A DNA stretch of 64,000 nt from Geobacteraceae bacterium. GTDB lineage: Bacteria > Desulfobacterota > Desulfuromonadia > Geobacterales > Pseudopelobacteraceae. Under the pieces are notes generated by a model, which saw only the letters and a list, made by a program, of their open reading frames with translations, did no database searches and had not been told where the DNA came from. The translations under genes were made by a program, and so were the position numbers. Location: positions 1 to 64,000 of the forward strand of contig JAAXTM010000001.1 in the NCBI GenBank assembly GCA_013336525.1. The letters are read 5' to 3'. Shown piece by piece: positions 1 through 64,000 of this stretch. Position 1 is the first letter of the stretch. Every line of letters starts with the position of its first letter.

Positions 1-1955
1 AGATGCAGGATAACGTCATGCTGATTAACCGGGTGCGCAGCCTGGAGGATGATCGCAAGCAGCTTGTCGATGGTGCCCCCTGTCCGCTCTGCGGTTCCGC
101 TGAACACCCCTATGCCGTCGGCAATATACCGCAGCTGGACGTGGCGCAGAAGGAGTTGGAGCTGGCTGTCGCTGCAGTGAAAAACGTGCGGGAACAGCAC
201 TCCACAATCAAGCTGAAACTGGTGGCAGTTGCCAAAGATCTGCAAAGGTCAGGACAGGAACAGACCGAAATACAGGAGCGGCAGGCGTGTGATGAGAGCT
301 TCTGCGCCAGCACCGTTGCCGAGCTGGGATTGTTTGCTGAGCCGGACGGTTCGGTCTTGTGGATGGAAATCGTCCGGCATGATTCAGAGGAGTTGGCAAG
401 ACAGCGTGAGGTTATCCAGAGCGCTGAACGGCAGGAACAGGAAGAACGTGATGCTCAGGCAGAACTTGCCAGACTTAAAGACGAGCTTGCCGGCCATGAC
501 AAAGTGCGCCTGTCCGCCAGGATGGGTCATGAAAATTTGCTGGCGGAACGTACGCGCCTGGAGGGGGAAACCGCAGCACTTCATGATGGACTTGAACGGC
601 TGCTGGCCGAAGTCGTGAGTGCGGTTGCGGTTTATGGCTGCACCGGTATCGTTCCGGAAAGGGTTGATGAACTGCTGACAGCCCTGGGCTCTCGCCGCAG
701 TGCGTATGTTCAGCAGCTGCAGACCAGGGATCGCTTGGATAAAGAGCGGGCCGCTATCGCCGCTGAAATGGAAACTGCGCGGGCTCTGTTGGCGGAATCC
801 GAAAAATCGCTGAACGACAAGGAGTTGCAGCTGCGTGACAGGAACGCACTACGGGAAGACTTGGTGGAGCAGCGGCTGGAAAAATATGGAGAGCGCAACC
901 CGGATGCAGATGAAAAGCGGCTGGCCGAGGCGCTGCTTCAGGCCGGTGAGCTGCGCGAAGCGGCGCTGCAGGAACAGAACCGCCTTCAGGCAGACCTTGG
1001 CGGGTTAAAGCAGCAGATCGAACGGTTGACTCTCTCAATTGCCGAGAGAGCCGATCAGCTTGCCGGATTGGAAGCGGCCTTCTCCAGTGATCTGAACGCA
1101 GCCGGTTTTGCCGCTGAAGCCGATTTTCTGCAGGCGTGTCTGCCGCAAGAGCGTTTCGATGAATTGACGCGTCTGGCCGACGAGCTGCGCAATGATGAAA
1201 CTGCGCTGCAAACCCGCTATCAGGACCGCACGGAGGCTTTGGAGGGAGAGATCAGTAAAAATCTTACCGACAAGCCGTTTGATCAGCTTCAGGAGGAGAA
1301 CAGAGCTGTCGCCGGAAAGTTGAGTGAGCTTCAGAAAAGATCGGGGGCGCTAGAGCAGAGGCTGCAGCAGCATGCCGACCAGCAGCAGCGCCATCAGGAG
1401 CGGATTCAGGCGATTGAACTGCAGCGTCTTGAGTGCGGTCGCTGGGAGCGACTGCACAGCCTGATCGGTTCCGGTGACGGGAAAAAATTCCGCAATTTTG
1501 CCCAGGGGTTGACCTTCGAGTTGATGGTGGCCCACGCCAACCGTCAGCTGCAAAAGATGAGTGACCGTTATATCCTTGTGCGCGACGGCGCCGAGCCGCT
1601 GGAGCTGAACGTCATCGATAATTACCAGGCGGGGGAGATCCGTTCTACAAAGAACCTTTCCGGCGGCGAGAGTTTTATTGCCAGTCTGGCTTTGTCACTC
1701 GGCCTGTCCAGCATGGCGAGCCGCAACGTGCGCGTCGATTCACTGTTTCTCGACGAAGGTTTCGGCACTCTAGACGAGGATGCCCTTGAAACCGCTCTGG
1801 AAACCCTTTCCGGTCTGCAGCAGGATGGCAAGCTGATCGGCATCATCTCTCACGTTCCGGCACTCAAAGAGCGCATCGGCACGCAGATTCAGGTGGAATC
1901 CGGCAGCGCCGGGCGCAGCAGCCTGAGTGGACCTGGGTGCCGGCGGGTTGCTTGA
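1..1955 (+). CDS. sbcC: Exonuclease subunit SbcC, C-terminal part (5' end outside window)
   Basis: ATPase subunit of the SbcCD (Rad50/Mre11-type) nuclease that opens hairpins and processes DNA ends. The visible 650 residues start inside the first coiled coil. A zinc-hook CPLC motif lies near residue 27, followed by a long Glu/Gln/Leu-rich coiled coil to about residue 490. The ABC C-lobe comes next, with the signature LSGGE (about residue 555), a Walker B-like LFLDEGFGTLDEDAL and an ISHVPAL switch segment. The frame is open to the window edge, so the N-terminal Walker A half and probably sbcD lie upstream. The last residues after the ABC lobe (GSAGRSSLSGPGCRRVA) are ordinary for a variable tail. 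Identification rests on the zinc hook plus the ABC tail and is firm. Confidence 0.95.
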   Translation, partial: MQDNVMLINRVRSLEDDRKQLVDGAPCPLCGSAEHPYAVGNIPQLDVAQKELELAVAAVKNVREQHSTIKLKLVAVAKDLQRSGQEQTEIQERQACDESFCASTVAELGLFAEPDGSVLWMEIVRHDSEELARQREVIQSAERQEQEERDAQAELARLKDELAGHDKVRLSARMGHENLLAERTRLEGETAALHDGLERLLAEVVSAVAVYGCTGIVPERVDELLTALGSRRSAYVQQLQTRDRLDKERAAIAAEMETARALLAESEKSLNDKELQLRDRNALREDLVEQRLEKYGERNPDADEKRLAEALLQAGELREAALQEQNRLQADLGGLKQQIERLTLSIAERADQLAGLEAAFSSDLNAAGFAAEADFLQACLPQERFDELTRLADELRNDETALQTRYQDRTEALEGEISKNLTDKPFDQLQEENRAVAGKLSELQKRSGALEQRLQQHADQQQRHQERIQAIELQRLECGRWERLHSLIGSGDGKKFRNFAQGLTFELMVAHANRQLQKMSDRYILVRDGAEPLELNVIDNYQAGEIRSTKNLSGGESFIASLALSLGLSSMASRNVRVDSLFLDEGFGTLDEDALETALETLSGLQQDGKLIGIISHVPALKERIGTQIQVESGSAGRSSLSGPGCRRVA

Positions 1956-1964
1956 ACCTGCAAA

Positions 1965-1990
1965 GCCGTATTTACGCAACGCCGCAACCA
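1965..1990 (+). repeat. Solo half-arm of the GxxExxY-cassette repeat
   Basis: This stretch, ten bases after the sbcC stop, reads GCCGTATTTACGCAACGCCG followed by CAACCA. It resembles the first half of the inverted-repeat arm that flanks the GxxExxY gene at 4184-4660. A second solo copy lies just after the MFS stop at 3375-3400. It is probably a scar or partial copy of that repeat family. Confidence 0.45.
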
Positions 1991-2125
1991 AAAACTTTTA
2001 AACATATTGTCGTGAGGGTGTCACTTCACATTAGTTAAGGATGCGATTCATACATCTTAAATTGATGGCCTGACAGTATTGCTATCCCTCTTGATTAGCA
2101 AAGGTGGAACCGGGGAGCACAGCTT

Positions 2126-3367
2126 ATGAATAATAATTCGCCGCCTGCAAGCACCTCCCGGATCCATTACGGCTGGGTTATCGTGGGCGTTGGGTTCCTG
2201 ATAATCTTCGCCTGTATCGGGCTGGCACGTTATGCCTATACCATGCTGCTCCCTTCAATGCAGAGTGGGCTTGAGCTTCCCTTTGACCGGATGGGCTTTA
2301 TCGGTACCGGGAACTTCTGCGGGTATTTGCTTGCGGTAGTAATGGCACCACAAATGATCAGACGCTTCAAGCCGCGCCCTGTTATCTCCGGTGGTCTGCT
2401 GCTGATAACCCTCGCATTGTTTGGCGTCAGTGCCGCTCGCGGCTTTGTTATGCCGCTGGTCTGCTACTTTCTTGTCGGGATGGGGACCGGCTTTGCCAAT
2501 ATCCCCACGATGGTGCTGATCAGCCACTGGTTTAGAAGCGATCAACGCGGCAAGGCGGCAGGGCTGATGATCGGCGGCAATGGCGCGGCAATCATGCTGG
2601 CCGGTGTGCTTGTGCCGTTTCTTAACCGCACATTCGGCAGTAACGGCTGGAGAATTGGCTGGCTACTGCTCGCCGTTATCGCGCTGCTGGTGACAATTGC
2701 AGCAACATGGCTGGTACGCAACCATCCGTCGGATAAGGGTCTGGAACCGCTTGGCAGAGTGGCGCCGGTTTCTCCAGGTCAGCTGGTCCCACATGAACAG
2801 CGGGGCGACGGTGCTCTGCTGCTGCGACTCGGGCTGCTCTATATGGCATTTGGTGCTACCTTCATGGTCTACGGCACCTTCATCGTCACCACGATGGTGC
2901 GGGAATATGGTTTCAGTGAGGCCAAAGCCGGGCTTTACTGGTCATGGGCTGGTTTTTTCAGTCTGTTTTCCGGGCTTTTCTTTGGCATAATTTCCGACCG
3001 GATCGGCAGAAAATATGGTCTGGCCCTTGTTTTCGCCGTACAGAGTGCCGCCTATGTGCTGGCCGGGTCGAATCCGGGCACTCCGGGTTTGGTCGTCTCG
3101 ATCGTTCTTTATGGCTCTGCAGTATTTGCCATTCCGGCCATCATGGCCGCTGCAGTCGGCGACTATCTTGGTCTGTCACGCGCAGCAAGCGCATTTGCAA
3201 CTATCACAATATTTTTTGCTGCCGGACAGACCATCGGCCCGGCCACAGCCGGGGTCATTGGCAGGGCATGCGGCAGTTTCAGTAATGCCTATCTGCTGGC
3301 AGCGACAATTACCTTCACTGCAATGATCTTTGCCCTGTTTCTGCCTAAACCGCACAGTGAAAATTGA
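2126..3367 (+). CDS. Major facilitator superfamily transporter
   Basis: A 413-residue integral membrane permease with about 12 hydrophobic segments. It starts with the IHYGWVIVGVGFLIIF first helix typical of MFS proteins of the YbfB/YjiJ and oxalate/formate antiporter type. The second half begins near residue 230 after a polar central loop, and a loop motif GIISDRIGRKYG (about residue 290) matches the conserved MFS loop between helices. The start ATG follows a GGGGAG Shine-Dalgarno sequence. It stands alone: sbcC ends 170 bp upstream and a repeat scar follows the stop. The substrate cannot be told from sequence. Confidence 0.85.
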   Translation: MNNNSPPASTSRIHYGWVIVGVGFLIIFACIGLARYAYTMLLPSMQSGLELPFDRMGFIGTGNFCGYLLAVVMAPQMIRRFKPRPVISGGLLLITLALFGVSAARGFVMPLVCYFLVGMGTGFANIPTMVLISHWFRSDQRGKAAGLMIGGNGAAIMLAGVLVPFLNRTFGSNGWRIGWLLLAVIALLVTIAATWLVRNHPSDKGLEPLGRVAPVSPGQLVPHEQRGDGALLLRLGLLYMAFGATFMVYGTFIVTTMVREYGFSEAKAGLYWSWAGFFSLFSGLFFGIISDRIGRKYGLALVFAVQSAAYVLAGSNPGTPGLVVSIVLYGSAVFAIPAIMAAAVGDYLGLSRAASAFATITIFFAAGQTIGPATAGVIGRACGSFSNAYLLAATITFTAMIFALFLPKPHSEN

Positions 3368-3374
3368 GAAAGAA

Positions 3375-3400
3375 AACCGTACTCACGCAATGCCGTGCCA
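3375..3400 (+). repeat. Second solo half-arm of the GxxExxY-cassette repeat
   Basis: Immediately after the MFS stop codon the sequence ACCGTACTCACGCAATGCCG occurs. It differs by one base from the start of the left arm at about 4179-4198 (CCGTACTCACGCAACGCCG). No second arm or gene follows it, so it looks like a remnant or a solitary copy. Confidence 0.5.
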
Positions 3401-3468
3401 AAACGTAACAATAGCAATCTATTACGTTTAATAGAAGATGATGATAAACAAGAAAGGAAAATCAAATA

Positions 3469-3738
3469 ATGACGAATAAAGAGTTAGTTGAGCCAATATA
3501 TCCATGCCAATTTCCAATAAAAGTCATAGGAGAGAATACAGAAAATCTGGACAAGACAATTATTAAGGTAATGTCGTCATTCGGTGAAGTGATTCATCCT
3601 GATGAAATAGTAAGAAAACATAGTAAAAATGAAAAATATTTATCAATGACCTTCGAAATTGTTGCCAAAAACAGAGAATACATTGAGCAAATATATTCAG
3701 AGTTAAATGCCCAAAAAGAAGTAAAAATGGTGTTGTAA
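3469..3738 (+). CDS. DUF493 / YbeD-family small protein
   Basis: An 89-residue protein of the UPF0250 (YbeD, HP0495) family, recognised by YPCQFPIKVIGEN near the N-terminus, a long central helix and a final VKMVL strand, as in the small ferredoxin-like fold of this family. Its role is unknown; E. coli YbeD has been discussed as a possible regulator of lipoate biosynthesis, but no lipoate gene is adjacent here. The start follows AGAAAGGA with good spacing. Base composition is clearly more AT-rich than the flanking sbcC and MFS genes. Confidence 0.8.
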   Translation: MTNKELVEPIYPCQFPIKVIGENTENLDKTIIKVMSSFGEVIHPDEIVRKHSKNEKYLSMTFEIVAKNREYIEQIYSELNAQKEVKMVL

Positions 3739-3828
3739 AAGAAAAGGCAACCCAGCTGGTGTATGCACCCGATCACAGAAAAGCCGACTCCGGGTGACAC
3801 CGGCATTAAAATTAGACAGGAGAAACCC

Positions 3829-4041
3829 ATGAACAAAACATATGTGTTACGTCAATCAGATAGCCTGGTTTTTAATCTCGATAGTGAAACATTGACTTTT
3901 ACGGCCAGGAGATTAGCGGATGTGCAACGCAGGGCATTTCGTAAGCAGTTTCATGAAGATTCCAACCTACGGCTTGAGGATGAGAACGGTAATGTTCTCA
4001 GCATTAAGCGGAGCGGTTTCAAATGGGAAGATAAACTGTAA
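3829..4041 (+). CDS. Conserved hypothetical protein, 70 aa
   Basis: A small protein beginning MNKTYVLRQSDS, rich in charged residues, with an LDSETLTFTARRLADVQRRAF core and an LEDENGNVLSIKRSGFKWE end. I chose the ATG at 3829 because ACAGGAGAAACCC gives a proper ribosome binding site; the open frame extends 22 codons further upstream without one. No family is recognised and no signal peptide or membrane segment is visible. It sits 90 bp after the DUF493 gene on the same strand and may be co-transcribed. Confidence 0.5.
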   Translation: MNKTYVLRQSDSLVFNLDSETLTFTARRLADVQRRAFRKQFHEDSNLRLEDENGNVLSIKRSGFKWEDKL

Positions 4042-4183
4042 TGCCGGTAAGGTCAGTCGTTAGATATTGAAAAGCAGGAAAATGAGGGGGCAGTCCCCGA
4101 TGGTGGGCAATTGTAGATTTTTAAATCAATGTGAACACTCACTGTGTTGATATTTAATTTGGGAGTGTCCCTATTTAGCCGTA

Positions 4184-4660
4184 CTCACGCAACGCCGCGT
4201 CGACGCAACGAGAACCAGATGCACTAAAAGGAATGTGTCTTTATGACTGAGAATGAAATTTCCAGCGTGGTGATGGACGCTGCGTTCCTGATACATCGGG
4301 AGCTTGGTCCAGGTCTTTTGGAAAGCGTCTATGAAGTTGTTCTGGCCCGGCAGTTGGCTGACAAGGGTTTGGTGGTAAAGCGTCAGGTTCCTGTGCCGAT
4401 CCGTTTTCAAGAAATTGTTTTTGATGAAGGATTCCGTGCAGATTTGTTCGTAGAACAGAAGGTCATCATTGAATTGAAATCTATTGAACGTTTACAACCG
4501 GTACATTCAAAGCAGTTGCTTACGTATCTTCGTTTAACCGGATGCCATCTCGGCCTGTTGATAAATTTCGGCGAAAACCTACTTAAAGATGGTTTCAAAC
4601 GGGTAGCTAACGGTCTATAAGTTCTTTGATTCTCGTTGCGTCGCCGCGTCGTTGCGTGAG
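4184..4660 (+). mobile_element. GxxExxY cassette bounded by 31-bp inverted repeats
   Basis: The left arm (4184-4214) and the reverse complement of the right arm (4630-4660) match at 29 of 31 positions by direct reading; each arm contains two ACGCAACG words. The interior holds only the GxxExxY gene. Solo half-arms occur at 1965-1990 and 3375-3400, so the repeat family is dispersed locally. The unit is compact (477 bp), with no transposase of its own. Whether it moves as DNA, or acts as a long RNA stem around the ORF, cannot be decided from one copy. Confidence 0.65.
4243..4620 (+). CDS. GxxExxY protein (PDDEXK_3-like)
   Basis: A 125-residue protein of the GxxExxY family, with the defining GLLESVY in the N-terminal helix (LGPGLLESVYEVVLARQL). 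An FRADLFVEQKVIIELKS segment follows; the D...ELK spacing matches the PD-(D/E)XK nuclease-like core assigned to this family, and YLRLTGCHLGLLINFG is the usual C-terminal strand-turn. The function is unproven; family members are scattered across bacteria as single-gene insertions. Here the gene fills a 31-bp inverted repeat element, which supports a mobile or selfish character. The ATG follows an AAAGGA-type site. Confidence 0.85.
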   Translation: MTENEISSVVMDAAFLIHRELGPGLLESVYEVVLARQLADKGLVVKRQVPVPIRFQEIVFDEGFRADLFVEQKVIIELKSIERLQPVHSKQLLTYLRLTGCHLGLLINFGENLLKDGFKRVANGL

Positions 4661-4956
4661 GCCGCAGTTGCTTTTGATTAGATTCGTTGACAGGGGTGAG
4701 GCAGTGGGATAGGGTGAGAAAAATTTTATGGGATGGAGTAAATGATGGGCTGTGAAGAACAGTAAGGGATATTAAAGCTGCTATACCGGCATGGTGCTGG
4801 TTAGGCGGTTTTTTTTTGTGCCCGATATTAGCAGGTACACCTTTTAGTAATTATTTGAACTGGTGCACGCGCACCGAACTATTTGGCCAACATCCCAAAT
4901 GTCATGTTGGCCTGATCTGATCAAATACGAGTTAGGCAGAATTAAGAGGATATTAA
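4621..4956. other. Intergenic stretch with hairpins, no gene
   Basis: After the right cassette arm I see no coding frame. The stretch contains a T-run (about 4808-4817), a short palindrome GGTGCACGCGCACC (about 4862-4875) and a perfect 9-bp stem GGCCAACAT / ATGTTGGCC (about 4892-4919). Two copies of GTTAGGC occur (4800-4806 and 4931-4937). Confidence 0.5.
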
Positions 4957-5379
4957 ATGAGAGGATACAATGAACGTCTTCATTGGTGCATATTCAATGT
5001 TATGGTGCGTATCTTTGGCTTAATGGCGACGATGGCTGGAACCGTCTTCATCTGTTGGGGGATTTATCATTATTACCATCCTGCGGAAGCCAGAAATTGG
5101 GCAGAATATCGTGGTACTGCTGAGCAGTCATTTAGCCATCAGACATTTAACCCAGATACCTTGGGTGGGGTTGTCACGATTGAAATTGCCGTAGGCGTTT
5201 TCGCTCTGATACTCGCATTTGCTGTTCTTCGAGTTCGCCCGTATCGGCCCGATCTAGGGGATACAGTTTCCTCATATTCTGTTGTAAATCGTAGTTGGTG
5301 GACAGGTAAGCCGAAGACTGTGGCCACGCACCTGATGCCTAACCAGGCAGATGCACCGGGGGATAAGGCTCCCCGGTGA
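4957..5379 (+). CDS. Small membrane protein, unknown function
   Basis: A 140-residue protein with two hydrophobic segments (about residues 15-37, IFGLMATMAGTVFICWGIY, and about 70-88, TIEIAVGVFALILAFAVLR). The intervening domain is extracytoplasmic or cytoplasmic with several aromatics (NWAEYRGTAEQ). The polar tail (NQADAPGDKAPR) is encoded across a GC-rich hairpin, ACCGGGG / CCCCGGT at 5355-5377, which may also serve as a terminator. RBS AAGAGGA precedes the ATG. I do not recognise a family. GTTAGGC lies just upstream and GCCTAAC just inside the 3' end; this was considered as an integron cassette and not accepted. Confidence 0.55.
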   Translation: MRGYNERLHWCIFNVMVRIFGLMATMAGTVFICWGIYHYYHPAEARNWAEYRGTAEQSFSHQTFNPDTLGGVVTIEIAVGVFALILAFAVLRVRPYRPDLGDTVSSYSVVNRSWWTGKPKTVATHLMPNQADAPGDKAPR

Positions 5380-5418
5380 TCTCCCACACCGTTGATCATA
5401 CATAAATCGAGAAATATT

Positions 5419-5655
5419 ATGAATTTCATGGATCGCTTGGACAATCTTTCCTTTAATGAGAAACCAAATTTAGCAAAGGAGCTAATTACCTCGTTTGAAA
5501 CTTTGCTAATTGCGCATAATGTCGATTTATCTCCATTGCAAAGATTTGATGCACAAAAAGTTATTTCATGGGGGTTACCAATATCATTTCTTAACAAGGA
5601 GTCTTTTAGCGACCCAATTTTCACCGAAATAATTGATTCGATACTAGAAAAATGA
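5419..5655 (+). CDS. Hypothetical protein, 78 aa
   Basis: An AT-rich small frame encoding MNFMDRLDNLSFNEKPNLAKE and so on, with two predicted amphipathic helices and no cysteine motif or signal peptide. The longer frame starts at 5392, but neither start has a convincing Shine-Dalgarno site (weak GAGAAAT before 5419). It fills the gap between the membrane protein gene and the left end of the transposase element. It could be a real accessory gene or a chance frame; codon use is much more AT-rich than its neighbours. Confidence 0.35.
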   Translation: MNFMDRLDNLSFNEKPNLAKELITSFETLLIAHNVDLSPLQRFDAQKVISWGLPISFLNKESFSDPIFTEIIDSILEK

Positions 5656-5663
5656 AATAAGCC

Positions 5664-6590
5664 GGGGTCGGACCAAATTAACCACATGAAATATCAAAGT
5701 AAATGAGCGAAATTGGCCCTGTTTATAGCCTTAGAATCACGTTTTTGCCGGTAAAAAGAGGCTTCTAAGAATGGCGAGAGCAAACCGACATCATATTCCG
5801 GGGAAAGTGTGGCACATTACTCATCGTTGCCACAAAAAAGAATTTCTTCTGAAATTCGCCAGGGACAGGCGACGCTGGCATTTCTGGCTCTTTGAAGCCA
5901 AGAAGCGTTTTGGCTTGAGAATACTCAACTATGTGGTCACATCCAATCATATCCACCTGCTGGTGGTCGATAGCGGACCGGACGTCATCCCAAAGAGCCT
6001 TCAACTAATAGCCGGGAGAACCGCTCAGGAATTCAATCAACGCAAGAAACGAAAAGGAGCCTTCTGGGAAGATCGCTATCACGCTACGGCTGTTGAGCAA
6101 AATGAACACCTGATTCGCTGCCTAGTTTATATCGATCTCAACATGGTCCGTGCTGGCGTGGTAAGCCACCCTTCAGAATGGGAAATGAGCGGATTTAACG
6201 AAATTCAGAATCCGCCCGAGCGATATGGTGTGATTGACATGTCCGCTTTACGAAACTTTTGCGGATTTCCGGACAACGAGCAATTTGCAGAGCAGCACCG
6301 GCAGTGGATTCAAGAGGCAATCAGCAATGGCAAAGGTCAGCATGAAAGTTGCTGGACGGATAGCATTGCTGTTGGCGGTATCGGTTTTGTAGAAGAAACA
6401 AAGTCCAGGCTTGGGATTATGGGGATGGGGAGAAGAATCGAAGAGCAAGAAGCCGGCCGATGTGTGTTGAGAGAGGAATTTGAACCTTATAGTACCGTTT
6501 TTGACCCTGAAAATAGGCGTTTAAGCCTGAATAATAGCTTCTTTTGGGATGTTTTGCCTGTAGATTCAGTGGGTTAGTTTGGTCCGACCC
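5664..6590 (+). mobile_element. Complete REP-associated tyrosine transposase element
   Basis: The element starts with GGGGTCGGACCAAA (5664-5677) and ends with TTTGGTCCGACCC (6578-6590), an inverted pair whose core GGTCSGACC is itself nearly palindromic. It carries only the transposase gene. The same two ends, with about 100 bp of conserved left flank and about 120 bp of conserved right flank, recur in opposite orientation at 43674-43937 with the middle deleted. That recurrence fixes the boundaries. A short tandem array of GACCCGA words follows the right end to about 6613. Confidence 0.8.
5771..6577 (+). CDS. REP-associated tyrosine transposase (Y1, HUH type)
   Basis: A 268-residue single-strand transposase of the IS200/RAYT superfamily. 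The HUH metal-binding motif is visible as SNHIHLLV (about residue 60). The catalytic tyrosine lies in the usual distal part of the Y1 domain, with candidates in FWEDRYHATAV (about residue 97) and LVYIDLNMVRAG. The N-terminus MARANRHHIPGKVWHITHR is characteristic of the family. The C-terminal 120 residues are a less conserved extension ending in FFWDVLPVDSVG. The gene stops 13 bp inside the right element end. It appears intact and is the likely source of the mobilising enzyme for the deleted copy near 43.8 kb. Confidence 0.9.
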   Translation: MARANRHHIPGKVWHITHRCHKKEFLLKFARDRRRWHFWLFEAKKRFGLRILNYVVTSNHIHLLVVDSGPDVIPKSLQLIAGRTAQEFNQRKKRKGAFWEDRYHATAVEQNEHLIRCLVYIDLNMVRAGVVSHPSEWEMSGFNEIQNPPERYGVIDMSALRNFCGFPDNEQFAEQHRQWIQEAISNGKGQHESCWTDSIAVGGIGFVEETKSRLGIMGMGRRIEEQEAGRCVLREEFEPYSTVFDPENRRLSLNNSFFWDVLPVDSVG

Positions 6591-6638
6591 GAGACCCGAA
6601 CCCGAGACCCGAGCTATAGTTGTACAGGAGTTGATCCA

Positions 6639-8045
6639 ATGAACAGCATCTACTCAATACTGAAAAAAACTTTCTGCGTTGCTACGCTGCTGGCGACTAT
6701 CCTGACCGCTGGCTGCGGCGGGAGCGGAACAGGAACCACTACGGCGGACCCGGTCAGTGTCACACCTGCGGCGCTTCTGGCCTCTGTCACAAGCGCCGTG
6801 AGCAATCCATTGAACATCGCCCGTTCGCTGGGAGGGTGGGATTGGCTCAGCTTTGCCAGCAACTTTGGTTCGCTGCTTACCAGCATTAACTACACCCTGG
6901 ATATGCAGAAAATTACCTACCAGTCGGTAGGTGCTGACGGTCTCCAACACACCATGACCGGTCTACTTATCCTGCCCCGGGCGATCTTCGGCGCCCGCCC
7001 CAGCGTGCCCATCCTCATGTATCAGCATGGTACCGAACCGTTCCGCCTTTACTCCCCCTCCCAGTACCTGCTTCACATGGATCGGCCTGCCGACTATCCC
7101 GAGGTCATGGTGGCTGCCGCATTTGCCGCCAGCGGGTATGCCGTTGCCATGGCGGATTACGAGGGGCTGGGCGACAATACCAACCCGCAACCCTACGTAA
7201 ACGGTACTGTCCTGGCGCGCCAGGTAATCGACATGCTCCGTGCCAGTCGTGACCGAATCGCCACGGCGTCCTCACCCTGTAGTTGGAATAACCAACTCTT
7301 ACTCATTGGGTATTCGGAGGGCGGCTATGTGACCATGACAACCACCAGGGAGCTGCAGCTCCGCAATGCTACGGAGTTCACAGTTACCGCAGCGGCGGCG
7401 CTCTCCGGCCCCCACGACCTGTCCGGTACCATGCGTACCCTGATGCTCTCCGACAACACCTCCAAGGCACCCTACTTCCTGCCGTTTCTGATCACCGGAT
7501 ATGACTATTCATACGGCGGGCAGAGCAGCATCTTCAATACTGCGTCGGCTCTGGGATCCACCTACAACAGCACCATACCCCCGCTCTTTGCCGGCAACAC
7601 GACGGCCGACAAGATCAGCGAGGCCATGGGGATGGCCTTCAGCCCGGTTAGCCTGATTGTGCCGAAAAGCGTCCTGTCCACCACCTTCACCAACTTGCTC
7701 ACCACGGACACCGCGGCCGGGTCAGCCTATTCGTTCCTGCGGCAGAACGATTCTTTTCGCGACCCCCAGAACAATGGAGCCACCTGGCGGCCGACGGTAC
7801 CGGTCAGGATCTATCACCACCAGAGTGATGAGCTGGTGCCCTACGGCAACTCTCAAGTTGCCTTCGACGCTTTCAGCAGTGCGGGGGGCAAACGGCATGG
7901 CGGTGTCGGTCCCGGGGTTGAACTGGTGCGTGAAACGGTTTCGTTGAGCTTCAACCCGTCAGACCCGACCAAGACGGTCCATCTCGGAGCGGCCTTTCCG
8001 GAGTTGAGCAACGGTTGGAATTGGCTGAACAGTTTTAAGAGGTAA
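6639..8045 (+). CDS. Secreted lipoprotein alpha/beta hydrolase (lipase/esterase-like)
   Basis: A 468-residue protein with a lipoprotein signal: basic start, hydrophobic segment and lipobox LTAGC near residue 25, followed by a Gly/Ser/Thr-rich tether. The hydrolase domain has an oxyanion-type segment MYQHGTEP, the nucleophile elbow GYSEGG (about residue 225), and a late HHQSDELVPYGNS strand that would carry the acid, with a downstream His (TVHLGAA). This resembles the secretory lipase / prolyl-oligopeptidase-like hydrolases. The ATG at 6639 was chosen because ACAGGAG precedes it and the signal peptide starts there; the open frame begins 60 bp earlier inside tandem GACCCGA repeats. Substrate unknown. 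Confidence 0.85.
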   Translation: MNSIYSILKKTFCVATLLATILTAGCGGSGTGTTTADPVSVTPAALLASVTSAVSNPLNIARSLGGWDWLSFASNFGSLLTSINYTLDMQKITYQSVGADGLQHTMTGLLILPRAIFGARPSVPILMYQHGTEPFRLYSPSQYLLHMDRPADYPEVMVAAAFAASGYAVAMADYEGLGDNTNPQPYVNGTVLARQVIDMLRASRDRIATASSPCSWNNQLLLIGYSEGGYVTMTTTRELQLRNATEFTVTAAAALSGPHDLSGTMRTLMLSDNTSKAPYFLPFLITGYDYSYGGQSSIFNTASALGSTYNSTIPPLFAGNTTADKISEAMGMAFSPVSLIVPKSVLSTTFTNLLTTDTAAGSAYSFLRQNDSFRDPQNNGATWRPTVPVRIYHHQSDELVPYGNSQVAFDAFSSAGGKRHGGVGPGVELVRETVSLSFNPSDPTKTVHLGAAFPELSNGWNWLNSFKR

Positions 8046-8134
8046 GGGTGTGCAGAGTGGGTGTCGCCCATTAAATGGTTGCCTGTCTAAATATAAACAG
8101 AAATATGTAAATGTCCCAACCAGACGGGAGTGCC

Positions 8135-8150
8135 GGTGACCCCGGTCACC
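8135..8150. repeat. Short perfect hairpin GGTGACC / GGTCACC
   Basis: A 16-bp inverted repeat in the 187-bp gap between the lipoprotein hydrolase and aqpZ. There is no T-run after it, so a terminator role is doubtful. Confidence 0.4.
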
Positions 8151-8232
8151 CACCCGCCCGTTATGCCAAGAAAATTAAACCCGAAGATACCGAGTGCCCC
8201 GCGTGGGCACGATTACCCAAAAGGAGAAGATC

Positions 8233-8922
8233 ATGAAACAGTATGGCGCTGAATTTTTTGGTACATTTTGGCTGGTTCTTGGTGGGTGCGGAAGTGCAGT
8301 GCTGGCTGCTGCCTTTCCCGGTGTAGGCATTGGCCTACTCGGTGTTTCGCTGGCTTTCGGACTGACTGTGCTGACAATGGCATACGCAATTGGACACATA
8401 TCCGGGTGTCACCTTAATCCGGCAGTTTCTATTGGACTCTGGGCTGGTGGTCGGTTCCCGGCAAACAAACTCATGCCATACATCATAGCTCAAGTTTTGG
8501 GTGGCATTCTTGCTGGCGGCATACTCTACCTCATTGCCAGTGGCAAGGCTGGCTTCGATTTGGGGGCAGGCTTCGCTTCAAATGGTTATGGCATACACTC
8601 TCCAGGTGGATATTCCTTGTTAGCGGCTCTGGTCTGTGAAGTTGTCATGACTATGATGTTCCTCCTCATAATTCTCGGTGCTACTGACAAGCGTGCACCT
8701 CAAGGTTTCGCTCCGTTACCAATTGGACTAGGCCTTACCTTGATTCATTTAATCAGCATCCCCGTTACAAATACATCAGTTAATCCGGCCCGGAGTACAG
8801 CCGTTGCTTTGTTCGTCGGCGATTGGGCAATTGCTCAATTGTGGCTCTTTTGGGTTGCCCCAATTGCTGGTGCCCTCATTGGTGCTATTATTTATCGATT
8901 TATTGGCACATCAGAGGACTAA
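8233..8922 (+). CDS. aqpZ: Aquaporin Z
   Basis: A 229-residue water channel of the inner membrane. Six hydrophobic segments surround the two pore half-helices carrying HLNPAVS and SVNPARS, the paired NPA motifs. The aromatic/Arg selectivity features of AqpZ (F in the first helix, R of NPAR) are present. The start [20 protein letters not shown] matches the AqpZ N-terminus closely and has AAGGAGAAG eight bases upstream, so the 13-codon upstream extension is rejected. Length agrees with the family. The neighbouring OmpA-like gene begins 86 bp later. Confidence 0.95.
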
Positions 8923-9008
8923 ACTAAAACTTGCCTAACAGGGGAGAACGAAGCAAAATGACGTCGTTTAGACTGCCGAAAGGCAGAGACTTTATTCCGG
9001 AGGATTTT

Positions 9009-9530
9009 ATGAAGAAAGCAGTTGCTGTATTTGCGGTACTGTCGTTGATGTCAGTTGGTGTTGCATATGCGGAACTTGACGCCCTTAAGGGGATCGGCAA
9101 AGACCTGGGCAAGGATGTGGGAAAATCAGTTGCAACAAGTGCAAAGGACAATCTTCTTGGAGCTATGACTAAAAAACTCAAAAAAGTACAGAATGAAAAA
9201 GGCCCCATCAAATTCAAAACTGGCAAAGCCGAGATCGATCCAACGTGTGACAAAACCATGACCGCTATTGCTGCCATTATGACTGATTTCCCCGGGTTTC
9301 ATGTCCAGGTTGATGGACATACCGACAATGTTGGTAACCAGGACGCTAATAAGAAGTTATCACAGGAAAGAGCTGAAGCTGTGGTGAAGTATCTGGTAGA
9401 GAAAAAGAGTATTGAAGCAAAACGCCTATCTGCAAAGGGTTTCGGAGACAGCCAGCCCATAACTGAGAACAAGACCAAAAAAGGACAGGCCAAAAACCGC
9501 CGAGTCGATTTTTCTGTGACAAAACTTTAA
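9009..9530 (+). CDS. OmpA-family periplasmic/outer membrane protein
   Basis: A 173-residue exported protein. The N-terminus MKKAVAVFAVLSLMSVGVAYA is a Sec signal with an AYA cleavage site. After a Lys-rich amphipathic stretch comes a C-terminal OmpA-like peptidoglycan-binding domain (about residues 68-173) with VQVDGHTDNVGNQDANKKLS, the ERAEAVVKYLV helix, AKGFGDSQPI and NRRVDF. There is no beta-barrel, so it is a small anchoring protein rather than a porin. The ATG at 9009 follows CCGGAGGATTTT; 26 codons of open frame upstream are rejected because the signal peptide begins here. Confidence 0.9.
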   Translation: MKKAVAVFAVLSLMSVGVAYAELDALKGIGKDLGKDVGKSVATSAKDNLLGAMTKKLKKVQNEKGPIKFKTGKAEIDPTCDKTMTAIAAIMTDFPGFHVQVDGHTDNVGNQDANKKLSQERAEAVVKYLVEKKSIEAKRLSAKGFGDSQPITENKTKKGQAKNRRVDFSVTKL

Positions 9531-9558
9531 TTTTATTCGGCATTTATCTAAGTTAAGG

Positions 9559-9619
9559 GCCTGCTTGTCACCTGGTCACAGCGCCGAGAAAAGGCCGTCT
9601 GTCATCGGGTTAAGCAGGC
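9559..9619 (+). repeat. Spaced inverted repeat after the ompA-like gene
   Basis: GCCTGCTT (9559-9566) and AAGCAGGC (9612-9619) form a perfect 8-bp pair with a 45-base loop, followed by a T-rich run TCTGTTTTGTTTG. It may act as a weak terminator for the ompA-like gene; otherwise it is a repeat remnant. Confidence 0.35.
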
Positions 9620-9788
9620 TCTGTTTTGTTTGTCGTTGTAATACCCACAGGAAGAACATAAAGGAGTGACATAGGGGCGCGTATCAGCACTATGCAAACA
9701 GAGAAAAACGAAGTTCCAACAAGGCTTACGACCTGCCCTAAAACCCGGCAGGTCAAAGCCAAGCCCGTTGGACGAAAAAAGGAACTTA

Positions 9789-10112
9789 ATGATAATCTCA
9801 CGTACATGGCATGGAGCGGTGCCTATTGAAAATGGAGACGACTTTGCTTCTTATCTTGAAAAAACAGGAGTTAGTGAATCTCAGTTAATCCCAGGCAATA
9901 TCTCTGCATATGTACATCGAGTTGAGCAAGACGCGTACTCACATTTTTTTCTTTGTACTATGTGGACTTCCTGGGAAGCTGTTCGCTTGTTTGCCGGTGA
10001 AACACCAGAGATTGCAGTAAAGTACCCCGAAGATGCTGAATATAATCTTATCTCTGACCCTATAGTCATTCACCAAGAAGTCATTTCAGATCACAACCCA
10101 TTTCGGGCATAG
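9789..10112 (+). CDS. Small dimeric alpha/beta-barrel protein (antibiotic monooxygenase-like)
   Basis: A 107-residue soluble protein starting MIISRTWHGAVP. It has the strand-helix-strand pattern of the antibiotic-biosynthesis-monooxygenase (ABM/dimeric ferredoxin-like) fold: R-W-HG near the start, a YLEKTGV helix, HFFLCTMWTSWEAVRLFAG in the middle, and a final IVIHQEV strand. Family members range from heme-degrading enzymes to unknown stress proteins, so the reaction is not assignable. The ATG at 9789 has an AGGA site eight bases upstream; a TTG seven codons earlier is less likely. It stands alone between two inverted repeats. Confidence 0.6.
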   Translation: MIISRTWHGAVPIENGDDFASYLEKTGVSESQLIPGNISAYVHRVEQDAYSHFFLCTMWTSWEAVRLFAGETPEIAVKYPEDAEYNLISDPIVIHQEVISDHNPFRA

Positions 10113-10113
10113 C

Positions 10114-10171
10114 GGGACGTAGTTATCTAATTATCTATTAGTAAATTCAGAAAAATAAATAACTGCGTCCC
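10114..10171. repeat. 58-bp miniature inverted repeat
   Basis: GGGACGTAGTTAT (10114-10126) and ATAACTGCGTCCC (10159-10171) pair with one mismatch over 13 bp around an AT-rich 32-base loop. It starts just after the stop of the preceding gene. It looks like a small non-coding repeat or the paired ends of a deleted element. Confidence 0.5.
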
Positions 10172-10294
10172 CCTATGCGCACAAACACCCTGAGGTAGAT
10201 GATGCTTTCAGGCGTTCACCGTGTAGTGAACTTGGCGATAAAAGAATTAAACTAATGGAAAAATACCACCAATGAGAATGGGAGGGCAATTGTC

Positions 10295-11056
10295 GTGACG
10301 GACAGGAGCGCCAAATCTAAAACCGACCAAAAATCACACTGGGATGAAGTCTTTACCAACTCGGAAGCTTTTTTCGGAGAGGAGCCAAGCGAGTTAGCCA
10401 GGATATCCCTTGATCTATTCCGGCAGAATGGTGTGCGCTCACTACTGGAGCTCGGTTGTGGGCAGGGCCGAGACACCTTCCTTTTTGCGCAAAATGATAT
10501 TGAGGTGACAGCGCTTGATTATTCGGAAACCGTCGTTTCAGAGATCCGCGAAAAAGCCGCAAAATCTGGCCTGTCTTCCCGGATTTGCACCCGTACCCAC
10601 GACTTGAGAATCCCACTTCCCTTCGCCAACGAATCCTTCGACGCCTGCTACTCCCATATGTTGCTCTGCATGGAACTTTCCACTGTCGAGATCGCCTTCA
10701 TTCTGCGCGAGACTCATCGCATTCTCAAACCGGGAGGCCTGGCCGTATATTCGGTCCGCAGCAGCTTCGATAAGCATTACCAGACTGGCACGCACTGTGG
10801 CGAAGATATCTATGAAATCGGAGGCTTTGTGGTCCACTTCTTTACAGAGGAGAAGATCCGTCGCCTATCGAAGGGCTATGAGATTCTGAAGATTGACCGC
10901 ATGGAGGAAGGTAGTCTGCCCCGAGATCTGTTTTGTGTCACCATGGAAAAAGGACCCGTCCCGGAAACTTGGGACCTTGAGCCCTGCGAGGAGATTGAGA
11001 TGACTGACCATAAAACAGACAAGGAGGCCCCGGAACCTACTCCAGGAAAAACCTGA
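10295..11056 (+). CDS. Class I SAM-dependent methyltransferase
   Basis: A 253-residue soluble methyltransferase. The SAM-binding motif I is LLELGCGQGRDTFLFA (about residue 50), followed by the acidic strand-2 end VTALDYS, and motif IV/V as DLRIPLPFANESFDACYSHMLL. LRETHRILKPGGLAVYSVR closes the Rossmann core. Substrate is unknown; the Gly-rich motif and length fit the methyltransferase type 11/25 families. The GTG start has GGGAGGG upstream. The C-terminal 30 residues are acidic and Pro-rich. It converges with the phosphopantetheinyl transferase gene, 111 bp away. Confidence 0.85.
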   Translation: MTDRSAKSKTDQKSHWDEVFTNSEAFFGEEPSELARISLDLFRQNGVRSLLELGCGQGRDTFLFAQNDIEVTALDYSETVVSEIREKAAKSGLSSRICTRTHDLRIPLPFANESFDACYSHMLLCMELSTVEIAFILRETHRILKPGGLAVYSVRSSFDKHYQTGTHCGEDIYEIGGFVVHFFTEEKIRRLSKGYEILKIDRMEEGSLPRDLFCVTMEKGPVPETWDLEPCEEIEMTDHKTDKEAPEPTPGKT

Positions 11057-11167
11057 GGCGTGTAACCTGATGCTTCAGTTGAAGCAGAGAGAATGTCCAA
11101 TTTGCGTTTCGACCAGACCGCCCGAAAAGGCCGGGATTGCGGGGCAACTGCCGAACCGTTATTGAGA

Positions 11168-11845
11168 TCAAGCAGATTGAATATAGCGGATAATCGGGGC
11201 TGACCCTTTTACCGCCAGCGCGGCGCAGTAACCTTCCGGAACGGTAACATCCATAAGAGTCCACTTAGTCAGGTTATCAGGCGAGATCAATACGGCGGGA
11301 GTTTCCTGGTGCAGACTGACATCAAAACTGTTTGACCGCAACGCAAATCCCATCCCGCAGGCTTTCAAATAGGCTTCCTTACGGGTCCAGCAGCGATAAA
11401 ACGCTCTTCTTTGTAGGTGGTCTGGAAGGGCGAAGAGTTCTTTCTGTTCACGTGGGGAGAAAGCGAGCCGGGCCATGTCAGGGACAGGCGTGTCATCGCG
11501 GAGCTGTTCGATGTCAATGCCGACTTCGCGGTCTGACACAACCGCGAGAATAAACAGTGCGCCAGAATGTGACAGGTTGAAGTGCAGCCGTCCGTTGCCG
11601 GAAAGATGCGGTTTGCCATGTTCGCCGACGGCAAAATGAAGCTCATCCGGCTGTACCCCCGGATATCCCCCCAGAATTTCCCTCAATAGCCCGCGACCTG
11701 CCATGAAACTGTTTCTTTTGTTTGGATCAAGCAGGCGGTCAGCTCTCAAAACCTCATCTGAAGAGAGATAGTGTGAGGCTCCGGCGGCAAGAGGCAGGCA
11801 GTGGATGTGTACCTCGTTATCCTCTGGCCATGGAAACGGAATCAA
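11168..11845 (-). CDS. 4'-phosphopantetheinyl transferase, Sfp type
   Basis: A 225-residue enzyme that should load the phosphopantetheine arm from CoA onto the three ACP domains of the Pfa synthase, filling the PfaE role. The diagnostic motifs are clear: GKPHL, FNLSHSG (about residue 90), the magnesium-binding VGIDIEQL (about 108-115), and CWTRKEAYLKACG (about 150). The start is TTG at 11845, overlapping the oleD stop (TTGA), and no other start keeps the N-terminal domain. It is the last gene of the eight-gene minus-strand run. Position at the end of a pfa-ole operon makes its target almost certain, although this is inference. Confidence 0.93.
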   Translation of the reverse strand: MIPFPWPEDNEVHIHCLPLAAGASHYLSSDEVLRADRLLDPNKRNSFMAGRGLLREILGGYPGVQPDELHFAVGEHGKPHLSGNGRLHFNLSHSGALFILAVVSDREVGIDIEQLRDDTPVPDMARLAFSPREQKELFALPDHLQRRAFYRCWTRKEAYLKACGMGFALRSNSFDVSLHQETPAVLISPDNLTKWTLMDVTVPEGYCAALAVKGSAPIIRYIQSA

Positions 11846-12837
11846 CTCTTACCCGCCGGAAACGATTGTCGTAACAGCTCCAAACCTTCATCAATGGAAA
11901 TCTCCGGCTGGTAGCCGAAATCGCGCCGGGCGGCATCGATGTTGAACCAATGGGCGCTGGCCAGTTCGTGGGCGACAAAGCGGGTCATGGGGGGCTCGCC
12001 TGAAAGGTGCAGCAGACTCCACAGCCCTTCACAAAGGCAACCGGCGGCGTATGCCAGCTTTGGTGAGATGGAGCGCGTCACCGGAGGGACACCGGCCGCC
12101 GCGAGGATGCGGTTGACCATCTCCCAGAGCGGCAGCGGTTCGTTGTTGCTGATGAAATAACAGTTGCCAGCTACAGGGCTGTCAGGGGAAAGCCTGTCAG
12201 CTGCCTGCAGATGGGCGCGGGCGGCGTTGTCTACGTAAACCGTATCCACCAGGTTGGGGCGGGAGCCGATGCGGCGCAGTTTGCCGGCTCGCCCTTTGGC
12301 GATAATACGCGGCACCAGATGATTGTCATCCGGACCCCAGATCAGATGAGGTCTTAAAGCCGTAACTGACAGTTCAGGTGAGTTTGCCGCAAGTACCAAC
12401 TGCTCGGCAAGCGCTTTGGTTGCAGGGTAGTGGGCCTCGAAGCGCGGTGGATAGGGGAGTGATTCATCGCCACCCTCAACATCGCTGCCGTCGAAGACGA
12501 CGCTTGGTGAGCTTGTGTAGACCAGTCTGCCGATGCTGTTGCTCCGGCATGCCGTCAGGACATTTTCGGTGCCGACTACGTTGGCACGGTAGAAGTCATC
12601 GTAACTCCCCCAGATTCCGGCCTTGGCCGCCAAGTGAAAAACTATATCGCAGCCGCTGGCTGCCTTGATCACCGCCTCACGGTCCGCCAGGTCGCCCTGA
12701 AATTGTTCCGCGCCCAGCTTTGCCAGGGCAGGGTGCTCACCACGGGAGAAACTGCGCACCTGATCGCCACGTTCACGCAGCATCCGCACAATCACCCCGC
12801 CGAGAAAGCCGCCGCCACCGGTAACAAGCGCCTTCAT
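11842..12837 (-). CDS. oleD: OleD, 2-alkyl-3-ketoacid reductase (short-chain dehydrogenase)
   Basis: A 331-residue NADPH-dependent reductase of the extended SDR family that reduces the OleA product, a 2-alkyl-3-ketoacyl acid, to the 2-alkyl-3-hydroxy acid. Visible are the Rossmann motif MKALVTGGGGFLGG at the N-terminus, the serine strand YTSSPSVVF, the catalytic YPATK and LRPHLIWGPDD. The ATG at 12837 overlaps the oleC stop as ATGA; seven upstream codons in the open frame are dropped. OleD is known to act with OleB and OleC in a large assembly, and its neighbours here are in the canonical order. Confidence 0.93.
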   Translation of the reverse strand: MKALVTGGGGFLGGVIVRMLRERGDQVRSFSRGEHPALAKLGAEQFQGDLADREAVIKAASGCDIVFHLAAKAGIWGSYDDFYRANVVGTENVLTACRSNSIGRLVYTSSPSVVFDGSDVEGGDESLPYPPRFEAHYPATKALAEQLVLAANSPELSVTALRPHLIWGPDDNHLVPRIIAKGRAGKLRRIGSRPNLVDTVYVDNAARAHLQAADRLSPDSPVAGNCYFISNNEPLPLWEMVNRILAAAGVPPVTRSISPKLAYAAGCLCEGLWSLLHLSGEPPMTRFVAHELASAHWFNIDAARRDFGYQPEISIDEGLELLRQSFPAGKS

Positions 12838-14474
12838 GAAAGTTTTTTCTTCGCCCATATCGCCAGTTTTTCTCTGAATATCTTGGCATTATGGCGGATA
12901 TCGACCGGGAAAGCGGGGTGGAAGAGGATCTTCTGAATGCTCTTTGTGTGGGGATAGCGACTGCCAAGGTCGAGCAGCTCTTTGCGGATAAGCTCCTGTC
13001 CGGTCTTGTCTGCCTTTGTCTCAAGCTCGACGCAGAGCACCGGCTGTTGGCTCCCCTTCATTCCCACTCCGACCAGCGCCGTACGGAAGACCTTGGGATG
13101 GGTATTGAAGACTCCTTCCACCGGAATGGTGAAGAGAGTTGATTTGGATGTAATCACACGGTGGGCCTTGCGACCGCAGAACCAGATCCGGCCTCTGTTG
13201 TCGAGATAGCCGAGATCACCCATGCGGTGCCAGACGGTGCCGGATGGATCCGGTATCTTTGCGAGTTTGGTCGCCTCTGGCCGGTTAATGTAGGTTGTGC
13301 TGACCTGCGGCCCACGCACGGTAATTTCGCCAATTTCCCAGGGGGGAAGCGACATGTCGTCACTCCATGCATCAATAGGGCTATCGGTTATCGGAATAAT
13401 GGCTACGGAGATGTTTTTTACCGGTTTGCCGACACAGACACCGTACCCTTCGCCGGTCATGGTTGCGGTTTTACCCAGCACATCTCTGCTGCCGATGGAA
13501 CTGACCGGCAGCGCCTCGGTTGCACCGTATGGTGTAAAAATCTCGGCATTATCGGGCAAAATGGATGCAAAACGCTCCAGTACCGAAGCTGACACAGGTG
13601 CGCCGGCAGAAATCACCCGTTTGAGATTCGGCATTTTGATGCCGTTCTTTGCGGCGTAGCGTCCAACACGATTCAACAGAGCCGGGGAGCCGAACATGGT
13701 TGTGGCGGAATATTCGGCGGCAGGTCCAAGAATCTGGCGGGGATCGACGGTCCCCGGGCGAGTAAAATCCATCTGCGGAATCAGGGCGGTCATGCCGAGA
13801 GCAGGGGCAAACAGGGCAAAAAGTGGAAAAGTGGGCAGATCAATCTCGCCGGGGCGGATATCGTAGAGCTCACGCAGGGAGTCAACCTGTGCCGCAAAAG
13901 TGCCGTGGGTGTAGACGGCTCCCTTGGGGGGGCCGGTGCTGCCGCTGGTAAAAAGGATGGCAGCCGTGTCGTCGCAGAGTGTGTCAGCAGGTGAAAAGTG
14001 GAGATCGCCAATCTCCGCACAACGTACCTCATTAAGCGGTACTCCGCCCCAGATGGAACCTCCGCCGACGACAACCGTGAGGCGGATGCTGCTGCGCCCC
14101 CAACCGAGGAGACGCCGTGCCAGATGCGCCTTGGGAATCCCGATGAAGGCTTCCGGTTTGGCCTCTGCCAAACATCCCTTCATGTTGCGTGCGCCGATGC
14201 CCGGATCGATGAATACCGGAACGGCACCGGCTTTGAAAAGGGCAAAGGTCAGGGCAAACAGCTCAGGGGATGGCGGCACCAGCAGGGCTGTTTTCATCCC
14301 CCGTCCGATGCCGAGGCGCAAAAGGCCCCGCGCAATACGATCACTTTCCTGATCCAGCTCCAAAAAGGTCAGCGTGCGTCCTTTCTGCGGGAAGATGATG
14401 GCTGGGGTGTCAGGCTGGAGTCTTGCCATCTCGGACAGAGGGCGGGAGATATTGACGATATCCGGTGAGTTCAT
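12834..14474 (-). CDS. oleC: OleC, beta-lactone synthetase (AMP-dependent ligase fold)
   Basis: A 546-residue ANL-superfamily enzyme which in the olefin pathway adenylates the beta-hydroxy acid and closes it to a beta-lactone. The ATP-binding loop ILFTSGSTGPPKGAVYTH lies near residue 185. Then come the ADP-binding FTPYGATEALP, the hinge region GRIWFCGRKAHRV and a short C-terminal domain. The N-terminus MNSPDIVNISRPLSEMA is the usual OleC start. The start ATG shares one base with the oleB stop (TAATG at 14476-14472); 43 further codons in the open frame lie inside oleB and are rejected. Expected length for the family is about 540-570. Confidence 0.93.
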   Translation of the reverse strand: MNSPDIVNISRPLSEMARLQPDTPAIIFPQKGRTLTFLELDQESDRIARGLLRLGIGRGMKTALLVPPSPELFALTFALFKAGAVPVFIDPGIGARNMKGCLAEAKPEAFIGIPKAHLARRLLGWGRSSIRLTVVVGGGSIWGGVPLNEVRCAEIGDLHFSPADTLCDDTAAILFTSGSTGPPKGAVYTHGTFAAQVDSLRELYDIRPGEIDLPTFPLFALFAPALGMTALIPQMDFTRPGTVDPRQILGPAAEYSATTMFGSPALLNRVGRYAAKNGIKMPNLKRVISAGAPVSASVLERFASILPDNAEIFTPYGATEALPVSSIGSRDVLGKTATMTGEGYGVCVGKPVKNISVAIIPITDSPIDAWSDDMSLPPWEIGEITVRGPQVSTTYINRPEATKLAKIPDPSGTVWHRMGDLGYLDNRGRIWFCGRKAHRVITSKSTLFTIPVEGVFNTHPKVFRTALVGVGMKGSQQPVLCVELETKADKTGQELIRKELLDLGSRYPHTKSIQKILFHPAFPVDIRHNAKIFREKLAIWAKKKLS

Positions 14475-15370
14475 TAAACCTGTTCCGTCCGGCCAAGAAA
14501 TTCCGAGACCAACGGTATAACCGCATCTTTGGCGTCTTCGAGGATATAGTGGCCGCAATCCGGGTAGCTGTGGACTTCGGCATGAGGGAAACGCTGCCGC
14601 CATTCGGCGAGGAAATGCATGTCGAAGACAAAATCCAGCTCACCCCAGCAGATCAGCATCGGCAGGTTTTTGAACTGTCCGATCCCGTCGGAAACGGCGC
14701 TGACCAGATCGTAAGCCCGGTCGCCGGGCGCCAGCGGAATGTCCTGTACGAAACGGAGGGTGGCGATGCGGTTCTGCCATGTGTCGTAAGGGAGTTGGTA
14801 GAGGGCGCGCAGTTCAGCATTCATCGGGTTACGTTTGCATCCTACATAGGACGCGCCGGCGCTGAAAGCGTTGAAGCCGCGCACCAGCAGCGTGCCGAGC
14901 ACCGTATCCCTGCAGATGCGCAGGCCGAGCGGAAATGGTTTTGTTGTGGGTAGATGGAACGCGCCGGTGTTGAGAATCACCAGTCGTTTGATCCGCTCGG
15001 GGTGGCGTACGGCATAGGCCATGCCGATCATGCCGCCCCAGTCGTGGACGACCAGAGTGATGTTTTCCGTAACACCAAGCTGCTCAAGGAGCTTTTCCAG
15101 GTCATCGACCCGGCGCGAAAGGGTGTATTCATAACGGTCATCACCCGGTTTGTCGGAGAAGCCGCAGCCGATGTGATCCGGGACGATGCAGCGGTAGCGA
15201 TCTCGAAGTGCCAGTACGAGATTGCGGTAGTAGAAAGACCAGGATGGGTTGCCATGCACCATTACCACCGGTGCGCCTGAACCTTCATCCAGATAGTGGT
15301 AGTTAAGGCCATCAAGATTAAGGCGTTTTCCGCTGAACGGATATTCCTTTTTCAGTACATCGCTTACCAT
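14474..15370 (-). CDS. oleB: OleB, beta-lactone decarboxylase (alpha/beta hydrolase)
   Basis: A 298-residue haloalkane-dehalogenase-like alpha/beta hydrolase that decarboxylates the beta-lactone to the cis-olefin. The nucleophile elbow is VVHDWGG, with Asp110 instead of Ser as in OleB and the dehalogenases. The oxyanion segment HGNPSWSFYYRN and the C-terminal catalytic His in PDCGHYILEDA (about His274) complete the triad. The ATG at 15370 overlaps the oleA stop by seven bases. Here OleB is a separate polypeptide; in some Gram-positive bacteria it is fused to OleC. Confidence 0.93.
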   Translation of the reverse strand: MVSDVLKKEYPFSGKRLNLDGLNYHYLDEGSGAPVVMVHGNPSWSFYYRNLVLALRDRYRCIVPDHIGCGFSDKPGDDRYEYTLSRRVDDLEKLLEQLGVTENITLVVHDWGGMIGMAYAVRHPERIKRLVILNTGAFHLPTTKPFPLGLRICRDTVLGTLLVRGFNAFSAGASYVGCKRNPMNAELRALYQLPYDTWQNRIATLRFVQDIPLAPGDRAYDLVSAVSDGIGQFKNLPMLICWGELDFVFDMHFLAEWRQRFPHAEVHSYPDCGHYILEDAKDAVIPLVSEFLGRTEQV

Positions 15371-16407
15371 TCAGCCCCCAACATCAGACAGTTAAGTCCG
15401 CTGCCGATCCCGAGGAAAGCAACCTTGTCGCCAGCTTCCAGAATGTCTCGTTCATCGGCAATAGCGGCCGTCAGCGGCAGGGATACAGATCCCATGTTGC
15501 CGAGATATTCGTAGGTTGTGAAGTCTTTTTCCGGCGGGATATCGAGTGTCTTGAGAATCGCACTTTGATGGGCGGAGCCGACCTGATGGCAGATTACCTG
15601 ATCAACATCCTCGGTTTTCCAGCCGACCTGCGGAAGGAACGCATCCCAGGTGCGGCGACCCAGCTCGACACCGTAGTTCATGACATTGACTCCATCCGTT
15701 GACATCGACTGAAGATAGCCACCCTTGCCGTCCGGGGTTACGCCCCAGAGGCAGAGCCGGTGGTGTTCCGGGGCGGACTGGGTAATGCCGCCAAGCAGTT
15801 GGCGCCTCGAAGCACCCGAAAAGGAGCCGTCTGTCAGCAGGATTGCTACGGCACCGGAACCGCCGGTCAGGGTCGCCAGTGAGGCGGCAAAGTGCTGCAT
15901 CGTCCGCTCTTCTAGCATCCGGGCGATCATGATGTCGTTGATCTCGCGGGCGCTCTCGCAGGAGACCACCAGACCGGCCTTGATCTGTCCCAGCTCGATC
16001 CGGTTGGCCACGTCGAGGATGCCGTTAAGCACACCGAGACAGGCATTGGAGAGGTCGAACACGGCAGCCTTGCCGCCGATGCCGAGTCCGGCGGCGACGC
16101 GGCAGGCGGTGGCCGGCTCAAACTGCTCACGGCAGACCCCTGCGTAGATCAGCGCTCCAATATCATCGGGAGAAATACCGGCGGATAACAGTACCTTTCT
16201 GGCAGCGGCAATGGCGCCATGGGAGAGCGGATAGCCCGGTTCCCACCAGCGTCGTTCCCGGATTCCGGTCAGTGCCTGCAGTTGCCCCGGTGCAATACGC
16301 AGGTAACGGTACAGCGGTTCCAGTCGGGCTTCCAGTTCGGTCGAGGTAACAACAACCGGTGCCAGTTCATATCCCATTGCTTCAATGGTTACTTTTCTGT
16401 ATTTCAT
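15364..16407 (-). CDS. oleA: OleA, head-to-head acyl-CoA condensing thiolase
   Basis: A 347-residue thiolase-fold enzyme that joins two fatty acyl thioesters by non-decarboxylative Claisen condensation, the committed olefin step. The nucleophile is Cys123 in DLSNACLGVLNG, the general base candidate is Glu97 in EQFEPATACR, and the His and Asn of the thiolase active site are in HQVGSAHQ and LGNMGSVSLP. The ERRWWEPG segment near residue 51 is characteristic of OleA rather than of FabH. The ATG overlaps the stop of the pfaC-like gene as ATGA, so translation is coupled to the PUFA synthase. That placement suggests the Pfa product is its substrate. Confidence 0.94.
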   Translation of the reverse strand: MKYRKVTIEAMGYELAPVVVTSTELEARLEPLYRYLRIAPGQLQALTGIRERRWWEPGYPLSHGAIAAARKVLLSAGISPDDIGALIYAGVCREQFEPATACRVAAGLGIGGKAAVFDLSNACLGVLNGILDVANRIELGQIKAGLVVSCESAREINDIMIARMLEERTMQHFAASLATLTGGSGAVAILLTDGSFSGASRRQLLGGITQSAPEHHRLCLWGVTPDGKGGYLQSMSTDGVNVMNYGVELGRRTWDAFLPQVGWKTEDVDQVICHQVGSAHQSAILKTLDIPPEKDFTTYEYLGNMGSVSLPLTAAIADERDILEAGDKVAFLGIGSGLNCLMLGAEW

Positions 16408-19400
16408 CCTAAAGACTCCATGGTTACGGTAAAATCATTCATCTGATAGATTAACTTTCCGTCGACGGCAAGAAAGCCATCCGCAGTCAAAATACGCCGC
16501 TCTTCATCCACGGCGGTGATCCAGGCGCTCACCGTTACCCGGCTGTTGGTCGGTACAACCTGACCGCGATACAGCCAGCTGTGCTTCCGCTCCAGTGCTA
16601 CGGCAGAGACGATGTTGCCTTCCTGCCAACCCCAGCGCTCTACGGCGGCGAACTTGACGAGCTGCAGGAAAGATTCCAGCCCCAGTGAACCGGGGGTGAC
16701 CGGGTCTTCATAGAAGTGCGCTTTGAAGAACCATTCATCCGGATCGACATCCTTGATACTGCGAATGTAGCCAAGCCCCTGCGGGCCTCCGTCAGGCACG
16801 AACAGTTCAATCCGGTCGATCATGCGCAGCTGCTTTTCAGGGAAAGGTGCGGTTTCAGGGTAGGGGAGGTTTCGGCCCCGCTCTGACTCCTCCGTTGTCG
16901 GCTGGTATGGTTTTGCGTCGCGGATGCCGACCTGGTTGGCCAGAGCCTCTTTGGCAAAGAAGCCGAACATGGTATCCCCTTCATAGAGAATTCCGTGACG
17001 GTCGGCAACGCTGAAATCGAACTCCTGGATGATCATGCCGCCGCTGGTGGCAACCTTTTTCATCGTGGCGCAGCAGGTCAGAGTCCCGCTCTCTGGAGTC
17101 ACGGTCCGGTGCTGAACGGCGCTGCCTCCAAGGTTGCGGAAAGAGATGTCACTCGGACTGGTCAGTGCTGAACCTACATAGGCGGCAAGCCAGCCGCACG
17201 GCTGCAGTGCAGCTTCCAGAAGGACGGCAAAGGGCATGCGCGCCTGACGTTCGGCGGCAAAGAACCAGGCATCGGTCGGAAGATCGTATTGAGCTTCAAC
17301 CATGGCCCCGGCGGTCATCTGCCACGGTTCGCCGCGTACGGCGGTAACCCGGTCCATAAACTGGAAAGGGGGTCCCGGCAGGCGGGCGATTTTGCGGTCC
17401 TTATCAAAAACGCGGTAGCGCTCACCGAAACCTTCGGAGGGGTTGCCGTTACTGTAGGCGAGGATCTGCTCCTTGGTATAGATGGCCGGTTTGACGGAGA
17501 TCTTCTGCACAGCGTCTCTGTTCCAGATAGCAGCCAGTTTTTCTTTTGTCGTCCCGGTCAGGCGGGCCGACATGCTTGTGATCTCCACGATCGGCTTGCC
17601 GTCGGCATACATGAGGGCGTCACAGATAACGTACGGCTCCGGACGGTAGCCAATTTCGCGTATTGTGACTTCATAGGTAACGACTTTGGTGTTTTCCAGA
17701 ACCTGTCCGCGGCAGCAGAGCTTGCTGGCCACACCCGGCACCGGTTCCCATACGGAATCCTGTAATTCTGCCACCCACCCCAGCCGCAGCAGATAAACCC
17801 GCAAGGTATGCATGCAGCATTCGTACATCAAGGTTCCCGGCATGACCCGGTCATCGACAAAATGGCAGGTGATAAACCAGTCGTCGGGGTGGATATCGGC
17901 CTCGGCCCGGATGATGCCGATGCCGCAGCGTCCGCCGTTTGGATCTATCTCGTTGACCCGGTGCACCAGGCGCATCCTGCCACCCGGAATAGTCAGCGGA
18001 CGGGCAAGCGGCAGATCGGCGAACAGGGCGCCAAAGCAGCCGGCCAGGTCGCCGTTCCGTAAACGGTCGAGCTGTTCCGCATCGTACCCCTCGCGTGCCA
18101 TCGGTACTAGCTCCTGCCAGTCGGCGGGACGGATTCCGGTCGTGGGGCGCAGATCCAGAGCAGGCCTCACGATCCCTTTGCCGGCATCGAGCTCCTGCTG
18201 GCTGAAGAAGCCGGCGCAGCCGTCGCGCATGGACAACAGCGGCTGCCCATTCACCGTAGCCTCGAAGAAGAAGCGGAACAGCCAGGTGTCTCCCTGGCGG
18301 AAGAAACGTTCGATATGGATATCGTAATGGATCGTTTCGTCCGGACCGGGCAGGCCGCAATGAAAGGTGACCACGGCGTCGAGCAGGCGGTAGACCGCCA
18401 GGCCGCGGGTTATGAAGTCGATGCCGAGATAGCCGGACAGGAACAGGTCTGCCTGACCAGCCTCGACGGCGATGCAGGTAGGAATGCGTCCACCGTCCAG
18501 ATACCAGGAGCCTGGGTGGATGTCATGCTCGGTGACGACACGGCCATGGGTCATGGACTTGGGCTCGCCTTCGACGGAGATGATGCGATCTACCAGCATG
18601 AGCGGTTCATCCGGCAGGCGTACGCGGGTCGGAAAACTGTCGGCTTCGGCGAAGTCAGAGCCAAGCATGAGGGCTACAGAGCCGATTGCGAACTCCATGC
18701 ACATGTCGCGGTTAAACGCAACTTCAGGCGCGGATGTGATGTTACTGCTTCGCACACCAGCTGAATTCTGAGCGCAGTCAAGCGGTACATCATCCCCCAA
18801 CGCCTGCCGCAGGGTCATTTCAAGTTCCATTGCCTGGGCCATGGATTGGGTGACAGCCTCGCTGAAATCCAGAAAGGCCTTGTGTGCCCAAATCTGCTCC
18901 TGTTGCGCCCGGGCAAATTCATCAAGAAGCGAATCCGTACTGCTCTTGGTTCCCTCTCCATGAGGGAGAGGGCTAGGGTGAGGGGTTGCCTTGGATGAGA
19001 TTGCCGGGAGTGGCGGCTGGAACGGCATGCCACCTATAGCCACCTTGACCGTAACCGTTTTCGAGTTTGTGTGAGTCTCGGCATGTGGCTCATCGAATAA
19101 CGGTGTCAAATCCAGCGGCACCCGTTCGGCGATCAGGTTGGCCAGCAATCGCAGCATGATCGAAACAGGATCCTGTCCGGCGTAGCAGCCTGAACGGGCC
19201 AGATGTGGCCGGTCACCCAGAATGCTTCCGATCATGCGGCTGCAGGATGCTCCCGGGCCCATTTCGAGAAAAATGCGTACGCCGTTGCTGTATGCCGATT
19301 CGATCACCGCCGGGTAGTCGATGCCGTGCAGCGCCTGGCCGAGAATGGAGGCTGCGGCACTTTCGCGGGTGACCTCAAAGGGGCCGCCCTTGACGCCGCT

Positions 19401-22400
19401 GTAATAGGTGATACCTGCGGGCGCTTCTGTCGGGAATAGATGCAGGTCGTGGTACGGGACGGATACAGCCTCTGCCACCTCGCAGTGCACCGTGGTGACA
19501 CCCTTCAGCGGGAAAAAACGGCAGTCGAGTCGGGTGACAAGTTTTTCTACTGCGGCAGCATCTCCGCCAATAACGCATTCGTCGGGTGTGTTGATGATGA
19601 GGAGGTAGGCGCGGGGAATATCGGCCAGCAAGCGTCGTACCTCTGCAGCCTGGGCCTGCACTACCCCGAGGCTCCAGTTGACGGTCTCGTTTTCCCCTAA
19701 TCCCCACGTTTGCCTTGCTGCACGGCACTCGCCGGCCATGTCGTGGGTGAAAAGAGTTGATTCCTGCATACGGCTGTACATGGCATCCCGGTCCTGCCAG
19801 GCGCGCAGGGCAAGGAGTCCTGCCGATTCTCCCAAGCTGTAGCCGATGACTGCGGACGGCTGGACGCCGAAGCTGCGTACCAGGTCGCTGACGGCGCAGC
19901 CGGTGGCAACCTGGCCGAATATTACGGCACGGTGGTTGTTGTCGATTTCGCTGTTTGGGGCTCCGTTCCAGAAAAGCTCGGGCTGAAACTGGCTGCGCAG
20001 GTACAGGTTTTCGGTATTCTGGCGGCGCAGGATTTCCGGCCAGCGGCTGAAGAGTTCCATTCCCATGCCGGAGTAATGATTGCCGGAGCCTGGGAAGACA
20101 AAGGCGATTTTTGCATCGCGGCCGAGCGGAGTCGGAGAGTAGAAGAGCCGGTCACGCAGTGCAGGTACCGTATCTGGTGGTAATCCTCCGGCGGCCAGGG
20201 TTCGTTTACCCTGTTCAATCAAAGCTTCAAGCTCGTCGCGGTTTCTGGCAACCAGCGCCATTGCGAGGGGTTTGTCGGCTGAGGCAGTATAATGAGCGTT
20301 GCTGTTTCTGGCCAACTCACAAAGATTATTATCTTTGTTTGTCAGGATGTTACTGTGTAGTATGTCAAGTTCAACTTTAACATCATCCGGACTGTTGCCA
20401 GCCAAAGCAAAGATGAATTCAGTGTCACCGCCAAGCGGGGCGACACGATCAGATGAGGTTTCCGGAGGCTGCGAATCCCGACCTTCGAGGACGACATGGC
20501 TGCAGGAACCATCAATGCCGCAACTGCTTACCCCGGCCCGGCGCGGCATGTCGGCGCGGTTATGCAGCCAGTAACTGGAGGATTGCGGCACAAAGAGCGG
20601 TCCGGAAGATGTCAGTTCGTTATATGGCTGTTCGATGCCCCGGCAGGCGGGAATTATTTCCTGATGCAGGGCCAGGCAGGCACGTACTATAGATGCAAGA
20701 CCGGAAGCTGCGCCAGAGTGGCCAATGTCGGCCTTGACGCTGGATACGGCACATGAGCGGTCAGCCATGGACTCTATGTCGAAGAAAGACGCCAGGGCCA
20801 TCGCTTCCCTGCGGTCTTCGTCACCATTGCCCCCGGCGTTCGCTTCCAGATAACCGACTGTTGCCGGGCTGACTCCGGCATCGGCGTAGGCACGCTCCAG
20901 GGCGTGTCCATAGGCGATGTCTCCACCCGGCTGCAAATCGCCGCCGCTGGAACCGATGCCGCGGATGACGGCGTAGATGCGATCGCCGTCGCGCTCGGCA
21001 TCTGCCAGCCTTTTGAGAACCAGCGCCGTTGCTCCTTCTCCGATGACAGAGCCATCTGCGGAGTGATCAAAGGGGAGGGCACGACCGGATGGGGAAAGGG
21101 GGCGCAGAGCATGGTGTCCGAGAACAGCCCGCAGGTCTCCTGCCAGATCCACACTGCCGACAAGCGCCCGATCAAGTTCACCGGCCTGAAGCAGGCGGAC
21201 CGCAGTTTCCAGGCTGCGGACACCGGAACTTTCTTCACTTGATTGAGTGAAACTCGGTCCGCCGACGCGGAACTCGCGTGCAATTCTGCTGGCAACGACA
21301 CTACCGAGTGCGCCCATGGTCCGGTTAGCGCTCAAGGCAGGACCGGTGGCCTCACGAAGCTGTTTCGTCCATGCGGCAAGCTCTTCTGCCGAAAGCTCAC
21401 GCCCCATCTCTTTGGCCCACTCTGCAGCCTGTCCGGCCAGAGACCAGCGGAGGCTGAAGTTGGTGCTGTTCAGATCGAGGGCGATGCCGATAAATACGCC
21501 GGTATTCAGGTTGTCCTCGCGGTCCAGGCCGGCATCCTGCATGGCGGCCGCTGCGGTCTGGAGCATCAGCAGCTGCTGCGGCAGCATCTCCTCCATCTCG
21601 CGCGGCGGTATGCGGAACCGGTCCGGTGCGATTGCCACATCAGCATGGTAAAAGCCTCTGAACGGTGTGCGGTCCAACCCTTCCTGGTGAAACCAGTTGC
21701 TGCCATCTGCTCCCCACCACTTGCCGGGTTTCGTGGGCTCTGTTGCAGGGTCGCCACCAAGCACCCGTTCCTGAAAGTCGCGCAGATTATTCCAGGGGCC
21801 AAAATCGGCAGCCATGCCGACAACGGCGATGGGGGATGACGATGCTTTTTCGGGAGATGAGATGATTTCAGGAATATTACTGCAGCCTTCAGCGGAGGCA
21901 GCCGGCAGCCATTCTTCAACAAGCAGATGGGCATTGATACCGCCAAAGCCGAAGGCGCTGATTGCGGCCCTCCGCGGTGTGTTATCGGTACGGCGCAGCC
22001 ATGGTTCTGGTGTATTCAGAACCCGGAAAGGGCTCTGCTCCAGCTCCATACCGGGCTGCGGTGTATTGTAATTGGCGGTTGGCGGGAGCGTCCCGGCCTG
22101 CATGGCCAGCAGGACTTTTGTCAGTGCAGCTCCGCCTGCTGCTGTCAGCAGATGACCGATATTGGACTTGACTGAACCGATGACGCAGCAATTTTTGTCA
22201 CCCTCTGCGCCGTCCCAAAGTTGCTTCAGGCTGGCTACTTCGACGGCATCACCGACCGGGGTGCCGGTAGCATGGCACTCGATCAGGTCTACATCACCCG
22301 GTTTCCAGCCGGCCTTTTTATAAGCGGCACGCATGGCACGCAGCTGCCCTTCGGACATGGGAGCAAGAAGGCTGCCGCCGACGTCATTGGCCAGGCCGAT

Positions 22401-23252
22401 GCCTTTTATTATGCCGTAGATCCGGTCGCCCTGGGCGACGGCGTCTGCAGTCCGCTTGAGCAGAAAGAGTCCGGCACCTTCTCCTACGACAAGACCGTCA
22501 CCGGCAGCATCAAAAGGCGAGCAGATGCCGCGTTTCGAGAGAGCGCGGAGCTGGGAGAAACCCATCTGGGTATAAAGAGGGTCGGGGCGTGAAAGTCCAC
22601 CGGTCAGCATGGCATCGGCCCTGCCGGAGAGGAGTTCTTCTACCGCCAGCTTGATAGCATATAGCGAGGAGGCACAGGCGGCATCGAGGGTGAAGTTGCC
22701 TCCTCCCAATCCTAGAGCCTGGGCCAGAATTCCGGCGGGGAGGCCGGCTACGTATTTATTGAATGGGGAGGTTGGTGCGGGCGTAGCACCATGTCCGGTA
22801 AGTTTTTCCTCAAAAGTCCTGCCAAGCCAGTTGCGGGCCAGCAGTGTTGATGTTTCACTCGGCAACGCCAGGTTGCCGATAATTACGCCGACCCGCGAGC
22901 GGTCGAGCGATGTGGTGACGCCGTCTTCAAGAGCACGTTTTCCGGCATGAATCAGCAGGTGAAAGAGCGGGTCGAGCCCTTCCAGGCGGGCCGGATCGAT
23001 GGCAAGACCGTCCAGTGTGGCGGCGTCAGGTAATTGATCGATGAAACAGCCGCGCCGTGAATAGACATGATCCGGGGCTCCTGCAGCCGGATCGAAAGCT
23101 TCATCAGCCGGGATCTGCCAGCGGCCTGCAGGTACATCGCGGGTTGCGCTCCTGCCGCTGCGGATATTTTCCCAGAAGCTGTCAAGATCCGGCGCATCGG
23201 GAAAGATGCCGCCGATCCCGACAATAGCCACTGATGGAGTTGAAACCGGCAT
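16404..23252 (-). CDS. pfaC: Pfa synthase PfaC-like / Pfa3-like subunit: KS-CLF-AT-DH-DH
   Basis: A 2282-residue megasynthase subunit. In order: a ketosynthase from residue 1 with active Cys in LDAACASSLYAI (about 192) and HATGTPVGDAVEV; a chain-length-factor domain from about 475, whose active-site position reads FTQSSEESSGV without cysteine; an acyltransferase (about 1045-1330) with FPGSGNHYSGMG and VIGYSLGESAG, in the role of PfaB; then two FabA-like double-hotdog dehydratases (about 1535-1900 and 1960-2280) with CHFVDDRVMPG and AHFYEDPVTPG. The ATG at 23252 shares a base with the pfaA stop. A low-complexity segment near residue 1428 comes from an inserted repeat. Placing AT inside this subunit resembles myxobacterial Pfa3, but no terminal acylglycerolphosphate acyltransferase domain is present. 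Confidence 0.92.
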   Translation of the reverse strand: MPVSTPSVAIVGIGGIFPDAPDLDSFWENIRSGRSATRDVPAGRWQIPADEAFDPAAGAPDHVYSRRGCFIDQLPDAATLDGLAIDPARLEGLDPLFHLLIHAGKRALEDGVTTSLDRSRVGVIIGNLALPSETSTLLARNWLGRTFEEKLTGHGATPAPTSPFNKYVAGLPAGILAQALGLGGGNFTLDAACASSLYAIKLAVEELLSGRADAMLTGGLSRPDPLYTQMGFSQLRALSKRGICSPFDAAGDGLVVGEGAGLFLLKRTADAVAQGDRIYGIIKGIGLANDVGGSLLAPMSEGQLRAMRAAYKKAGWKPGDVDLIECHATGTPVGDAVEVASLKQLWDGAEGDKNCCVIGSVKSNIGHLLTAAGGAALTKVLLAMQAGTLPPTANYNTPQPGMELEQSPFRVLNTPEPWLRRTDNTPRRAAISAFGFGGINAHLLVEEWLPAASAEGCSNIPEIISSPEKASSSPIAVVGMAADFGPWNNLRDFQERVLGGDPATEPTKPGKWWGADGSNWFHQEGLDRTPFRGFYHADVAIAPDRFRIPPREMEEMLPQQLLMLQTAAAAMQDAGLDREDNLNTGVFIGIALDLNSTNFSLRWSLAGQAAEWAKEMGRELSAEELAAWTKQLREATGPALSANRTMGALGSVVASRIAREFRVGGPSFTQSSEESSGVRSLETAVRLLQAGELDRALVGSVDLAGDLRAVLGHHALRPLSPSGRALPFDHSADGSVIGEGATALVLKRLADAERDGDRIYAVIRGIGSSGGDLQPGGDIAYGHALERAYADAGVSPATVGYLEANAGGNGDEDRREAMALASFFDIESMADRSCAVSSVKADIGHSGAASGLASIVRACLALHQEIIPACRGIEQPYNELTSSGPLFVPQSSSYWLHNRADMPRRAGVSSCGIDGSCSHVVLEGRDSQPPETSSDRVAPLGGDTEFIFALAGNSPDDVKVELDILHSNILTNKDNNLCELARNSNAHYTASADKPLAMALVARNRDELEALIEQGKRTLAAGGLPPDTVPALRDRLFYSPTPLGRDAKIAFVFPGSGNHYSGMGMELFSRWPEILRRQNTENLYLRSQFQPELFWNGAPNSEIDNNHRAVIFGQVATGCAVSDLVRSFGVQPSAVIGYSLGESAGLLALRAWQDRDAMYSRMQESTLFTHDMAGECRAARQTWGLGENETVNWSLGVVQAQAAEVRRLLADIPRAYLLIINTPDECVIGGDAAAVEKLVTRLDCRFFPLKGVTTVHCEVAEAVSVPYHDLHLFPTEAPAGITYYSGVKGGPFEVTRESAAASILGQALHGIDYPAVIESAYSNGVRIFLEMGPGASCSRMIGSILGDRPHLARSGCYAGQDPVSIMLRLLANLIAERVPLDLTPLFDEPHAETHTNSKTVTVKVAIGGMPFQPPLPAISSKATPHPSPLPHGEGTKSSTDSLLDEFARAQQEQIWAHKAFLDFSEAVTQSMAQAMELEMTLRQALGDDVPLDCAQNSAGVRSSNITSAPEVAFNRDMCMEFAIGSVALMLGSDFAEADSFPTRVRLPDEPLMLVDRIISVEGEPKSMTHGRVVTEHDIHPGSWYLDGGRIPTCIAVEAGQADLFLSGYLGIDFITRGLAVYRLLDAVVTFHCGLPGPDETIHYDIHIERFFRQGDTWLFRFFFEATVNGQPLLSMRDGCAGFFSQQELDAGKGIVRPALDLRPTTGIRPADWQELVPMAREGYDAEQLDRLRNGDLAGCFGALFADLPLARPLTIPGGRMRLVHRVNEIDPNGGRCGIGIIRAEADIHPDDWFITCHFVDDRVMPGTLMYECCMHTLRVYLLRLGWVAELQDSVWEPVPGVASKLCCRGQVLENTKVVTYEVTIREIGYRPEPYVICDALMYADGKPIVEITSMSARLTGTTKEKLAAIWNRDAVQKISVKPAIYTKEQILAYSNGNPSEGFGERYRVFDKDRKIARLPGPPFQFMDRVTAVRGEPWQMTAGAMVEAQYDLPTDAWFFAAERQARMPFAVLLEAALQPCGWLAAYVGSALTSPSDISFRNLGGSAVQHRTVTPESGTLTCCATMKKVATSGGMIIQEFDFSVADRHGILYEGDTMFGFFAKEALANQVGIRDAKPYQPTTEESERGRNLPYPETAPFPEKQLRMIDRIELFVPDGGPQGLGYIRSIKDVDPDEWFFKAHFYEDPVTPGSLGLESFLQLVKFAAVERWGWQEGNIVSAVALERKHSWLYRGQVVPTNSRVTVSAWITAVDEERRILTADGFLAVDGKLIYQMNDFTVTMESLG
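18952..18985 (-). repeat. REP-like palindrome inserted in the pfaC reading frame
   Basis: CCCTCTCC / GGAGAGGG (18952-18972) followed by CTAGGGTGAGGGG matches, with one base changed, the intergenic repeat at 46458-46490. In the pfaC frame it encodes TPHPSPLPHGEG, the well-known translation of this class of dispersed palindrome. It lies in the linker between the acyltransferase and first dehydratase domain, where extra residues can be tolerated. Confidence 0.75.
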
Positions 23253-26200
23253 CAGGCGGCTTCCTGTACGACGCACCCCGGCCCGGATAACTGATTACGC
23301 CTGAAAGCCAGTTCGAGTGAAGGGTCTATGACGCACTCGTAACCCTCCAGTCGGGCAATCAGTTTGCCTGTGTTCCGGTCGAGGAATTCAATGTCGGCCG
23401 AGGCGCCATGTTCCCGTTCTGCTGTCACACGGATGGCTATCTGGGCGCCATGGCCTGGAAAACTTTCCTGGAACTGGCGGTAGCGCCCGGCAAACGAGGG
23501 GAGAGAGCCGGAGCCAAAGCGTTCAAAACTCCACAGAATCATCAGCTGAAAGGCACAATCCATCACGAGCGGATCAGTGATCCAGCTGTTTCTTAGTGGC
23601 TGCCTGACCCATTTTGAAGGTTCAGGAGCGGCTTTTACCAGTGCGGAAATACCCTTTGACGAACAACCGCCGACCTGTTCGATACCTTGCAGGTATGGTC
23701 CGTGGAAAAGGCGTTCATGATCATAAATAGAGCCACTGTCGTGTGGATATGGTGTGGTCGGTAGATCTACAATAGAACGGATGCCTTCCATCAGTTTTGT
23801 GGTCAGGACAATCTCGGCGCGTGCGTGAAGAATGGAGCGCCCGTCACTGGAAGTGCTGGTCAACTCAACAGGAACGTAATGCAGCGAGTCACGCTTTTCA
23901 GCCCGACCGGCCAGAACATGCAGGATGCATGGGGAGGTCTGTTCGAAGGTAACCCCTTTGCAGATACGAAGATCATTAAAACCATGGAAACGGAAACCGG
24001 GGTTGCCGTGCAGTGCACCATGAGCCAGCCACTCCACAATCATGGCCATCGGCAGTACGGCTTTGCCGTCAATCACGTGCGAACGGATAAAGGGATAATC
24101 ATCAACCGTCAGGGTCAGGCTGAAGGCCTCTGCTAAAGGCCTGGCCGCTGATGTCACTGTGACTGAAAGAGGTTTTTCTCCTGTCTCGGCCAATGCGACG
24201 ATTTCAACCGGTGCATCCATTGCGGCAATTTCCCTGGCGAGCAGTTCTCCGCCGGCTGCAAGCCTGATCAGGCCGATCCCTTCACCACTGAAAACCTTTT
24301 TGAGCGCGGGCGTGACCATGCCGCCATCCCACGGCCCCCAGTTAATGCAGACGGTACGGCATGCGGGGCGACGGCGTGACTCGGCCTGAGCCATTTTGTT
24401 GAGGACTTCGTTGGCAACGGCGTAATCCACCTGACCACTCCGTCCGAAGCGACCGGTGGTTGAGCCAAACAGGGCAATAATGCGGAGGTCGTCGCTGCCG
24501 GCAGCAGCAAGAAGAGAGCGCAGCCCTGATACCTTGGTGCTGTAAACGGAGGCAAACTGTTCCACGGTTTTGTCGTTGATCAGCCGGTCTGCCAGAACGC
24601 CCGCCCCATGAACAATACCCCGGATGGGGCCATGCTCCTGACGGATCGTCTGGAACAGGCTGCTGACGGCATCGTTATCGCGGATATCACATGCACGGTA
24701 GAGGGCATGCCCGCCAATCGCCTCAATAGCGGCGAGAGTCGCTTTCAGCTCTCTTCCGGCGATGACAGCGTGGTAACGTTCTTCAATATCTTTAGGATGA
24801 AGTTTGCCCGGCGACTGTTGGAGGATGGCTTTTTTAATGTCACTTTCACCGCTCAGTGGTGTAAGCCATGCAGGTTCAGGTTGCGGTTCCTGACTGCGAC
24901 CGAGCAGGACCAGCGTCGGGCGGTACGCTTTGGCAAGGGCGATTGCGGCGGCGGCGGTAACGCCGCGACCACCTCCGGTTATGACAACGACATCTCCCGG
25001 TTGCAGAGGTGGCGTTGAAGGGTTGATCAATGCAGGGAGATCAGCCGGTGCAAGGGTAATGCGTCCGGCAGGTTTCAGGCCCAGTTCGACCGGTCCGGTC
25101 AGAAAAAGTTCTTCAGCCAGTGCGTGAACAGCGGCTGATGTATCCGGAAAAGCCCCTAGATCAATGGCCTTACAGGTTACTTCGGGCCATTCATGGGCTG
25201 CGGTTTTAGCTAGTCCGGCCAGACCGCCGGAGAGCGGGTCGACCAGATTCGAACCGGTGTCAAATGCAAAAGCACCGTCAAGGCGTGAAACAGTACTGAA
25301 AAATGCTCCACCCTCGGCTGCAGAGCGGCGCAGGGATGGTGCGGCTTTTTTCAGCAGCAGGAAAGCATTCTCCAGGAAGCTGTCGTCAGATCCGGCTGCC
25401 GGGGCGATGATCACCAGTCCCGAGATGGCATCCAGCGGCAATTTGTCCAGTTTTTCGTCAACTTTGACCAGGCGCACAGCGCGGCCCTGATCGCTCAGGA
25501 TGGAACAGAGCTCGCCTGAGAAGGAGGAACCGTCATCAGTAATCCAGATGGTGCCATTATCCGCTATCTGAAATGTTTCGTCGCTGCGTGAGAGTAAAAC
25601 CGGGACGACAGTGCTGCGATTAAGTACGCTCGTGCGTTCGGATTCCTGTTCGGCAACAGTCACCGTAGCGGCACCGGACTGTTTAAGGGGGGCAGCTGCC
25701 CCCTGTTCCAAAAAACATGCAATCTCACCAAGTGTATGCAGGGAACCCAGGTGCTCCGGGCCGATGACCGGCGATCCTGGCAAACGCTCCTGCAGGGCGG
25801 AAAGAATTTCAACCCTTTTGATAGAATCAATACCGAGGTCTGAATCAAGCCCCATTTCGAGCTCCAGCATCTCAACCGGATAGCCGGTTTTCTCGCTGAC
25901 AACCGCAAGCAGGGTTTCACTTACATTGTTTGCACCAGGTGACTGAACAGACGCACTTGATCCGGCAGTCATGCCGGCGCCGAGATAAGCGGCGATCTCA
26001 CCAAGGGTATGCAGGGAGCCCAGATGCTCCGGGCCGATGACCGGTGAACCGGGCAAACGTTCCTGCAGGGCGGAAAGTATTTCAACCCGTTTGATGGAGT
26101 CGATGCCGAGGTCTGAATCAAGCCCCATTTCCAGTTCCAGCATTTCAATCGGGTAGCCGGTTTTCTCGCTGACAACCGCAAGCAGGGTCTCTGTTACATT

Positions 26201-29200
26201 GTTTGTAACCGGCAGTTGTGCGGTGACTACAGAAGGCATGCCAGCGCCGAGGTAGCTGGCTATCTCTCCTAATGTATGCAGGGAGCCCAGCTGCTCCGGG
26301 CCGATGACCGGTGAACCGGGCAAACGTTCCTGCAGAGCGGAAAGTATTTCAACCCGTTTGATGGAGTCGATGCCGAGGTCTGAATCAAGCCCCATCTCCA
26401 GTTCGAGCATTTCAATCGGATAACCGGTTTTCTCGCTGACAACTGACAGCAGACTCTCTGTGATCCTGTCACTGTTTACCGCCGGGACTGAAGGCGCCGA
26501 TGCAGGCATGGCCAAAACCGGCTGTGAAACCGGGGCTGCCACAGGAGTTGTTGCTGATGGTGCAGCCGCCGGGGCAGAGAATGACGTTGTCGGCAGCGGT
26601 GATCCCACGTGAAGGATACGGCTCTGCTGTTCCAGCAGGGTCTGAATCGTCCTGCTCGCGGTTTCCTGGCCTTCAAGAAAGCGGCGGTGAAGCTGGGCCG
26701 TGTCTTCCTGCATCTTCTGCAGTACTGACATTCCCTCCCTGGTGATCCGCAGGGAATCGGCCAGGATATCACGTGAAGCGGGGCTGCCGGCGGGAGCGGC
26801 GGACGGTCCAGAAGTAATGTTTGGTAATGACGGTTGAAAAGCGGCTTGTGGTGCAACCGGGGCGCTCGGCGCACGTTTTTGTCTTGGCTTGACGTAGTTA
26901 GCGCCACAGATTGGAATTGTCATGGCCGGTTTTTTTGCATTGGCCTGTTTCGGCGGCGTATAACCTTCATCCCATTTGACAAGCTGTGCAGAGTGGCCAA
27001 GTACGGCAATTTGAGCCAGACAGCGGGCCAGATCAACCATGCCGGAGTGTTTGCCGCTCGAGGCGTCAACCGCCACAACGGTGTATGCGTTGTCGCCGAG
27101 AATCGACTTGACCAGACCGCTCAACCTTGAGCCGGGGCCTACTTCTACAAATGTTTTAACACCGGCGGCGTACATTGCCTCTATTTCAGCCACAAACTCC
27201 ACCGGCTTTGCCAGCTGTCCTGCCAAAAGTTCCTTGGCGGCGGCTTCGTTGGCCGGGTATTCGGCGGCTGTTGTGTTGGAAAAAACCGGAATATTGCCGG
27301 CGACAAGCTGCATGCCGGACAGAGCAGCCAGGAGTGGTGCAGCGGCATCGGCAACCAATGAACTATGGAAGGCGGCGGCAACCGGCAGCTGTTTGCAGAC
27401 CAGTTTGCGAGAGTTGCAGGCCGAAACGGCCCGGGTGATTTCGTCACTTTTGCCGGAAAGAACAAATTGGGCAGGGGCATTGCAATTGGCAATGACCAGA
27501 TCGAGCTTTTCTTCTTCAATCAGGCATTTAACGTCTGCCAGTGGTGCGGAGACAGCAAGCATACTGCCTTTATCCCCCTTTCCGTCTGCCATAAGCTGGC
27601 CGCGCAGTCGTGAAAGGGCATGAAACGAGGTTTCTTCCAGGCGTCCGGCAGCGCAGAGAGCGGTCAGTTCACCGTAACTGTGGCCGGCTGTTGCTTCCGG
27701 GGTAATACCAAATGTTTCCAGTACCCGCAGGGCACCCAGGCTGACCGAACCTATGGCTGGCTGGGCAATATCTGTGGCTCGCAGAGCCTCTTCCTGCTGT
27801 TTTAAGCCATCCTGGGCGAAGGCAGAAGCCGGATAGATCAGGTCGGTCAGGCGTGTACTGGTTGCATGGGAGAAGCCGCTCTCTGCAGCAGTGATAGTCG
27901 CTATCATCTCGGGGAAGGTACAGGCCAGGTCACGCAGCATGCCGGTGTACTGGGCGCCTTGACCTGGAAAAAGTATGCCGAGTTTGCCGGCTACCGGTCC
28001 GGCGGCAAAGTAGGCTCCGTCCGGGCTGTTCCAGGCAGTTGTCGAGTTCTTGCGCAGCATGGCCAGGGCATTGGCGCAGAGTGATTTAAGGTTGGTCTTG
28101 TTCCGTTCTACTACCAGCACCAGACGACAGGGGGCTGCTGCGTCGAAGTCGGCACGCAGAGCAGAGGCCTGTGCCCGCATTTCTTCCCAGGACTGTTCAT
28201 TGCTGAAAGCAGAAAGTGCCGTTTCCAGGGCTGCTGCATCGACCCCAGAAAATGCCAGGATCTGGACGTTGCCATCCCAGTCGGCCTTGCTGTCAGTTGG
28301 CCGGTACTCCTCCAGCACGGTATGAAAATTGGAACCGCCGAAGCCGAAGGCACTGACCGCCGCACGACGCGGAGCACCGGGAGAAATCCAGGGGCGCTTT
28401 TTAGATGTGATATAGAAAGGGGTCGCGCCATCCGAAACTTCCTTGAGCGGCTTATCTACCTTGATGGTAGGAGGGAGAACCTTGTGATGAAGGGCAAGCG
28501 CCGCTTTGATCAAACCGGCTGCTCCGGCGGCTGCCTTGGTGTGTCCAATCTGAGATTTAACAGAACTGAGTGCGCACCACGGTTTGTCTGCCTCGCCGTA
28601 TATCTCACGCAGGGCTGACACTTCTACTGCGTCACCAACCTTGGTGCCGGTGCCGTGTGCCTCCACCAGACCGATACTTTCCGGGGTGATTCCTGCACGC
28701 TGATATGCGTCAATGATGGCTTTTTTCTGGCCGGAGGCACTCGGGGTGTAGATCGCTTCACCTTTGCCGTCACTGGAGGAACCAACGCCGCGTATAACCG
28801 CATAGATCCGGTCTTTGTCGCGTTCCGCGTCGGCAAGTCTCTTGATGACAACGAGGCCGAGCCCCTCGCCCAGAATTGTGCCGTCGGCGTTCGCATCAAA
28901 TGGTTTGGCGTTGCCTGAGGCGGAAAGTGCCGGGGTTTTACTGAAGCACATATACATAAAGATGTCGTTGAAAGTGTCAATCCCGCCGGTGACCACCATG
29001 TCTGATTTGCCTGTGGCCAGTTCCATGCTGGCAAGATGCAGTGCGCTGAAGGAACTGGCGCACGCGGCATCTACCGTACAGTTGGTACCGCCCAGGTCGA
29101 ACTGTTTGCTGATCCGTCCCGCAACGACATTTCCGAGCAGGCCCGGAAAGGAATTCTCCTGCCAGGGGACATAAGAATCGGAGATCCGCTGAACTACGTC

Positions 29201-29707
29201 TGCGGCGGTTGTGTCGTCTACACCGGCATCCTTCAGTGCCTCACGCCAGTGGGGGTGGCCAAGGCGTGCCCCCAGAGGTATTACCAGCTCAAGAGTGCCG
29301 GTAACACCAAGTATGACGCTCACACGGCCACGGTCATAGTCGCGGTCGGCACCGTAACCGGCATCCCGTAGAGCCTGTCCGGCAGCTACGAGTCCGAGGA
29401 GCTGGGAGGTGTCGATAGCCTCCAGGGTAGCGGGGGGAATGTTGAATTCCATCGGGTTGAACGGGATTGAGGAAAGAAATCCGCCCCGTTGTCCGTAGGT
29501 CATATCGGGAGCTGCCGGATTCTGGTTGTAATAATCGGCGACGTGCCAATGGGTTGGCGGGATGTCGGTAATCGCGTCGATTCCTTCGCGGATGTTTGCC
29601 CAATAGGCGCTGCTGTCTTCAGCCTGTGGAAAATGACAGCCGATGCCGATAATTGCCAGAGCTATCCCGTCAGCGGGAATATTACTATCCAATTCTTCCT
29701 GTTTCAC
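23252..29707 (-). CDS. pfaA: Pfa synthase PfaA-like / Pfa2-like subunit: KS-AT-ACPx3-KR-DH
   Basis: A 2151-residue iterative polyketide-type synthase subunit for long polyunsaturated acyl chains. Domains in order: ketosynthase (1-460) with VDAACASSFSALHLA, HGTGTKVGDAVEV and GHTKAAAGAAG; malonyl-type acyltransferase (about 545-870) with FPGQGAQYTGML and AGHSYGELTAL; an Ala/Pro linker; three tandem ACPs (about 1075, 1165 and 1255 onward), each with LGIDSIKR carrying the phosphopantetheine serine; ketoreductase (Rossmann motif VVVITGGGRGVTAA near 1577); and a C-terminal PKS-type dehydratase with SHVIDGKAVLPMAM near 1882. The GTG start at 29707 overlaps the pfaD stop and has AAGGAGT upstream. Confidence 0.93.
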   Translation of the reverse strand: MKQEELDSNIPADGIALAIIGIGCHFPQAEDSSAYWANIREGIDAITDIPPTHWHVADYYNQNPAAPDMTYGQRGGFLSSIPFNPMEFNIPPATLEAIDTSQLLGLVAAGQALRDAGYGADRDYDRGRVSVILGVTGTLELVIPLGARLGHPHWREALKDAGVDDTTAADVVQRISDSYVPWQENSFPGLLGNVVAGRISKQFDLGGTNCTVDAACASSFSALHLASMELATGKSDMVVTGGIDTFNDIFMYMCFSKTPALSASGNAKPFDANADGTILGEGLGLVVIKRLADAERDKDRIYAVIRGVGSSSDGKGEAIYTPSASGQKKAIIDAYQRAGITPESIGLVEAHGTGTKVGDAVEVSALREIYGEADKPWCALSSVKSQIGHTKAAAGAAGLIKAALALHHKVLPPTIKVDKPLKEVSDGATPFYITSKKRPWISPGAPRRAAVSAFGFGGSNFHTVLEEYRPTDSKADWDGNVQILAFSGVDAAALETALSAFSNEQSWEEMRAQASALRADFDAAAPCRLVLVVERNKTNLKSLCANALAMLRKNSTTAWNSPDGAYFAAGPVAGKLGILFPGQGAQYTGMLRDLACTFPEMIATITAAESGFSHATSTRLTDLIYPASAFAQDGLKQQEEALRATDIAQPAIGSVSLGALRVLETFGITPEATAGHSYGELTALCAAGRLEETSFHALSRLRGQLMADGKGDKGSMLAVSAPLADVKCLIEEEKLDLVIANCNAPAQFVLSGKSDEITRAVSACNSRKLVCKQLPVAAAFHSSLVADAAAPLLAALSGMQLVAGNIPVFSNTTAAEYPANEAAAKELLAGQLAKPVEFVAEIEAMYAAGVKTFVEVGPGSRLSGLVKSILGDNAYTVVAVDASSGKHSGMVDLARCLAQIAVLGHSAQLVKWDEGYTPPKQANAKKPAMTIPICGANYVKPRQKRAPSAPVAPQAAFQPSLPNITSGPSAAPAGSPASRDILADSLRITREGMSVLQKMQEDTAQLHRRFLEGQETASRTIQTLLEQQSRILHVGSPLPTTSFSAPAAAPSATTPVAAPVSQPVLAMPASAPSVPAVNSDRITESLLSVVSEKTGYPIEMLELEMGLDSDLGIDSIKRVEILSALQERLPGSPVIGPEQLGSLHTLGEIASYLGAGMPSVVTAQLPVTNNVTETLLAVVSEKTGYPIEMLELEMGLDSDLGIDSIKRVEILSALQERLPGSPVIGPEHLGSLHTLGEIAAYLGAGMTAGSSASVQSPGANNVSETLLAVVSEKTGYPVEMLELEMGLDSDLGIDSIKRVEILSALQERLPGSPVIGPEHLGSLHTLGEIACFLEQGAAAPLKQSGAATVTVAEQESERTSVLNRSTVVPVLLSRSDETFQIADNGTIWITDDGSSFSGELCSILSDQGRAVRLVKVDEKLDKLPLDAISGLVIIAPAAGSDDSFLENAFLLLKKAAPSLRRSAAEGGAFFSTVSRLDGAFAFDTGSNLVDPLSGGLAGLAKTAAHEWPEVTCKAIDLGAFPDTSAAVHALAEELFLTGPVELGLKPAGRITLAPADLPALINPSTPPLQPGDVVVITGGGRGVTAAAAIALAKAYRPTLVLLGRSQEPQPEPAWLTPLSGESDIKKAILQQSPGKLHPKDIEERYHAVIAGRELKATLAAIEAIGGHALYRACDIRDNDAVSSLFQTIRQEHGPIRGIVHGAGVLADRLINDKTVEQFASVYSTKVSGLRSLLAAAGSDDLRIIALFGSTTGRFGRSGQVDYAVANEVLNKMAQAESRRRPACRTVCINWGPWDGGMVTPALKKVFSGEGIGLIRLAAGGELLAREIAAMDAPVEIVALAETGEKPLSVTVTSAARPLAEAFSLTLTVDDYPFIRSHVIDGKAVLPMAMIVEWLAHGALHGNPGFRFHGFNDLRICKGVTFEQTSPCILHVLAGRAEKRDSLHYVPVELTSTSSDGRSILHARAEIVLTTKLMEGIRSIVDLPTTPYPHDSGSIYDHERLFHGPYLQGIEQVGGCSSKGISALVKAAPEPSKWVRQPLRNSWITDPLVMDCAFQLMILWSFERFGSGSLPSFAGRYRQFQESFPGHGAQIAIRVTAEREHGASADIEFLDRNTGKLIARLEGYECVIDPSLELAFRRNQLSGPGCVVQEAA
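25730..26460 (-). repeat. Three near-identical tandem ACP-coding repeats
   Basis: Three direct repeats of about 270 bp (spacing 273 and 267 bp between equivalent points at 25835, 26108 and 26375) encode the three ACP domains. The protein core from VVSEKTGYP to the end of SLHTLGEIA differs at only a handful of residues between copies. Such repeats can gain or lose units by recombination. Confidence 0.85.
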
Positions 29708-31167
29708 GAAAGATACTCCTTGATTTGTGTGTACTCGAGCGGTTTAACATTTAAAGCTTCCAGCGGGAGCTGGATACCCTGATAACGGAGGATATTGGCA
29801 CGGGTCAGCATCGCCGCGCCTAAGAGGATATTCAGGGCAACTATTGAAACGGCACGCCGTGCGGGGCCTTCCAGAAAACTGCCGCTAACCCATTCATTGA
29901 AGGCGCCCATGGCCGGGCCGCACCAGACCTGATAGTCGATCTTGCGTGAACTCTCGCCGTCTTTGGCCCAGTGGGCCGCCTGCCCCAGATACCAGCGAAA
30001 AACGAGCGCCATAAGGTGTTTCGGATCGCGTTCGGCACGCTCAACCTGGCGCGGGTCACGTTCCATAAAAAAACTGCGAGTGTTCTGCCAGACATCATTC
30101 AAGCTTACCTGAAAAATTGTTTTTTCCAATTTATCACGTTCCGTGGCCGGGATATCATCGATACAAGCATAGGCACGGTAGATCTCGTACAGTTTGGCTG
30201 CCCGCATCGGAAACATGGTGCCACGTTTCAGAACCTGCACGGTGACCCCCATCTCGAACATATCGGCAGCAGGCGCCATGCTTACATCGGCCTGGCGTGT
30301 CTCGGCGAGCATTTTTCGCACTTCGTCGGATGTGCCGGATTCGATGCACGACTGGTTAACCGATCCGGTCATGATATAGGCGGCGCCCATGGCAAAAGCG
30401 GCTGCAGCCGCGGCCGGGGTGGCGATTCCGCCGCCAAGACCGGCACGAAGTTTCAATGAGTAACCATATTTCGCCTGCATACGTACCGCAACACTCTGGA
30501 TGGTCGGGAAGAGGGCGAGGGCCGGTCGATTGTCGGTATGGCCGCCGGAATCCGCCTCTGCGGTGATCTCCTGAGCCATGGGGATATGTGCGGCAAGTTC
30601 GGCCTGTTCCGCGGTGATGGCGCCTTCGGCAACAAGTTCCATCAGGAGCTTTTCAGGTGGAGGGGAGAAGAACTTTTCAGCCAGCTCTTCTCGCGAAACC
30701 TTGGCAATAATTCTGTTCGGGACGACAATGGTACCGTCAGCCAGTCGATGAATGCCGTGGGTCCGGTAACGGACCAGATTCAGAGTCAGAGCAAGAAAAG
30801 CCGATGCTTCGACGATTCGCACACCCTTGCGGATGTATAATTCGGTCAGGGCTTTTTCAAGATCCGGTTCTTGCGGAGAGTGAATCAGGTTGAAACCACA
30901 GGGGAAGTTGGCGCTGGCAAGACGATCTACCGCGGCCTCAACGACACTAAATGGCAGTCCGGCTGCGCCGAAGAAACCGAGCATTCCGGCTCGGCCTAAT
31001 TCCTCAACCATTGCAACTGAGCTGATCCCCTTGGCCATGGAACCACCCAGATATGGATAACGAAGGCCAAGGTCAGAGCAGAAACCTGGGTCACCCAATC
31101 GTTCGCAGATATTTTTCAAACTTTCTGAGGTTCCGAGTTCGTAATTTTGTATTGATAATGCTTCCAA
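29704..31167 (-). CDS. pfaD: PfaD-family trans-acting enoyl reductase
   Basis: A 487-residue FMN-dependent TIM-barrel enzyme of the PfaD / PksE family, the trans-acting enoyl reductase of Pfa synthases. Visible are the nitronate-monooxygenase-like start of the barrel (LGGSMAKGISSVAMVEELGRAG), the substrate-binding EADSGGHTDNRP, the FMN phosphate-binding GLGGGIATPAAAAAAFAMGA and GSVNQSCIESGTSD. In marine bacteria pfaD follows pfaC; here it comes first, as in myxobacterial pfa1. The start is TTG at 31167 with CTGGAG eight bases upstream; no ATG or GTG nearby fits. It overlaps pfaA by GTGA. Confidence 0.93.
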   Translation of the reverse strand: MEALSIQNYELGTSESLKNICERLGDPGFCSDLGLRYPYLGGSMAKGISSVAMVEELGRAGMLGFFGAAGLPFSVVEAAVDRLASANFPCGFNLIHSPQEPDLEKALTELYIRKGVRIVEASAFLALTLNLVRYRTHGIHRLADGTIVVPNRIIAKVSREELAEKFFSPPPEKLLMELVAEGAITAEQAELAAHIPMAQEITAEADSGGHTDNRPALALFPTIQSVAVRMQAKYGYSLKLRAGLGGGIATPAAAAAAFAMGAAYIMTGSVNQSCIESGTSDEVRKMLAETRQADVSMAPAADMFEMGVTVQVLKRGTMFPMRAAKLYEIYRAYACIDDIPATERDKLEKTIFQVSLNDVWQNTRSFFMERDPRQVERAERDPKHLMALVFRWYLGQAAHWAKDGESSRKIDYQVWCGPAMGAFNEWVSGSFLEGPARRAVSIVALNILLGAAMLTRANILRYQGIQLPLEALNVKPLEYTQIKEYLS

Positions 31168-31524
31168 TGGTAAATCTCCAGGTTATTGTGTCCGGCTGTC
31201 TTGGATGAACTCTTTACAGTCTTAAAAGCAGTCACAACCAGAGGCTCATAGTCTGATCAAAGTAAACGTCTAAAAATATATGAATTGGAATGATAATACA
31301 AGAAAATGCCTTGATAGTGATAATATTTGCCAAAAAAATAATGATGCTGAGCGGAATTTTTAAAAACTATCAAAAGGTTCCCGGTTAAGAGTATTCGAAA
31401 GTTTTGGTAGGTAGGGGCTTTACAGGAATGTTGGATATTTGGCTGAATTTGATGTGTTAATTGAGGTTGTTATGTAAAACGTCTTTGACTCTTTGTGGGT
31501 TTATAGGCTGTGGAATACGGCGAT
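31168..31524. other. AT-rich leader region upstream of the pfa-ole operon
   Basis: This 357-bp gap separates the HDOD gene from pfaD on the same strand and must hold the operon promoter unless transcription reads through. It is strongly AT-rich. I see no clear sigma-70 or sigma-54 promoter, no terminator hairpin for the HDOD gene and no coding frame. Confidence 0.5.
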
Positions 31525-32844
31525 TTAACCTAAAAAATCCCACGCATCTTTGTACATGTTTTTTACCTGTCCAATCTGTTTGTTTACGCTCTCCTGCTGT
31601 ATTTCGTTATTTTTAAAATTTGACTCCGAATATCTGTTGCATTGTGCCATGCTGAGAAATATCTCGCCATTTGTACCCGGCTGATCACTGGTATGTGCCA
31701 TAGTGTTGGCCAGATAAACTAATTCAACCATGCTTCTGTTTGTTGTCGCTTTGTCAGGTGAGTGGTGATACTGGATGCATTCTAGTAAGTCTTCACCAAA
31801 ATTCCATTTTTTTGCCAGCAGATATCCAATTTCGGTATGATTTTCCTCGACCACCTTAGCTCGGAGTTTGGTGGGTAGCATATATTCGTCAAGCATATCG
31901 AGCATTACGGTTTTTCCGATATCGTGCAGCAGTCCGCAGATGAAGGCTAATTCATAATCAGAGGACAAGTCACGAGCTATTTGACGGGCAATCATTGCGC
32001 ACACCAGGCTATGGCTCAGTACCATTCTTACTTCACCAGTATTCTTGGGGCTAAAACTGCTGAGAGCGTGTACTGCTACAATACTCACCAATGACTTCAG
32101 GCCAATAAGAACTACGGCTTCTTTCAGTGTAGATATTTTAGCAGCGGTCTTGTAATAGGGCGAATTACAGATTCTGAGAATCTTGGCTGCGATTATCTGG
32201 TCAGTGATACAGTCGACAATTGTTTCAATGGAGGCGGTTGGGTCTTCGATTTTTTTCTGGATCTGCTGGATAATGTCCGGTACGGCGGGGAGATCGATAT
32301 TGCCGTTCATGATGTCGTTTCTGAGTTTATTTACAATATGATTTATATCTGTTGGGCTCCCCTTTCTTGTTTCATCAAATTTATTTACTGATTCCATAAG
32401 CAGCATAGATGTATTTATTGATATCGGACCATGCAGTACAGAGCTTGGTATATCAGAATTAAATTCAAATTTACCGGTTTGCCATTTAAGAACATCCATC
32501 ACCGCAGACAGTGAAATATTGCGGATCGTTTCATTTATAATTTCAGTACTGATAATATTTTCAGATATCAAATAGCCGATGAAAGGTAGCCCAAGCTTAT
32601 CGGAAATTGATTTTTTTTCCCGAAGATCCTGAAGACCCAGATCTGATTCAAGCAACAGAAAGTCGTCAAAAAGCTCATTATTAAGCCCTGAATCAACTAA
32701 AATGATCTTGCCGTTCTGAAAGTAGAACTTTTTCTGCAGCCCATTATAAGAGAGGACAAGAGTGCCGGAACGCTTGCTGTTGTCGGCCCACTGGATTAAG
32801 TCTAATATGGAAATAAAACTGAGACATCCGTGCATTGTTTGCAT
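31525..32844 (-). CDS. PATAN (DUF4388) plus HDOD domain signalling protein
   Basis: A 439-residue cytoplasmic protein. The N-terminal about 150 residues form a PATAN/DUF4388 domain (FISILDLIQWADNSKRSGTLVLS, KFYFQNGKIILVDSG, MDVLKWQTGKFEFN). The C-terminal half is an HDOD domain with LPAVPDIIQQIQ, ICNSPYY, LKEAVVLIGLKSL and an HD-like ICGLLHDIGKTVML motif. HDOD proteins act in regulation of motility, c-di-GMP or stress responses without proven catalysis. The open frame reaches a TTG at 32898, but ATG 32844 has the best site (AGGAATTGAT). It lies upstream of the pfa operon on the same strand; a regulatory link is possible but unproven. Confidence 0.85.
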   Translation of the reverse strand: MQTMHGCLSFISILDLIQWADNSKRSGTLVLSYNGLQKKFYFQNGKIILVDSGLNNELFDDFLLLESDLGLQDLREKKSISDKLGLPFIGYLISENIISTEIINETIRNISLSAVMDVLKWQTGKFEFNSDIPSSVLHGPISINTSMLLMESVNKFDETRKGSPTDINHIVNKLRNDIMNGNIDLPAVPDIIQQIQKKIEDPTASIETIVDCITDQIIAAKILRICNSPYYKTAAKISTLKEAVVLIGLKSLVSIVAVHALSSFSPKNTGEVRMVLSHSLVCAMIARQIARDLSSDYELAFICGLLHDIGKTVMLDMLDEYMLPTKLRAKVVEENHTEIGYLLAKKWNFGEDLLECIQYHHSPDKATTNRSMVELVYLANTMAHTSDQPGTNGEIFLSMAQCNRYSESNFKNNEIQQESVNKQIGQVKNMYKDAWDFLG

Positions 32845-32982
32845 ATCAATTCCTGCCGTGTGTTTTGACCAATATGACATTAAATCTGTTTTTTTCAATT
32901 TTTATTTTAGATTTTGAAATTATTTTATTTGTTAGTTTGAGTTTTTTATTTTTGAGATCAGATTTGTTGAAAAGAATTACAC

Positions 32983-33017
32983 AAAAAAGGCCTCCGGAAT
33001 CATACATTCCGGAGGCC
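32983..33017 (-). terminator. Rho-independent terminator of htpG
   Basis: A perfect 12-bp stem GGCCTCCGGAAT / ATTCCGGAGGCC with a 5-base loop, followed on the minus strand by six Ts. It begins 30 bp after the htpG stop codon. Confidence 0.9.
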
Positions 33018-33046
33018 GTGCAGTTTTTGAAAAATGCTTGAATAGT

Positions 33047-34981
33047 CTACATAGCAGCTTTGACCATCAGGTCGCTTACCAGTTTGGTAAAGCGGAGCGG
33101 ATCTTTTATCGTAGAGCCTTCCGTCAGAAGAGCCTGATCGTAGAGCAGATCGGCATAATCAGCCAGTGCGGCAGCCGAGGCATCTTTCTGATGAATTGAT
33201 GCCATAGCCTTTAGAATTGCATGGTCAGGGTTCAGCTCCAGAATCCGTTTTGATTCCGGAACTGTCTGGTTCATGGCCTTCATGATGCGCTCCATGTTGG
33301 CGTTCATGCCGTATTCATCGGCGACCAGACAGCAGGCGCTGTCGGTCAGACGGTTGGAAAAGCGGACCTCCTTGACCTTATCCTTCAGTCGATCACTCAT
33401 CAGGGAAATAAGGTCGCTAAATTCCTTCTGAGCCTCTTCACGCTTCTTTTCCTTTGCCTGTTTCTCTTCTTCGCTGTCCAGGCTTATATCGCCGCGGTCA
33501 ACCGCTTTGAGATGCTTTTCATCATACTCGGTCAGTGATTGCACAACCCACTCATCGACCGGGTCGGTCAGGAAGAGTACTTCGTAACCTTTGGCACGGA
33601 AGGCTTCAAGGTGAGGTGACTGCTCGAGTGTCTCGCGGCTTGCACCGGTAATGTAGAAAATATCTTTCTGGCCTTCCGGCATCCGGGCAACGTAATCTTT
33701 CAGGCAAACAAAAGAGCCGGCTTCGGTAGAGGTGCTTTCAAACAGCATCAGCTCCTGCAGCTTTTCTTTGTTGGCGTAATCGAAGTGCATACCCTCTTTG
33801 ATTACCTGGCCAAATTCCTTCCAGAAAGTAACGTATTGGTCGAAGTTTTGGTCCTTAACTTCCGAAAGTGTCGAAAGAATCTTGCCAACCAGGCTTTTCT
33901 GGATGCGCTTGATCTGCACATCTTCCTGAAGTATTTCACGGGACACATTCAACGGCAGATCGGATGAGTCTACGACACCCTTGACAAAACGGAGGTAGTC
34001 CGGAATCAGCTCTTCACACTTGTCGCTGATAAAAACGCGTCGCACATAAAGCTGGAGACCTTTCTTGCGATCGTTCATGAACATATCGAACGGTTTCTTG
34101 GCCGGCAGATAGAGCAGGGCCTTGAATTCGCTGGCTCCTTCCGCAGAAAAATGAATCGTGCGGAACGGTGCGTCGTAATCGTGGGAAACGTGCTTGTAGA
34201 ACTCGGTGTATTCCTCTTCTGTGACATCGCTTTTGGCGCGAGCCCAGATCGCTTTCATCGAGTTAAGTGTCTGTTCTTCAGTTTTATCGATGGTGCCGGC
34301 CCCCTCGATTTCCTTGCCGTCGGCATCTTTCACCGTCTCCGAGCGGGTAACATCCATGACAACCGGATACTGGATGTAGTCGGAGTACTTTTTGACGATC
34401 GAGCGGATCTTCCATTCGTCCAGATACTGCTTGAATTCTTCTTTGAGGTGCAGGGTGATCTCGGTGCCGCGCAGCTCGCGGGTACAATCTTCGACCGTAT
34501 AGCTTCCGTCGCCGGTGGATTCCCAGCGGCAGCCGTCTGTGGCTGCTCCACCCTTGCGGGTCTCCATCGTTACCCGGTCAGCTACCATGAATGAAGCATA
34601 GAAGCCGACGCCGAACTGACCGATCATCTCTGGATTCTCACTTGCTGCCTTTTCCTTCAGTGACTGCATGAAAGCCTTGGTTCCGGAACGGGCGATGGTG
34701 CCGATATTCTCTTCAACTTCGGCCATATTCATACCGATGCCGTTGTCGCGGATAATCAGCGTGCCAGCTTCTTTATCCGGAATCAGCTTGATCTTCCAGT
34801 CGCTGTTACCTTCCAGAAGCGCTTCGTCGGAATGTGATTCAAAACGTATTTTGTCGATGGCGTCTGAAGCGTTGGAAATTAATTCGCGGAGAAAGATATC
34901 TTTGTTGGAATAGAGTGAGTGGATTACCAGATCAAGTAATTGCTGTACTTCGGTCTGGAACTGTTTGGTTGTTTTGGACAT
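33047..34981 (-). CDS. htpG: Chaperone protein HtpG (Hsp90)
   Basis: A 644-residue ATP-dependent Hsp90-type chaperone. The GHKL ATPase N-domain shows [23 protein letters not shown] and [15 protein letters not shown]. The middle domain has the catalytic-Arg loop region [17 protein letters not shown], and the C-terminal dimerisation domain follows to residue 644. The ATG at 34981 is preceded by GAAGGAGACG; 18 codons of upstream frame are not used. It is monocistronic, with its own terminator downstream. Length is normal for the family. Confidence 0.97.
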
Positions 34982-35108
34982 AATCGGTACGTCTCCTTCA
35001 GCGTGATGGTATCTCAATAGGGTCAACATAATCATAATGTTTCAGGTTTTCAAGGGGGACCTGTAAAAAACCGGATTCATTAAACTGCCGGCTCGCATCT
35101 ATACACAA

Positions 35109-35136
35109 TTGATTCTCAAGCCAGTTGTGTTATAGT
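35109..35136 (+). promoter_or_regulatory. Candidate sigma-70 promoter for the S1-domain gene
   Basis: TTGATT (35109-35114) and TATAGT (35131-35136) are separated by 16 bp, in the gap between the divergent htpG and S1-domain genes. An ACACAA / TTGTGT inverted pair (35103-35108 and 35125-35130) overlaps it and could be an operator. Confidence 0.45.
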
Positions 35137-35219
35137 CCGGAGCTGACAAGTCGGAACACAATAAAAAATAAAGATTTGGATGAAATATTTTAAAAACTAT
35201 TCAAAGGAGTAATACACAG

Positions 35220-36455
35220 ATGAAAAGCAAGCATGATATTGATGACGATGACATGATTGAAGATACCGAAGAGACTGATGACGGCAGCTTTGCCGAACTT
35301 TTTGAACAGAGCGGCAAGGAGAACAAGCGCTGGCTGGAGCCGGGGCAGAAGCTGACCGGTAAGGTACTTAAGATCGGCAACGAATTTATCTTCATGGATA
35401 CCGGCCAGAAAGGGGAGGGGGTCATCGAGCGGAAGGAGTTCCTCGATCTTGACGGTAACCTTACCGTCAATGAAGGGGACGAAATATCAGCTTATTTTCT
35501 TTCTTCAAGCCACGGCGAGATGCGCTTCACCACCAAAATCGGCGGCGGCGCTTCCGGGGGCGGAACTGCCCAGCTGGAACAGGCCTGGCAAGCAGGAGTG
35601 CCGGTTGAAGGTGTCGTGGAGAAGGAGATCAAGGGTGGTTACGAGATTAAACTGGGTACGTCCCGTGCGTTTTGTCCGTATTCCCAGATTGCGCTCCGGC
35701 GCGTTGAGAACCCTGAGGCGCTGATCGGCACACGCCTGACGTTTCAGATCAGTGAATACGCAGAAAATGGTCGTAATATAATCGTCTCCCGCCGCTCACT
35801 GCTGGAGGAGGAACAACGCCGTCTGAAAAATGAAGCACAGGCCGGCATCAGTGAAGGGATGACGGTAGACGGAACGGTAACGTCCCTGCAGGACTATGGT
35901 GCCTTTGTTGATATAGGGGGGCTGGAAGGACTTCTTCCGATATCCGAGATCGGTTGGAGCCGGGTAAAAGATGTCCGTGAGGTGTTGACCGTTGGCCAAC
36001 AGTTGAAAGTTGTCATCAAAACAATAGACAAGGAAAAGGAGAGAATTTCCCTCAGTATCAAGGATACTCTTGCTGATCCATGGGAGCAGGTGCCTGCCAG
36101 ATTTCCCGAAGGTTCGTTTCATACCGGCACGGTTGCACGACTGGACACATTCGGCGCGTTTGTTACCATAAGTGACGGAATAGATGGTCTGCTTCATATA
36201 TCCAAGCTGGGTGCCGGTAAACGGATCAACCATCCACGCGAAGTTGTCAAGGAAGGTGAACAGATCGAAGTCAAGATTGAGGGCATCGATCTCGGTAATC
36301 GCCGTATTTCCCTGGCTCTGGCCGGCCCGGCCCGTGCTGCTGCTGAGGAAGAGGCCACAATGACTGAATTTCGTCGTCAGGCAGATGATGGACCCAAAGG
36401 AATGGGGACATTAGCGGACATGTTCAAGCCGAAGGCTCAAAGAGGTAAAAAATAA
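35220..36455 (+). CDS. RNA-binding protein with four S1 domains (RpsA-like)
   Basis: A 411-residue protein with an acidic N-terminus (DIDDDDMIEDTEETDDGSF) followed by four S1/OB-fold repeats beginning near residues 42 (GQKLTGKVLKIG), 127 (GVPVEGVVEKEIKGGYEI), 212 (GMTVDGTVTSLQDYGAFVDIG) and 298 (GSFHTGTVARLDTFGAFVTI). The last two have the canonical YGAFVDIG-type strand. It resembles ribosomal protein S1, but the length and acidic head suggest a paralogue rather than the main ribosomal S1, which usually has six domains. The site CAAAGGAG precedes the ATG. The next gene starts directly after its stop, so they form an operon. Confidence 0.85.
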   Translation: MKSKHDIDDDDMIEDTEETDDGSFAELFEQSGKENKRWLEPGQKLTGKVLKIGNEFIFMDTGQKGEGVIERKEFLDLDGNLTVNEGDEISAYFLSSSHGEMRFTTKIGGGASGGGTAQLEQAWQAGVPVEGVVEKEIKGGYEIKLGTSRAFCPYSQIALRRVENPEALIGTRLTFQISEYAENGRNIIVSRRSLLEEEQRRLKNEAQAGISEGMTVDGTVTSLQDYGAFVDIGGLEGLLPISEIGWSRVKDVREVLTVGQQLKVVIKTIDKEKERISLSIKDTLADPWEQVPARFPEGSFHTGTVARLDTFGAFVTISDGIDGLLHISKLGAGKRINHPREVVKEGEQIEVKIEGIDLGNRRISLALAGPARAAAEEEATMTEFRRQADDGPKGMGTLADMFKPKAQRGKK

Positions 36456-36752
36456 GTGACGGCTGATTTGCCTGCCGAAGATGCTGATTGGGACAGCCGC
36501 TGCAAACAGTGCGGGGAATGCTGTTTTGAAAAAATCGAGGATGAGCGTGGTAATATATTCTACACCCGGACCGCCTGTCGCTTTCTGGACGTAGTCAGCC
36601 GCAAGTGCAAAATTTTTGAGCGGCGTTTTGAAATAAATCCAAGCTGTGTGAAGCTGACTCCGGAACTGGTTCAGACCTTGCGATGGCTTCCGCGTGACTG
36701 CGGATACCATCGCAAGCCTGAACCGGCCAAGGCAGCCAGGAAAAGAAAATAA
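36456..36752 (+). CDS. YkgJ-family cysteine cluster protein
   Basis: A 98-residue protein of the YkgJ / UPF0153 putative zinc- or iron-chelating family. The N-terminal CKQCGECCFEK motif is diagnostic; later cysteines at TACRFLD, RKCKIF, NPSCVKL and RDCGYH complete the cluster. The GTG start follows the stop of the S1-domain gene with no gap (TAAGTG), indicating coupled translation. The C-terminus is Lys/Arg-rich. Function is unknown in the family. Confidence 0.85.
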   Translation: MTADLPAEDADWDSRCKQCGECCFEKIEDERGNIFYTRTACRFLDVVSRKCKIFERRFEINPSCVKLTPELVQTLRWLPRDCGYHRKPEPAKAARKRK

Positions 36753-36774
36753 AGCAGGGACGCAATATTTATGT

Positions 36775-37647
36775 CTATTGCAGTAATCCCTCAACCAGAT
36801 CCAAGACAACTTCGGCCCTGTTGAGAGTGTAGATGTGTACTCCCGGAACGCCAGAGGCCAGAAGTTCCCGGGCCTGGTGCCGGGCGTGGGCAATGCCGAC
36901 TTTCTGAACTGCTGCCGCCCCTCCTGCCTGATCCGCATTTTCCAGTTCGGCAAGAAATTCCGCCGGAATAGATGCCCCGCACAGTGATACGATTCTTTTG
37001 ATGACCTTCAGGCTGACAACCGGCAGGATGCCCGGAATGATCGGCTTGTTAATCCCCGCTTCACGTGCCCGTTTCACAAAAGTGTGGTACAGGCTATTAT
37101 CAAAGAAGAGCTGTGTTATGGCAAAGTCCGCTCCATTATCCAGTTTCTGTTTTAAATATCCCAGATCCGCTTCAAGACTTGGTGACTCCGGGTGTACCTC
37201 CGGGTATCCGGCAACAGCGATTCCCTTGGCTGGAAAAGACGAGCGGATCAGGCCGACCAGATCAGATGCGTACTGGAGAGGCGAGGGGAGTGGCGTTTCT
37301 ACTGAACCATCCTGTGGAAGATCACCGCGCAGAGCCAGGACATTATTAACCCCGGCGGCGGCAAGATCCTCAAGAAAACGGGTAACATCTTCTGCTTTAG
37401 AACCGAGGCATGTCAGGTGTGCCATCGTTTCAATTCCGTACTCCTGTTGAATCCGGGTGACAATTTCAAGGGTATCCACATTGGTACTTCCACCTGCGCC
37501 GTATGTCACTGATGCGAAGAGCGGTTTAAGCACTGCAAGCCTCTGTACGGTCTGGAAAAAAGCGGGCCAGTCTTCGCGAGTTTTCGGTGGAAAAAATTCA
37601 AGTGAAATAAACTGTTTATTCTGGTTTATGGAATCAATGATTTTCAT
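36775..37647 (-). CDS. metF: 5,10-methylenetetrahydrofolate reductase
   Basis: A 290-residue FAD-dependent TIM-barrel enzyme that reduces methylene-THF to methyl-THF for methionine synthesis and, in anaerobes, for C1 metabolism. Seen are SLEFFPPKTRE with the catalytic Glu near residue 17, FASVTYGAGGS, the NVLALRGD segment with the conserved Arg-Gly-Asp, VAGYPEVHPES, GADFAITQLFFDN and IIPGILPV. It has the length of bacterial MetF, with no SAM-regulatory extension. GGAG precedes the ATG. It stands alone, divergent from the DUF815 gene and convergent with the YkgJ-type gene. Confidence 0.96.
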   Translation of the reverse strand: MKIIDSINQNKQFISLEFFPPKTREDWPAFFQTVQRLAVLKPLFASVTYGAGGSTNVDTLEIVTRIQQEYGIETMAHLTCLGSKAEDVTRFLEDLAAAGVNNVLALRGDLPQDGSVETPLPSPLQYASDLVGLIRSSFPAKGIAVAGYPEVHPESPSLEADLGYLKQKLDNGADFAITQLFFDNSLYHTFVKRAREAGINKPIIPGILPVVSLKVIKRIVSLCGASIPAEFLAELENADQAGGAAAVQKVGIAHARHQARELLASGVPGVHIYTLNRAEVVLDLVEGLLQ

Positions 37648-37749
37648 ACATCTCCATTATTAGGTCCTGAACAATAAATTACGAACACCCCTTTTTATAT
37701 AAAAGTTAAATCAAATAGCAATAGAAGATTCATCTCAGGATTTTTTGAT

Positions 37750-37779
37750 TTGACAGCAAACAGCCTGATGACGTATACA
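37750..37779 (+). promoter_or_regulatory. Candidate sigma-70 promoter for the DUF815 gene
   Basis: A consensus TTGACA (37750-37755) is followed after 18 bp by TATACA (37774-37779), about 70 bp upstream of the start codon and in the right orientation. Confidence 0.55.
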
Positions 37780-37848
37780 GTTAGCCCGTTTTTGTGTTTT
37801 TTACCAGCTAGTTAGCAAAAATATTGCAAATAAGTGAGAAATGAAATC

Positions 37849-38739
37849 ATGTTCAATTTAAAGCCTGATGTTGTTGCAAGACTGGAACGCGTGCTGAGTT
37901 CTGTCGAAATGTTACTTCCCAAAGCCTGTGCTCCCATTGATTGGGAACAGTGCACCGCTGCCAACTGGCGTCGTCACTCGTTCTCCGGGTACCTTGAGCC
38001 GGTTCGCGTAACCGATACAACCACGTTGAAGGAGCTTCTTGGGGTAGAAGAGCAAAAAGAAGTCATGGTCAACAACACTCGACAGTTTCTGTCCGGACTG
38101 CCGGCAAACAACGCCCTTTTGTGGGGCTCGCGTGGTTCTGGTAAATCTTCTCTGGTCAAGGCGCTACTGAACGAGTTTGCACCGAAGGGGTTACGTTTTA
38201 TCCAGGTTGAAAAGGAAGACCTGATCTATCTTTCCGAGATATTCACTGCCGTTGAGAACCAGCCATACCGGTTTATCCTGCTCTGTGATGACCTGACATT
38301 TGAAGTAGGCGAGCTTAGTTACAAGATGCTGAAAAGCGCTCTGGATGGCTCGGTTTATTCTGCACCGGAAAATGTTCTTATTTACGTTACCTCAAACCGA
38401 CGCCATCTTCTGCCGGAATATGAGTCCGATCATTTGGGGGGCAAGTTCGTCAAAGGCGAGCTTCAGCAGAGTGAAGCTATGGAGGAAAAAGTTTCTCTTT
38501 CCGATCGTTTCGGTATCTGGGTCGCTTTTTATGCGTTCTCTCAGGATCGCTATCTCGATGCTGTACGACTTAATGTTGAAAAAGAATCCAGCCTGCGTAA
38601 TGTACATATCCCATGGAGCAGCGACATAGAGCGCGACGCAATCCAGTGGTCTCATGACAAAAGCAAACGCTGCGGTCGGACCGCTTTCCAATTTGCCAAA
38701 AACTGGGTTGGCCGATATCTGCTTACTGCCAAGCCCTGA
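37849..38739 (+). CDS. DUF815-family AAA+ ATPase
   Basis: A 296-residue P-loop ATPase. Visible are a Walker A loop LLWGSRGSGKSSLVKALL (about residue 90), Walker B-like FILLCDDLTF, and a sensor-1 strand VLIYVTSNRRHLLPE, in the order of the DUF815 family. Its members resemble AAA+ ATPases such as DnaC but have no assigned role. The frame could start at GTG 37834; ATG 37849 (MFNLKPDVVARL) is preferred, though neither site has a strong ribosome binding sequence. It precedes the iron-uptake block by 78 bp. Confidence 0.8.
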   Translation: MFNLKPDVVARLERVLSSVEMLLPKACAPIDWEQCTAANWRRHSFSGYLEPVRVTDTTTLKELLGVEEQKEVMVNNTRQFLSGLPANNALLWGSRGSGKSSLVKALLNEFAPKGLRFIQVEKEDLIYLSEIFTAVENQPYRFILLCDDLTFEVGELSYKMLKSALDGSVYSAPENVLIYVTSNRRHLLPEYESDHLGGKFVKGELQQSEAMEEKVSLSDRFGIWVAFYAFSQDRYLDAVRLNVEKESSLRNVHIPWSSDIERDAIQWSHDKSKRCGRTAFQFAKNWVGRYLLTAKP

Positions 38740-38761
38740 TAAAACGTAATATATATTTTTC

Positions 38762-38790
38762 TTGCATTATTTATTCGCCCTCCTTATATT
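38762..38790 (+). promoter_or_regulatory. Candidate sigma-70 promoter of fur
   Basis: TTGCAT (38762-38767) and TATATT (38785-38790) have 17-bp spacing. Transcription would begin close to 38797, inside the palindrome at 38773-38819. Confidence 0.5.
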
Positions 38791-38819
38791 GATTTTCATG
38801 TTCAATAGGGAGGGCGAAT
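38773..38819 (+). promoter_or_regulatory. Nested palindrome over -10, leader, RBS and start of fur
   Basis: A perfect 11-bp outer inverted repeat ATTCGCCCTCC / GGAGGGCGAAT (38773-38783 and 38809-38819) encloses an inner TATTGA / TCAATA pair (38787-38792 and 38802-38807). The right outer arm contains the GGAGGG ribosome binding site and the first two bases of the fur ATG. The inner AT-rich palindrome resembles a Fur operator. It could be a DNA operator for autoregulation, or, if transcription starts upstream of 38773, an RNA hairpin hiding the ribosome binding site. Confidence 0.6.
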
Positions 38820-39249
38820 GATTCTCGAAAAGAAAAAAATGTTTAACGACTTTTCTGCATCCAAAGGTCTTCGCTCAACACGTCAACGTGATATCATCCT
38901 CGATATATTCCTCTCTACCCATCAGCATGTCAGCGTTGAAGAACTTTACCTGAAAATCAAGTCCAGTAACCCCGGCATAGGCCACGCCACTGTCTATCGC
39001 ACTCTTAAACTGTTTACAGAGGCCGGTCTGGCGCGCGAAATCCTGCTGCATGATGGCCAGACCCGCTATGAACATGTTGTGAAGGGTGAACATCATGACC
39101 ATCTGGTTTGCACCGGTTGCAACTCAATCATTGAATTCGAAGATGAAACTATTGAAAAGCTGCAGGAAGAAGTTGCTGCACGCCACGGTTTTCTGATTAA
39201 AAATCACAAAATGGAAATATATGGTCTCTGCGCTAATTGCAGGCGATAG
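38818..39249 (+). CDS. fur: Fur-family ferric uptake regulator
   Basis: A 143-residue metal-responsive repressor. The winged-helix domain (LRSTRQRDIILDIFLSTHQHVSVEEL, GHATVYRTLKLFTEAGLA) is followed by the dimerisation domain with the metal motif EHHDHLVCTGCNSIIEFED (two His plus CxxC) and a final LCANC pair for structural zinc. The GHATVYRT recognition helix is typical of Fur rather than Zur. Placement just upstream of feoB supports iron control, although PerR-type function is not excluded. The start has AGGGAGG and lies in a nested palindrome. Confidence 0.92.
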   Translation: MILEKKKMFNDFSASKGLRSTRQRDIILDIFLSTHQHVSVEELYLKIKSSNPGIGHATVYRTLKLFTEAGLAREILLHDGQTRYEHVVKGEHHDHLVCTGCNSIIEFEDETIEKLQEEVAARHGFLIKNHKMEIYGLCANCRR

Positions 39250-39266
39250 AGTACTTTTCACCTCAA

Positions 39267-39298
39267 CCCTCTTCATAATAGGAGAGGGCGTTTTTTTT
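39267..39298 (+). terminator. Terminator between fur and feoB
   Basis: CCCTCT / AGAGGG with a 10-base loop is followed by CG and eight Ts (39291-39298). It ends 46 bp before the feoB start. It should end the fur transcript or set a low read-through into feoB. Confidence 0.8.
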
Positions 39299-39344
39299 GC
39301 TTACAACTGAAATTGAATATCAAAAGCATAAAAGGAAGCAAACC

Positions 39345-41330
39345 ATGTCCACATGCTGCAGTAAACAGTCTGAAGCAACTATTAGCGGGAACGCAAAGAA
39401 AGTTGCCCTTGTTGGCAACCCCAATGTCGGCAAGAGTGTACTTTTCAACGCCTTGACCGGTGCTTACGTTACTGTTTCAAATTACCCCGGAACATCTGTT
39501 GAGGTTTCACGGGGGAGTGTTACCATCAACGGGCAGCAGTGGGAGGTGATCGACACCCCAGGCATGTATTCAATCCACACTATTACCGAAGAGGAACGGG
39601 TGGCCCGCGAGATTCTCCTGCACGAGACTCCGGATGTGGTTATTCATGTGCTGGATGCCCGTAATCTTGAGCGAATGCTGGCGATGACAATCCAGTTAAT
39701 TGAGGCCGGTCTACCGGTAATTCTGGTTGTCAACATCATGGATGAGGCCGAACGGATGGGACTGACCATTGATCTTGAGTTGCTTCAGCAAAAACTCGGC
39801 ATTCCGGTGATCGGGGCGGCAACCGCTCGCAAGCGCGGCATAGACGAGATACGAAAGGCAATGAACGGTTATCGCTGTGCCTGCGAGCAGCAGCGTTTTG
39901 AATACAGCCGCTTGCTGGAGCATGACATAAACGAGGTCGCTTGTATGATGCAGGGGGAGTACATCCTCTCCCGCCGGGCTCTGGCCCTGCTGCTGCTGCA
40001 GCAGGATGAGGAAATCACCGAAATGGTGCGTCACCGCGAGGGTGACGGCTATGCACCACTGGCTGAGAAAATACGGGAGATCGCCTTCGACCGCCGTGAA
40101 TCGTTCCATCTGGACCTGTCGCTTGAGCGTAACGAAATGGGGCGGCGGATCGTAAACGGTGTTTTCTCTGCACCTGAAAAACGTGTGGTTACTGCGGCCG
40201 AGCGTTTGTCACGTCTGGCAGTGAGGCCGTTGACCGGCATACCGATGCTGCTGATTGTGCTTTACTTCGGGCTCTATCAGTTTGTCGGCGTCTTTGGTGC
40301 AGGCACCCTGGTCGATTTTCTGGAAGGGAAGCTTTTTGAGGAACTGTTCAATCCCTGGGTAACCGGAGTAGTCAAAAACCTGATTCCATGGGAGATGATT
40401 CAGGAGCTGTTCGTCGGTGAATATGGCATAATAACCCTCGGCATCCGTTATGCTGTCGGTATTATACTGCCGATTGTGGCCACCTTTTTCATTTTCTTTT
40501 CCTTTCTGGAGGATACCGGTTATTTCCCGCGCCTGGCGCTTCTGGTTGACCGCCTCTTCAAGCATTTCGGCATGAGCGGTCGGGCAGTGATCCCGATGGT
40601 GCTCGGTTTCGGCTGCGATACAATGGCCACCATGGTCACACGCACCCTTGAAACCACCCGTGAGCGGGTCATCGCCACCATACTCCTGTCGCTGGCGATC
40701 CCCTGCTCGGCACAGCTAGGTGTGATCATGTCACTCCTCTCCAAGTTTCCCGGTGCACTGGCGATGTGGGGCGGTTGTCTGTTGCTGCTCTTCGTAGTTG
40801 TCGGGATGCTCTCGGCTAAAATTCTGCCGGGCGAGGCACCTATGTTCTACATGGAGCTCCCGCCGATGCGACTGCCCCAGTTCGGCAACGTAGTCACCAA
40901 GACCTACACCCGCATGCAGTGGTATTTTATGGAGATCCTGCCGCTGTTCGTACTGGCCTCGGTACTGCTCTGGCTGGGTAAGATCACCGGTTTCTTCGAA
41001 AAAATGATTAACGCCATGACACCGGTTATGGCCTCCATAGGTCTGCCCAAAGAGGCGGCAGTGGCCTTTATCTTCGGCTTCTTCCGTCGTGACTACGGCG
41101 CTGCCGGACTGTACGAACTGCAGAGCAAAGGGCTGATGGATGCCCGTCAGTTAACGGTGGCCGCCGTGACCTTGACACTCTTTATTCCCTGTGTCGCGCA
41201 GTTCCTGATCATGAAGAAAGAACGTGGTTGGAAGGTAGCCGGTGCCATCGGCGTTTTCGTCAGTCTGTTTGCCTTCGGCAGCGGCTATGTCCTGAATAAG
41301 GCGCTGCTCGTGACCGGATTGTTGTCATGA
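39345..41330 (+). CDS. feoB: Ferrous iron transporter FeoB
   Basis: A 661-residue inner-membrane iron(II) transporter. The N-terminal G domain has the Walker A GNPNVGKS (about residue 22), the switch region NYPGTSVE and DTPGMYS. The usual NxxD motif is seen as NIMDEAERMG. A helical insertion domain and about eight to ten membrane segments follow, with the conserved EDTGYFPR, GFGCDT and FFRRDYGAAG motifs. The ATG at 39345 follows AAAAGGAAG; a 16-codon upstream extension is rejected. It overlaps the next gene by ATGA. Confidence 0.96.
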   Translation: MSTCCSKQSEATISGNAKKVALVGNPNVGKSVLFNALTGAYVTVSNYPGTSVEVSRGSVTINGQQWEVIDTPGMYSIHTITEEERVAREILLHETPDVVIHVLDARNLERMLAMTIQLIEAGLPVILVVNIMDEAERMGLTIDLELLQQKLGIPVIGAATARKRGIDEIRKAMNGYRCACEQQRFEYSRLLEHDINEVACMMQGEYILSRRALALLLLQQDEEITEMVRHREGDGYAPLAEKIREIAFDRRESFHLDLSLERNEMGRRIVNGVFSAPEKRVVTAAERLSRLAVRPLTGIPMLLIVLYFGLYQFVGVFGAGTLVDFLEGKLFEELFNPWVTGVVKNLIPWEMIQELFVGEYGIITLGIRYAVGIILPIVATFFIFFSFLEDTGYFPRLALLVDRLFKHFGMSGRAVIPMVLGFGCDTMATMVTRTLETTRERVIATILLSLAIPCSAQLGVIMSLLSKFPGALAMWGGCLLLLFVVVGMLSAKILPGEAPMFYMELPPMRLPQFGNVVTKTYTRMQWYFMEILPLFVLASVLLWLGKITGFFEKMINAMTPVMASIGLPKEAAVAFIFGFFRRDYGAAGLYELQSKGLMDARQLTVAAVTLTLFIPCVAQFLIMKKERGWKVAGAIGVFVSLFAFGSGYVLNKALLVTGLLS

Positions 41331-41518
41331 TCTGCGGATTCTGCGGATTTGAATTTGAGGAAGAAAATGGTAAGAAGGGGTGCGGAGGCTGTTCAGGAGG
41401 ATGTCACAGTGTCCACTGTCCGCGTTGTAACTACAAGAACCCTCTGGAGTCTGGTGTGGTCAAAAAACTGAGAACAATCTTCGGAAATAAAAATACAGGT
41501 AATGGAGATACACAATGA
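41327..41518 (+). CDS. Small Cys-rich Feo-associated protein
   Basis: A 63-residue protein overlapping feoB (ATGA) and the following dtxR-feoA gene. It has three cysteine pairs or clusters: ICGFCGF, GCGGCSGGCH and CPRCN, followed by a basic tail. It could bind Fe-S or zinc and occupies the place where other operons carry FeoC, which also has a cysteine cluster but a winged-helix fold not evident here. Coupled translation on both sides strongly suggests a role in Fe(II) uptake. Confidence 0.75.
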   Translation: MICGFCGFEFEEENGKKGCGGCSGGCHSVHCPRCNYKNPLESGVVKKLRTIFGNKNTGNGDTQ

Positions 41519-42159
41519 AACTTTCGGAAAAAGCAGAAGAGATACTTGAGGCGCTATGGGTTACGGTTGAAGAGAGCGGGGCGGCTTTTCTTGACCCGGA
41601 GAAGATGGGGTTTCCTGCAGATGACCCTGCCTATAAGGAGCTGACCGGTTATGCCATGATCGAGATCCGCCAGGGGATGATCTACTTCCGCCCCGAAGGG
41701 CTCAATGAGGGGAAAATGACCATTCGCCGCCATCGTCTGGCGGAGCGTCTGATGATGGACGTACTCAATATACGTGGCGACGATGGCGAATTCAAGGCAT
41801 GTCAGTTTGAGCATCTGCTCAACGAAGGTGCCGACGTCAAGGTTTGCACCATGCTTAACCATCCTACGACCTGCCCCCACGGTAAACCGATCCCGCCTGG
41901 AGAATGTTGTCATCAGGCCAGGGCCAACGGCGATTTGGGAGTAGTGCCGCTCACCGAGTTTAAGTCGGGGCAGGAGGGGGAGATCGCCTATATCCAGACA
42001 GAAGACAACAAGAAGATGCAGAAGTTGATGGCGATGGGTGTTCTTCCCGGTAACAAGATAATTCTGGTTCAGGCTTACCCCTCCTATATTTTCAGGGTAG
42101 GGTACTCGGAGTTTGCCATTGACTCCAACCTGGCCAAAGAGATTTTTGTGCGGAAATAA
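41515..42159 (+). CDS. DtxR/IdeR-type regulator fused to a FeoA domain
   Basis: A 214-residue protein. Residues 1-135 resemble a DtxR/MntR regulator: a divergent winged helix (SEKAEEILEALWVTVEES), then IRRHRLAERLMMDVLN, CQFEHLL with the family Cys-x-x-Glu-His metal ligands, and HPTTCPHGKPIPPG. Residues 140-214 form a FeoA/SH3-like domain (LTEFKSGQEGEIAYIQ, LMAMGVLPGNKIILV). It therefore combines a second iron sensor with the FeoA partner of FeoB; no separate FeoA is seen here. The start overlaps the Cys-rich gene by four bases. Confidence 0.88.
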   Translation: MKLSEKAEEILEALWVTVEESGAAFLDPEKMGFPADDPAYKELTGYAMIEIRQGMIYFRPEGLNEGKMTIRRHRLAERLMMDVLNIRGDDGEFKACQFEHLLNEGADVKVCTMLNHPTTCPHGKPIPPGECCHQARANGDLGVVPLTEFKSGQEGEIAYIQTEDNKKMQKLMAMGVLPGNKIILVQAYPSYIFRVGYSEFAIDSNLAKEIFVRK

Positions 42160-42195
42160 ACTTGTGGGATCAGTTGTTTGCTCTAGATGGCTGAC

Positions 42196-42996
42196 TTACA
42201 GTTTTTGGCAGACCAGCACCATTTTGTTTTGCGGCTGAAGAACATTATTATGCAGGCTAATCACAGTATAGCCGATTGATTTAACCAGTTGCACCAATTG
42301 CCGCAGGGTGAATATCTGTTTGTGGCGGAACGGCAGAGGAGAATAGAGGGACTCGAGGAAAAGAGCATTCTTGCCTCCACTCAGGCGATACGCCCATTCG
42401 CTTATCCGGTAATAAAGCGCATCACGTCGAGGGGTGTCGAGAAAGAGCCAGCCACCCGGTTTGGTGACGTTATAGGCGTTCTGCAGAGTTTCGGAGGGGA
42501 AGTTGACATGCTCAAGGATGTCCCAAAGCGTCACCACATCAAAGAAATTGGTGAAACCCTGTTGCCAGTGCCGAGACTCGATGGTCTCTTCGTTTAAATC
42601 GATGCCGAATTTCCTTTGGGCGAACTCCCGGAAGATTCCCTGCGGTTCGATGCCATGTACAAAAGCCCCTGAATCGGCCAGAAGACGAGGAAACAGTCCC
42701 GCACCGGCGCCTATATCAAGGCAGTATGATCCGGTCAGGGAAAGATGGTGACTGACAAGGTCCAGGTTTTTCTTGAGCTGTTTTCCGTTGCCAGGAAGCC
42801 GACTTTCTATATAGTCCCATGCCTTTTGGTTAAGAGTCTGCGCGGGATTACCTGTGGACTCGGCTGGCAGGCTGTCCAGGTGGCTGATATAATGAAAACC
42901 ACACGCAGAGCAGGCATAGACCGTCGTCTTTGCAAGTTCGTATGTGCGACTGGCAGCGGTAGCTGCGCATAGTTTACATCGGCTGAAATCGTACAT
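42196..42996 (-). CDS. Class I SAM methyltransferase with N-terminal zinc ribbon
   Basis: A 266-residue methyltransferase with an N-terminal CKLC...CSACGF zinc-ribbon pair (residues 8-33). The methyltransferase-type-23 core has motif I CLDIGAGAGLFPRLLA (about residue 95), VHGIEPQG, VVTLWDILEHV and TKPGGWLFLDTP. Proteins of this build often act on cell-surface sugars or natural products, but no such cluster surrounds it. It is monocistronic, convergent with the feo operon. AGGAGGA lies about 15 bases before the ATG, slightly far. Confidence 0.85.
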   Translation of the reverse strand: MYDFSRCKLCAATAASRTYELAKTTVYACSACGFHYISHLDSLPAESTGNPAQTLNQKAWDYIESRLPGNGKQLKKNLDLVSHHLSLTGSYCLDIGAGAGLFPRLLADSGAFVHGIEPQGIFREFAQRKFGIDLNEETIESRHWQQGFTNFFDVVTLWDILEHVNFPSETLQNAYNVTKPGGWLFLDTPRRDALYYRISEWAYRLSGGKNALFLESLYSPLPFRHKQIFTLRQLVQLVKSIGYTVISLHNNVLQPQNKMVLVCQKL

Positions 42997-43186
42997 AGAT
43001 AAAACTCAATTCCTCCTGCTGTATATTTCCCGTGTCGTGGCTTTCTAACTTGATAAGGCGCAAGTTGGATCTCGTTAGATGGGGTACTTGCTATAGAAGT
43101 AAACCTTCAGATCATTTTTCTGCACAAAATCTTTTATTTTTGTCCTGAATTTTTCCGGCCCTATCAAAATGATGGTGCGATTGTAA

Positions 43187-43222
43187 CAAAAGCCCATAAC
43201 GCACGTGCGTTATGGGCTTTTG
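43187..43222. terminator. Perfect 18-bp stem palindrome downstream of the cytochrome gene
   Basis: CAAAAGCCCATAACGCAC and its exact reverse complement abut to form a 36-bp palindrome with no unpaired loop bases, ending in TTTTG on both strands. It follows the cytochrome gene stop by 58 bp (minus strand) and should act as a terminator there; being symmetrical it may act in both directions. Confidence 0.75.
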
Positions 43223-43279
43223 CCGGTCCGGTTTAGCGGAGGGCGGGCTCAAATAATGCCGCCGTAGCTTGTTATCCGA

Positions 43280-43561
43280 TCACTTCTTATGACATTCGTC
43301 ACACTTGGTTGGTCCCTTTCCCATCGCAACGTGGCACCCTTTGCAGGTTTTGTGGGCCCAGTCCTTCCCGAGGCCTGCAATTTTACCGCCTTTGGCTGTC
43401 TCGTGACAGGCGGTGCACCCCTTTTCCTGCTTGATAGCCATATGTTTTGAGTGAGGGAAGGCGACATTGCCGTTCTTGGCGGGCAGGTTGATTGTGTCGG
43501 CGGACAGGGCTGTACCGGCTGCGAACATAACGAGGGTGATGCTGAGAATGTAACGCTTCAT
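43280..43561 (-). CDS. Periplasmic triheme cytochrome c7 (PpcA family)
   Basis: A 93-residue secreted cytochrome. A Sec signal (MKRYILSITLVMFAAGTALSA) is followed by about 72 mature residues with three CxxCH heme sites: CTACH, CKGCH and CDECH. Extra histidines for bis-His ligation lie at FPHSKH and WAHKTC. The KNGNVAFPHSKH start and the KGPTKCDECHKK end match the PpcA-type cytochromes of Geobacter, which shuttle electrons across the periplasm during extracellular respiration. AAGGAGG and a near-consensus promoter lie upstream. This gene is the strongest taxonomic marker in the window. Confidence 0.94.
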   Translation of the reverse strand: MKRYILSITLVMFAAGTALSADTINLPAKNGNVAFPHSKHMAIKQEKGCTACHETAKGGKIAGLGKDWAHKTCKGCHVAMGKGPTKCDECHKK

Positions 43562-43595
43562 GGTGATGCCTCCTTTGAATTGGAATTTTTTATAC

Positions 43596-43624
43596 TATAT
43601 AAATCCCGAGCCGGGTGATGTCAA
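43596..43624 (-). promoter_or_regulatory. Sigma-70 promoter of the cytochrome c7 gene
   Basis: On the minus strand TTGACA (43624-43619) and TATATA (43601-43596) are spaced by 17 bp, about 35 bp before the start codon. The right end of the deleted transposon copy lies 50 bp upstream of the -35 box. Confidence 0.75.
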
Positions 43625-43673
43625 GTAAAAGGGATAGGAACTTGCTTCTATTAATCTGCCCGGGTAATTCGCT

Positions 43674-43937
43674 GGGGGTCGGACCAAACTAATCTACTGA
43701 ATCCGCAGGCAAAACATCCCAAATGCAGCTATTATTCAGGCTTAAACATCCGTTTTCAGGGTCAAAAACGCCACTATAAGGTTCGAATTCCTCTGCCCCG
43801 GAATTATGATGTCGGTTTGCTCTCACCATTCTTAGAAGCCTCTTTTTACCGGCAAAAACGTAGCTCTAAGGCCATAAACAGGGCAAAATTTTGCTCATTT
43901 ACTTTGATATTTCATGAGGTTATTTTGGTCCGACCCC
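43674..43937 (-). mobile_element. 264-bp internally deleted copy of the REP transposase element (MITE-like)
   Basis: In reverse orientation this unit has the same ends as the complete element at 5664-6590 (GGTCGGACCAAA / TTTGGTCCGACC) and clearly similar flanks: about 120 bp of the left end, including the transposase start codon, and about 120 bp of the right end, including its stop. The middle, about 660 bp, is missing. It is non-autonomous and could be moved by the intact enzyme. Confidence 0.85.
43689..43829 (-). pseudogene. Remnant transposase frame (N- and C-terminal ends joined)
   Basis: A 46-codon open frame starting MVRANRHH and ending NNSCIWDVLPADSVD matches the first eight and last about thirty-three residues of the transposase at 5771-6577. 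The catalytic HUH and Tyr regions are deleted, so no activity is possible. The frame across the junction stays open despite a one-base insertion after the eighth codon. Confidence 0.8.
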
Positions 43938-44078
43938 GATTAGTCATCAGTGAAGAATAGCAGAAAGAAGATACTTGTTAATTATATATACTGTCCCCAG
44001 AACTCCCCGTTTGACTCTCCACTATAACCTAGTACAATTTTGATTGGACCGCTAACCCTAATAGAAAAGGAAAATGAA

Positions 44079-44414
44079 ATGAAAAAGTGTATATTCATGT
44101 TGTTAGCCTTGGTGTTTGGGTTCGTCTTTTCACCAGGGGTGGGATCTTCCGATTGCTATGCAGAGGAAAGCCCTGTAAGTGTTGACAGCCAAAAGGGCGC
44201 AGCCCCGATTTTATTTTCGCACCATGTAGGCAACCGCCCGGATGACGCCCCAGATATCGATGACGTGGTGCATGGCGGGGATTACGACCCAGATGATCCT
44301 TATCCATGGGATCCTACTAATCCTGATGCACCGCCTGAACCTGGCGGAAACAGTGATGGTGGTGGGCAACCGGATGCCCCTGGCAACGGAGGACAACTCG
44401 GCTCTGACAAGTAA
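44079..44414 (+). CDS. Secreted Asp/Pro/Gly-rich protein, unknown
   Basis: A 111-residue protein with a Sec-type signal (MKKCIFMLLALVFGFVFSPG, probable cleavage near residue 28). The mature part is intrinsically disordered and acidic: HVGNRPDDAPDIDD, then GGDYDPDDPYPWDPTNPDA and a Gly/Asn/Asp-rich end. No family is recognised. Asp-rich DPDDPYPWDP segments suggest calcium binding, which is only a guess. The ATG at 44079 has AAAAGGAAAATG upstream; a 13-codon extension is rejected. A terminator follows. Confidence 0.6.
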   Translation: MKKCIFMLLALVFGFVFSPGVGSSDCYAEESPVSVDSQKGAAPILFSHHVGNRPDDAPDIDDVVHGGDYDPDDPYPWDPTNPDAPPEPGGNSDGGGQPDAPGNGGQLGSDK

Positions 44415-44445
44415 TATTTACCATTGGGTTTAGCAAAAAACAAAA

Positions 44446-44484
44446 GCAAAAGAGCCTGTCGTGCGGTCCAGTAGGCTCTTTTGC
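44446..44484 (+). terminator. Terminator after the acidic secreted protein
   Basis: A perfect 12-bp stem GCAAAAGAGCCT / AGGCTCTTTTGC with a 15-base loop; the right arm provides TTTT. It begins 32 bp after the stop. Confidence 0.7.
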
Positions 44485-44980
44485 CTTCGAGCTCTGCTAC
44501 AATTCAGGTCTTGTCTTTTATAAACCACAAACGTATTTTCTGCCCGCGTCGATTCTCTGGTTAGCTGTTTTGCGATAAATTCCAACATGACCTTTTATCT
44601 GACTTTTTCCATTTACGAAATCACATCACTTATATTGATCCCTGTCGCAATCTGTATGACAATTTTCTTAGTTGTTTTAGTTGGTGAAAAATAGATCAGG
44701 TTATTGTTGGATATAATTTTCTTCTCGATTTTCAGGTGTCCATCCCCAAAGCATATGATACCAGTACACAAGGGTTAATCAATTCAATAGACAGGGCTTG
44801 TATTTATCTCTGTGGGTAAATTCCCCGCCCCTTGGGGCGATTCAAACATCAGCTAAGGTTGCAGATACTCCCTGCTTGCGGCGGGGTGATTCATTTGATC
44901 GACTTAAAGAGAAATTAGTAAATTGATATATATGAGTGAGGGGTGGAGGGGGGATTCTGCTCCGGGCAGTTAATTCTCTA
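44485..44980. other. Gene-free stretch before the aminotransferase
   Basis: About 500 bp without a convincing frame on either strand. It contains a perfect palindrome CGCCCCTTGGGGCG (44826-44839), followed by a second GC-rich word GGCGGGG near 44880 in otherwise AT-rich DNA. These look like a degraded palindromic repeat rather than regulation. Confidence 0.45.
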
Positions 44981-45009
44981 TTGACAAAATCTGATGGGTG
45001 CTGTTCTAT
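44981..45009 (+). promoter_or_regulatory. Sigma-70 promoter of the aminotransferase gene
   Basis: TTGACA (44981-44986) and TTCTAT (45004-45009) with 17-bp spacing, about 70 bp before the start codon. Confidence 0.6.
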
Positions 45010-45080
45010 TGCTCTTTCGCAACCTTGCTACATTGCTGGTATAACTACGAGATAGTTTTAAAAACTTCAGGAGGAAATCA

Positions 45081-46385
45081 ATGAACCCATTAGCACAAGA
45101 ACTGAACGATCTGCTCACCCAACACAGCCCGCATGTACTGGAAATGCTGTCCGATCTTGGAAAGAACATGTTTTTTCCAAAGGGAATCCTGACCCAGTCT
45201 GCCGAAGCCAAGGATAAGGCTCATAAATACAATGCTACCATCGGCATCGCCACCGAGAACGGCGGCCCTATGTTCCTGCAGTGTATTCAGGACAAGCTCT
45301 CCGCTTTTGATCCCAAGGATATCTATCCCTATGCCCCTCCTGCCGGCAAGCCGGAGTTACGCTCATTGTGGCGTGATAAGATGCTGCGGGAAAACCCCAG
45401 CCAGAATGGCAAGCACTTCAGCAATCCCATCGTCACCAATGCGCTGACCCACGGCCTCTCTATCGTCTCTGACCTGTTCGTTGACAAGGGCGATCACCTG
45501 ATCCTTCCGGACATGCTTTGGGGTAACTATAATCTGACCTTCGGCACATGCAGCGGCGCGATCGTCAAGAAACACCCAACATTCACTGTGACCGGCGGCT
45601 ACGATGTCGATGCCTTTAAGGCCACTCTGAAGAACACCGCAGAAGAAAAAGGAAAGGCCATAGTTCTGCTCAACTTCCCTAACAACCCAAGCGGCTACAC
45701 TCCTACCGTTGCCGAAGGGGATGCCATTGTGGCAGCAATCAAGGAAGTCGCCGAAGCCGGCTGCAATGTTGTTGCCGTTGCCGATGATGCATACTTCGGA
45801 CTTTTCTACGAGGACAGTCTCAAGGAATCACTGTTCGGCAAGCTTGCCAACCTCCACCCGCGTATTCTTGCGATCAAGCTGGATGGCGCAACGAAGGAAG
45901 AATTCGTTTGGGGCTTCCGTACCGGTTTCATCACTTTTGCCGACGGCAACGAATATGAAAATGCTCCGGTCATGACAGCTCTTGAAAAGAAGGCTATGGG
46001 CATCATCCGCGCCCGTATCTCCAACTGCCCACACCCTTCCCAGACCTTTGTTATTGAGGCGCTCCGTTCGCCTCAGTTCCTGGCACAGAAGGAAGAGAAG
46101 TTCCAGGTTATGAAGGGCCGTGCTCTGAAAACCAAGGAAGTCCTCAATAGCGATAAATACGAAAAAGCCTGGGATTACTACCCGTTTAACTCCGGTTACT
46201 TCATGTGCCTGAAACTGAAAACAGTAGATGCCGAAAAATTACGCGTTCATCTGCTGGACAAGTACGGTGTCGGTGCAATTTCCACAACCAAGACTGACCT
46301 GCGTATCGCCTTCTCATGTATCGCCGAGGAGAATATTCAGGAGCTATTCGATATCATCTACCAAGGGGTTCAAGATCTGGCCTAA
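45081..46385 (+). CDS. PLP-dependent class I/II aminotransferase
   Basis: A 434-residue fold-type I aminotransferase. Seen are a YPYAPPAGKPELRSLWRDKML substrate-loop start, TNALTHGLSIVSDLF, NFPNNPSGYTPT (the conserved N-P pair), ADDAYFGLFYED with the PLP-ring Asp and Tyr, IKLDGATKEEFVWGFRTGF with the Schiff-base lysine and the phosphate Arg, and a C-terminal substrate Arg in TKTDLRIAFSC. The amino donor and acceptor cannot be assigned; similar proteins are annotated as aspartate or aromatic aminotransferases. GGAGG precedes the ATG. It has its own promoter and terminator. Confidence 0.88.
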   Translation: MNPLAQELNDLLTQHSPHVLEMLSDLGKNMFFPKGILTQSAEAKDKAHKYNATIGIATENGGPMFLQCIQDKLSAFDPKDIYPYAPPAGKPELRSLWRDKMLRENPSQNGKHFSNPIVTNALTHGLSIVSDLFVDKGDHLILPDMLWGNYNLTFGTCSGAIVKKHPTFTVTGGYDVDAFKATLKNTAEEKGKAIVLLNFPNNPSGYTPTVAEGDAIVAAIKEVAEAGCNVVAVADDAYFGLFYEDSLKESLFGKLANLHPRILAIKLDGATKEEFVWGFRTGFITFADGNEYENAPVMTALEKKAMGIIRARISNCPHPSQTFVIEALRSPQFLAQKEEKFQVMKGRALKTKEVLNSDKYEKAWDYYPFNSGYFMCLKLKTVDAEKLRVHLLDKYGVGAISTTKTDLRIAFSCIAEENIQELFDIIYQGVQDLA

Positions 46386-46410
46386 GCTTGGCTTTATTTC
46401 AGTAAATACA

Positions 46411-46441
46411 AAAAGGGCTCGCGTTTGCGGGCCCTTTTTTT
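46411..46441. terminator. Terminator after the aminotransferase gene
   Basis: AAAAGGGCTCGC / GCGGGCCCTTTT pairs over 12 positions (one G-U) around GTTT and ends in a T-run. The flanking A- and T-runs let it serve both the aminotransferase and the convergent clpB gene. Confidence 0.85.
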
Positions 46442-46457
46442 ACTCTTTCCATATTTC

Positions 46458-46490
46458 CCTCTCCATGAGGGAGAGGGTCAGGGTGAGGGG
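46458..46490 (+). repeat. REP-like palindromic repeat, copy 1
   Basis: CCCTCTCC / GGAGAGGG followed by GTCAGGGTGAGGGG. It is the same family as the copy inside pfaC at 18952-18985. Confidence 0.8.
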
Positions 46491-46517
46491 GCAGAGTTGC
46501 GATATATGGCACTGCTA

Positions 46518-46562
46518 CCCCTCATCCGGCCTTCGGCCACCTTCTCCCTCAGGGAGAAGGGA
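46518..46562 (-). repeat. REP-like palindromic repeat, copy 2, overlapping the clpB end
   Basis: CCCCTCATCCGGCC / TTCGGCC and CTTCTCCCT / AGGGAGAAGG form two hairpins of the same dispersed family. The clpB stop codon and its last four codons lie inside this repeat. Confidence 0.7.
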
Positions 46563-49173
46563 TCACTTTGCTTGAATTAATACAAAGCGCTCCGTTCTCC
46601 AGCGCCACTGTCAGTTCTCCGCCTTCAATTACATCCCCACCAATTATCGCCCGTGCGACTCGGGTTTCCAATTCCCGCTGCAGGTAGCGTTTAAGCGGTC
46701 GGGCACCGTAGACCGGATCATAGCCGGCTTTGGCAATAAATGACAAAGCTTCTTTGCTAATCTCAAGTGTTATACGCTGTTCTTTCAAGCGTTGCTTTAA
46801 CTGTTCCGCCAGAAGATCAGCAATTTTCATGACCTCATCAAGATGCAGCGGTTTGAAAAGTACAATGTCATCTACTCGATTTAAAAACTCGGGACGGAAG
46901 CCGGCTTTGAGTTCGTGCATGACGCTTTTTCTGGCATCTTCCCTGATATCACCGGATTGTGTGATTCCATCCAACAGATACGCCGAGCCGATGTTGGAGG
47001 TCATGATGATGACGGTATTCTTAAAACTGACAGTTCGACCATGACTGTCGGTTACTCTGCCATCATCAAGAATCTGCAGCAGGATATTGAAAACATCCGG
47101 GTGAGCTTTCTCGATTTCGTCAAACAGCAGAACACTGTACGGTTTGCGCCTGACAGCTTCAGTCAGCTGTCCACCCTCCTCATAGCCGACATAACCGGGG
47201 GGAGCACCGATCAGGCGAGATACGGCAAACTTCTCCATATACTCGGACATATCGATCCGTACCATATTCTCTTCTGAATCAAACAGTGCCTCGGCCAGGG
47301 TACGTGCCAGTTCGGTCTTGCCGACGCCGGTCGGGCCGAGAAATATGAAGGAACCGATCGGACGGCGCGGGTCCTTGATGCCGGAGCGGGCACGAAGCAC
47401 GGCATCGGACACCAGCTGCACCGCCTCATCCTGTCCGATAACCCGTCGATGCAGGATCTCTTCCAGCCGCAGCAGTTTTTCCCGTTCACCTTCCACAAGC
47501 CGGAGTACCGGAATCCCGGTCCAGTGGGCGACAATTTCGGCTATTTCATCTTCTGTGACCTCTTCACGCAGAAGCTTCTGACCCCCCTGTTTGTGGCTCA
47601 GGCCTGTTTCCTCGTTTTTTAGTGCGGTTTCAAGGCCGGGGAGTTCGGAATATTTGAGCCGTGACGCCTGTTCAAGATTTCCGGCACGTTCTGCCTGTTC
47701 AATTTCACGACGGGTCTTTTCAAGCTGTTCCCGCAGACCTTGCACCCGCTGGATTGCAATCTTTTCAGAATCATACTGAGCCCGCATGGCATTTGCTTTT
47801 TCGCGATCATCAGCCAGGTCTTTGCGCAGAGCTTCAAGGCGCTCCATACTGGCTTTATCCTTCTCTTTTTTAAGTGCGACCTCTTCGATCTCCAGTTGCA
47901 TAACCTTACGAGAAATGGTGTCCAGCTCAGAAGGCAATGAGTCGATTTCAGTCCGGAGCATTGCACAGGCTTCATCCACCAGATCGATCGCCTTGTCAGG
48001 GAGGAAACGTTCGGTGATATAGCGGTTGGAGAGAGTGGCAGCCGCTACCAGCGCGTTGTCCTGAATCCTCACCCCGTGGTGTACCTCAAAACGCTCTCTT
48101 AAACCCCGCAGGATCGACACTGTATCCTCAACAGTCGGCTGCTCGACCAAAACAGGTTGAAAACGGCGCTCCAGCGCGGCGTCCTTCTCGATATGCATGC
48201 GGTATTCATCAAGAGTGGTAGCGCCGATACAGTGCAGCTCTCCACGGGCGAGCATCGGTTTCAGCATATTGCCTGCATCCATCGAACCCTCTGCCTTGCC
48301 GGCACCGACTATGGTATGCAGTTCATCTATAAAGAGAATAATTTGCCCTTCAGCCTCCTTAATCTCGTTCAGCACCGCCTTTAAGCGCTCCTCAAATTCC
48401 CCGCGATACTTGGCTCCCGCAATAAGTGCACCCATATCAAGGGCAAAAACGGTCTTGTCCTTCAACCCCTCAGGTACATCCCCCCGCACAATGCGTTGAG
48501 CAAGGCCTTCGACAATAGCGGTTTTACCAACCCCCGGCTCACCGATCAGCACCGGGTTATTCTTGGTCTTGCGGGATAATACACGGATCACCCGGCGCAC
48601 CTCTTCATCCCGCCCGATAACCGGATCAAGTTTGTCGGCGCGGGCCATTTTAACCAGATCACGGCCGTATTTTCCCAACGCTTCATATGTGGCCTCGGGA
48701 TTGGCACTCTGCACTCGCTGGCTGCCGCGCACCTCGGTCAGCGTCTTCAAAAAACGTTCGTGGCTGATTTCCGCCTGCTTGAGAATTCGCCCGGACGGTG
48801 TCTTTTCCCCCTCAGCCAGCATTGCCATGAACAGATGCTCTACCGAGACATATTCATCTTTAAGCCTTTTGGCCTCATTTTCAGCCGCCACCAGAATGCG
48901 GTTCAGTCGCTGAGAAACGTAGATCTTCCCGGCTTCTACACCCGGTCCTGAAACCCTTGGTATCCTGTCAAGCTCCGCTAATACCTCATTTTTTACCATC
49001 TCAGGTCGGATATCCATCCGCTGCAGCAGGCGCGACACCAAGCCGTCATGCTGATCAAGCAGCGCCCAGAGCAGATGCTCGACATCCACCTCAACGTGCC
49101 CGAACGAAACAGCTTTGTTTTGTGCTTCGGTAAAGGCTTCCTGGGATTTTTGCGTAAGTTTGTTGAAATCCAT
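46549..49173 (-). CDS. clpB: ATP-dependent disaggregase ClpB
   Basis: An 874-residue Hsp100 chaperone that works with DnaK to rescue aggregated proteins. Domains: N-terminal Clp_N pair (1-145), first AAA+ ring with GEPGVGKTA (about 207) and ELHTIVGAG, the long coiled-coil middle domain (about 405-525) that distinguishes ClpB from ClpA, second AAA+ ring with GPTGVGKTE (about 608) and a C-terminal D2-small domain. Length agrees with the family (about 860). The final SKVIPSP residues are encoded by an inserted palindromic repeat and are probably not native. Confidence 0.97.
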
Positions 49174-49216
49174 GTTTGTTCCTCTTCTATCCGGATTATT
49201 TAGCGCGCCTGTTTAT

Positions 49217-49245
49217 GAGTTAAGCACGGAGCGTCTGTATGTCAA
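49217..49245 (-). promoter_or_regulatory. Candidate promoter of clpB
   Basis: On the minus strand CTTGACA and TAACTC are spaced 17 bp apart, 44 bp before the start. The CTTGA start would also fit a heat-shock -35 element, but the -10 is not a sigma-32 CCCATNT. Confidence 0.4.
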
Positions 49246-49486
49246 GTAACCTGATTTTAAACAGGAGTTTTCGGTAGATTGTGAAATTAGAATCTGGTAT
49301 CAATCTATTCGAGTAATATGCACTAATTAAAGTTTTACCAACTCCGATGAGCTCTTGCAAAACCTTTAAAGTACCTTACTTGATAAAGTATGTGCATAGG
49401 TTTAATATGTGGAACAGTATTCTGTTTGCAATGATTTATGCGAAAAAGTTACCAGCAATAGTTAATGTTGCAAATAGAGGTGTGCG
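49246..49486. other. Intergenic region between clpB and the kinase gene
   Basis: This is part of the 313-bp divergent gap between clpB and the first kinase gene. It is AT-rich; no frame, repeat or confident promoter was found. Confidence 0.4.
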
Positions 49487-51931
49487 ATGGATGATTTGGA
49501 TAAAGTAAATCAGAGCCTTAGTGATGAAAATAATTTTCTGCGCGCCATCATTCAGAGTGCCACTGCGCCTATATTTGTTATAGACAGCAACCACAAGATA
49601 CTCTTCTGGAACAATGCAATGGCAAAGCTGACAGGTGCAAGTTCTTTTCAGATGGTGGGAACCAAGCAGCAGTGGACTCCGTTCTATCCGTCAAAACGAC
49701 CCGTTCTTGCTGATCTGGTTATCGATCATAAACTTAACACGATAAAAGAACTCTATGCCGTTCATTCCGACTCCTTGTTTACAGAAGGCGCTCTCCGGGC
49801 CGAAGGGTGGTACGAAAATCTGGGAGGTAAACGACGCTATATCTTCTTCGAGGCTGCGCCGATCAGAAACAGCCGCAATGAGATCATTGCAGCTGTAGAA
49901 ACACTGGAGGATATAACCGAAAGAAAGCTTGCCGAGGAGACTACGGTGGCCCACAATCTCTTTCTACAGGAGATAATAGACGCAATTCCCAATCCGGTTT
50001 ATTTCAAGAATATCAAAGGGGTCTATCTCGGGTGCAACATTGCTTTCAAAGTTTTCTTCGGTAAAACAGCAGATAAGATAATTGGGCATACGCTTCTGGA
50101 TATTATGCCGGAAGACTATGCCGAGGAGAGTATCCGTAATGACCAAACTGTCATTGAGTCAGGTAGTAGTGTGCAGTATGAAACCGAACTGGTACGTGGC
50201 GATGACATAGTCAGAAACATACTGGTCAGCAAAGCTCCGTTTTCAAATCCTGACGGTTCATTGGGAGGCATCGTTGGCGCTTTTGTAGATGTAACTGATC
50301 AACATGAGAAGGATGAACAGATTCGTAAAATGTCACGAGCTATTGAACAAAGCCCAGCCTCAATAGTTATGACAAATGCTGATGGTAATATTGAATACGT
50401 CAATCCCAGGTTCTGCAAAACGACCGGTTACACCAACGAAGAAGTCATTGGCCAGAACCCGCGCATACTAAAATCCGGTGAAATGCCGGCGGACGGATAT
50501 GTTGAAATGTGGAGAGCAATTTCTTCTGGAAATGAATGGCGCGGCGAATTTCACAACAGACGTAAGGATGGCACACTTTACTGGGAATATGCCTCTATTT
50601 CACCAATGTTAGATAAAGATGGAAGTATTACCGGCTATCTGGCCGTCAAAGAGGATATTACCGAGAGAAAAGCAGTAGAAGATGAGCTGGTAAAAAGTCG
50701 CCTTGAGTTGGAAGTCAACCATGTTGAACTTGAACAGCTTTTTAAGCTCGTTGATCAGGCCAAAAAAGAATGGGAACAGACTCTTGATCATCTGCGTGAT
50801 TTTGTAATACTTACCGATGCCGATCACAAAATCCGGCGTTACAACAGGCTGCTGTCAGATTCAACCGGCAAACAGATAAACGAACTGGTCGGTGATGACT
50901 GGCGCGATCTGATTAATAAAGCCGGATTCAAATATGTCACGTTCGATGGTACAACCGGCGAAATATTTTTACCAAGTACTGGACGCACTTACGATATCAA
51001 CATATATCCAATTATGAATAACGGAGATATTACCGGCCAAGTCGTCTCGCTCAACGATACAACCGATCTTCGTGCTATCACACAGAAGCTGGAAAAGGCT
51101 TATGCGGAACTGAAAGAGGCCCAGCTGCAAATTTTCCAACAGGAAAAAATGGCATCAATCGGTCAGTTGGCAGCAGGAGTGGCTCACGAAATCAATAACC
51201 CTATGGGCTTCATCTCCAGCAATCTGACTACCTTGAATAAATATATTGACCGGCTGGCTGAATTTATTGCTGCCGGAGACCAGCTTCTCTCCGGGAAGGT
51301 GGCCGCAGAGAATTTAAATGACGTCAGAAAAAGGCTCAAAATTGACTATATTATGGGAGATGCACACCAACTGATTGCCGAGAGTCAGGACGGTGCAGGC
51401 AGGGTGCGCCGCATTGTACAGGACCTAAAGAGTTTCTCGCGCGTGGATCAGGCGGAATGTGCCCTTATTAATCTGAATGAAGCGCTGGAAACCACTATAA
51501 ATATAGCCTGGAACGAGATTAAATATGTAGCCACTCTCAACCGCGATTTTGGTGACCTACCACTGATAAAATGCTATCCACAGCAACTTAATCAGGTGTT
51601 TTTAAACCTGTTAGTGAATGCCGCCCATGCCATCGGTGAAAATAAGGGGATTATCACTGTTAGATCCTGGAGCGAGCAGGAAAATGTGTTTGTATCGGTT
51701 ACCGACACCGGTTGCGGCATACCGGAGGAAATCCGCCAACGTATTTTTGAGCCGTTCTTTACGACCAAGGAGGTTGGCAAGGGAACCGGTCTGGGCCTTT
51801 CCATCAGCTATGAGATAGTTCGCAAGCATGGTGGTGAAATTTGTGTGGAGAGTGAAGTTGGTCAGGGGACCACCTTTGTTGTAAGATTGCCGATTGGCGG
51901 ATCGAATGAGCAGGAAGAACAACAAGTTTGA
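49487..51931 (+). CDS. Multi-PAS soluble sensor histidine kinase
   Basis: An 814-residue kinase without membrane segments. It has four PAS domains (about residues 10-145, 150-275, 280-400 and 425-535); the third has the [23 protein letters not shown] signature of redox/light-type PAS. A coiled coil leads to the dimerisation domain with phosphoacceptor His567 in [12 protein letters not shown]. The HATPase domain has [12 protein letters not shown] (N box), DTGCGIPEE (G1), FEPFFTTKE (F box) and GKGTGLGLS (G2). The catalytic half is almost the same as that of the next gene. AGAGGTG precedes the start. It is the first gene of the signalling island. Confidence 0.92.
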
Positions 51932-51986
51932 TGGTCTGAATGATTTATATCTCGTTATTCAGTTTTTGACGGTCCGGGAGGTTCAT

Positions 51987-53645
51987 TTGGAACAGATATC
52001 AAAACATCATAAACGCGGTGTTCCAATCTTCCTTCATCTTATGGGCATCAGTCTTGTGATGGTCATAGTTGTTGTCTGCGGGATATATTTCTATCTTAGC
52101 CCGATGTTTGAGTCCGAACTTCTGAAAAGTGAGAAGCGCCACTCTCAGGAATTAGTGCAATCCGTCCATTCTCTTGTTAATGAATATTACCAAAGGTTTC
52201 AAAATAAAGAATTTGATGAAAGAGAAGCACAATCTCGTGCATTGAAACGCATCAGCATTATGCGATACGGTAGTAGCGGCTATTTTTGGGTAAACGACAT
52301 GGATGCAAAAATGCTCATGCACCCGATCCAGACTGAACTGAATGGCAAGGATCTGAGTACTTTCAAAGACGCGAAGGGAAAGCTTCTGGTCATGGAGTTT
52401 GTAAGGGTTTGCAAGATGAACGGTTCTGGCTATGTTGATTATTGGTGGCCTGAACCTGGTGTCAATAATCCGGTAGAAAAAACATCATATGTAAGAATAT
52501 TCGCCCCCTGGAACTGGGTTATCGGCAGCGGCCTCTACAAAACCGCAATGCAGAGATCCCTTGATCAGTTGCGTAAAGAGATGCTTATCGGCATTCTCGG
52601 ACTAATCGTGCTACTTGTGACAATCAACATGATCATTGCAGTGAGGATTGCCAGGCCGCTCAACAGGCTTTCTGAATTCTCGGTAAAATTGAAAGATGAT
52701 CTTTCCCTCCGGGCACCGCTGGAAGGTAGCCTGGAAACCCGACAACTGGCGATGGCTCTTAACAACACGGCCGAACAGCTTGCCGTTACATTGGTATCGA
52801 GGGATCGCCTGGACGCCGCCCTGAATTCTCTGACCGATATGCAGATGCAAATTCTCCAGTCAGAAAAGATGGCCTCCATCGGACAGTTGGCTGCCGGAGT
52901 AGCCCACGAAATAAATAACCCCATGGGGTTCATAAACAGCAATCTTGCCACACTTAAAAAATATAACGGTCGTACGGCCGAGTTCATTGATTATCTCAGC
53001 GAAAAAATACTTTACAAGGCAAGTGCAGAAACTACAAGGCAGGTTGGTGAAACGCGCAGGTTATTAAAGATAGACCGTATACTTGAAGACTTGCCTAACT
53101 TGATTAAAGAGTCCATTGAAGGCGCTGAAAGAGTTAAAAGCATAGTACAGGACCTGAAGAGTTTCTCGCGGGTGGATCAGGCGGAATGTGCCTTAGTAAA
53201 TCTGAACGAAGCGCTTGATACCACCATCAATATAGCCTGGAACGAAATTAAATATGTGGCCACTCTCAACCGTGAATTTGGTGACCTACCACAGATAAAA
53301 TGTTATCCGCAGCAGCTTAACCAGGTTTTCCTAAACCTGTTGGTAAATGCCGCCCATGCGATAGGTGAAAATCAGGGGATTATCACAGTTCGAACCTGGA
53401 GCGAGCAAGAAGATGTTTTAGTGTCGGTAGCCGACAGTGGCTGTGGGATCCCTGATGATATTAAACAACGGATATTTGAGCCGTTTTTTACTACCAAAGA
53501 AGTTGGCAAGGGGACGGGGTTGGGGCTTTCTATCAGTTATGACATTATCCGTAAGCATGGAGGTGATATCACTGTTGAGAGTGAAGTTGGCAGGGGTACA
53601 ACTTTTATTGTTCGTCTGCCGATTAATCCGGCTGTTGGTGCTTGA
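51987..53645 (+). CDS. Membrane sensor histidine kinase with single Cache domain
   Basis: A 552-residue membrane kinase. Transmembrane helix 1 ([23 protein letters not shown]) is followed by a periplasmic single Cache domain (about residues 50-195) with [19 protein letters not shown] and [11 protein letters not shown], typical of small-molecule sensing. Transmembrane helix 2 (about 205-228), a HAMP linker, His307 in [12 protein letters not shown] and a complete HATPase follow. The frame opens at 51894 inside the upstream gene, but TTG 51987 has a perfect GGGAGG site five bases before it, so I prefer it. Its catalytic half is a close copy of the previous kinase. Confidence 0.88.
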
Positions 53646-53745
53646 TTAGAATCTTGTTGCTGGTTTTTTCATCGTAACATTACAAAAAACTTAGATGGTG
53701 GTAGAAAATATAAATGTAAAACAACAAGAATGGGGTGACTTTTAA

Positions 53746-54666
53746 ATGTATCAAATATCCGTTGAGAAATTGTTGGACAGTCTGTTTGACGGAGTATACT
53801 TCGTTGACGTCAACAAGCGTATTACCTTCTGGAATAGTGCCGCAGAGCGCATTACAGGTTACAATAAGCCAGAAGTTTTAGGTAAATGCTGTTCAGATAA
53901 TTTGCTTCGGCACATCGATTCAGACGGCTGTGAACTCTGTCTGGTAGGTTGCCCGCTAACCGCTACATTACATGACGGCAAGGCCCGAGAGGCAAATGTT
54001 TACCTGCATCATGCATTGGGCCATCGCGTCCCGGTTTCCGTCAGAATATCACCGGTTCGCGATGATGCAGGCGAGATCATCGGTGCAGTGGAGATATTTT
54101 GCGATAATTCAAGCTCGCTGCAGATTCTGAATGAATTTGAACAATTGAAGCAGGTCGTCTATCTGGATGCTCTCACTGGAGTAGGGAATAGAAGATACGG
54201 AGAAATGATTCTCTCAACTCGTATGTATGATCTGCACACCCACAAGATCGCATTCGGCGTTTTATTTCTGGATATCGACCATTTCAAGCATTTTAATGAT
54301 TCTTACGGTCATAAAACAGGAGATGACGTGCTGGTCATGGTGACCAAATCTATTTCATATTCGTTACGGAAAATGGATATAGTTGCACGCTGGGGAGGCG
54401 AGGAGTTTATCGTCATTCTTCCCGGAGCAACAAGGGTGATTATCAAATCCGTATCAGAGCGAATCCGTATTTTGATTGAAAACAGTTTCATGCTTGCTGG
54501 AGAGGATAAAGTGCATGTTACCGTTTCGATAGGTGCAACCATATCCCGGACAGATGACACGTTGGAAAAGATTGTCAACCGCGCGGACGGACTTATGTAC
54601 CTCAGCAAGAGCGGAGGTCGCAATCGGGTTACGGAAGACGAAGATCAGGATTTACTTGAAAAATAA
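53746..54666 (+). CDS. PAS-GGDEF diguanylate cyclase
   Basis: A 306-residue cytoplasmic c-di-GMP synthase. A PAS domain (1-130) with cysteines in DGCELCLVGCP is joined by a short helix to a GGDEF domain (about 140-300). Its active site reads RWGGEEFIVILPG, a functional GGEEF variant, and RKMD five residues before it is an intact inhibitory RxxD site, so product inhibition is expected. The DALTGVGNRR and FGVLFLDIDHFKHFNDSYGH motifs are complete. The PAS cysteine cluster might sense redox or bind a cofactor. It lies 100 bp after the kinase gene. Confidence 0.93.
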   Translation: MYQISVEKLLDSLFDGVYFVDVNKRITFWNSAAERITGYNKPEVLGKCCSDNLLRHIDSDGCELCLVGCPLTATLHDGKAREANVYLHHALGHRVPVSVRISPVRDDAGEIIGAVEIFCDNSSSLQILNEFEQLKQVVYLDALTGVGNRRYGEMILSTRMYDLHTHKIAFGVLFLDIDHFKHFNDSYGHKTGDDVLVMVTKSISYSLRKMDIVARWGGEEFIVILPGATRVIIKSVSERIRILIENSFMLAGEDKVHVTVSIGATISRTDDTLEKIVNRADGLMYLSKSGGRNRVTEDEDQDLLEK

Positions 54667-54678
54667 CAGAAATAATTT

Positions 54679-54846
54679 TATGAGCGTATTTTCACCATCA
54701 GGGAGTCTGGAAAAGGCGCAGGCCCGGGGATGTATATTTCAGCAGATATTGTACGTAAAAATGGTTGCGAGATTGCTGGAAGGGAGCTTAGGGGGGAGAT
54801 GCTATTTACCTTGATGTTGCCATTAGGTTTCCATTATGGCAGATAA
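54679..54846 (+). pseudogene. Decayed tail of a histidine-kinase HATPase domain
   Basis: Directly after the GGDEF stop, the frame reads YERIF, then TIRESGKGAGPGMYISADIV, RKNGCEIA and FTLMLPL to a TAA at 54844. It aligns with the [36 protein letters not shown] end of the two kinases upstream. A few F-box residues are deleted and the G2 box is corrupted (GPG for GLG). No start or upstream kinase domains remain. Confidence 0.75.
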
Positions 54847-54877
54847 TAAATGCTGATTGAAGTTGAAGGAGCAAATT

Positions 54878-55678
54878 ATGAATGGATATCCAGAGAATAT
54901 CAAGATTCTGTGTGTTGATGACGAACGTAATGTACTGCGGGCTTTGGAGCGAATTTTTCTGGATGATGACTATGATATAGTGCTTGCCGGTTCAGCCGAA
55001 GAGGGGTTGAAGGTCATGGAAGAATCGGGACCCTTTCAGGTTGTGATTTCTGATTTTCGTATGCCGGTTATGAATGGTGTCGATTTTCTAAAGGAAGTCT
55101 ATGATCACTGGCCTGAAACAGTTCGTATTGTTCTTTCCGGTTATGCTGACGCCGGCGCTATTGTGGCGGCTATAAACGAAGGGCATATCTATCGATTTAT
55201 TCCCAAACCATGGAATGATGACGAATTGAGAGTTACGATCCAAAATTGTCTTGAACGTTATTTTTTGCAGAAAAAAAACCGTGAACTGATAAATGAGCTT
55301 GGTGTTGCCAACCAGGTTTTGGAATATAAGGTGCAACTGCGCACTGAACAACTTGAACTGCGTAACCGGGCGCTTGAATTTTCACAGAGTCTGCTGGGTA
55401 ATCTTCCGGTGGGTGTGGCCGGGATTGATATAAATGGCATGATTGCCTATTGTAACGATATTGCCGCCAGACTGTTGAAAAATGTCTGCGAGGATGTTCT
55501 CGGTGTTGATGTGGCTGCCAGTTGTGATGCATTGCTCGGCAGTCTGGTTGAACAGGTGCGACGCGACAAAAGCATTTCTGTAGAGACCGTACTGGGCGGC
55601 ATACCCTGTCGGGTTATCGGTAATTCATTTGCCTTCTGCGACAGTGAAACGATAGTACTGGTTTTTTGGGAGGTATGA
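54878..55678 (+). CDS. Response regulator, REC plus PAS-like domain
   Basis: A 266-residue regulator. The receiver domain (1-125) has the acidic pair CVDDE, phospho-Asp in VVISDFRMP (about residue 58), the conserved Ser/Thr in IVLSGYAD and Lys-Pro in RFIPKPWND. A coiled coil (LEYKVQLRTEQLELRNRALEF) leads to a small PAS domain (about 180-266) whose LPVGVAGIDINGMIAYCNDIAARLL is typical. There is no DNA-binding or enzymatic output, so it probably works through protein contacts. GAAGGAGC precedes ATG 54878; the open frame begins seven codons earlier. It overlaps the spacing of the next gene. Confidence 0.87.
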   Translation: MNGYPENIKILCVDDERNVLRALERIFLDDDYDIVLAGSAEEGLKVMEESGPFQVVISDFRMPVMNGVDFLKEVYDHWPETVRIVLSGYADAGAIVAAINEGHIYRFIPKPWNDDELRVTIQNCLERYFLQKKNRELINELGVANQVLEYKVQLRTEQLELRNRALEFSQSLLGNLPVGVAGIDINGMIAYCNDIAARLLKNVCEDVLGVDVAASCDALLGSLVEQVRRDKSISVETVLGGIPCRVIGNSFAFCDSETIVLVFWEV

Positions 55679-55680
55679 TG

Positions 55681-56637
55681 ATGCAGACAGTTTTATTTGT
55701 CGATGATGAACTGTCTATCCGCAATGCTATTGAACGCATGTATCTTGAACGTGATGACGTTCATTGTCTTTTTGCCGCATCCGGACAGGAGGGGCTTGAC
55801 CTTCTGGAGAAGGGAAATGTATGGGTTGTTGTATCAGACAACATGATGCCGGGTATGCGTGGTATCGAGTTCCTTTCGAAAGTCAGGGGAATGCGACCAG
55901 ATACAGTGCGGATAATGATGACCGCCCATGCTGATCTTACGGTTGCCATTGATGCCATAAACAAGAGTGAAGCCTACCGTTTTGTTACCAAGCCGTGGGA
56001 CAATAAAGAACTGATGGATACTGTTGACGAAGCCTTGATGCGCTATCAGTTGATCAAGTCCCTTGGTGCGGAAGATGAATCGATGTATCTTTCCCTGGCC
56101 CAGACGGTGGAGCTTAAAGATCACTATACCAAGGGGCATTGCGACAGGGTTGCCGGTTATGCAGTTGCCCTTGCAAAAGCAGCCGGGTTAAGGGATGAAA
56201 TGCTGAACGATATCAAACATGGGAGTTGGCTTCACGATTGCGGTAAGATTGGCGTTCCGGAGGTGGTACTCAATTTTCCAGGCCAACTGTCGGATGATGA
56301 TTATGAAAAGGTTATGCAGCACCCCCGCTGGGGTTCGGAAGTAGCTCGACAGGCACGCATGTCGGACACTGTTATCAACATCATTCTCTACCATCACGAG
56401 CGTTTTGACGGGAAAGGATACCCATCTGGACTAAAAGCCGACAAAATACCGATTGAAGCCCGGATTGTTGCTATTGCAGATGTTTTTGATGCACTTTATT
56501 CCGATCGCCCTTATCGAAAGGCATATGACTTCGACCGGGCTATCGAAATACTGCAAGAAATGACGGAAACCCATTTTGATCAATGTTTGATGGGGCTTTT
56601 TTTGCCGATTGCCGAGGAGGTGCGTGCTAATGGCTGA
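55681..56637 (+). CDS. Response regulator with HD-GYP phosphodiesterase domain
   Basis: A 318-residue REC-HD-GYP protein likely to degrade c-di-GMP. The receiver has FVDDE and phospho-Asp in VVVSDNMMPGMRG, followed by KPWDNKE. The HD-GYP domain has HYTKGHCDRVAGYA, WLHDCGKIGVPE with the HD pair, and an intact HHERFDGKGYPSGL motif. Three consecutive ATGs occur at 55675, 55678 and 55681; the last has ideal spacing from GGGAGG. The gene is translationally linked to the preceding and following genes, with an eight-base overlap downstream. Confidence 0.92.
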   Translation: MQTVLFVDDELSIRNAIERMYLERDDVHCLFAASGQEGLDLLEKGNVWVVVSDNMMPGMRGIEFLSKVRGMRPDTVRIMMTAHADLTVAIDAINKSEAYRFVTKPWDNKELMDTVDEALMRYQLIKSLGAEDESMYLSLAQTVELKDHYTKGHCDRVAGYAVALAKAAGLRDEMLNDIKHGSWLHDCGKIGVPEVVLNFPGQLSDDDYEKVMQHPRWGSEVARQARMSDTVINIILYHHERFDGKGYPSGLKADKIPIEARIVAIADVFDALYSDRPYRKAYDFDRAIEILQEMTETHFDQCLMGLFLPIAEEVRANG

Positions 56638-57937
56638 TGAGCTGCAGCGTATAAAAGTCCTTTTGGTGGATGACGAGGATAACATCCTACGGGCTATTCA
56701 GCGTCTTCTTATGGATGAAGATTTTGATGTTGAAACCGCCACTTCGGGTGAGGCCGCCCTGGAAAAGATACAGACACTTGAAAATGTAGGGCTGATAGTA
56801 TCTGATCAACGTATGCCTGGCATGAACGGCGCCGAGTTTCTGGGGCGTTCACGAGAAATATTACCGAATACCCAGCGGATTCTTTTGACCGGCTATTCTG
56901 ACATTAACGCCACTATTGAGGCGATCAATAAGGGGGGGGCAGGCCGGTATATCTCGAAGCCATGGAATGACGATGAATTGATTTGCGCCATCAGAGATGC
57001 TGTAGATTTGTATCGTCAGGATGCCGAAAGGCGTCGACTGAACGAGATAGTTGCCTTGCAAAAGGAGGAGCTTGAAGCATGGAACGCCAGTCTTAAAAAA
57101 CGCCTCCTACAGACAACAGCTACAATACGTGAACAGAATCAGGCCATCAAAAATCTGGATGAAAGCTCTCCGGCGGATATACTTAGTCGTACCTTTGATA
57201 ACTTTTTTGAAGTGATGGGTGACCGTAACGCAGTGCATGCCCGCACGGTCAGCATAATGGTAACGGATGTTGCCAGGAAAATGAATCTTAATGCTGAAAC
57301 TGTAGCAACATTCAGGCTTGCGGCTCTTCTGCATGATGTCGGTAAATTTGCTAGTCACTCATTATCTTTGCAGAAGCATCAGGAAGATATGTCCGAGAGT
57401 GAAGTCAGTGATTATAGGCAGCATACTATCAGGGGAGTGGAGATGTTCTCAAAGGTTGAGGAGTTGGCCGGTATTCTTCCTTTGATCCGTAGCCATCATG
57501 AAGCTTTTGATGGTAGCGGCTTTCCCGATGGATTGCAGGGGGAGGATATACCACTGGGTGCGCGTCTGATTGCAATTGCGGATCAGATAGAAAAGTCAGC
57601 CCACTCGGTTAACAACAATCGCGCTGTCTATGCCCTTATGAATGCACGTTTTCTTGGTGGTGGCCTGCTTGATCCGCAGCTGATCCCCAGGTTTCAGGCC
57701 ATCACAAAGGTTGTTTATTTTGAAGGCAGAAAGGCCGGTATTTTTGCAGAAGTTGAAATTACTCCGGCAGAACTGCTTCCCGGAATGACAATATCCCGGG
57801 ATGTAGAGAGTGGTAGTGGAGTTTTGTTGATGCAGCGAGGAAACATATTGGATGCTGCCGGTATCGCCCTCATTCGCAGTCATTACCGCAAGAATCCGCC
57901 AGCAGATGGTGTTTTTGTGCAGATTATGGAAGACTGA
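56630..57937 (+). CDS. Response regulator with divergent HD-GYP domain and C-terminal module
   Basis: A 435-residue regulator. The receiver (1-125) has VDDEDN, phospho-Asp in LIVSDQRMPGMNG and KPWNDDE. A coiled coil follows. The HD domain (about 180-345) has HARTVSIMVTDVARKM, LLHDVGKFASHS and HHEAFDGSGFPDGLQGEDIP, where GYP is GFP, a common tolerated change. The last about 70 residues (VEITPAELLPGMTISRDVESG) form a small beta-rich module seen at the end of several such regulators. ATG 56630 has GAGGAGGT upstream and overlaps the previous gene. It is likely co-transcribed with the two preceding regulators. Confidence 0.88.
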   Translation: MADELQRIKVLLVDDEDNILRAIQRLLMDEDFDVETATSGEAALEKIQTLENVGLIVSDQRMPGMNGAEFLGRSREILPNTQRILLTGYSDINATIEAINKGGAGRYISKPWNDDELICAIRDAVDLYRQDAERRRLNEIVALQKEELEAWNASLKKRLLQTTATIREQNQAIKNLDESSPADILSRTFDNFFEVMGDRNAVHARTVSIMVTDVARKMNLNAETVATFRLAALLHDVGKFASHSLSLQKHQEDMSESEVSDYRQHTIRGVEMFSKVEELAGILPLIRSHHEAFDGSGFPDGLQGEDIPLGARLIAIADQIEKSAHSVNNNRAVYALMNARFLGGGLLDPQLIPRFQAITKVVYFEGRKAGIFAEVEITPAELLPGMTISRDVESGSGVLLMQRGNILDAAGIALIRSHYRKNPPADGVFVQIMED

Positions 57938-57946
57938 CCATCCGGC

Positions 57947-58184
57947 ATGAAGATCAAGCTCAAGGTTTATACCGTGTCGGGACAGGTACGGCACGATGCC
58001 ACCCATTGACAACGGTTGTGGTATTCCGAAAAGCCACCTGACACGTGTTTTTGAACCATTTTTCACTACACGTGAGGTAGCCCGTGAAATTGTCAGAGCG
58101 GTTGGAGGAAACATAGAGATTAAATCTCTGGAGGGGATCAGGGACCACAATAACGATAAGACTGCAGCGATGAAAGGGGAATAG
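57947..58184 (+). pseudogene. Decayed tail of a second histidine-kinase HATPase domain
   Basis: A short frame from about 57996 encodes DNGCGIPKSHLTRVFEPFFT, then TREVAREIVRAVGGNIEIKS. This retains the G1 and F boxes but lacks the G2 box (GKGTGLGLS), deleted between TREV and AREIV. An upstream segment from 57947 in another frame (KLKVYTVSGQV) looks like the preceding strand, so a frameshift is also present. It is the remnant of a third kinase copy, not a functional gene. Confidence 0.75.
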
Positions 58185-58186
58185 TG

Positions 58187-58612
58187 ATGGGATTGATATG
58201 GGACGAAACATTTGTACTCGGCATTGATGAAATAGACCTCCAGCACCGCTCAATTGTGGAACATTTTACCAAATTTTCAGAGGCAGTGCAGGACGGCAGC
58301 GCCAAGGAAGTTCTCGCCGATTTGGCAGATTTTCTTGTCGAATACGGGCAGATGCATTTTGCAACTGAAGAAACATATATGCAGAAGTATGACTATCCAC
58401 GCATTGATGAACAACGGCATGAGCACGAAGAGTTTACCCTTGATACGCTCGAACTGCGCAAAAGAATCGAGGAAGAAGGTGCCTCGCGTGAACTTTCTAT
58501 TGCATTAACCGGCAGAATGGTGCGTTGGGTGATCCAGCACATACGTAAACATGATCGTGATATGGTGAATTTTGTGAAAGAACGTATGGCCGAGGAATCA
58601 AAGGCGGTGTGA
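58187..58612 (+). CDS. Bacteriohemerythrin
   Basis: A 141-residue di-iron oxygen-binding protein. The hemerythrin ligands are present in order: GIDEIDLQHRSIV (His), MHFATEE with His and Glu, HEHEEF (His) and HIRKHDRDMV (His and Asp). The WDETFVLGI start is typical of prokaryotic hemerythrins. In anaerobes such proteins scavenge or sense oxygen; here the gene sits within a c-di-GMP signalling island, so it may supply an oxygen signal. The ATG at 58187 follows AAAGGGGA. Confidence 0.93.
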   Translation: MGLIWDETFVLGIDEIDLQHRSIVEHFTKFSEAVQDGSAKEVLADLADFLVEYGQMHFATEETYMQKYDYPRIDEQRHEHEEFTLDTLELRKRIEEEGASRELSIALTGRMVRWVIQHIRKHDRDMVNFVKERMAEESKAV

Positions 58613-58663
58613 CACGTGTAATTAATGAAGGGCGTAACTTCAGTAGTTGTATAAGATTGATTG

Positions 58664-58762
58664 ACATGGGGATCACATTTGGGAACAGGCTGCCCCAAAT
58701 GCAACAACAGGGGTTACCGAGGTCGGATCGGAGTGTACGAACTCATGCCGTATGCCGCTTGA
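58664..58762 (+). pseudogene. Decayed C-terminus of a PilB/GspE-type ATPase
   Basis: The frame reads [20 protein letters not shown], then [12 protein letters not shown] and a stop. This is the zinc-binding C-terminal signature GCxxCxxxGYxGRxGVYEL of type II secretion/type IV pilus assembly ATPases. No start codon or Walker regions remain in the 51 bp before it, so only a fragment survives between the hemerythrin and receiver genes. Confidence 0.75.
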
Positions 58763-58835
58763 GGAAACCTGGATGATCTGACCTTTCTGTGGTGTGGGCC
58801 GGAAACCAAAACTATAAATAATCAGGAGCTATACT

Positions 58836-59399
58836 ATGAAAAGCAGAATCCTGTTGGTTGATGATGAGTCAAGTGTGCTCTCAGCTCTAAAGCGTGCCCT
58901 GTTTGATGAACCTTTGGAAATTGATTCCGTAACCAGTGCAGAAGAAGCACTGGAATTCATGAAAAATGAGCATTACAAGGTAGTTGTATCTGATGAGCGT
59001 ATGCTGGGCATGCAGGGCTCGGAGTTTCTTGCGCAGGTAAGAGCAAACCATCCTGACACCATACGCATCATGCTGACCGGCCATGCGACTTTAGATGCTG
59101 CAATGAAGGCGGTAAATGAAGGGGAGATATATCGTTTTTTTGCGAAACCATGGGATGACCAAAACCTGAAATTTGCTATCAGAAGTGCTATTGAAAAGTT
59201 TGACCTCGAAGCTGAGAACATGCGGCTTCTGGCTACTATTAAAGATCAGGCTATGGAGATAAAGGTTCTTGAAAGGCGTTTTCCAGGTATCAGCAGGATT
59301 GAGAAAGATTCTAAAGGCGCGTTCGTACTGCCGGACATTCCTGTCGATGAAATTGCCAGGTTGATTGCGGAATGTGAACAGGAAGCAAAGGAAAGATAG
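58836..59399 (+). CDS. Receiver-domain response regulator
   Basis: A 187-residue regulator with a receiver domain (1-120): LVDDES, phospho-Asp in VVVSDERMLGMQG, LTGHA and FFAKPWDDQN. A helical C-terminal tail has no recognisable output domain. The ERMLGMQGSEFLAQVRAN and PWDD features group it with the RpfG-like receivers of the neighbouring HD-GYP regulators, so it may be a truncated or single-domain member. A CAGGAG site precedes the ATG. It converges with the HD-GYP gene, with only two bases between the stops. Confidence 0.88.
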   Translation: MKSRILLVDDESSVLSALKRALFDEPLEIDSVTSAEEALEFMKNEHYKVVVSDERMLGMQGSEFLAQVRANHPDTIRIMLTGHATLDAAMKAVNEGEIYRFFAKPWDDQNLKFAIRSAIEKFDLEAENMRLLATIKDQAMEIKVLERRFPGISRIEKDSKGAFVLPDIPVDEIARLIAECEQEAKER

Positions 59400-59401
59400 A
59401 T

Positions 59402-60553
59402 TCAGTCAGTTGTTTCGATCACCCCTAAAATAATTTTTAAAAAGTTTCTCGTCAGGGCAGGGTGCAATTCAGTTCCCATCATATTTTGCATCATGCTGAT
59501 GATTATTTTAACGTCCATCGGATCCCGGTAGGAACGCTTGGTGCGCAGCGCATCAAAAAAATCAGATATTGCCGTCATGTGACTGCAAAGGTTTTGCTGC
59601 CAATCTGGTGTCGCTTTAGGATACCCACTCAGATTGAATTTCAGATGATGTTCATAGGCGGTTACAACGGCCAGTCGCGGGACACCGGGTGTTTCAAGCA
59701 GATGACGGGCACCCATGACCGGATGCTGTTTTATTATGTCGAACTCTTTGTCAGTAAGTCGATCAGTTTTTGTAAGTATCTCTTCCGGAACAAACATCTT
59801 GCCGATATCATGCAACATGGCCGCTACACCGATATCGTTTAATAATTGCCCCTCGATGCCTAGTGCCATCGCCTGTGCCAGATTGAGGACACAGACGTTG
59901 GTTGAGTGTGTAAAGGTATATTCATCTGTTTCTCTAAGAGCAGCCATAGCGAGGAGCGGTTTCCCCTCCTGCCTGAATACATTGATAAATCCGGACACAA
60001 CATCAAATACGCCGTTGATCTGAAGTTTATGTTTCCTCTTGACGGTCTCATATATTTCCATGAATTGTGCCAGTTCAACACGCGGCAGGTCCGGCAACGT
60101 AAGTTTCGGTTTGTTTGATTCGATGAGGTCAGCATCGCCGGATAATCCGGAAACTTGAAGATCCACTCTGCCGAATCGTATGTGGTCAGACGATGTCATC
60201 TCCTGCGTGCCGTCATCAAGTTGTTTGGCAAGCCCGCCGATCAGATTGTAAACTTCGGATTTTGTTATTCCGGAGAGCAGTTTGATTGTACCAATTTTGC
60301 GTGATTTCAAAATCTGGGTAAAACGATCGAGGAACAGGCCGAGTTCTTGAGGTTGACCATCAATGATCAGCTCATTTTCCACAACCATTAATGTTACTTC
60401 CGCCCTTGATTTGAGCATTTCCTCAACGCTGGCAAAAGACTGAGAAGAGAGTCGCTCCACCTGCGGGTGTGTCATGCTGTATAGAGATGCGTTGGCTGTG
60501 GCCGATAACAGGTGACGTATAAAATCATGTATATGTTGTTTGTCGTTGCTCAT
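59402..60553 (-). CDS. HD-GYP-type protein with degenerate motif
   Basis: A 383-residue protein. The N-terminal half has no recognised domain. The C-terminal HD-GYP domain (about 200-380) has YTFTHSTNVCVLNLAQAM, AAMLHDIGKMFVPE with the HD pair, and EHHLKFNLSGYPKA where the canonical HHExxDGxGYP has lost its Glu and the Asp-Gly. Metal binding or catalysis may be impaired, so a binding or scaffold role is possible. The ATG overlaps the stop of the upstream HEAT-repeat gene by ATGA, so the two form a translationally coupled pair. Confidence 0.85.
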   Translation of the reverse strand: MSNDKQHIHDFIRHLLSATANASLYSMTHPQVERLSSQSFASVEEMLKSRAEVTLMVVENELIIDGQPQELGLFLDRFTQILKSRKIGTIKLLSGITKSEVYNLIGGLAKQLDDGTQEMTSSDHIRFGRVDLQVSGLSGDADLIESNKPKLTLPDLPRVELAQFMEIYETVKRKHKLQINGVFDVVSGFINVFRQEGKPLLAMAALRETDEYTFTHSTNVCVLNLAQAMALGIEGQLLNDIGVAAMLHDIGKMFVPEEILTKTDRLTDKEFDIIKQHPVMGARHLLETPGVPRLAVVTAYEHHLKFNLSGYPKATPDWQQNLCSHMTAISDFFDALRTKRSYRDPMDVKIIISMMQNMMGTELHPALTRNFLKIILGVIETTD

Positions 60554-62718
60554 GCCTGTTTCCCTGAAATTATTTTCAACGTCTCTTTCGCCAGGTTGGC
60601 AATTTCACCGTAACCGTCTGCAATGCGCTCAAGTACCGGGCGAGAAACGCTGGGAGAATATTTTGGAAGAGAACGAATAATATCTGTTTTCAGCTTGGCC
60701 AGTTGTCGTGAACGAAGCAGACTGCGTGAGCTTAAAATCTTCGCAAGTTCGGGTAATACTTCAGCTCTACCTATTTCCCCCAGTGCATGGACAATAGAGC
60801 TTTTTCTTTCATATTCAATCTGTGAAAATCCACCCGACGACAACATGCTGATCAGCTTGGTTACAATGGCAGGTGACGTACATTTGTCAGCCAGTTGAAT
60901 AGCCGCAGTTTGCAGCTCCGGGCTTTGGGACTCCAGATCATCCAGTACTTTTTTTTCTGCTAGAGGGTCGTTAAAATACACCAGAGCCTTGAGCGCTTCA
61001 TGTCGCAATCGATGGTCTTCACTACGCATAAGAGGGCGTATAAGTGGAACTACGTCAGGGTCATTCTGGGCAGTAAGGATAATCAGCAGATTGCGCAGAA
61101 AATACCAACGCTTGTCGTACAGTCGATTAACAATAGGCGCCCGCGTCACCGGCCCCATTTCAATCAGGCAATCTATATAAAATCGCCTTATGGACATGTT
61201 TTTTTCTTCTGACAAGCGATCCAAAATCGCCTCAACAAACTGGCCGCCAAATTTGTGGATTAAAGAGCGGATATCACCATAGCGCGACTTGCCCCAGATG
61301 CCGAGACCATCCAGAATCTCCTCAATATATTCGCGACGTCCGTATTCATCCCGCAGTCGGTATCGAATTTCAACGGGGAATGTGTCGTCAGTCAGTTGAT
61401 CAACCATAGTGTGCAATTGGCCATAGTCGCCAGTCTCCAGAAAAAAGCCAAACATATCAGCTAGATTTTGCAGCAGCAGTTCGCGTTCCTCAGGTGTCTC
61501 AACCCCCTCACGGATAAAATTCATCAGAATCTGCCCGATACTGTTTTCAATGGACCGGTTTTCGATAGTTTTTATTAAATCAGCGACATCTTCCATGTGA
61601 AGTGTCGAAATGTTGTCAGATGAGATGATATAATTCAGTTTGTTCTGATAATCATCGGGTACAAACTCTTCTGTCGCATGTTCCTGGAAGATTGTTTTCA
61701 TTTTTTCGAACAGTACGTTTCCCTCAGATATTTCATCAGTAACATTTTTAGGTAAGCTGACATTCTTTCCGAGGCGCTGCAAAAGGGCGAAGACAGTTGG
61801 CGATACAGTGAGTCGATTTTTGTTGATATCTTCTATAGTCTCAAGTATCACACCATCCGAGAGGTTGTTAAAAATTCGTTCTGCCGTTGCCTGCCGATCC
61901 TGGCTATTATTTCCGAAGGAACTGTTAAGAAATTGCCTGCGCAGTTCCGGGGTGAGATTGCTGATAAAAGTGGACAATTTCTGGTACGGTTGCCCGGAAA
62001 TGATTTCATAAGATGAAATAACGCTATCAGTAGCTAAAAAATTAGCAATAGCTTCACGTATCTCAGTTTCGTTAATGCTGCCAAGGGCAAATTGCTTATT
62101 TAGAATTTTTGCAAGAATCTCCGGGTCAAGACATGTATCGTCACTGCTTCCGTAAGATATTTCATTAAGCGTAAGTTCTCTCGCAAATCTGTCCCATAAC
62201 CCTTCTCCGGATAAAATGGCCTTATCTTCGGTGACTGGAATGTCCTCTGTTGACTGGAAAAGGTCATATCTTATGGGCCGGATCGTCATAGCATTTATTT
62301 GGGCCTTGGCCCATACCTGCTCAATGCCGCCATGCTGCTGAATCTGTTCCCGTTTGAGACCTAATATAACAGTAAAGTTATTCAACTCTTCAATAGTAAG
62401 GCCCTTGTGAAACAGGAGAGCACCAATGCCACGTTCAAACAGGGCACGCGAGAAATCCCGATACACAACATTAGACTTCTCAAGAATAACACCATTCACC
62501 ATCAGGGCCTCACTCGTGACACCCAGAATAAGTTCTTCATGTTTATTGAGTAGATCATCGTAAATACGGAGCACTTTGTCTAAGGACGCAGTAATGACCG
62601 GATGCCCTTTGGGGTAGGCACCACAGTTACGCCGGGCAATATTCAGCTCAGTGATCAGGGTCGCAAGCGATCTGGCATCGACAGTGTTTATTGGTGTGTC
62701 ATTTGTTTGAGTGGTCAT
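60550..62718 (-). CDS. HEAT-repeat protein paired with HD-GYP
   Basis: A 722-residue soluble protein of unknown function. The first about 150 residues resemble the N-terminus of the following HD-GYP protein in layout (SLATLITELNIARRNCGAYP, ILGVTSEALMVNGVILEKS; compare NASLYSMTHPQVERL and LMVVENELIIDGQPQELG), suggesting a shared sensory module. The last about 200 residues hold HEAT-like repeats (HRLRHEALKALVYFNDPLAE, SSIVHALGEIGRAEVLPELA). Start choice is uncertain: ATG 62718 or ATG 62736, neither with a good ribosome site. Coupling to the HD-GYP gene suggests a regulatory complex. Confidence 0.75.
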   Translation of the reverse strand: MTTQTNDTPINTVDARSLATLITELNIARRNCGAYPKGHPVITASLDKVLRIYDDLLNKHEELILGVTSEALMVNGVILEKSNVVYRDFSRALFERGIGALLFHKGLTIEELNNFTVILGLKREQIQQHGGIEQVWAKAQINAMTIRPIRYDLFQSTEDIPVTEDKAILSGEGLWDRFARELTLNEISYGSSDDTCLDPEILAKILNKQFALGSINETEIREAIANFLATDSVISSYEIISGQPYQKLSTFISNLTPELRRQFLNSSFGNNSQDRQATAERIFNNLSDGVILETIEDINKNRLTVSPTVFALLQRLGKNVSLPKNVTDEISEGNVLFEKMKTIFQEHATEEFVPDDYQNKLNYIISSDNISTLHMEDVADLIKTIENRSIENSIGQILMNFIREGVETPEERELLLQNLADMFGFFLETGDYGQLHTMVDQLTDDTFPVEIRYRLRDEYGRREYIEEILDGLGIWGKSRYGDIRSLIHKFGGQFVEAILDRLSEEKNMSIRRFYIDCLIEMGPVTRAPIVNRLYDKRWYFLRNLLIILTAQNDPDVVPLIRPLMRSEDHRLRHEALKALVYFNDPLAEKKVLDDLESQSPELQTAAIQLADKCTSPAIVTKLISMLSSGGFSQIEYERKSSIVHALGEIGRAEVLPELAKILSSRSLLRSRQLAKLKTDIIRSLPKYSPSVSRPVLERIADGYGEIANLAKETLKIISGKQA

Positions 62719-62896
62719 GATTTTGTATACTAGCATTTATTTGTAATATGGCTACATAAAACAAGGCAACTTCATTCACCACCTATTGCAACGTTGTTTT
62801 TGTGCTACTATTTCTTAAGAGGCAAATTCTTCACGCTTGACCAATCTCTCTAATTGCGCTAGCTTCCCCTGAAAATCGAGCTTGAGGGTTGTCGAT

Positions 62897-63457
62897 ATGA
62901 GGGTTATAGCAGGAACCGGTCGTGGTAAAAAGTTGATAGTGCCACCCGGAGTGGAAACAAGGCCGACTGCTGATCGCGTTAAAGAAGCCCTTTTCAGCAT
63001 TCTTGCCAGCCGCATCGATTTTACTGATATTGACGTACTTGATATTTGCGCCGGCACCGGCAGTCTTGGTATAGAAGCTTTGAGTCGCGGGGCCGGTTCA
63101 TGTTGCTTTATTGAAAACAACCCGTCTGTTAAAGCGATACTTGAAAAAAATTTACTGGCTACCTGTTGTCAGAGCCAATCTGAAATCATATTGATGGATG
63201 CTGTAAAGGCGTTAAATATGATCTCACGCCGTGGCAAATGCTATGATCTTGTTTTTTTTGATCCGCCCTATGATTCAGAATTGTATGTAAATGTATTTGA
63301 GGCACTAAACTCGCCCGGCCTTTTAACACCAGGTTCCATAATGGTTGCAGAATGTTCGGTACGAAACCAATTATCGGAATCATATGGGTGTTTGAAGAGG
63401 TTTGATCGGCGTGTGTATGGAGAAACAGCTCTTGAATTGTTTGCACTGGAGGAGTAA
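62897..63457 (+). CDS. rsmD: 16S rRNA m2G966 methyltransferase RsmD
   Basis: A 186-residue class I methyltransferase that modifies guanine 966 of 16S rRNA. The N-terminal MRVIAGTGRGKKL and TRPTADRVKEALFSIL motifs are diagnostic. The SAM motif LDICAGTGSLGIEALSRGA and the catalytic FFDPPYD follow. ATG 62897 (GAGGGTTGTCGAT upstream) is favoured over TTG 62882. The gene overlaps coaD by TAATG, the usual arrangement in many bacteria. Confidence 0.95.
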   Translation: MRVIAGTGRGKKLIVPPGVETRPTADRVKEALFSILASRIDFTDIDVLDICAGTGSLGIEALSRGAGSCCFIENNPSVKAILEKNLLATCCQSQSEIILMDAVKALNMISRRGKCYDLVFFDPPYDSELYVNVFEALNSPGLLTPGSIMVAECSVRNQLSESYGCLKRFDRRVYGETALELFALEE

Positions 63458-63942
63458 TGAAGAAAATAGCTGTTTATCCAGGGTCCTTTGATCCTATAAC
63501 GTATGGTCACCTCGATATAATCAAACGCGGACTGACTATTTTTGACGAAATTATAGTTGCAGTTGCTAAAAATTCGCAAAAAAATGCGCTGTTCACAACT
63601 GATGAAAGGGTTGAGTTGATTCAGGATGTTGTTAAAGAGGAGGGAAGGGTCACGGTAGATACCTTCAGCGGACTTCTTATCGATTACGTGTCTTCCCGTG
63701 GTGCCCATGTCATCATTCGCGGCCTTCGCGCAATATCAGACTTTGAGTATGAATTTCAGATAGCTCAGATGAACAGCAGCATTGGAAGGGAAATTGAAAC
63801 GCTATTCATGATGACATCCCTGCAGTATGGCTATCTTTCCTCCTCAATCGTCAAGGAGGTATGCTCACTGAACGGTAATATTGACAAATTTGTTCCGTCA
63901 GAAGTGAAAACAGCACTGCGACAAAAATACGGTTTAGCATAA
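63457..63942 (+). CDS. coaD: Phosphopantetheine adenylyltransferase
   Basis: A 161-residue nucleotidyltransferase catalysing the fourth step of coenzyme A synthesis: 4'-phosphopantetheine plus ATP to dephospho-CoA. The PGSFDPITYGHLDII motif with the nucleotide-binding TxGH element, IIRGLRAISDFEYEFQIAQMN, and the SSSIVKEV end are all canonical. Length is typical. It overlaps the rsmD stop by one base with GGAGGAG upstream. The only link to the Pfa cluster is the shared CoA cofactor, which is incidental. Confidence 0.97.
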   Translation: MKKIAVYPGSFDPITYGHLDIIKRGLTIFDEIIVAVAKNSQKNALFTTDERVELIQDVVKEEGRVTVDTFSGLLIDYVSSRGAHVIIRGLRAISDFEYEFQIAQMNSSIGREIETLFMMTSLQYGYLSSSIVKEVCSLNGNIDKFVPSEVKTALRQKYGLA

Positions 63943-64000
63943 GATCAACTTAAATACAGCCGGGCTCTGCAGATATGCCCGTTTTCACTGATGAGGTGCA

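Follow-up and report, generated by a model that had tools for sequence, protein, structure and literature searches.

What is a polyunsaturated fatty acid synthase for when its genes run on, without a gap, into a full set of olefin genes? The question is raised by the minus strand of the window (the whole stretch of 64,000 nucleotides that was analysed), where eight genes follow one another from 31167 to 11168: pfaD, pfaA, a pfaB/pfaC fusion, oleA, oleB, oleC, oleD and a phosphopantetheinyl transferase (PPTase) gene (Table 1; open reading frames and profile models). An earlier, sequence-only reading had listed eight minus-strand genes at these coordinates, and the ORF list, the profile models and the translations all bear it out. 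One label needs correction: a second megasynthase is present, as claimed, but it is a PfaB/PfaC fusion (KS-CLF-AT-DH) and not PfaC alone. The answer favored here is that the locus is, with good probability, a Type I (deltaproteobacterial) pfa-ole operon that gives a C31:9-type hydrocarbon, probably as its main product.

Table 1. Genes of the pfa-ole run, in the order of reading (positions in the window)
Gene	Positions	Strand	Product or role	Protein and evidence
pfaD	29704..31167	-	enoyl reductase	487 aa, TTG start; TIGR02814 611 bits, cut-off 449
pfaA	23252..29707	-	megasynthase	2151 aa, GTG start; TIGR02813 1600 bits; KS-AT-ACPx3-KR-PS-DH (Pfam)
pfaB/pfaC fusion	16404..23252	-		2282 aa from ATG 23252; Pfam KS x2, AT, FabA x3
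oleA	15364..16407	-	head-to-head acyl condensing thiolase	347 aa; NF006720 497 bits, cut-off 285
oleB	14474..15370	-	beta-lactone decarboxylase	298 aa; alpha/beta hydrolase, haloalkane-dehalogenase type; HDWGG and GHY motifs
oleC (homologue)	12834..14474	-	beta-lactone synthetase	546 aa from ATG 14474; NF006754 741 bits, cut-off 478
oleD (homologue)	11842..12837	-	2-alkyl-3-oxoalkanoate reductase	331 aa from ATG 12837; NF042422 463 bits, cut-off 580
PPTase gene	11168..11845	-	Sfp-type phosphopantetheinyl transferase (pfaE role)	225 aa, TTG start; PF01648 66 bits, cut-off 25

Is this one transcription unit? The genes are co-directional, they overlap at their junctions, and the arrangement is kept in the nearest relative (G089). 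With the most plausible start codons the overlaps measure, from pfaD to the PPTase gene, 4, 1, 4, 7, 1, 4 and 4 nt, so that the earlier claim of seven overlapping junctions holds. These starts are partly a matter of choice: for oleC, oleD and the fusion gene the mechanically assigned ORF start probably lies too far upstream, and the most likely starts are ATG 14474 for oleC (TAATG, overlapping oleB by 1 nt) in place of 14603, ATG 12837 for oleD (ATGA) in place of 12858, and ATG 23252 for the fusion (TGATG) in place of GTG 23276, where its ORF opens. A later ATG of oleC, at 14429, would leave a gap instead of an overlap. Promoter-like matches around pfaD are as frequent as chance predicts (6 seen, 6.2 expected), and between 10000 and 29000 they stay near that level (10 seen; 6.9 expected, sd 2.5); terminator-like matches in the same interval number 27 against 17.8 expected (sd 3.9), with short stems that lie nearly all within coding sequence. 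Whether the HDOD gene upstream belongs to the operon as its ninth member was also weighed; it was left out, because it stands 357 nt from pfaD and has a 90% copy elsewhere in the genome. Of the terminator-like stems, the longest (33017-32989) falls between the HSP90 gene and this HDOD gene.

The Pfa proteins are readily assigned. PfaD aligns with solved PfaD structures (PDB 6lkc, E 7e-165; 4yx6, E 2e-157). PfaA has three PF00550 stretches and three LGIDSIK motifs of acyl carrier protein (ACP) domains in tandem, together with its active-site motifs. The fusion is a single ORF in which KS-CLF-AT is followed by FabA-like dehydratase (DH) sequence; its KS, CLF and AT motifs were all found, and the second KS reads QSSEESS, without the Cys. 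Its AT part scores 121.4 bits with the PfaB model, under the cut-off of 144.3, and aligns to the solved PfaB 9ry8 (E 2e-40). Two dehydratase active-site patterns tried on the fusion protein gave no match; at least one of them asked for too exact a match, as the translation does contain HFVDDRVMPG and HFYEDPVTPG. Tandem ACPs in PfaA and the pfaB/pfaC fusion are Type I features, as is a host in the Deltaproteobacteria, the last by way of the nearest named record, a Geobacteraceae MAG whose OleA is 98% identical. (A technical note: the motifs searched in OleA, OleB, OleC, OleD, the PPTase and PfaA were all found; the roles given to motifs in the eight proteins are those commonly assigned to them.)

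OleA matches the family of PDB entries 3fk5 and 3s21 (E 2e-58 and 3e-57), which are presumably from Xanthomonas campestris. Its score lies well over the curated cut-off (Table 1), and Cys123, Glu97, His274 and Asn304, which we take to be the catalytic residues, are invariant in all 12 aligned sequences (the window and 11 relatives). OleB is identified by its fold family and its place in the operon: its best model is of the haloalkane-dehalogenase type (158 bits, below a cut-off of 241), and no OleB-specific model matched. OleC stays below two strict equivalogs for olefin beta-lactone synthetases (666 against 900 bits and 646 against 850), as OleD does below its own (463 and 421, each against 580); going by their names, two of these strict models are of Xanthomonas and Shewanella types. 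The two proteins, OleD with its YPATK and GGGGFLG motifs, are thus best called OleC and OleD homologues, by best match and operon context. The PPTase scores 162 bits with the HetI model, under a cut-off of 370.

How many such systems does the organism have? In the source genome (3.5 Mb, 28 contigs, 99.96% complete) a profile search finds one OleA over the cut-off and two further KAS III proteins below it. The sequence-only reading had pointed to a second, stand-alone oleA as something to look for; the nearly complete assembly yielded none. PfaD is present in one copy, and PfaA and OleC each have one protein over the cut-off. PF01648 proteins number two, the PPTase of the window and one in a 130-aa frame that would fit AcpS. 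Within the operon, profile models and translations reveal no separate gene for a thioesterase.

A pathway can be proposed from these parts. The PPTase would arm the three ACPs of PfaA, on which PfaA, the fusion protein and PfaD would build a methylene-interrupted polyenoyl chain, predicted, as has been proposed for homologues, to be 16:4 n-3. OleA would then condense two such chains head to head, taking them straight from the ACPs if the conclusion drawn in PMC6463001 carries over; OleD would reduce the product, OleC would close a beta-lactone, and decarboxylation by OleB would yield the C31:9-type hydrocarbon. That this is probably the main product is argued from the absence of a second OleA or PfaA in the genome search and of a separate thioesterase gene in the operon; for the strain itself, we infer that it makes C31:9, and as its main product.

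Is the association peculiar to this genome? Among 141 genomes of the order, 90 have both PfaD and OleA and 45 have neither, leaving five with PfaD only (G012, G085, G100, G112, G126) and one with OleA only (G087); Fisher's test gives p 6e-30, uncorrected for kinship. (A note on counting: the 95 genomes with PfaD include three with sub-cut-off fragments only (G003, G107, G130); G021, with one match at E 2e-4, a second weak match in G076 and second fragments in G003 and G130 were left out. The 91 genomes with OleA include one sub-cut-off fragment, in G092.) Of the 90, 66 carry PfaD and OleA collinearly on a single strand, at a distance of 12.9 to 15.3 kb, and 24 carry them on different contigs; the two are collinear in every one of the 15 genomes that have both genes and about ten or fewer contigs (a near-closed set listed by hand, from rounded contig counts). 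OleC is over its cut-off in 89 of the 90 genomes with OleA over cut-off: 52 have it within 1.5 kb downstream of oleA, 19 have it on the contig of oleA but at a greater distance or on the opposite strand (11.6 kb away in G119), and 18 have it on another contig. (The OleA fragment of G092 was omitted from this count, and one copy per genome was taken for G094, G120 and G130.) Five genomes have OleC over cut-off without OleA over cut-off (G010, G092, G100, G112, G126).

A scan of named genomes for OleA, restricted to the best 80 of 542 confirmed loci and by their titles mainly Geobacter and Desulfuromonas kin, gives the view from the other end. Upstream of oleA there is a pfaC match in 69 of these 80; in three the contig ends within 1.3 kb (L114, L139, L143), and in eight at least 3 kb of upstream sequence holds no pfaC match (L121, L123, L126, L127, L131, L135, L137, L140). 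Three of the eight, L123, L121 and L126, correspond by place to G014, G015 and G016 of one genus (g14): here oleA is preceded by 7.9 to 10 kb of sequence without a pfaC match and PfaD is on another contig, and oleA probably does stand apart from pfa. The eight-gene operon is therefore not universal, oleC being displaced in 37 of 89 genomes and oleA apparently separated from pfa in g14. Among the matches listed is also a Planctomycetota MAG (L141) with pfaC, oleA, oleB, oleC and oleD; in Pelotalea chapellei (L074) no oleC or oleD match was found in the 9 kb after oleB.

The nearest relative retains the fine structure. In G089 all seven junctions overlap (4, 1, 1, 7, 1, 4 and 4 nt), the eight proteins are 75-98% identical to those of the window, and dN/dS, computed with a purpose-written script of Nei-Gojobori type, lies between 0.03 for OleA and 0.18 for the PPTase, with 0.105 for OleB; by these estimates all eight genes are under purifying selection. 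G031, from another family, has the same gene order, with five ACP motifs against the three of the window, and identities of 79% (OleA), 74% (PfaD), 73% (OleD) and 62% (OleC); the ends of its matches point to gaps of some hundreds of nucleotides before and after oleA rather than overlaps. Farther relatives are looser, some with small or larger gaps around oleA.

The domain set, taken by itself, is that of a PUFA synthase. Might the synthase, then, mainly make membrane or free PUFA, with the ole genes drawing off only a minor share, as in the Shewanella that make EPA? There is a precedent, in that the Shewanella Pfa synthase makes EPA and the hydrocarbon has been modelled as arising from an intermediate (PMC6463001). 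The distribution of the genes argues otherwise: of the 95 genomes of the order that have PfaD, only 5 lack OleA, all five of them assemblies of about 170 or more contigs. Together with the lack of a separate thioesterase gene in the operon, this makes a PUFA-first synthase quite improbable. It is unlikely, too, that the product is something other than C31:9, whether from a Pfa chain of another length, from a Pfa chain paired with an ordinary fatty acyl chain, or by a stop at the ketone or the beta-lactone. Neither the length of the chain nor the pairing can be deduced from sequence; on the other side, Geobacter bemidjiensis, which has the same gene order, is a reported maker of C31:9 (PMC4882568). 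An end at the beta-lactone is disfavored in particular by the presence of OleB and the purifying selection on it, and OleB is reported to be what separates olefin clusters from beta-lactone clusters (PMC7064751).

A different kind of doubt concerns the cluster's origin, for its GC content is 0.577 against 0.480 in the remaining window, and 14 of 39 genomes of the same genus lack PfaD, one of them (G087) retaining OleA. This could be taken for the mark of a foreign island that arrived recently and may not be expressed. The contrast, suggestive as it is, was set aside and no recent transfer is claimed, because it has the same direction in 16 of 18 relatives compared (drawn from the 80 named loci; by at least 0.05 in 12) and because the GC3 of the eight genes, 0.54-0.67, falls inside the range of the neighbouring genes, 0.43-0.71. 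In G089, moreover, the selected cluster sits beside the same HDOD and HSP90 genes. A silent recent import is accordingly rated very improbable. The favored reading, a putative single operon for a long polyunsaturated hydrocarbon, is supported in that it fits the overlaps, the single OleA and Pfa synthase, the co-inheritance and a published producer.

Can one go further, and regard the Pfa synthase across the whole order as a synthase dedicated to hydrocarbon and producing no PUFA in its own right, with OleA as its release enzyme and pfa and ole gained and lost together? That PfaD and OleA are almost always inherited together suggests that the Pfa synthase serves hydrocarbon synthesis alone; the full proposition seems evenly poised. 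Were the hydrocarbon the only product, these anaerobes would offer a clean system for the role of C31:9 in cells without EPA or DHA, and the run of genes, at 20 kb, would be a compact cassette with which to produce it heterologously. The new element is the scale of the co-inheritance, which backs a proposal made in 2011 with many more genomes of the lineage.

Four-enzyme head-to-head olefin synthesis is shared with the OleABCD system of Xanthomonas campestris, whose OleA structures are of the family matched here; the chains differ in origin, coming in that organism from the type II fatty acid synthase (PMC6463001). Shewanella shares with the window both enzyme systems (pfaABCDE and oleABCD, for C31:9 and EPA) and the proposed chemistry, and there pfa and ole lie at separate loci. 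The sequence-only reading had drawn on that separation, which is right for some bacteria and not general: ole is either clustered with pfa or located elsewhere, depending on the bacterium, and in Photobacterium profundum SS9 pfa and ole are neighbours on the chromosome, as in the window, but remain two operons, with pfaT in between (PMC6463001). Shewanella further differs in its separate PfaB (PMC3098273), in making EPA as well, and in a pfaT thioesterase linked to pfa or ole (PMC6463001). Work with Shewanella pealeana genes in E. coli has identified OleA as the link between the Pfa and Ole pathways, with acyl-ACP, in its authors' conclusion, as the in vivo substrate (Allemann et al. 2019, PMC6463001); the active-site mutant described there, C123A, bears the number that the Cys has in the OleA of the window. 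Type I clusters were defined by their pfaBC fusion and reported from Deltaproteobacteria (Geobacter, Desulfuromonas, Pelobacter) and one Planctomycete, often with linked ole genes, for which they were suggested to supply olefin precursors (Shulse and Allen 2011, PMC3098273). The closest parallel is Geobacter bemidjiensis Bem, of the Geobacter lineage of strict anaerobes, in which pfaD, A, B, C, oleA, B, C, D and pfaE are reported in tandem and hentriacontanonaene (C31:9) is produced (Yoshida 2016, PMC4882568). Both the arrangement and the olefin-feeding hypothesis are thus already published (PMC4882568, PMC3098273), and the window is an ordinary, well-preserved case of them.

Outside the window the pfa and ole genes are variously arranged. 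In two Desulfuromonadales loci, L135 and L137, oleA, oleB, oleC, oleD and a PPTase-like match are present and pfaC is absent from the 10 kb upstream. The distance from OleC to oleA is 11.6 kb in relative G119 and 273 kb in G124. At three loci of relatives (L074, L147 and L149), oleA was seen without adjoining oleC or oleD, and at L147 oleB is apparently also missing from beside it. A Desulfobacterales MAG has a PPTase-like match placed not at the end but in the interval separating oleA from oleB.

In PfaA, a simple pattern, which diverged ACPs could escape, picks out 1 to 5 ACP motifs per protein at loci L144-L158 and L160-L163 of relatives, and 3 in the PfaA of the window. In G065, PfaA is read as a pair of open frames, one of 1246 aa and one of 901 aa, which may represent a true split, an assembly error or a break. 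A further gene of the PfaD family is present in G051, lying apart from the pfa-ole cluster; it has the higher score to the family model (670 bits) and is only 47% alike to the PfaD of the window, and no OleA match was found in the 19.9 kb covered at this locus.

Coordinates of features in and around the pfa-ole loci
Feature	Location	Position
Y1/IS200-type transposase-like gene	window 5771-6577	~4.6 kb past the PPTase end of the cluster
DUF4388-HDOD gene	window 31525-32898	upstream of pfaD
Second DUF4388-HDOD copy	G000:C28:150551-151906	
Block shared by the two copies	window 31437-32881	
Second PfaD family gene, G051	L159 18501-19814	apart from the pfa-ole cluster
Two-frame PfaA, G065	L161 1309-7972	
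oleA without adjoining oleC/oleD	L074 12017-21041	
oleA without adjoining oleC/oleD	L147 15893-19901	
Stretch with the PPTase-like match, Desulfobacterales MAG	L138 5554-8668	match between oleA and oleB

The transposase-like gene lies some way beyond one end of the cluster, and the DUF4388-HDOD gene upstream of pfaD at the other. The genome carries the latter twice, the second copy being 90% identical and the block of similarity extending over ~1.45 kb; the neighbours of that copy (locus L173), judged by eye, are an MCP-like gene and a response-regulator-like gene. In G089, the nearest relative, the DUF4388-HDOD gene likewise adjoins pfaD.
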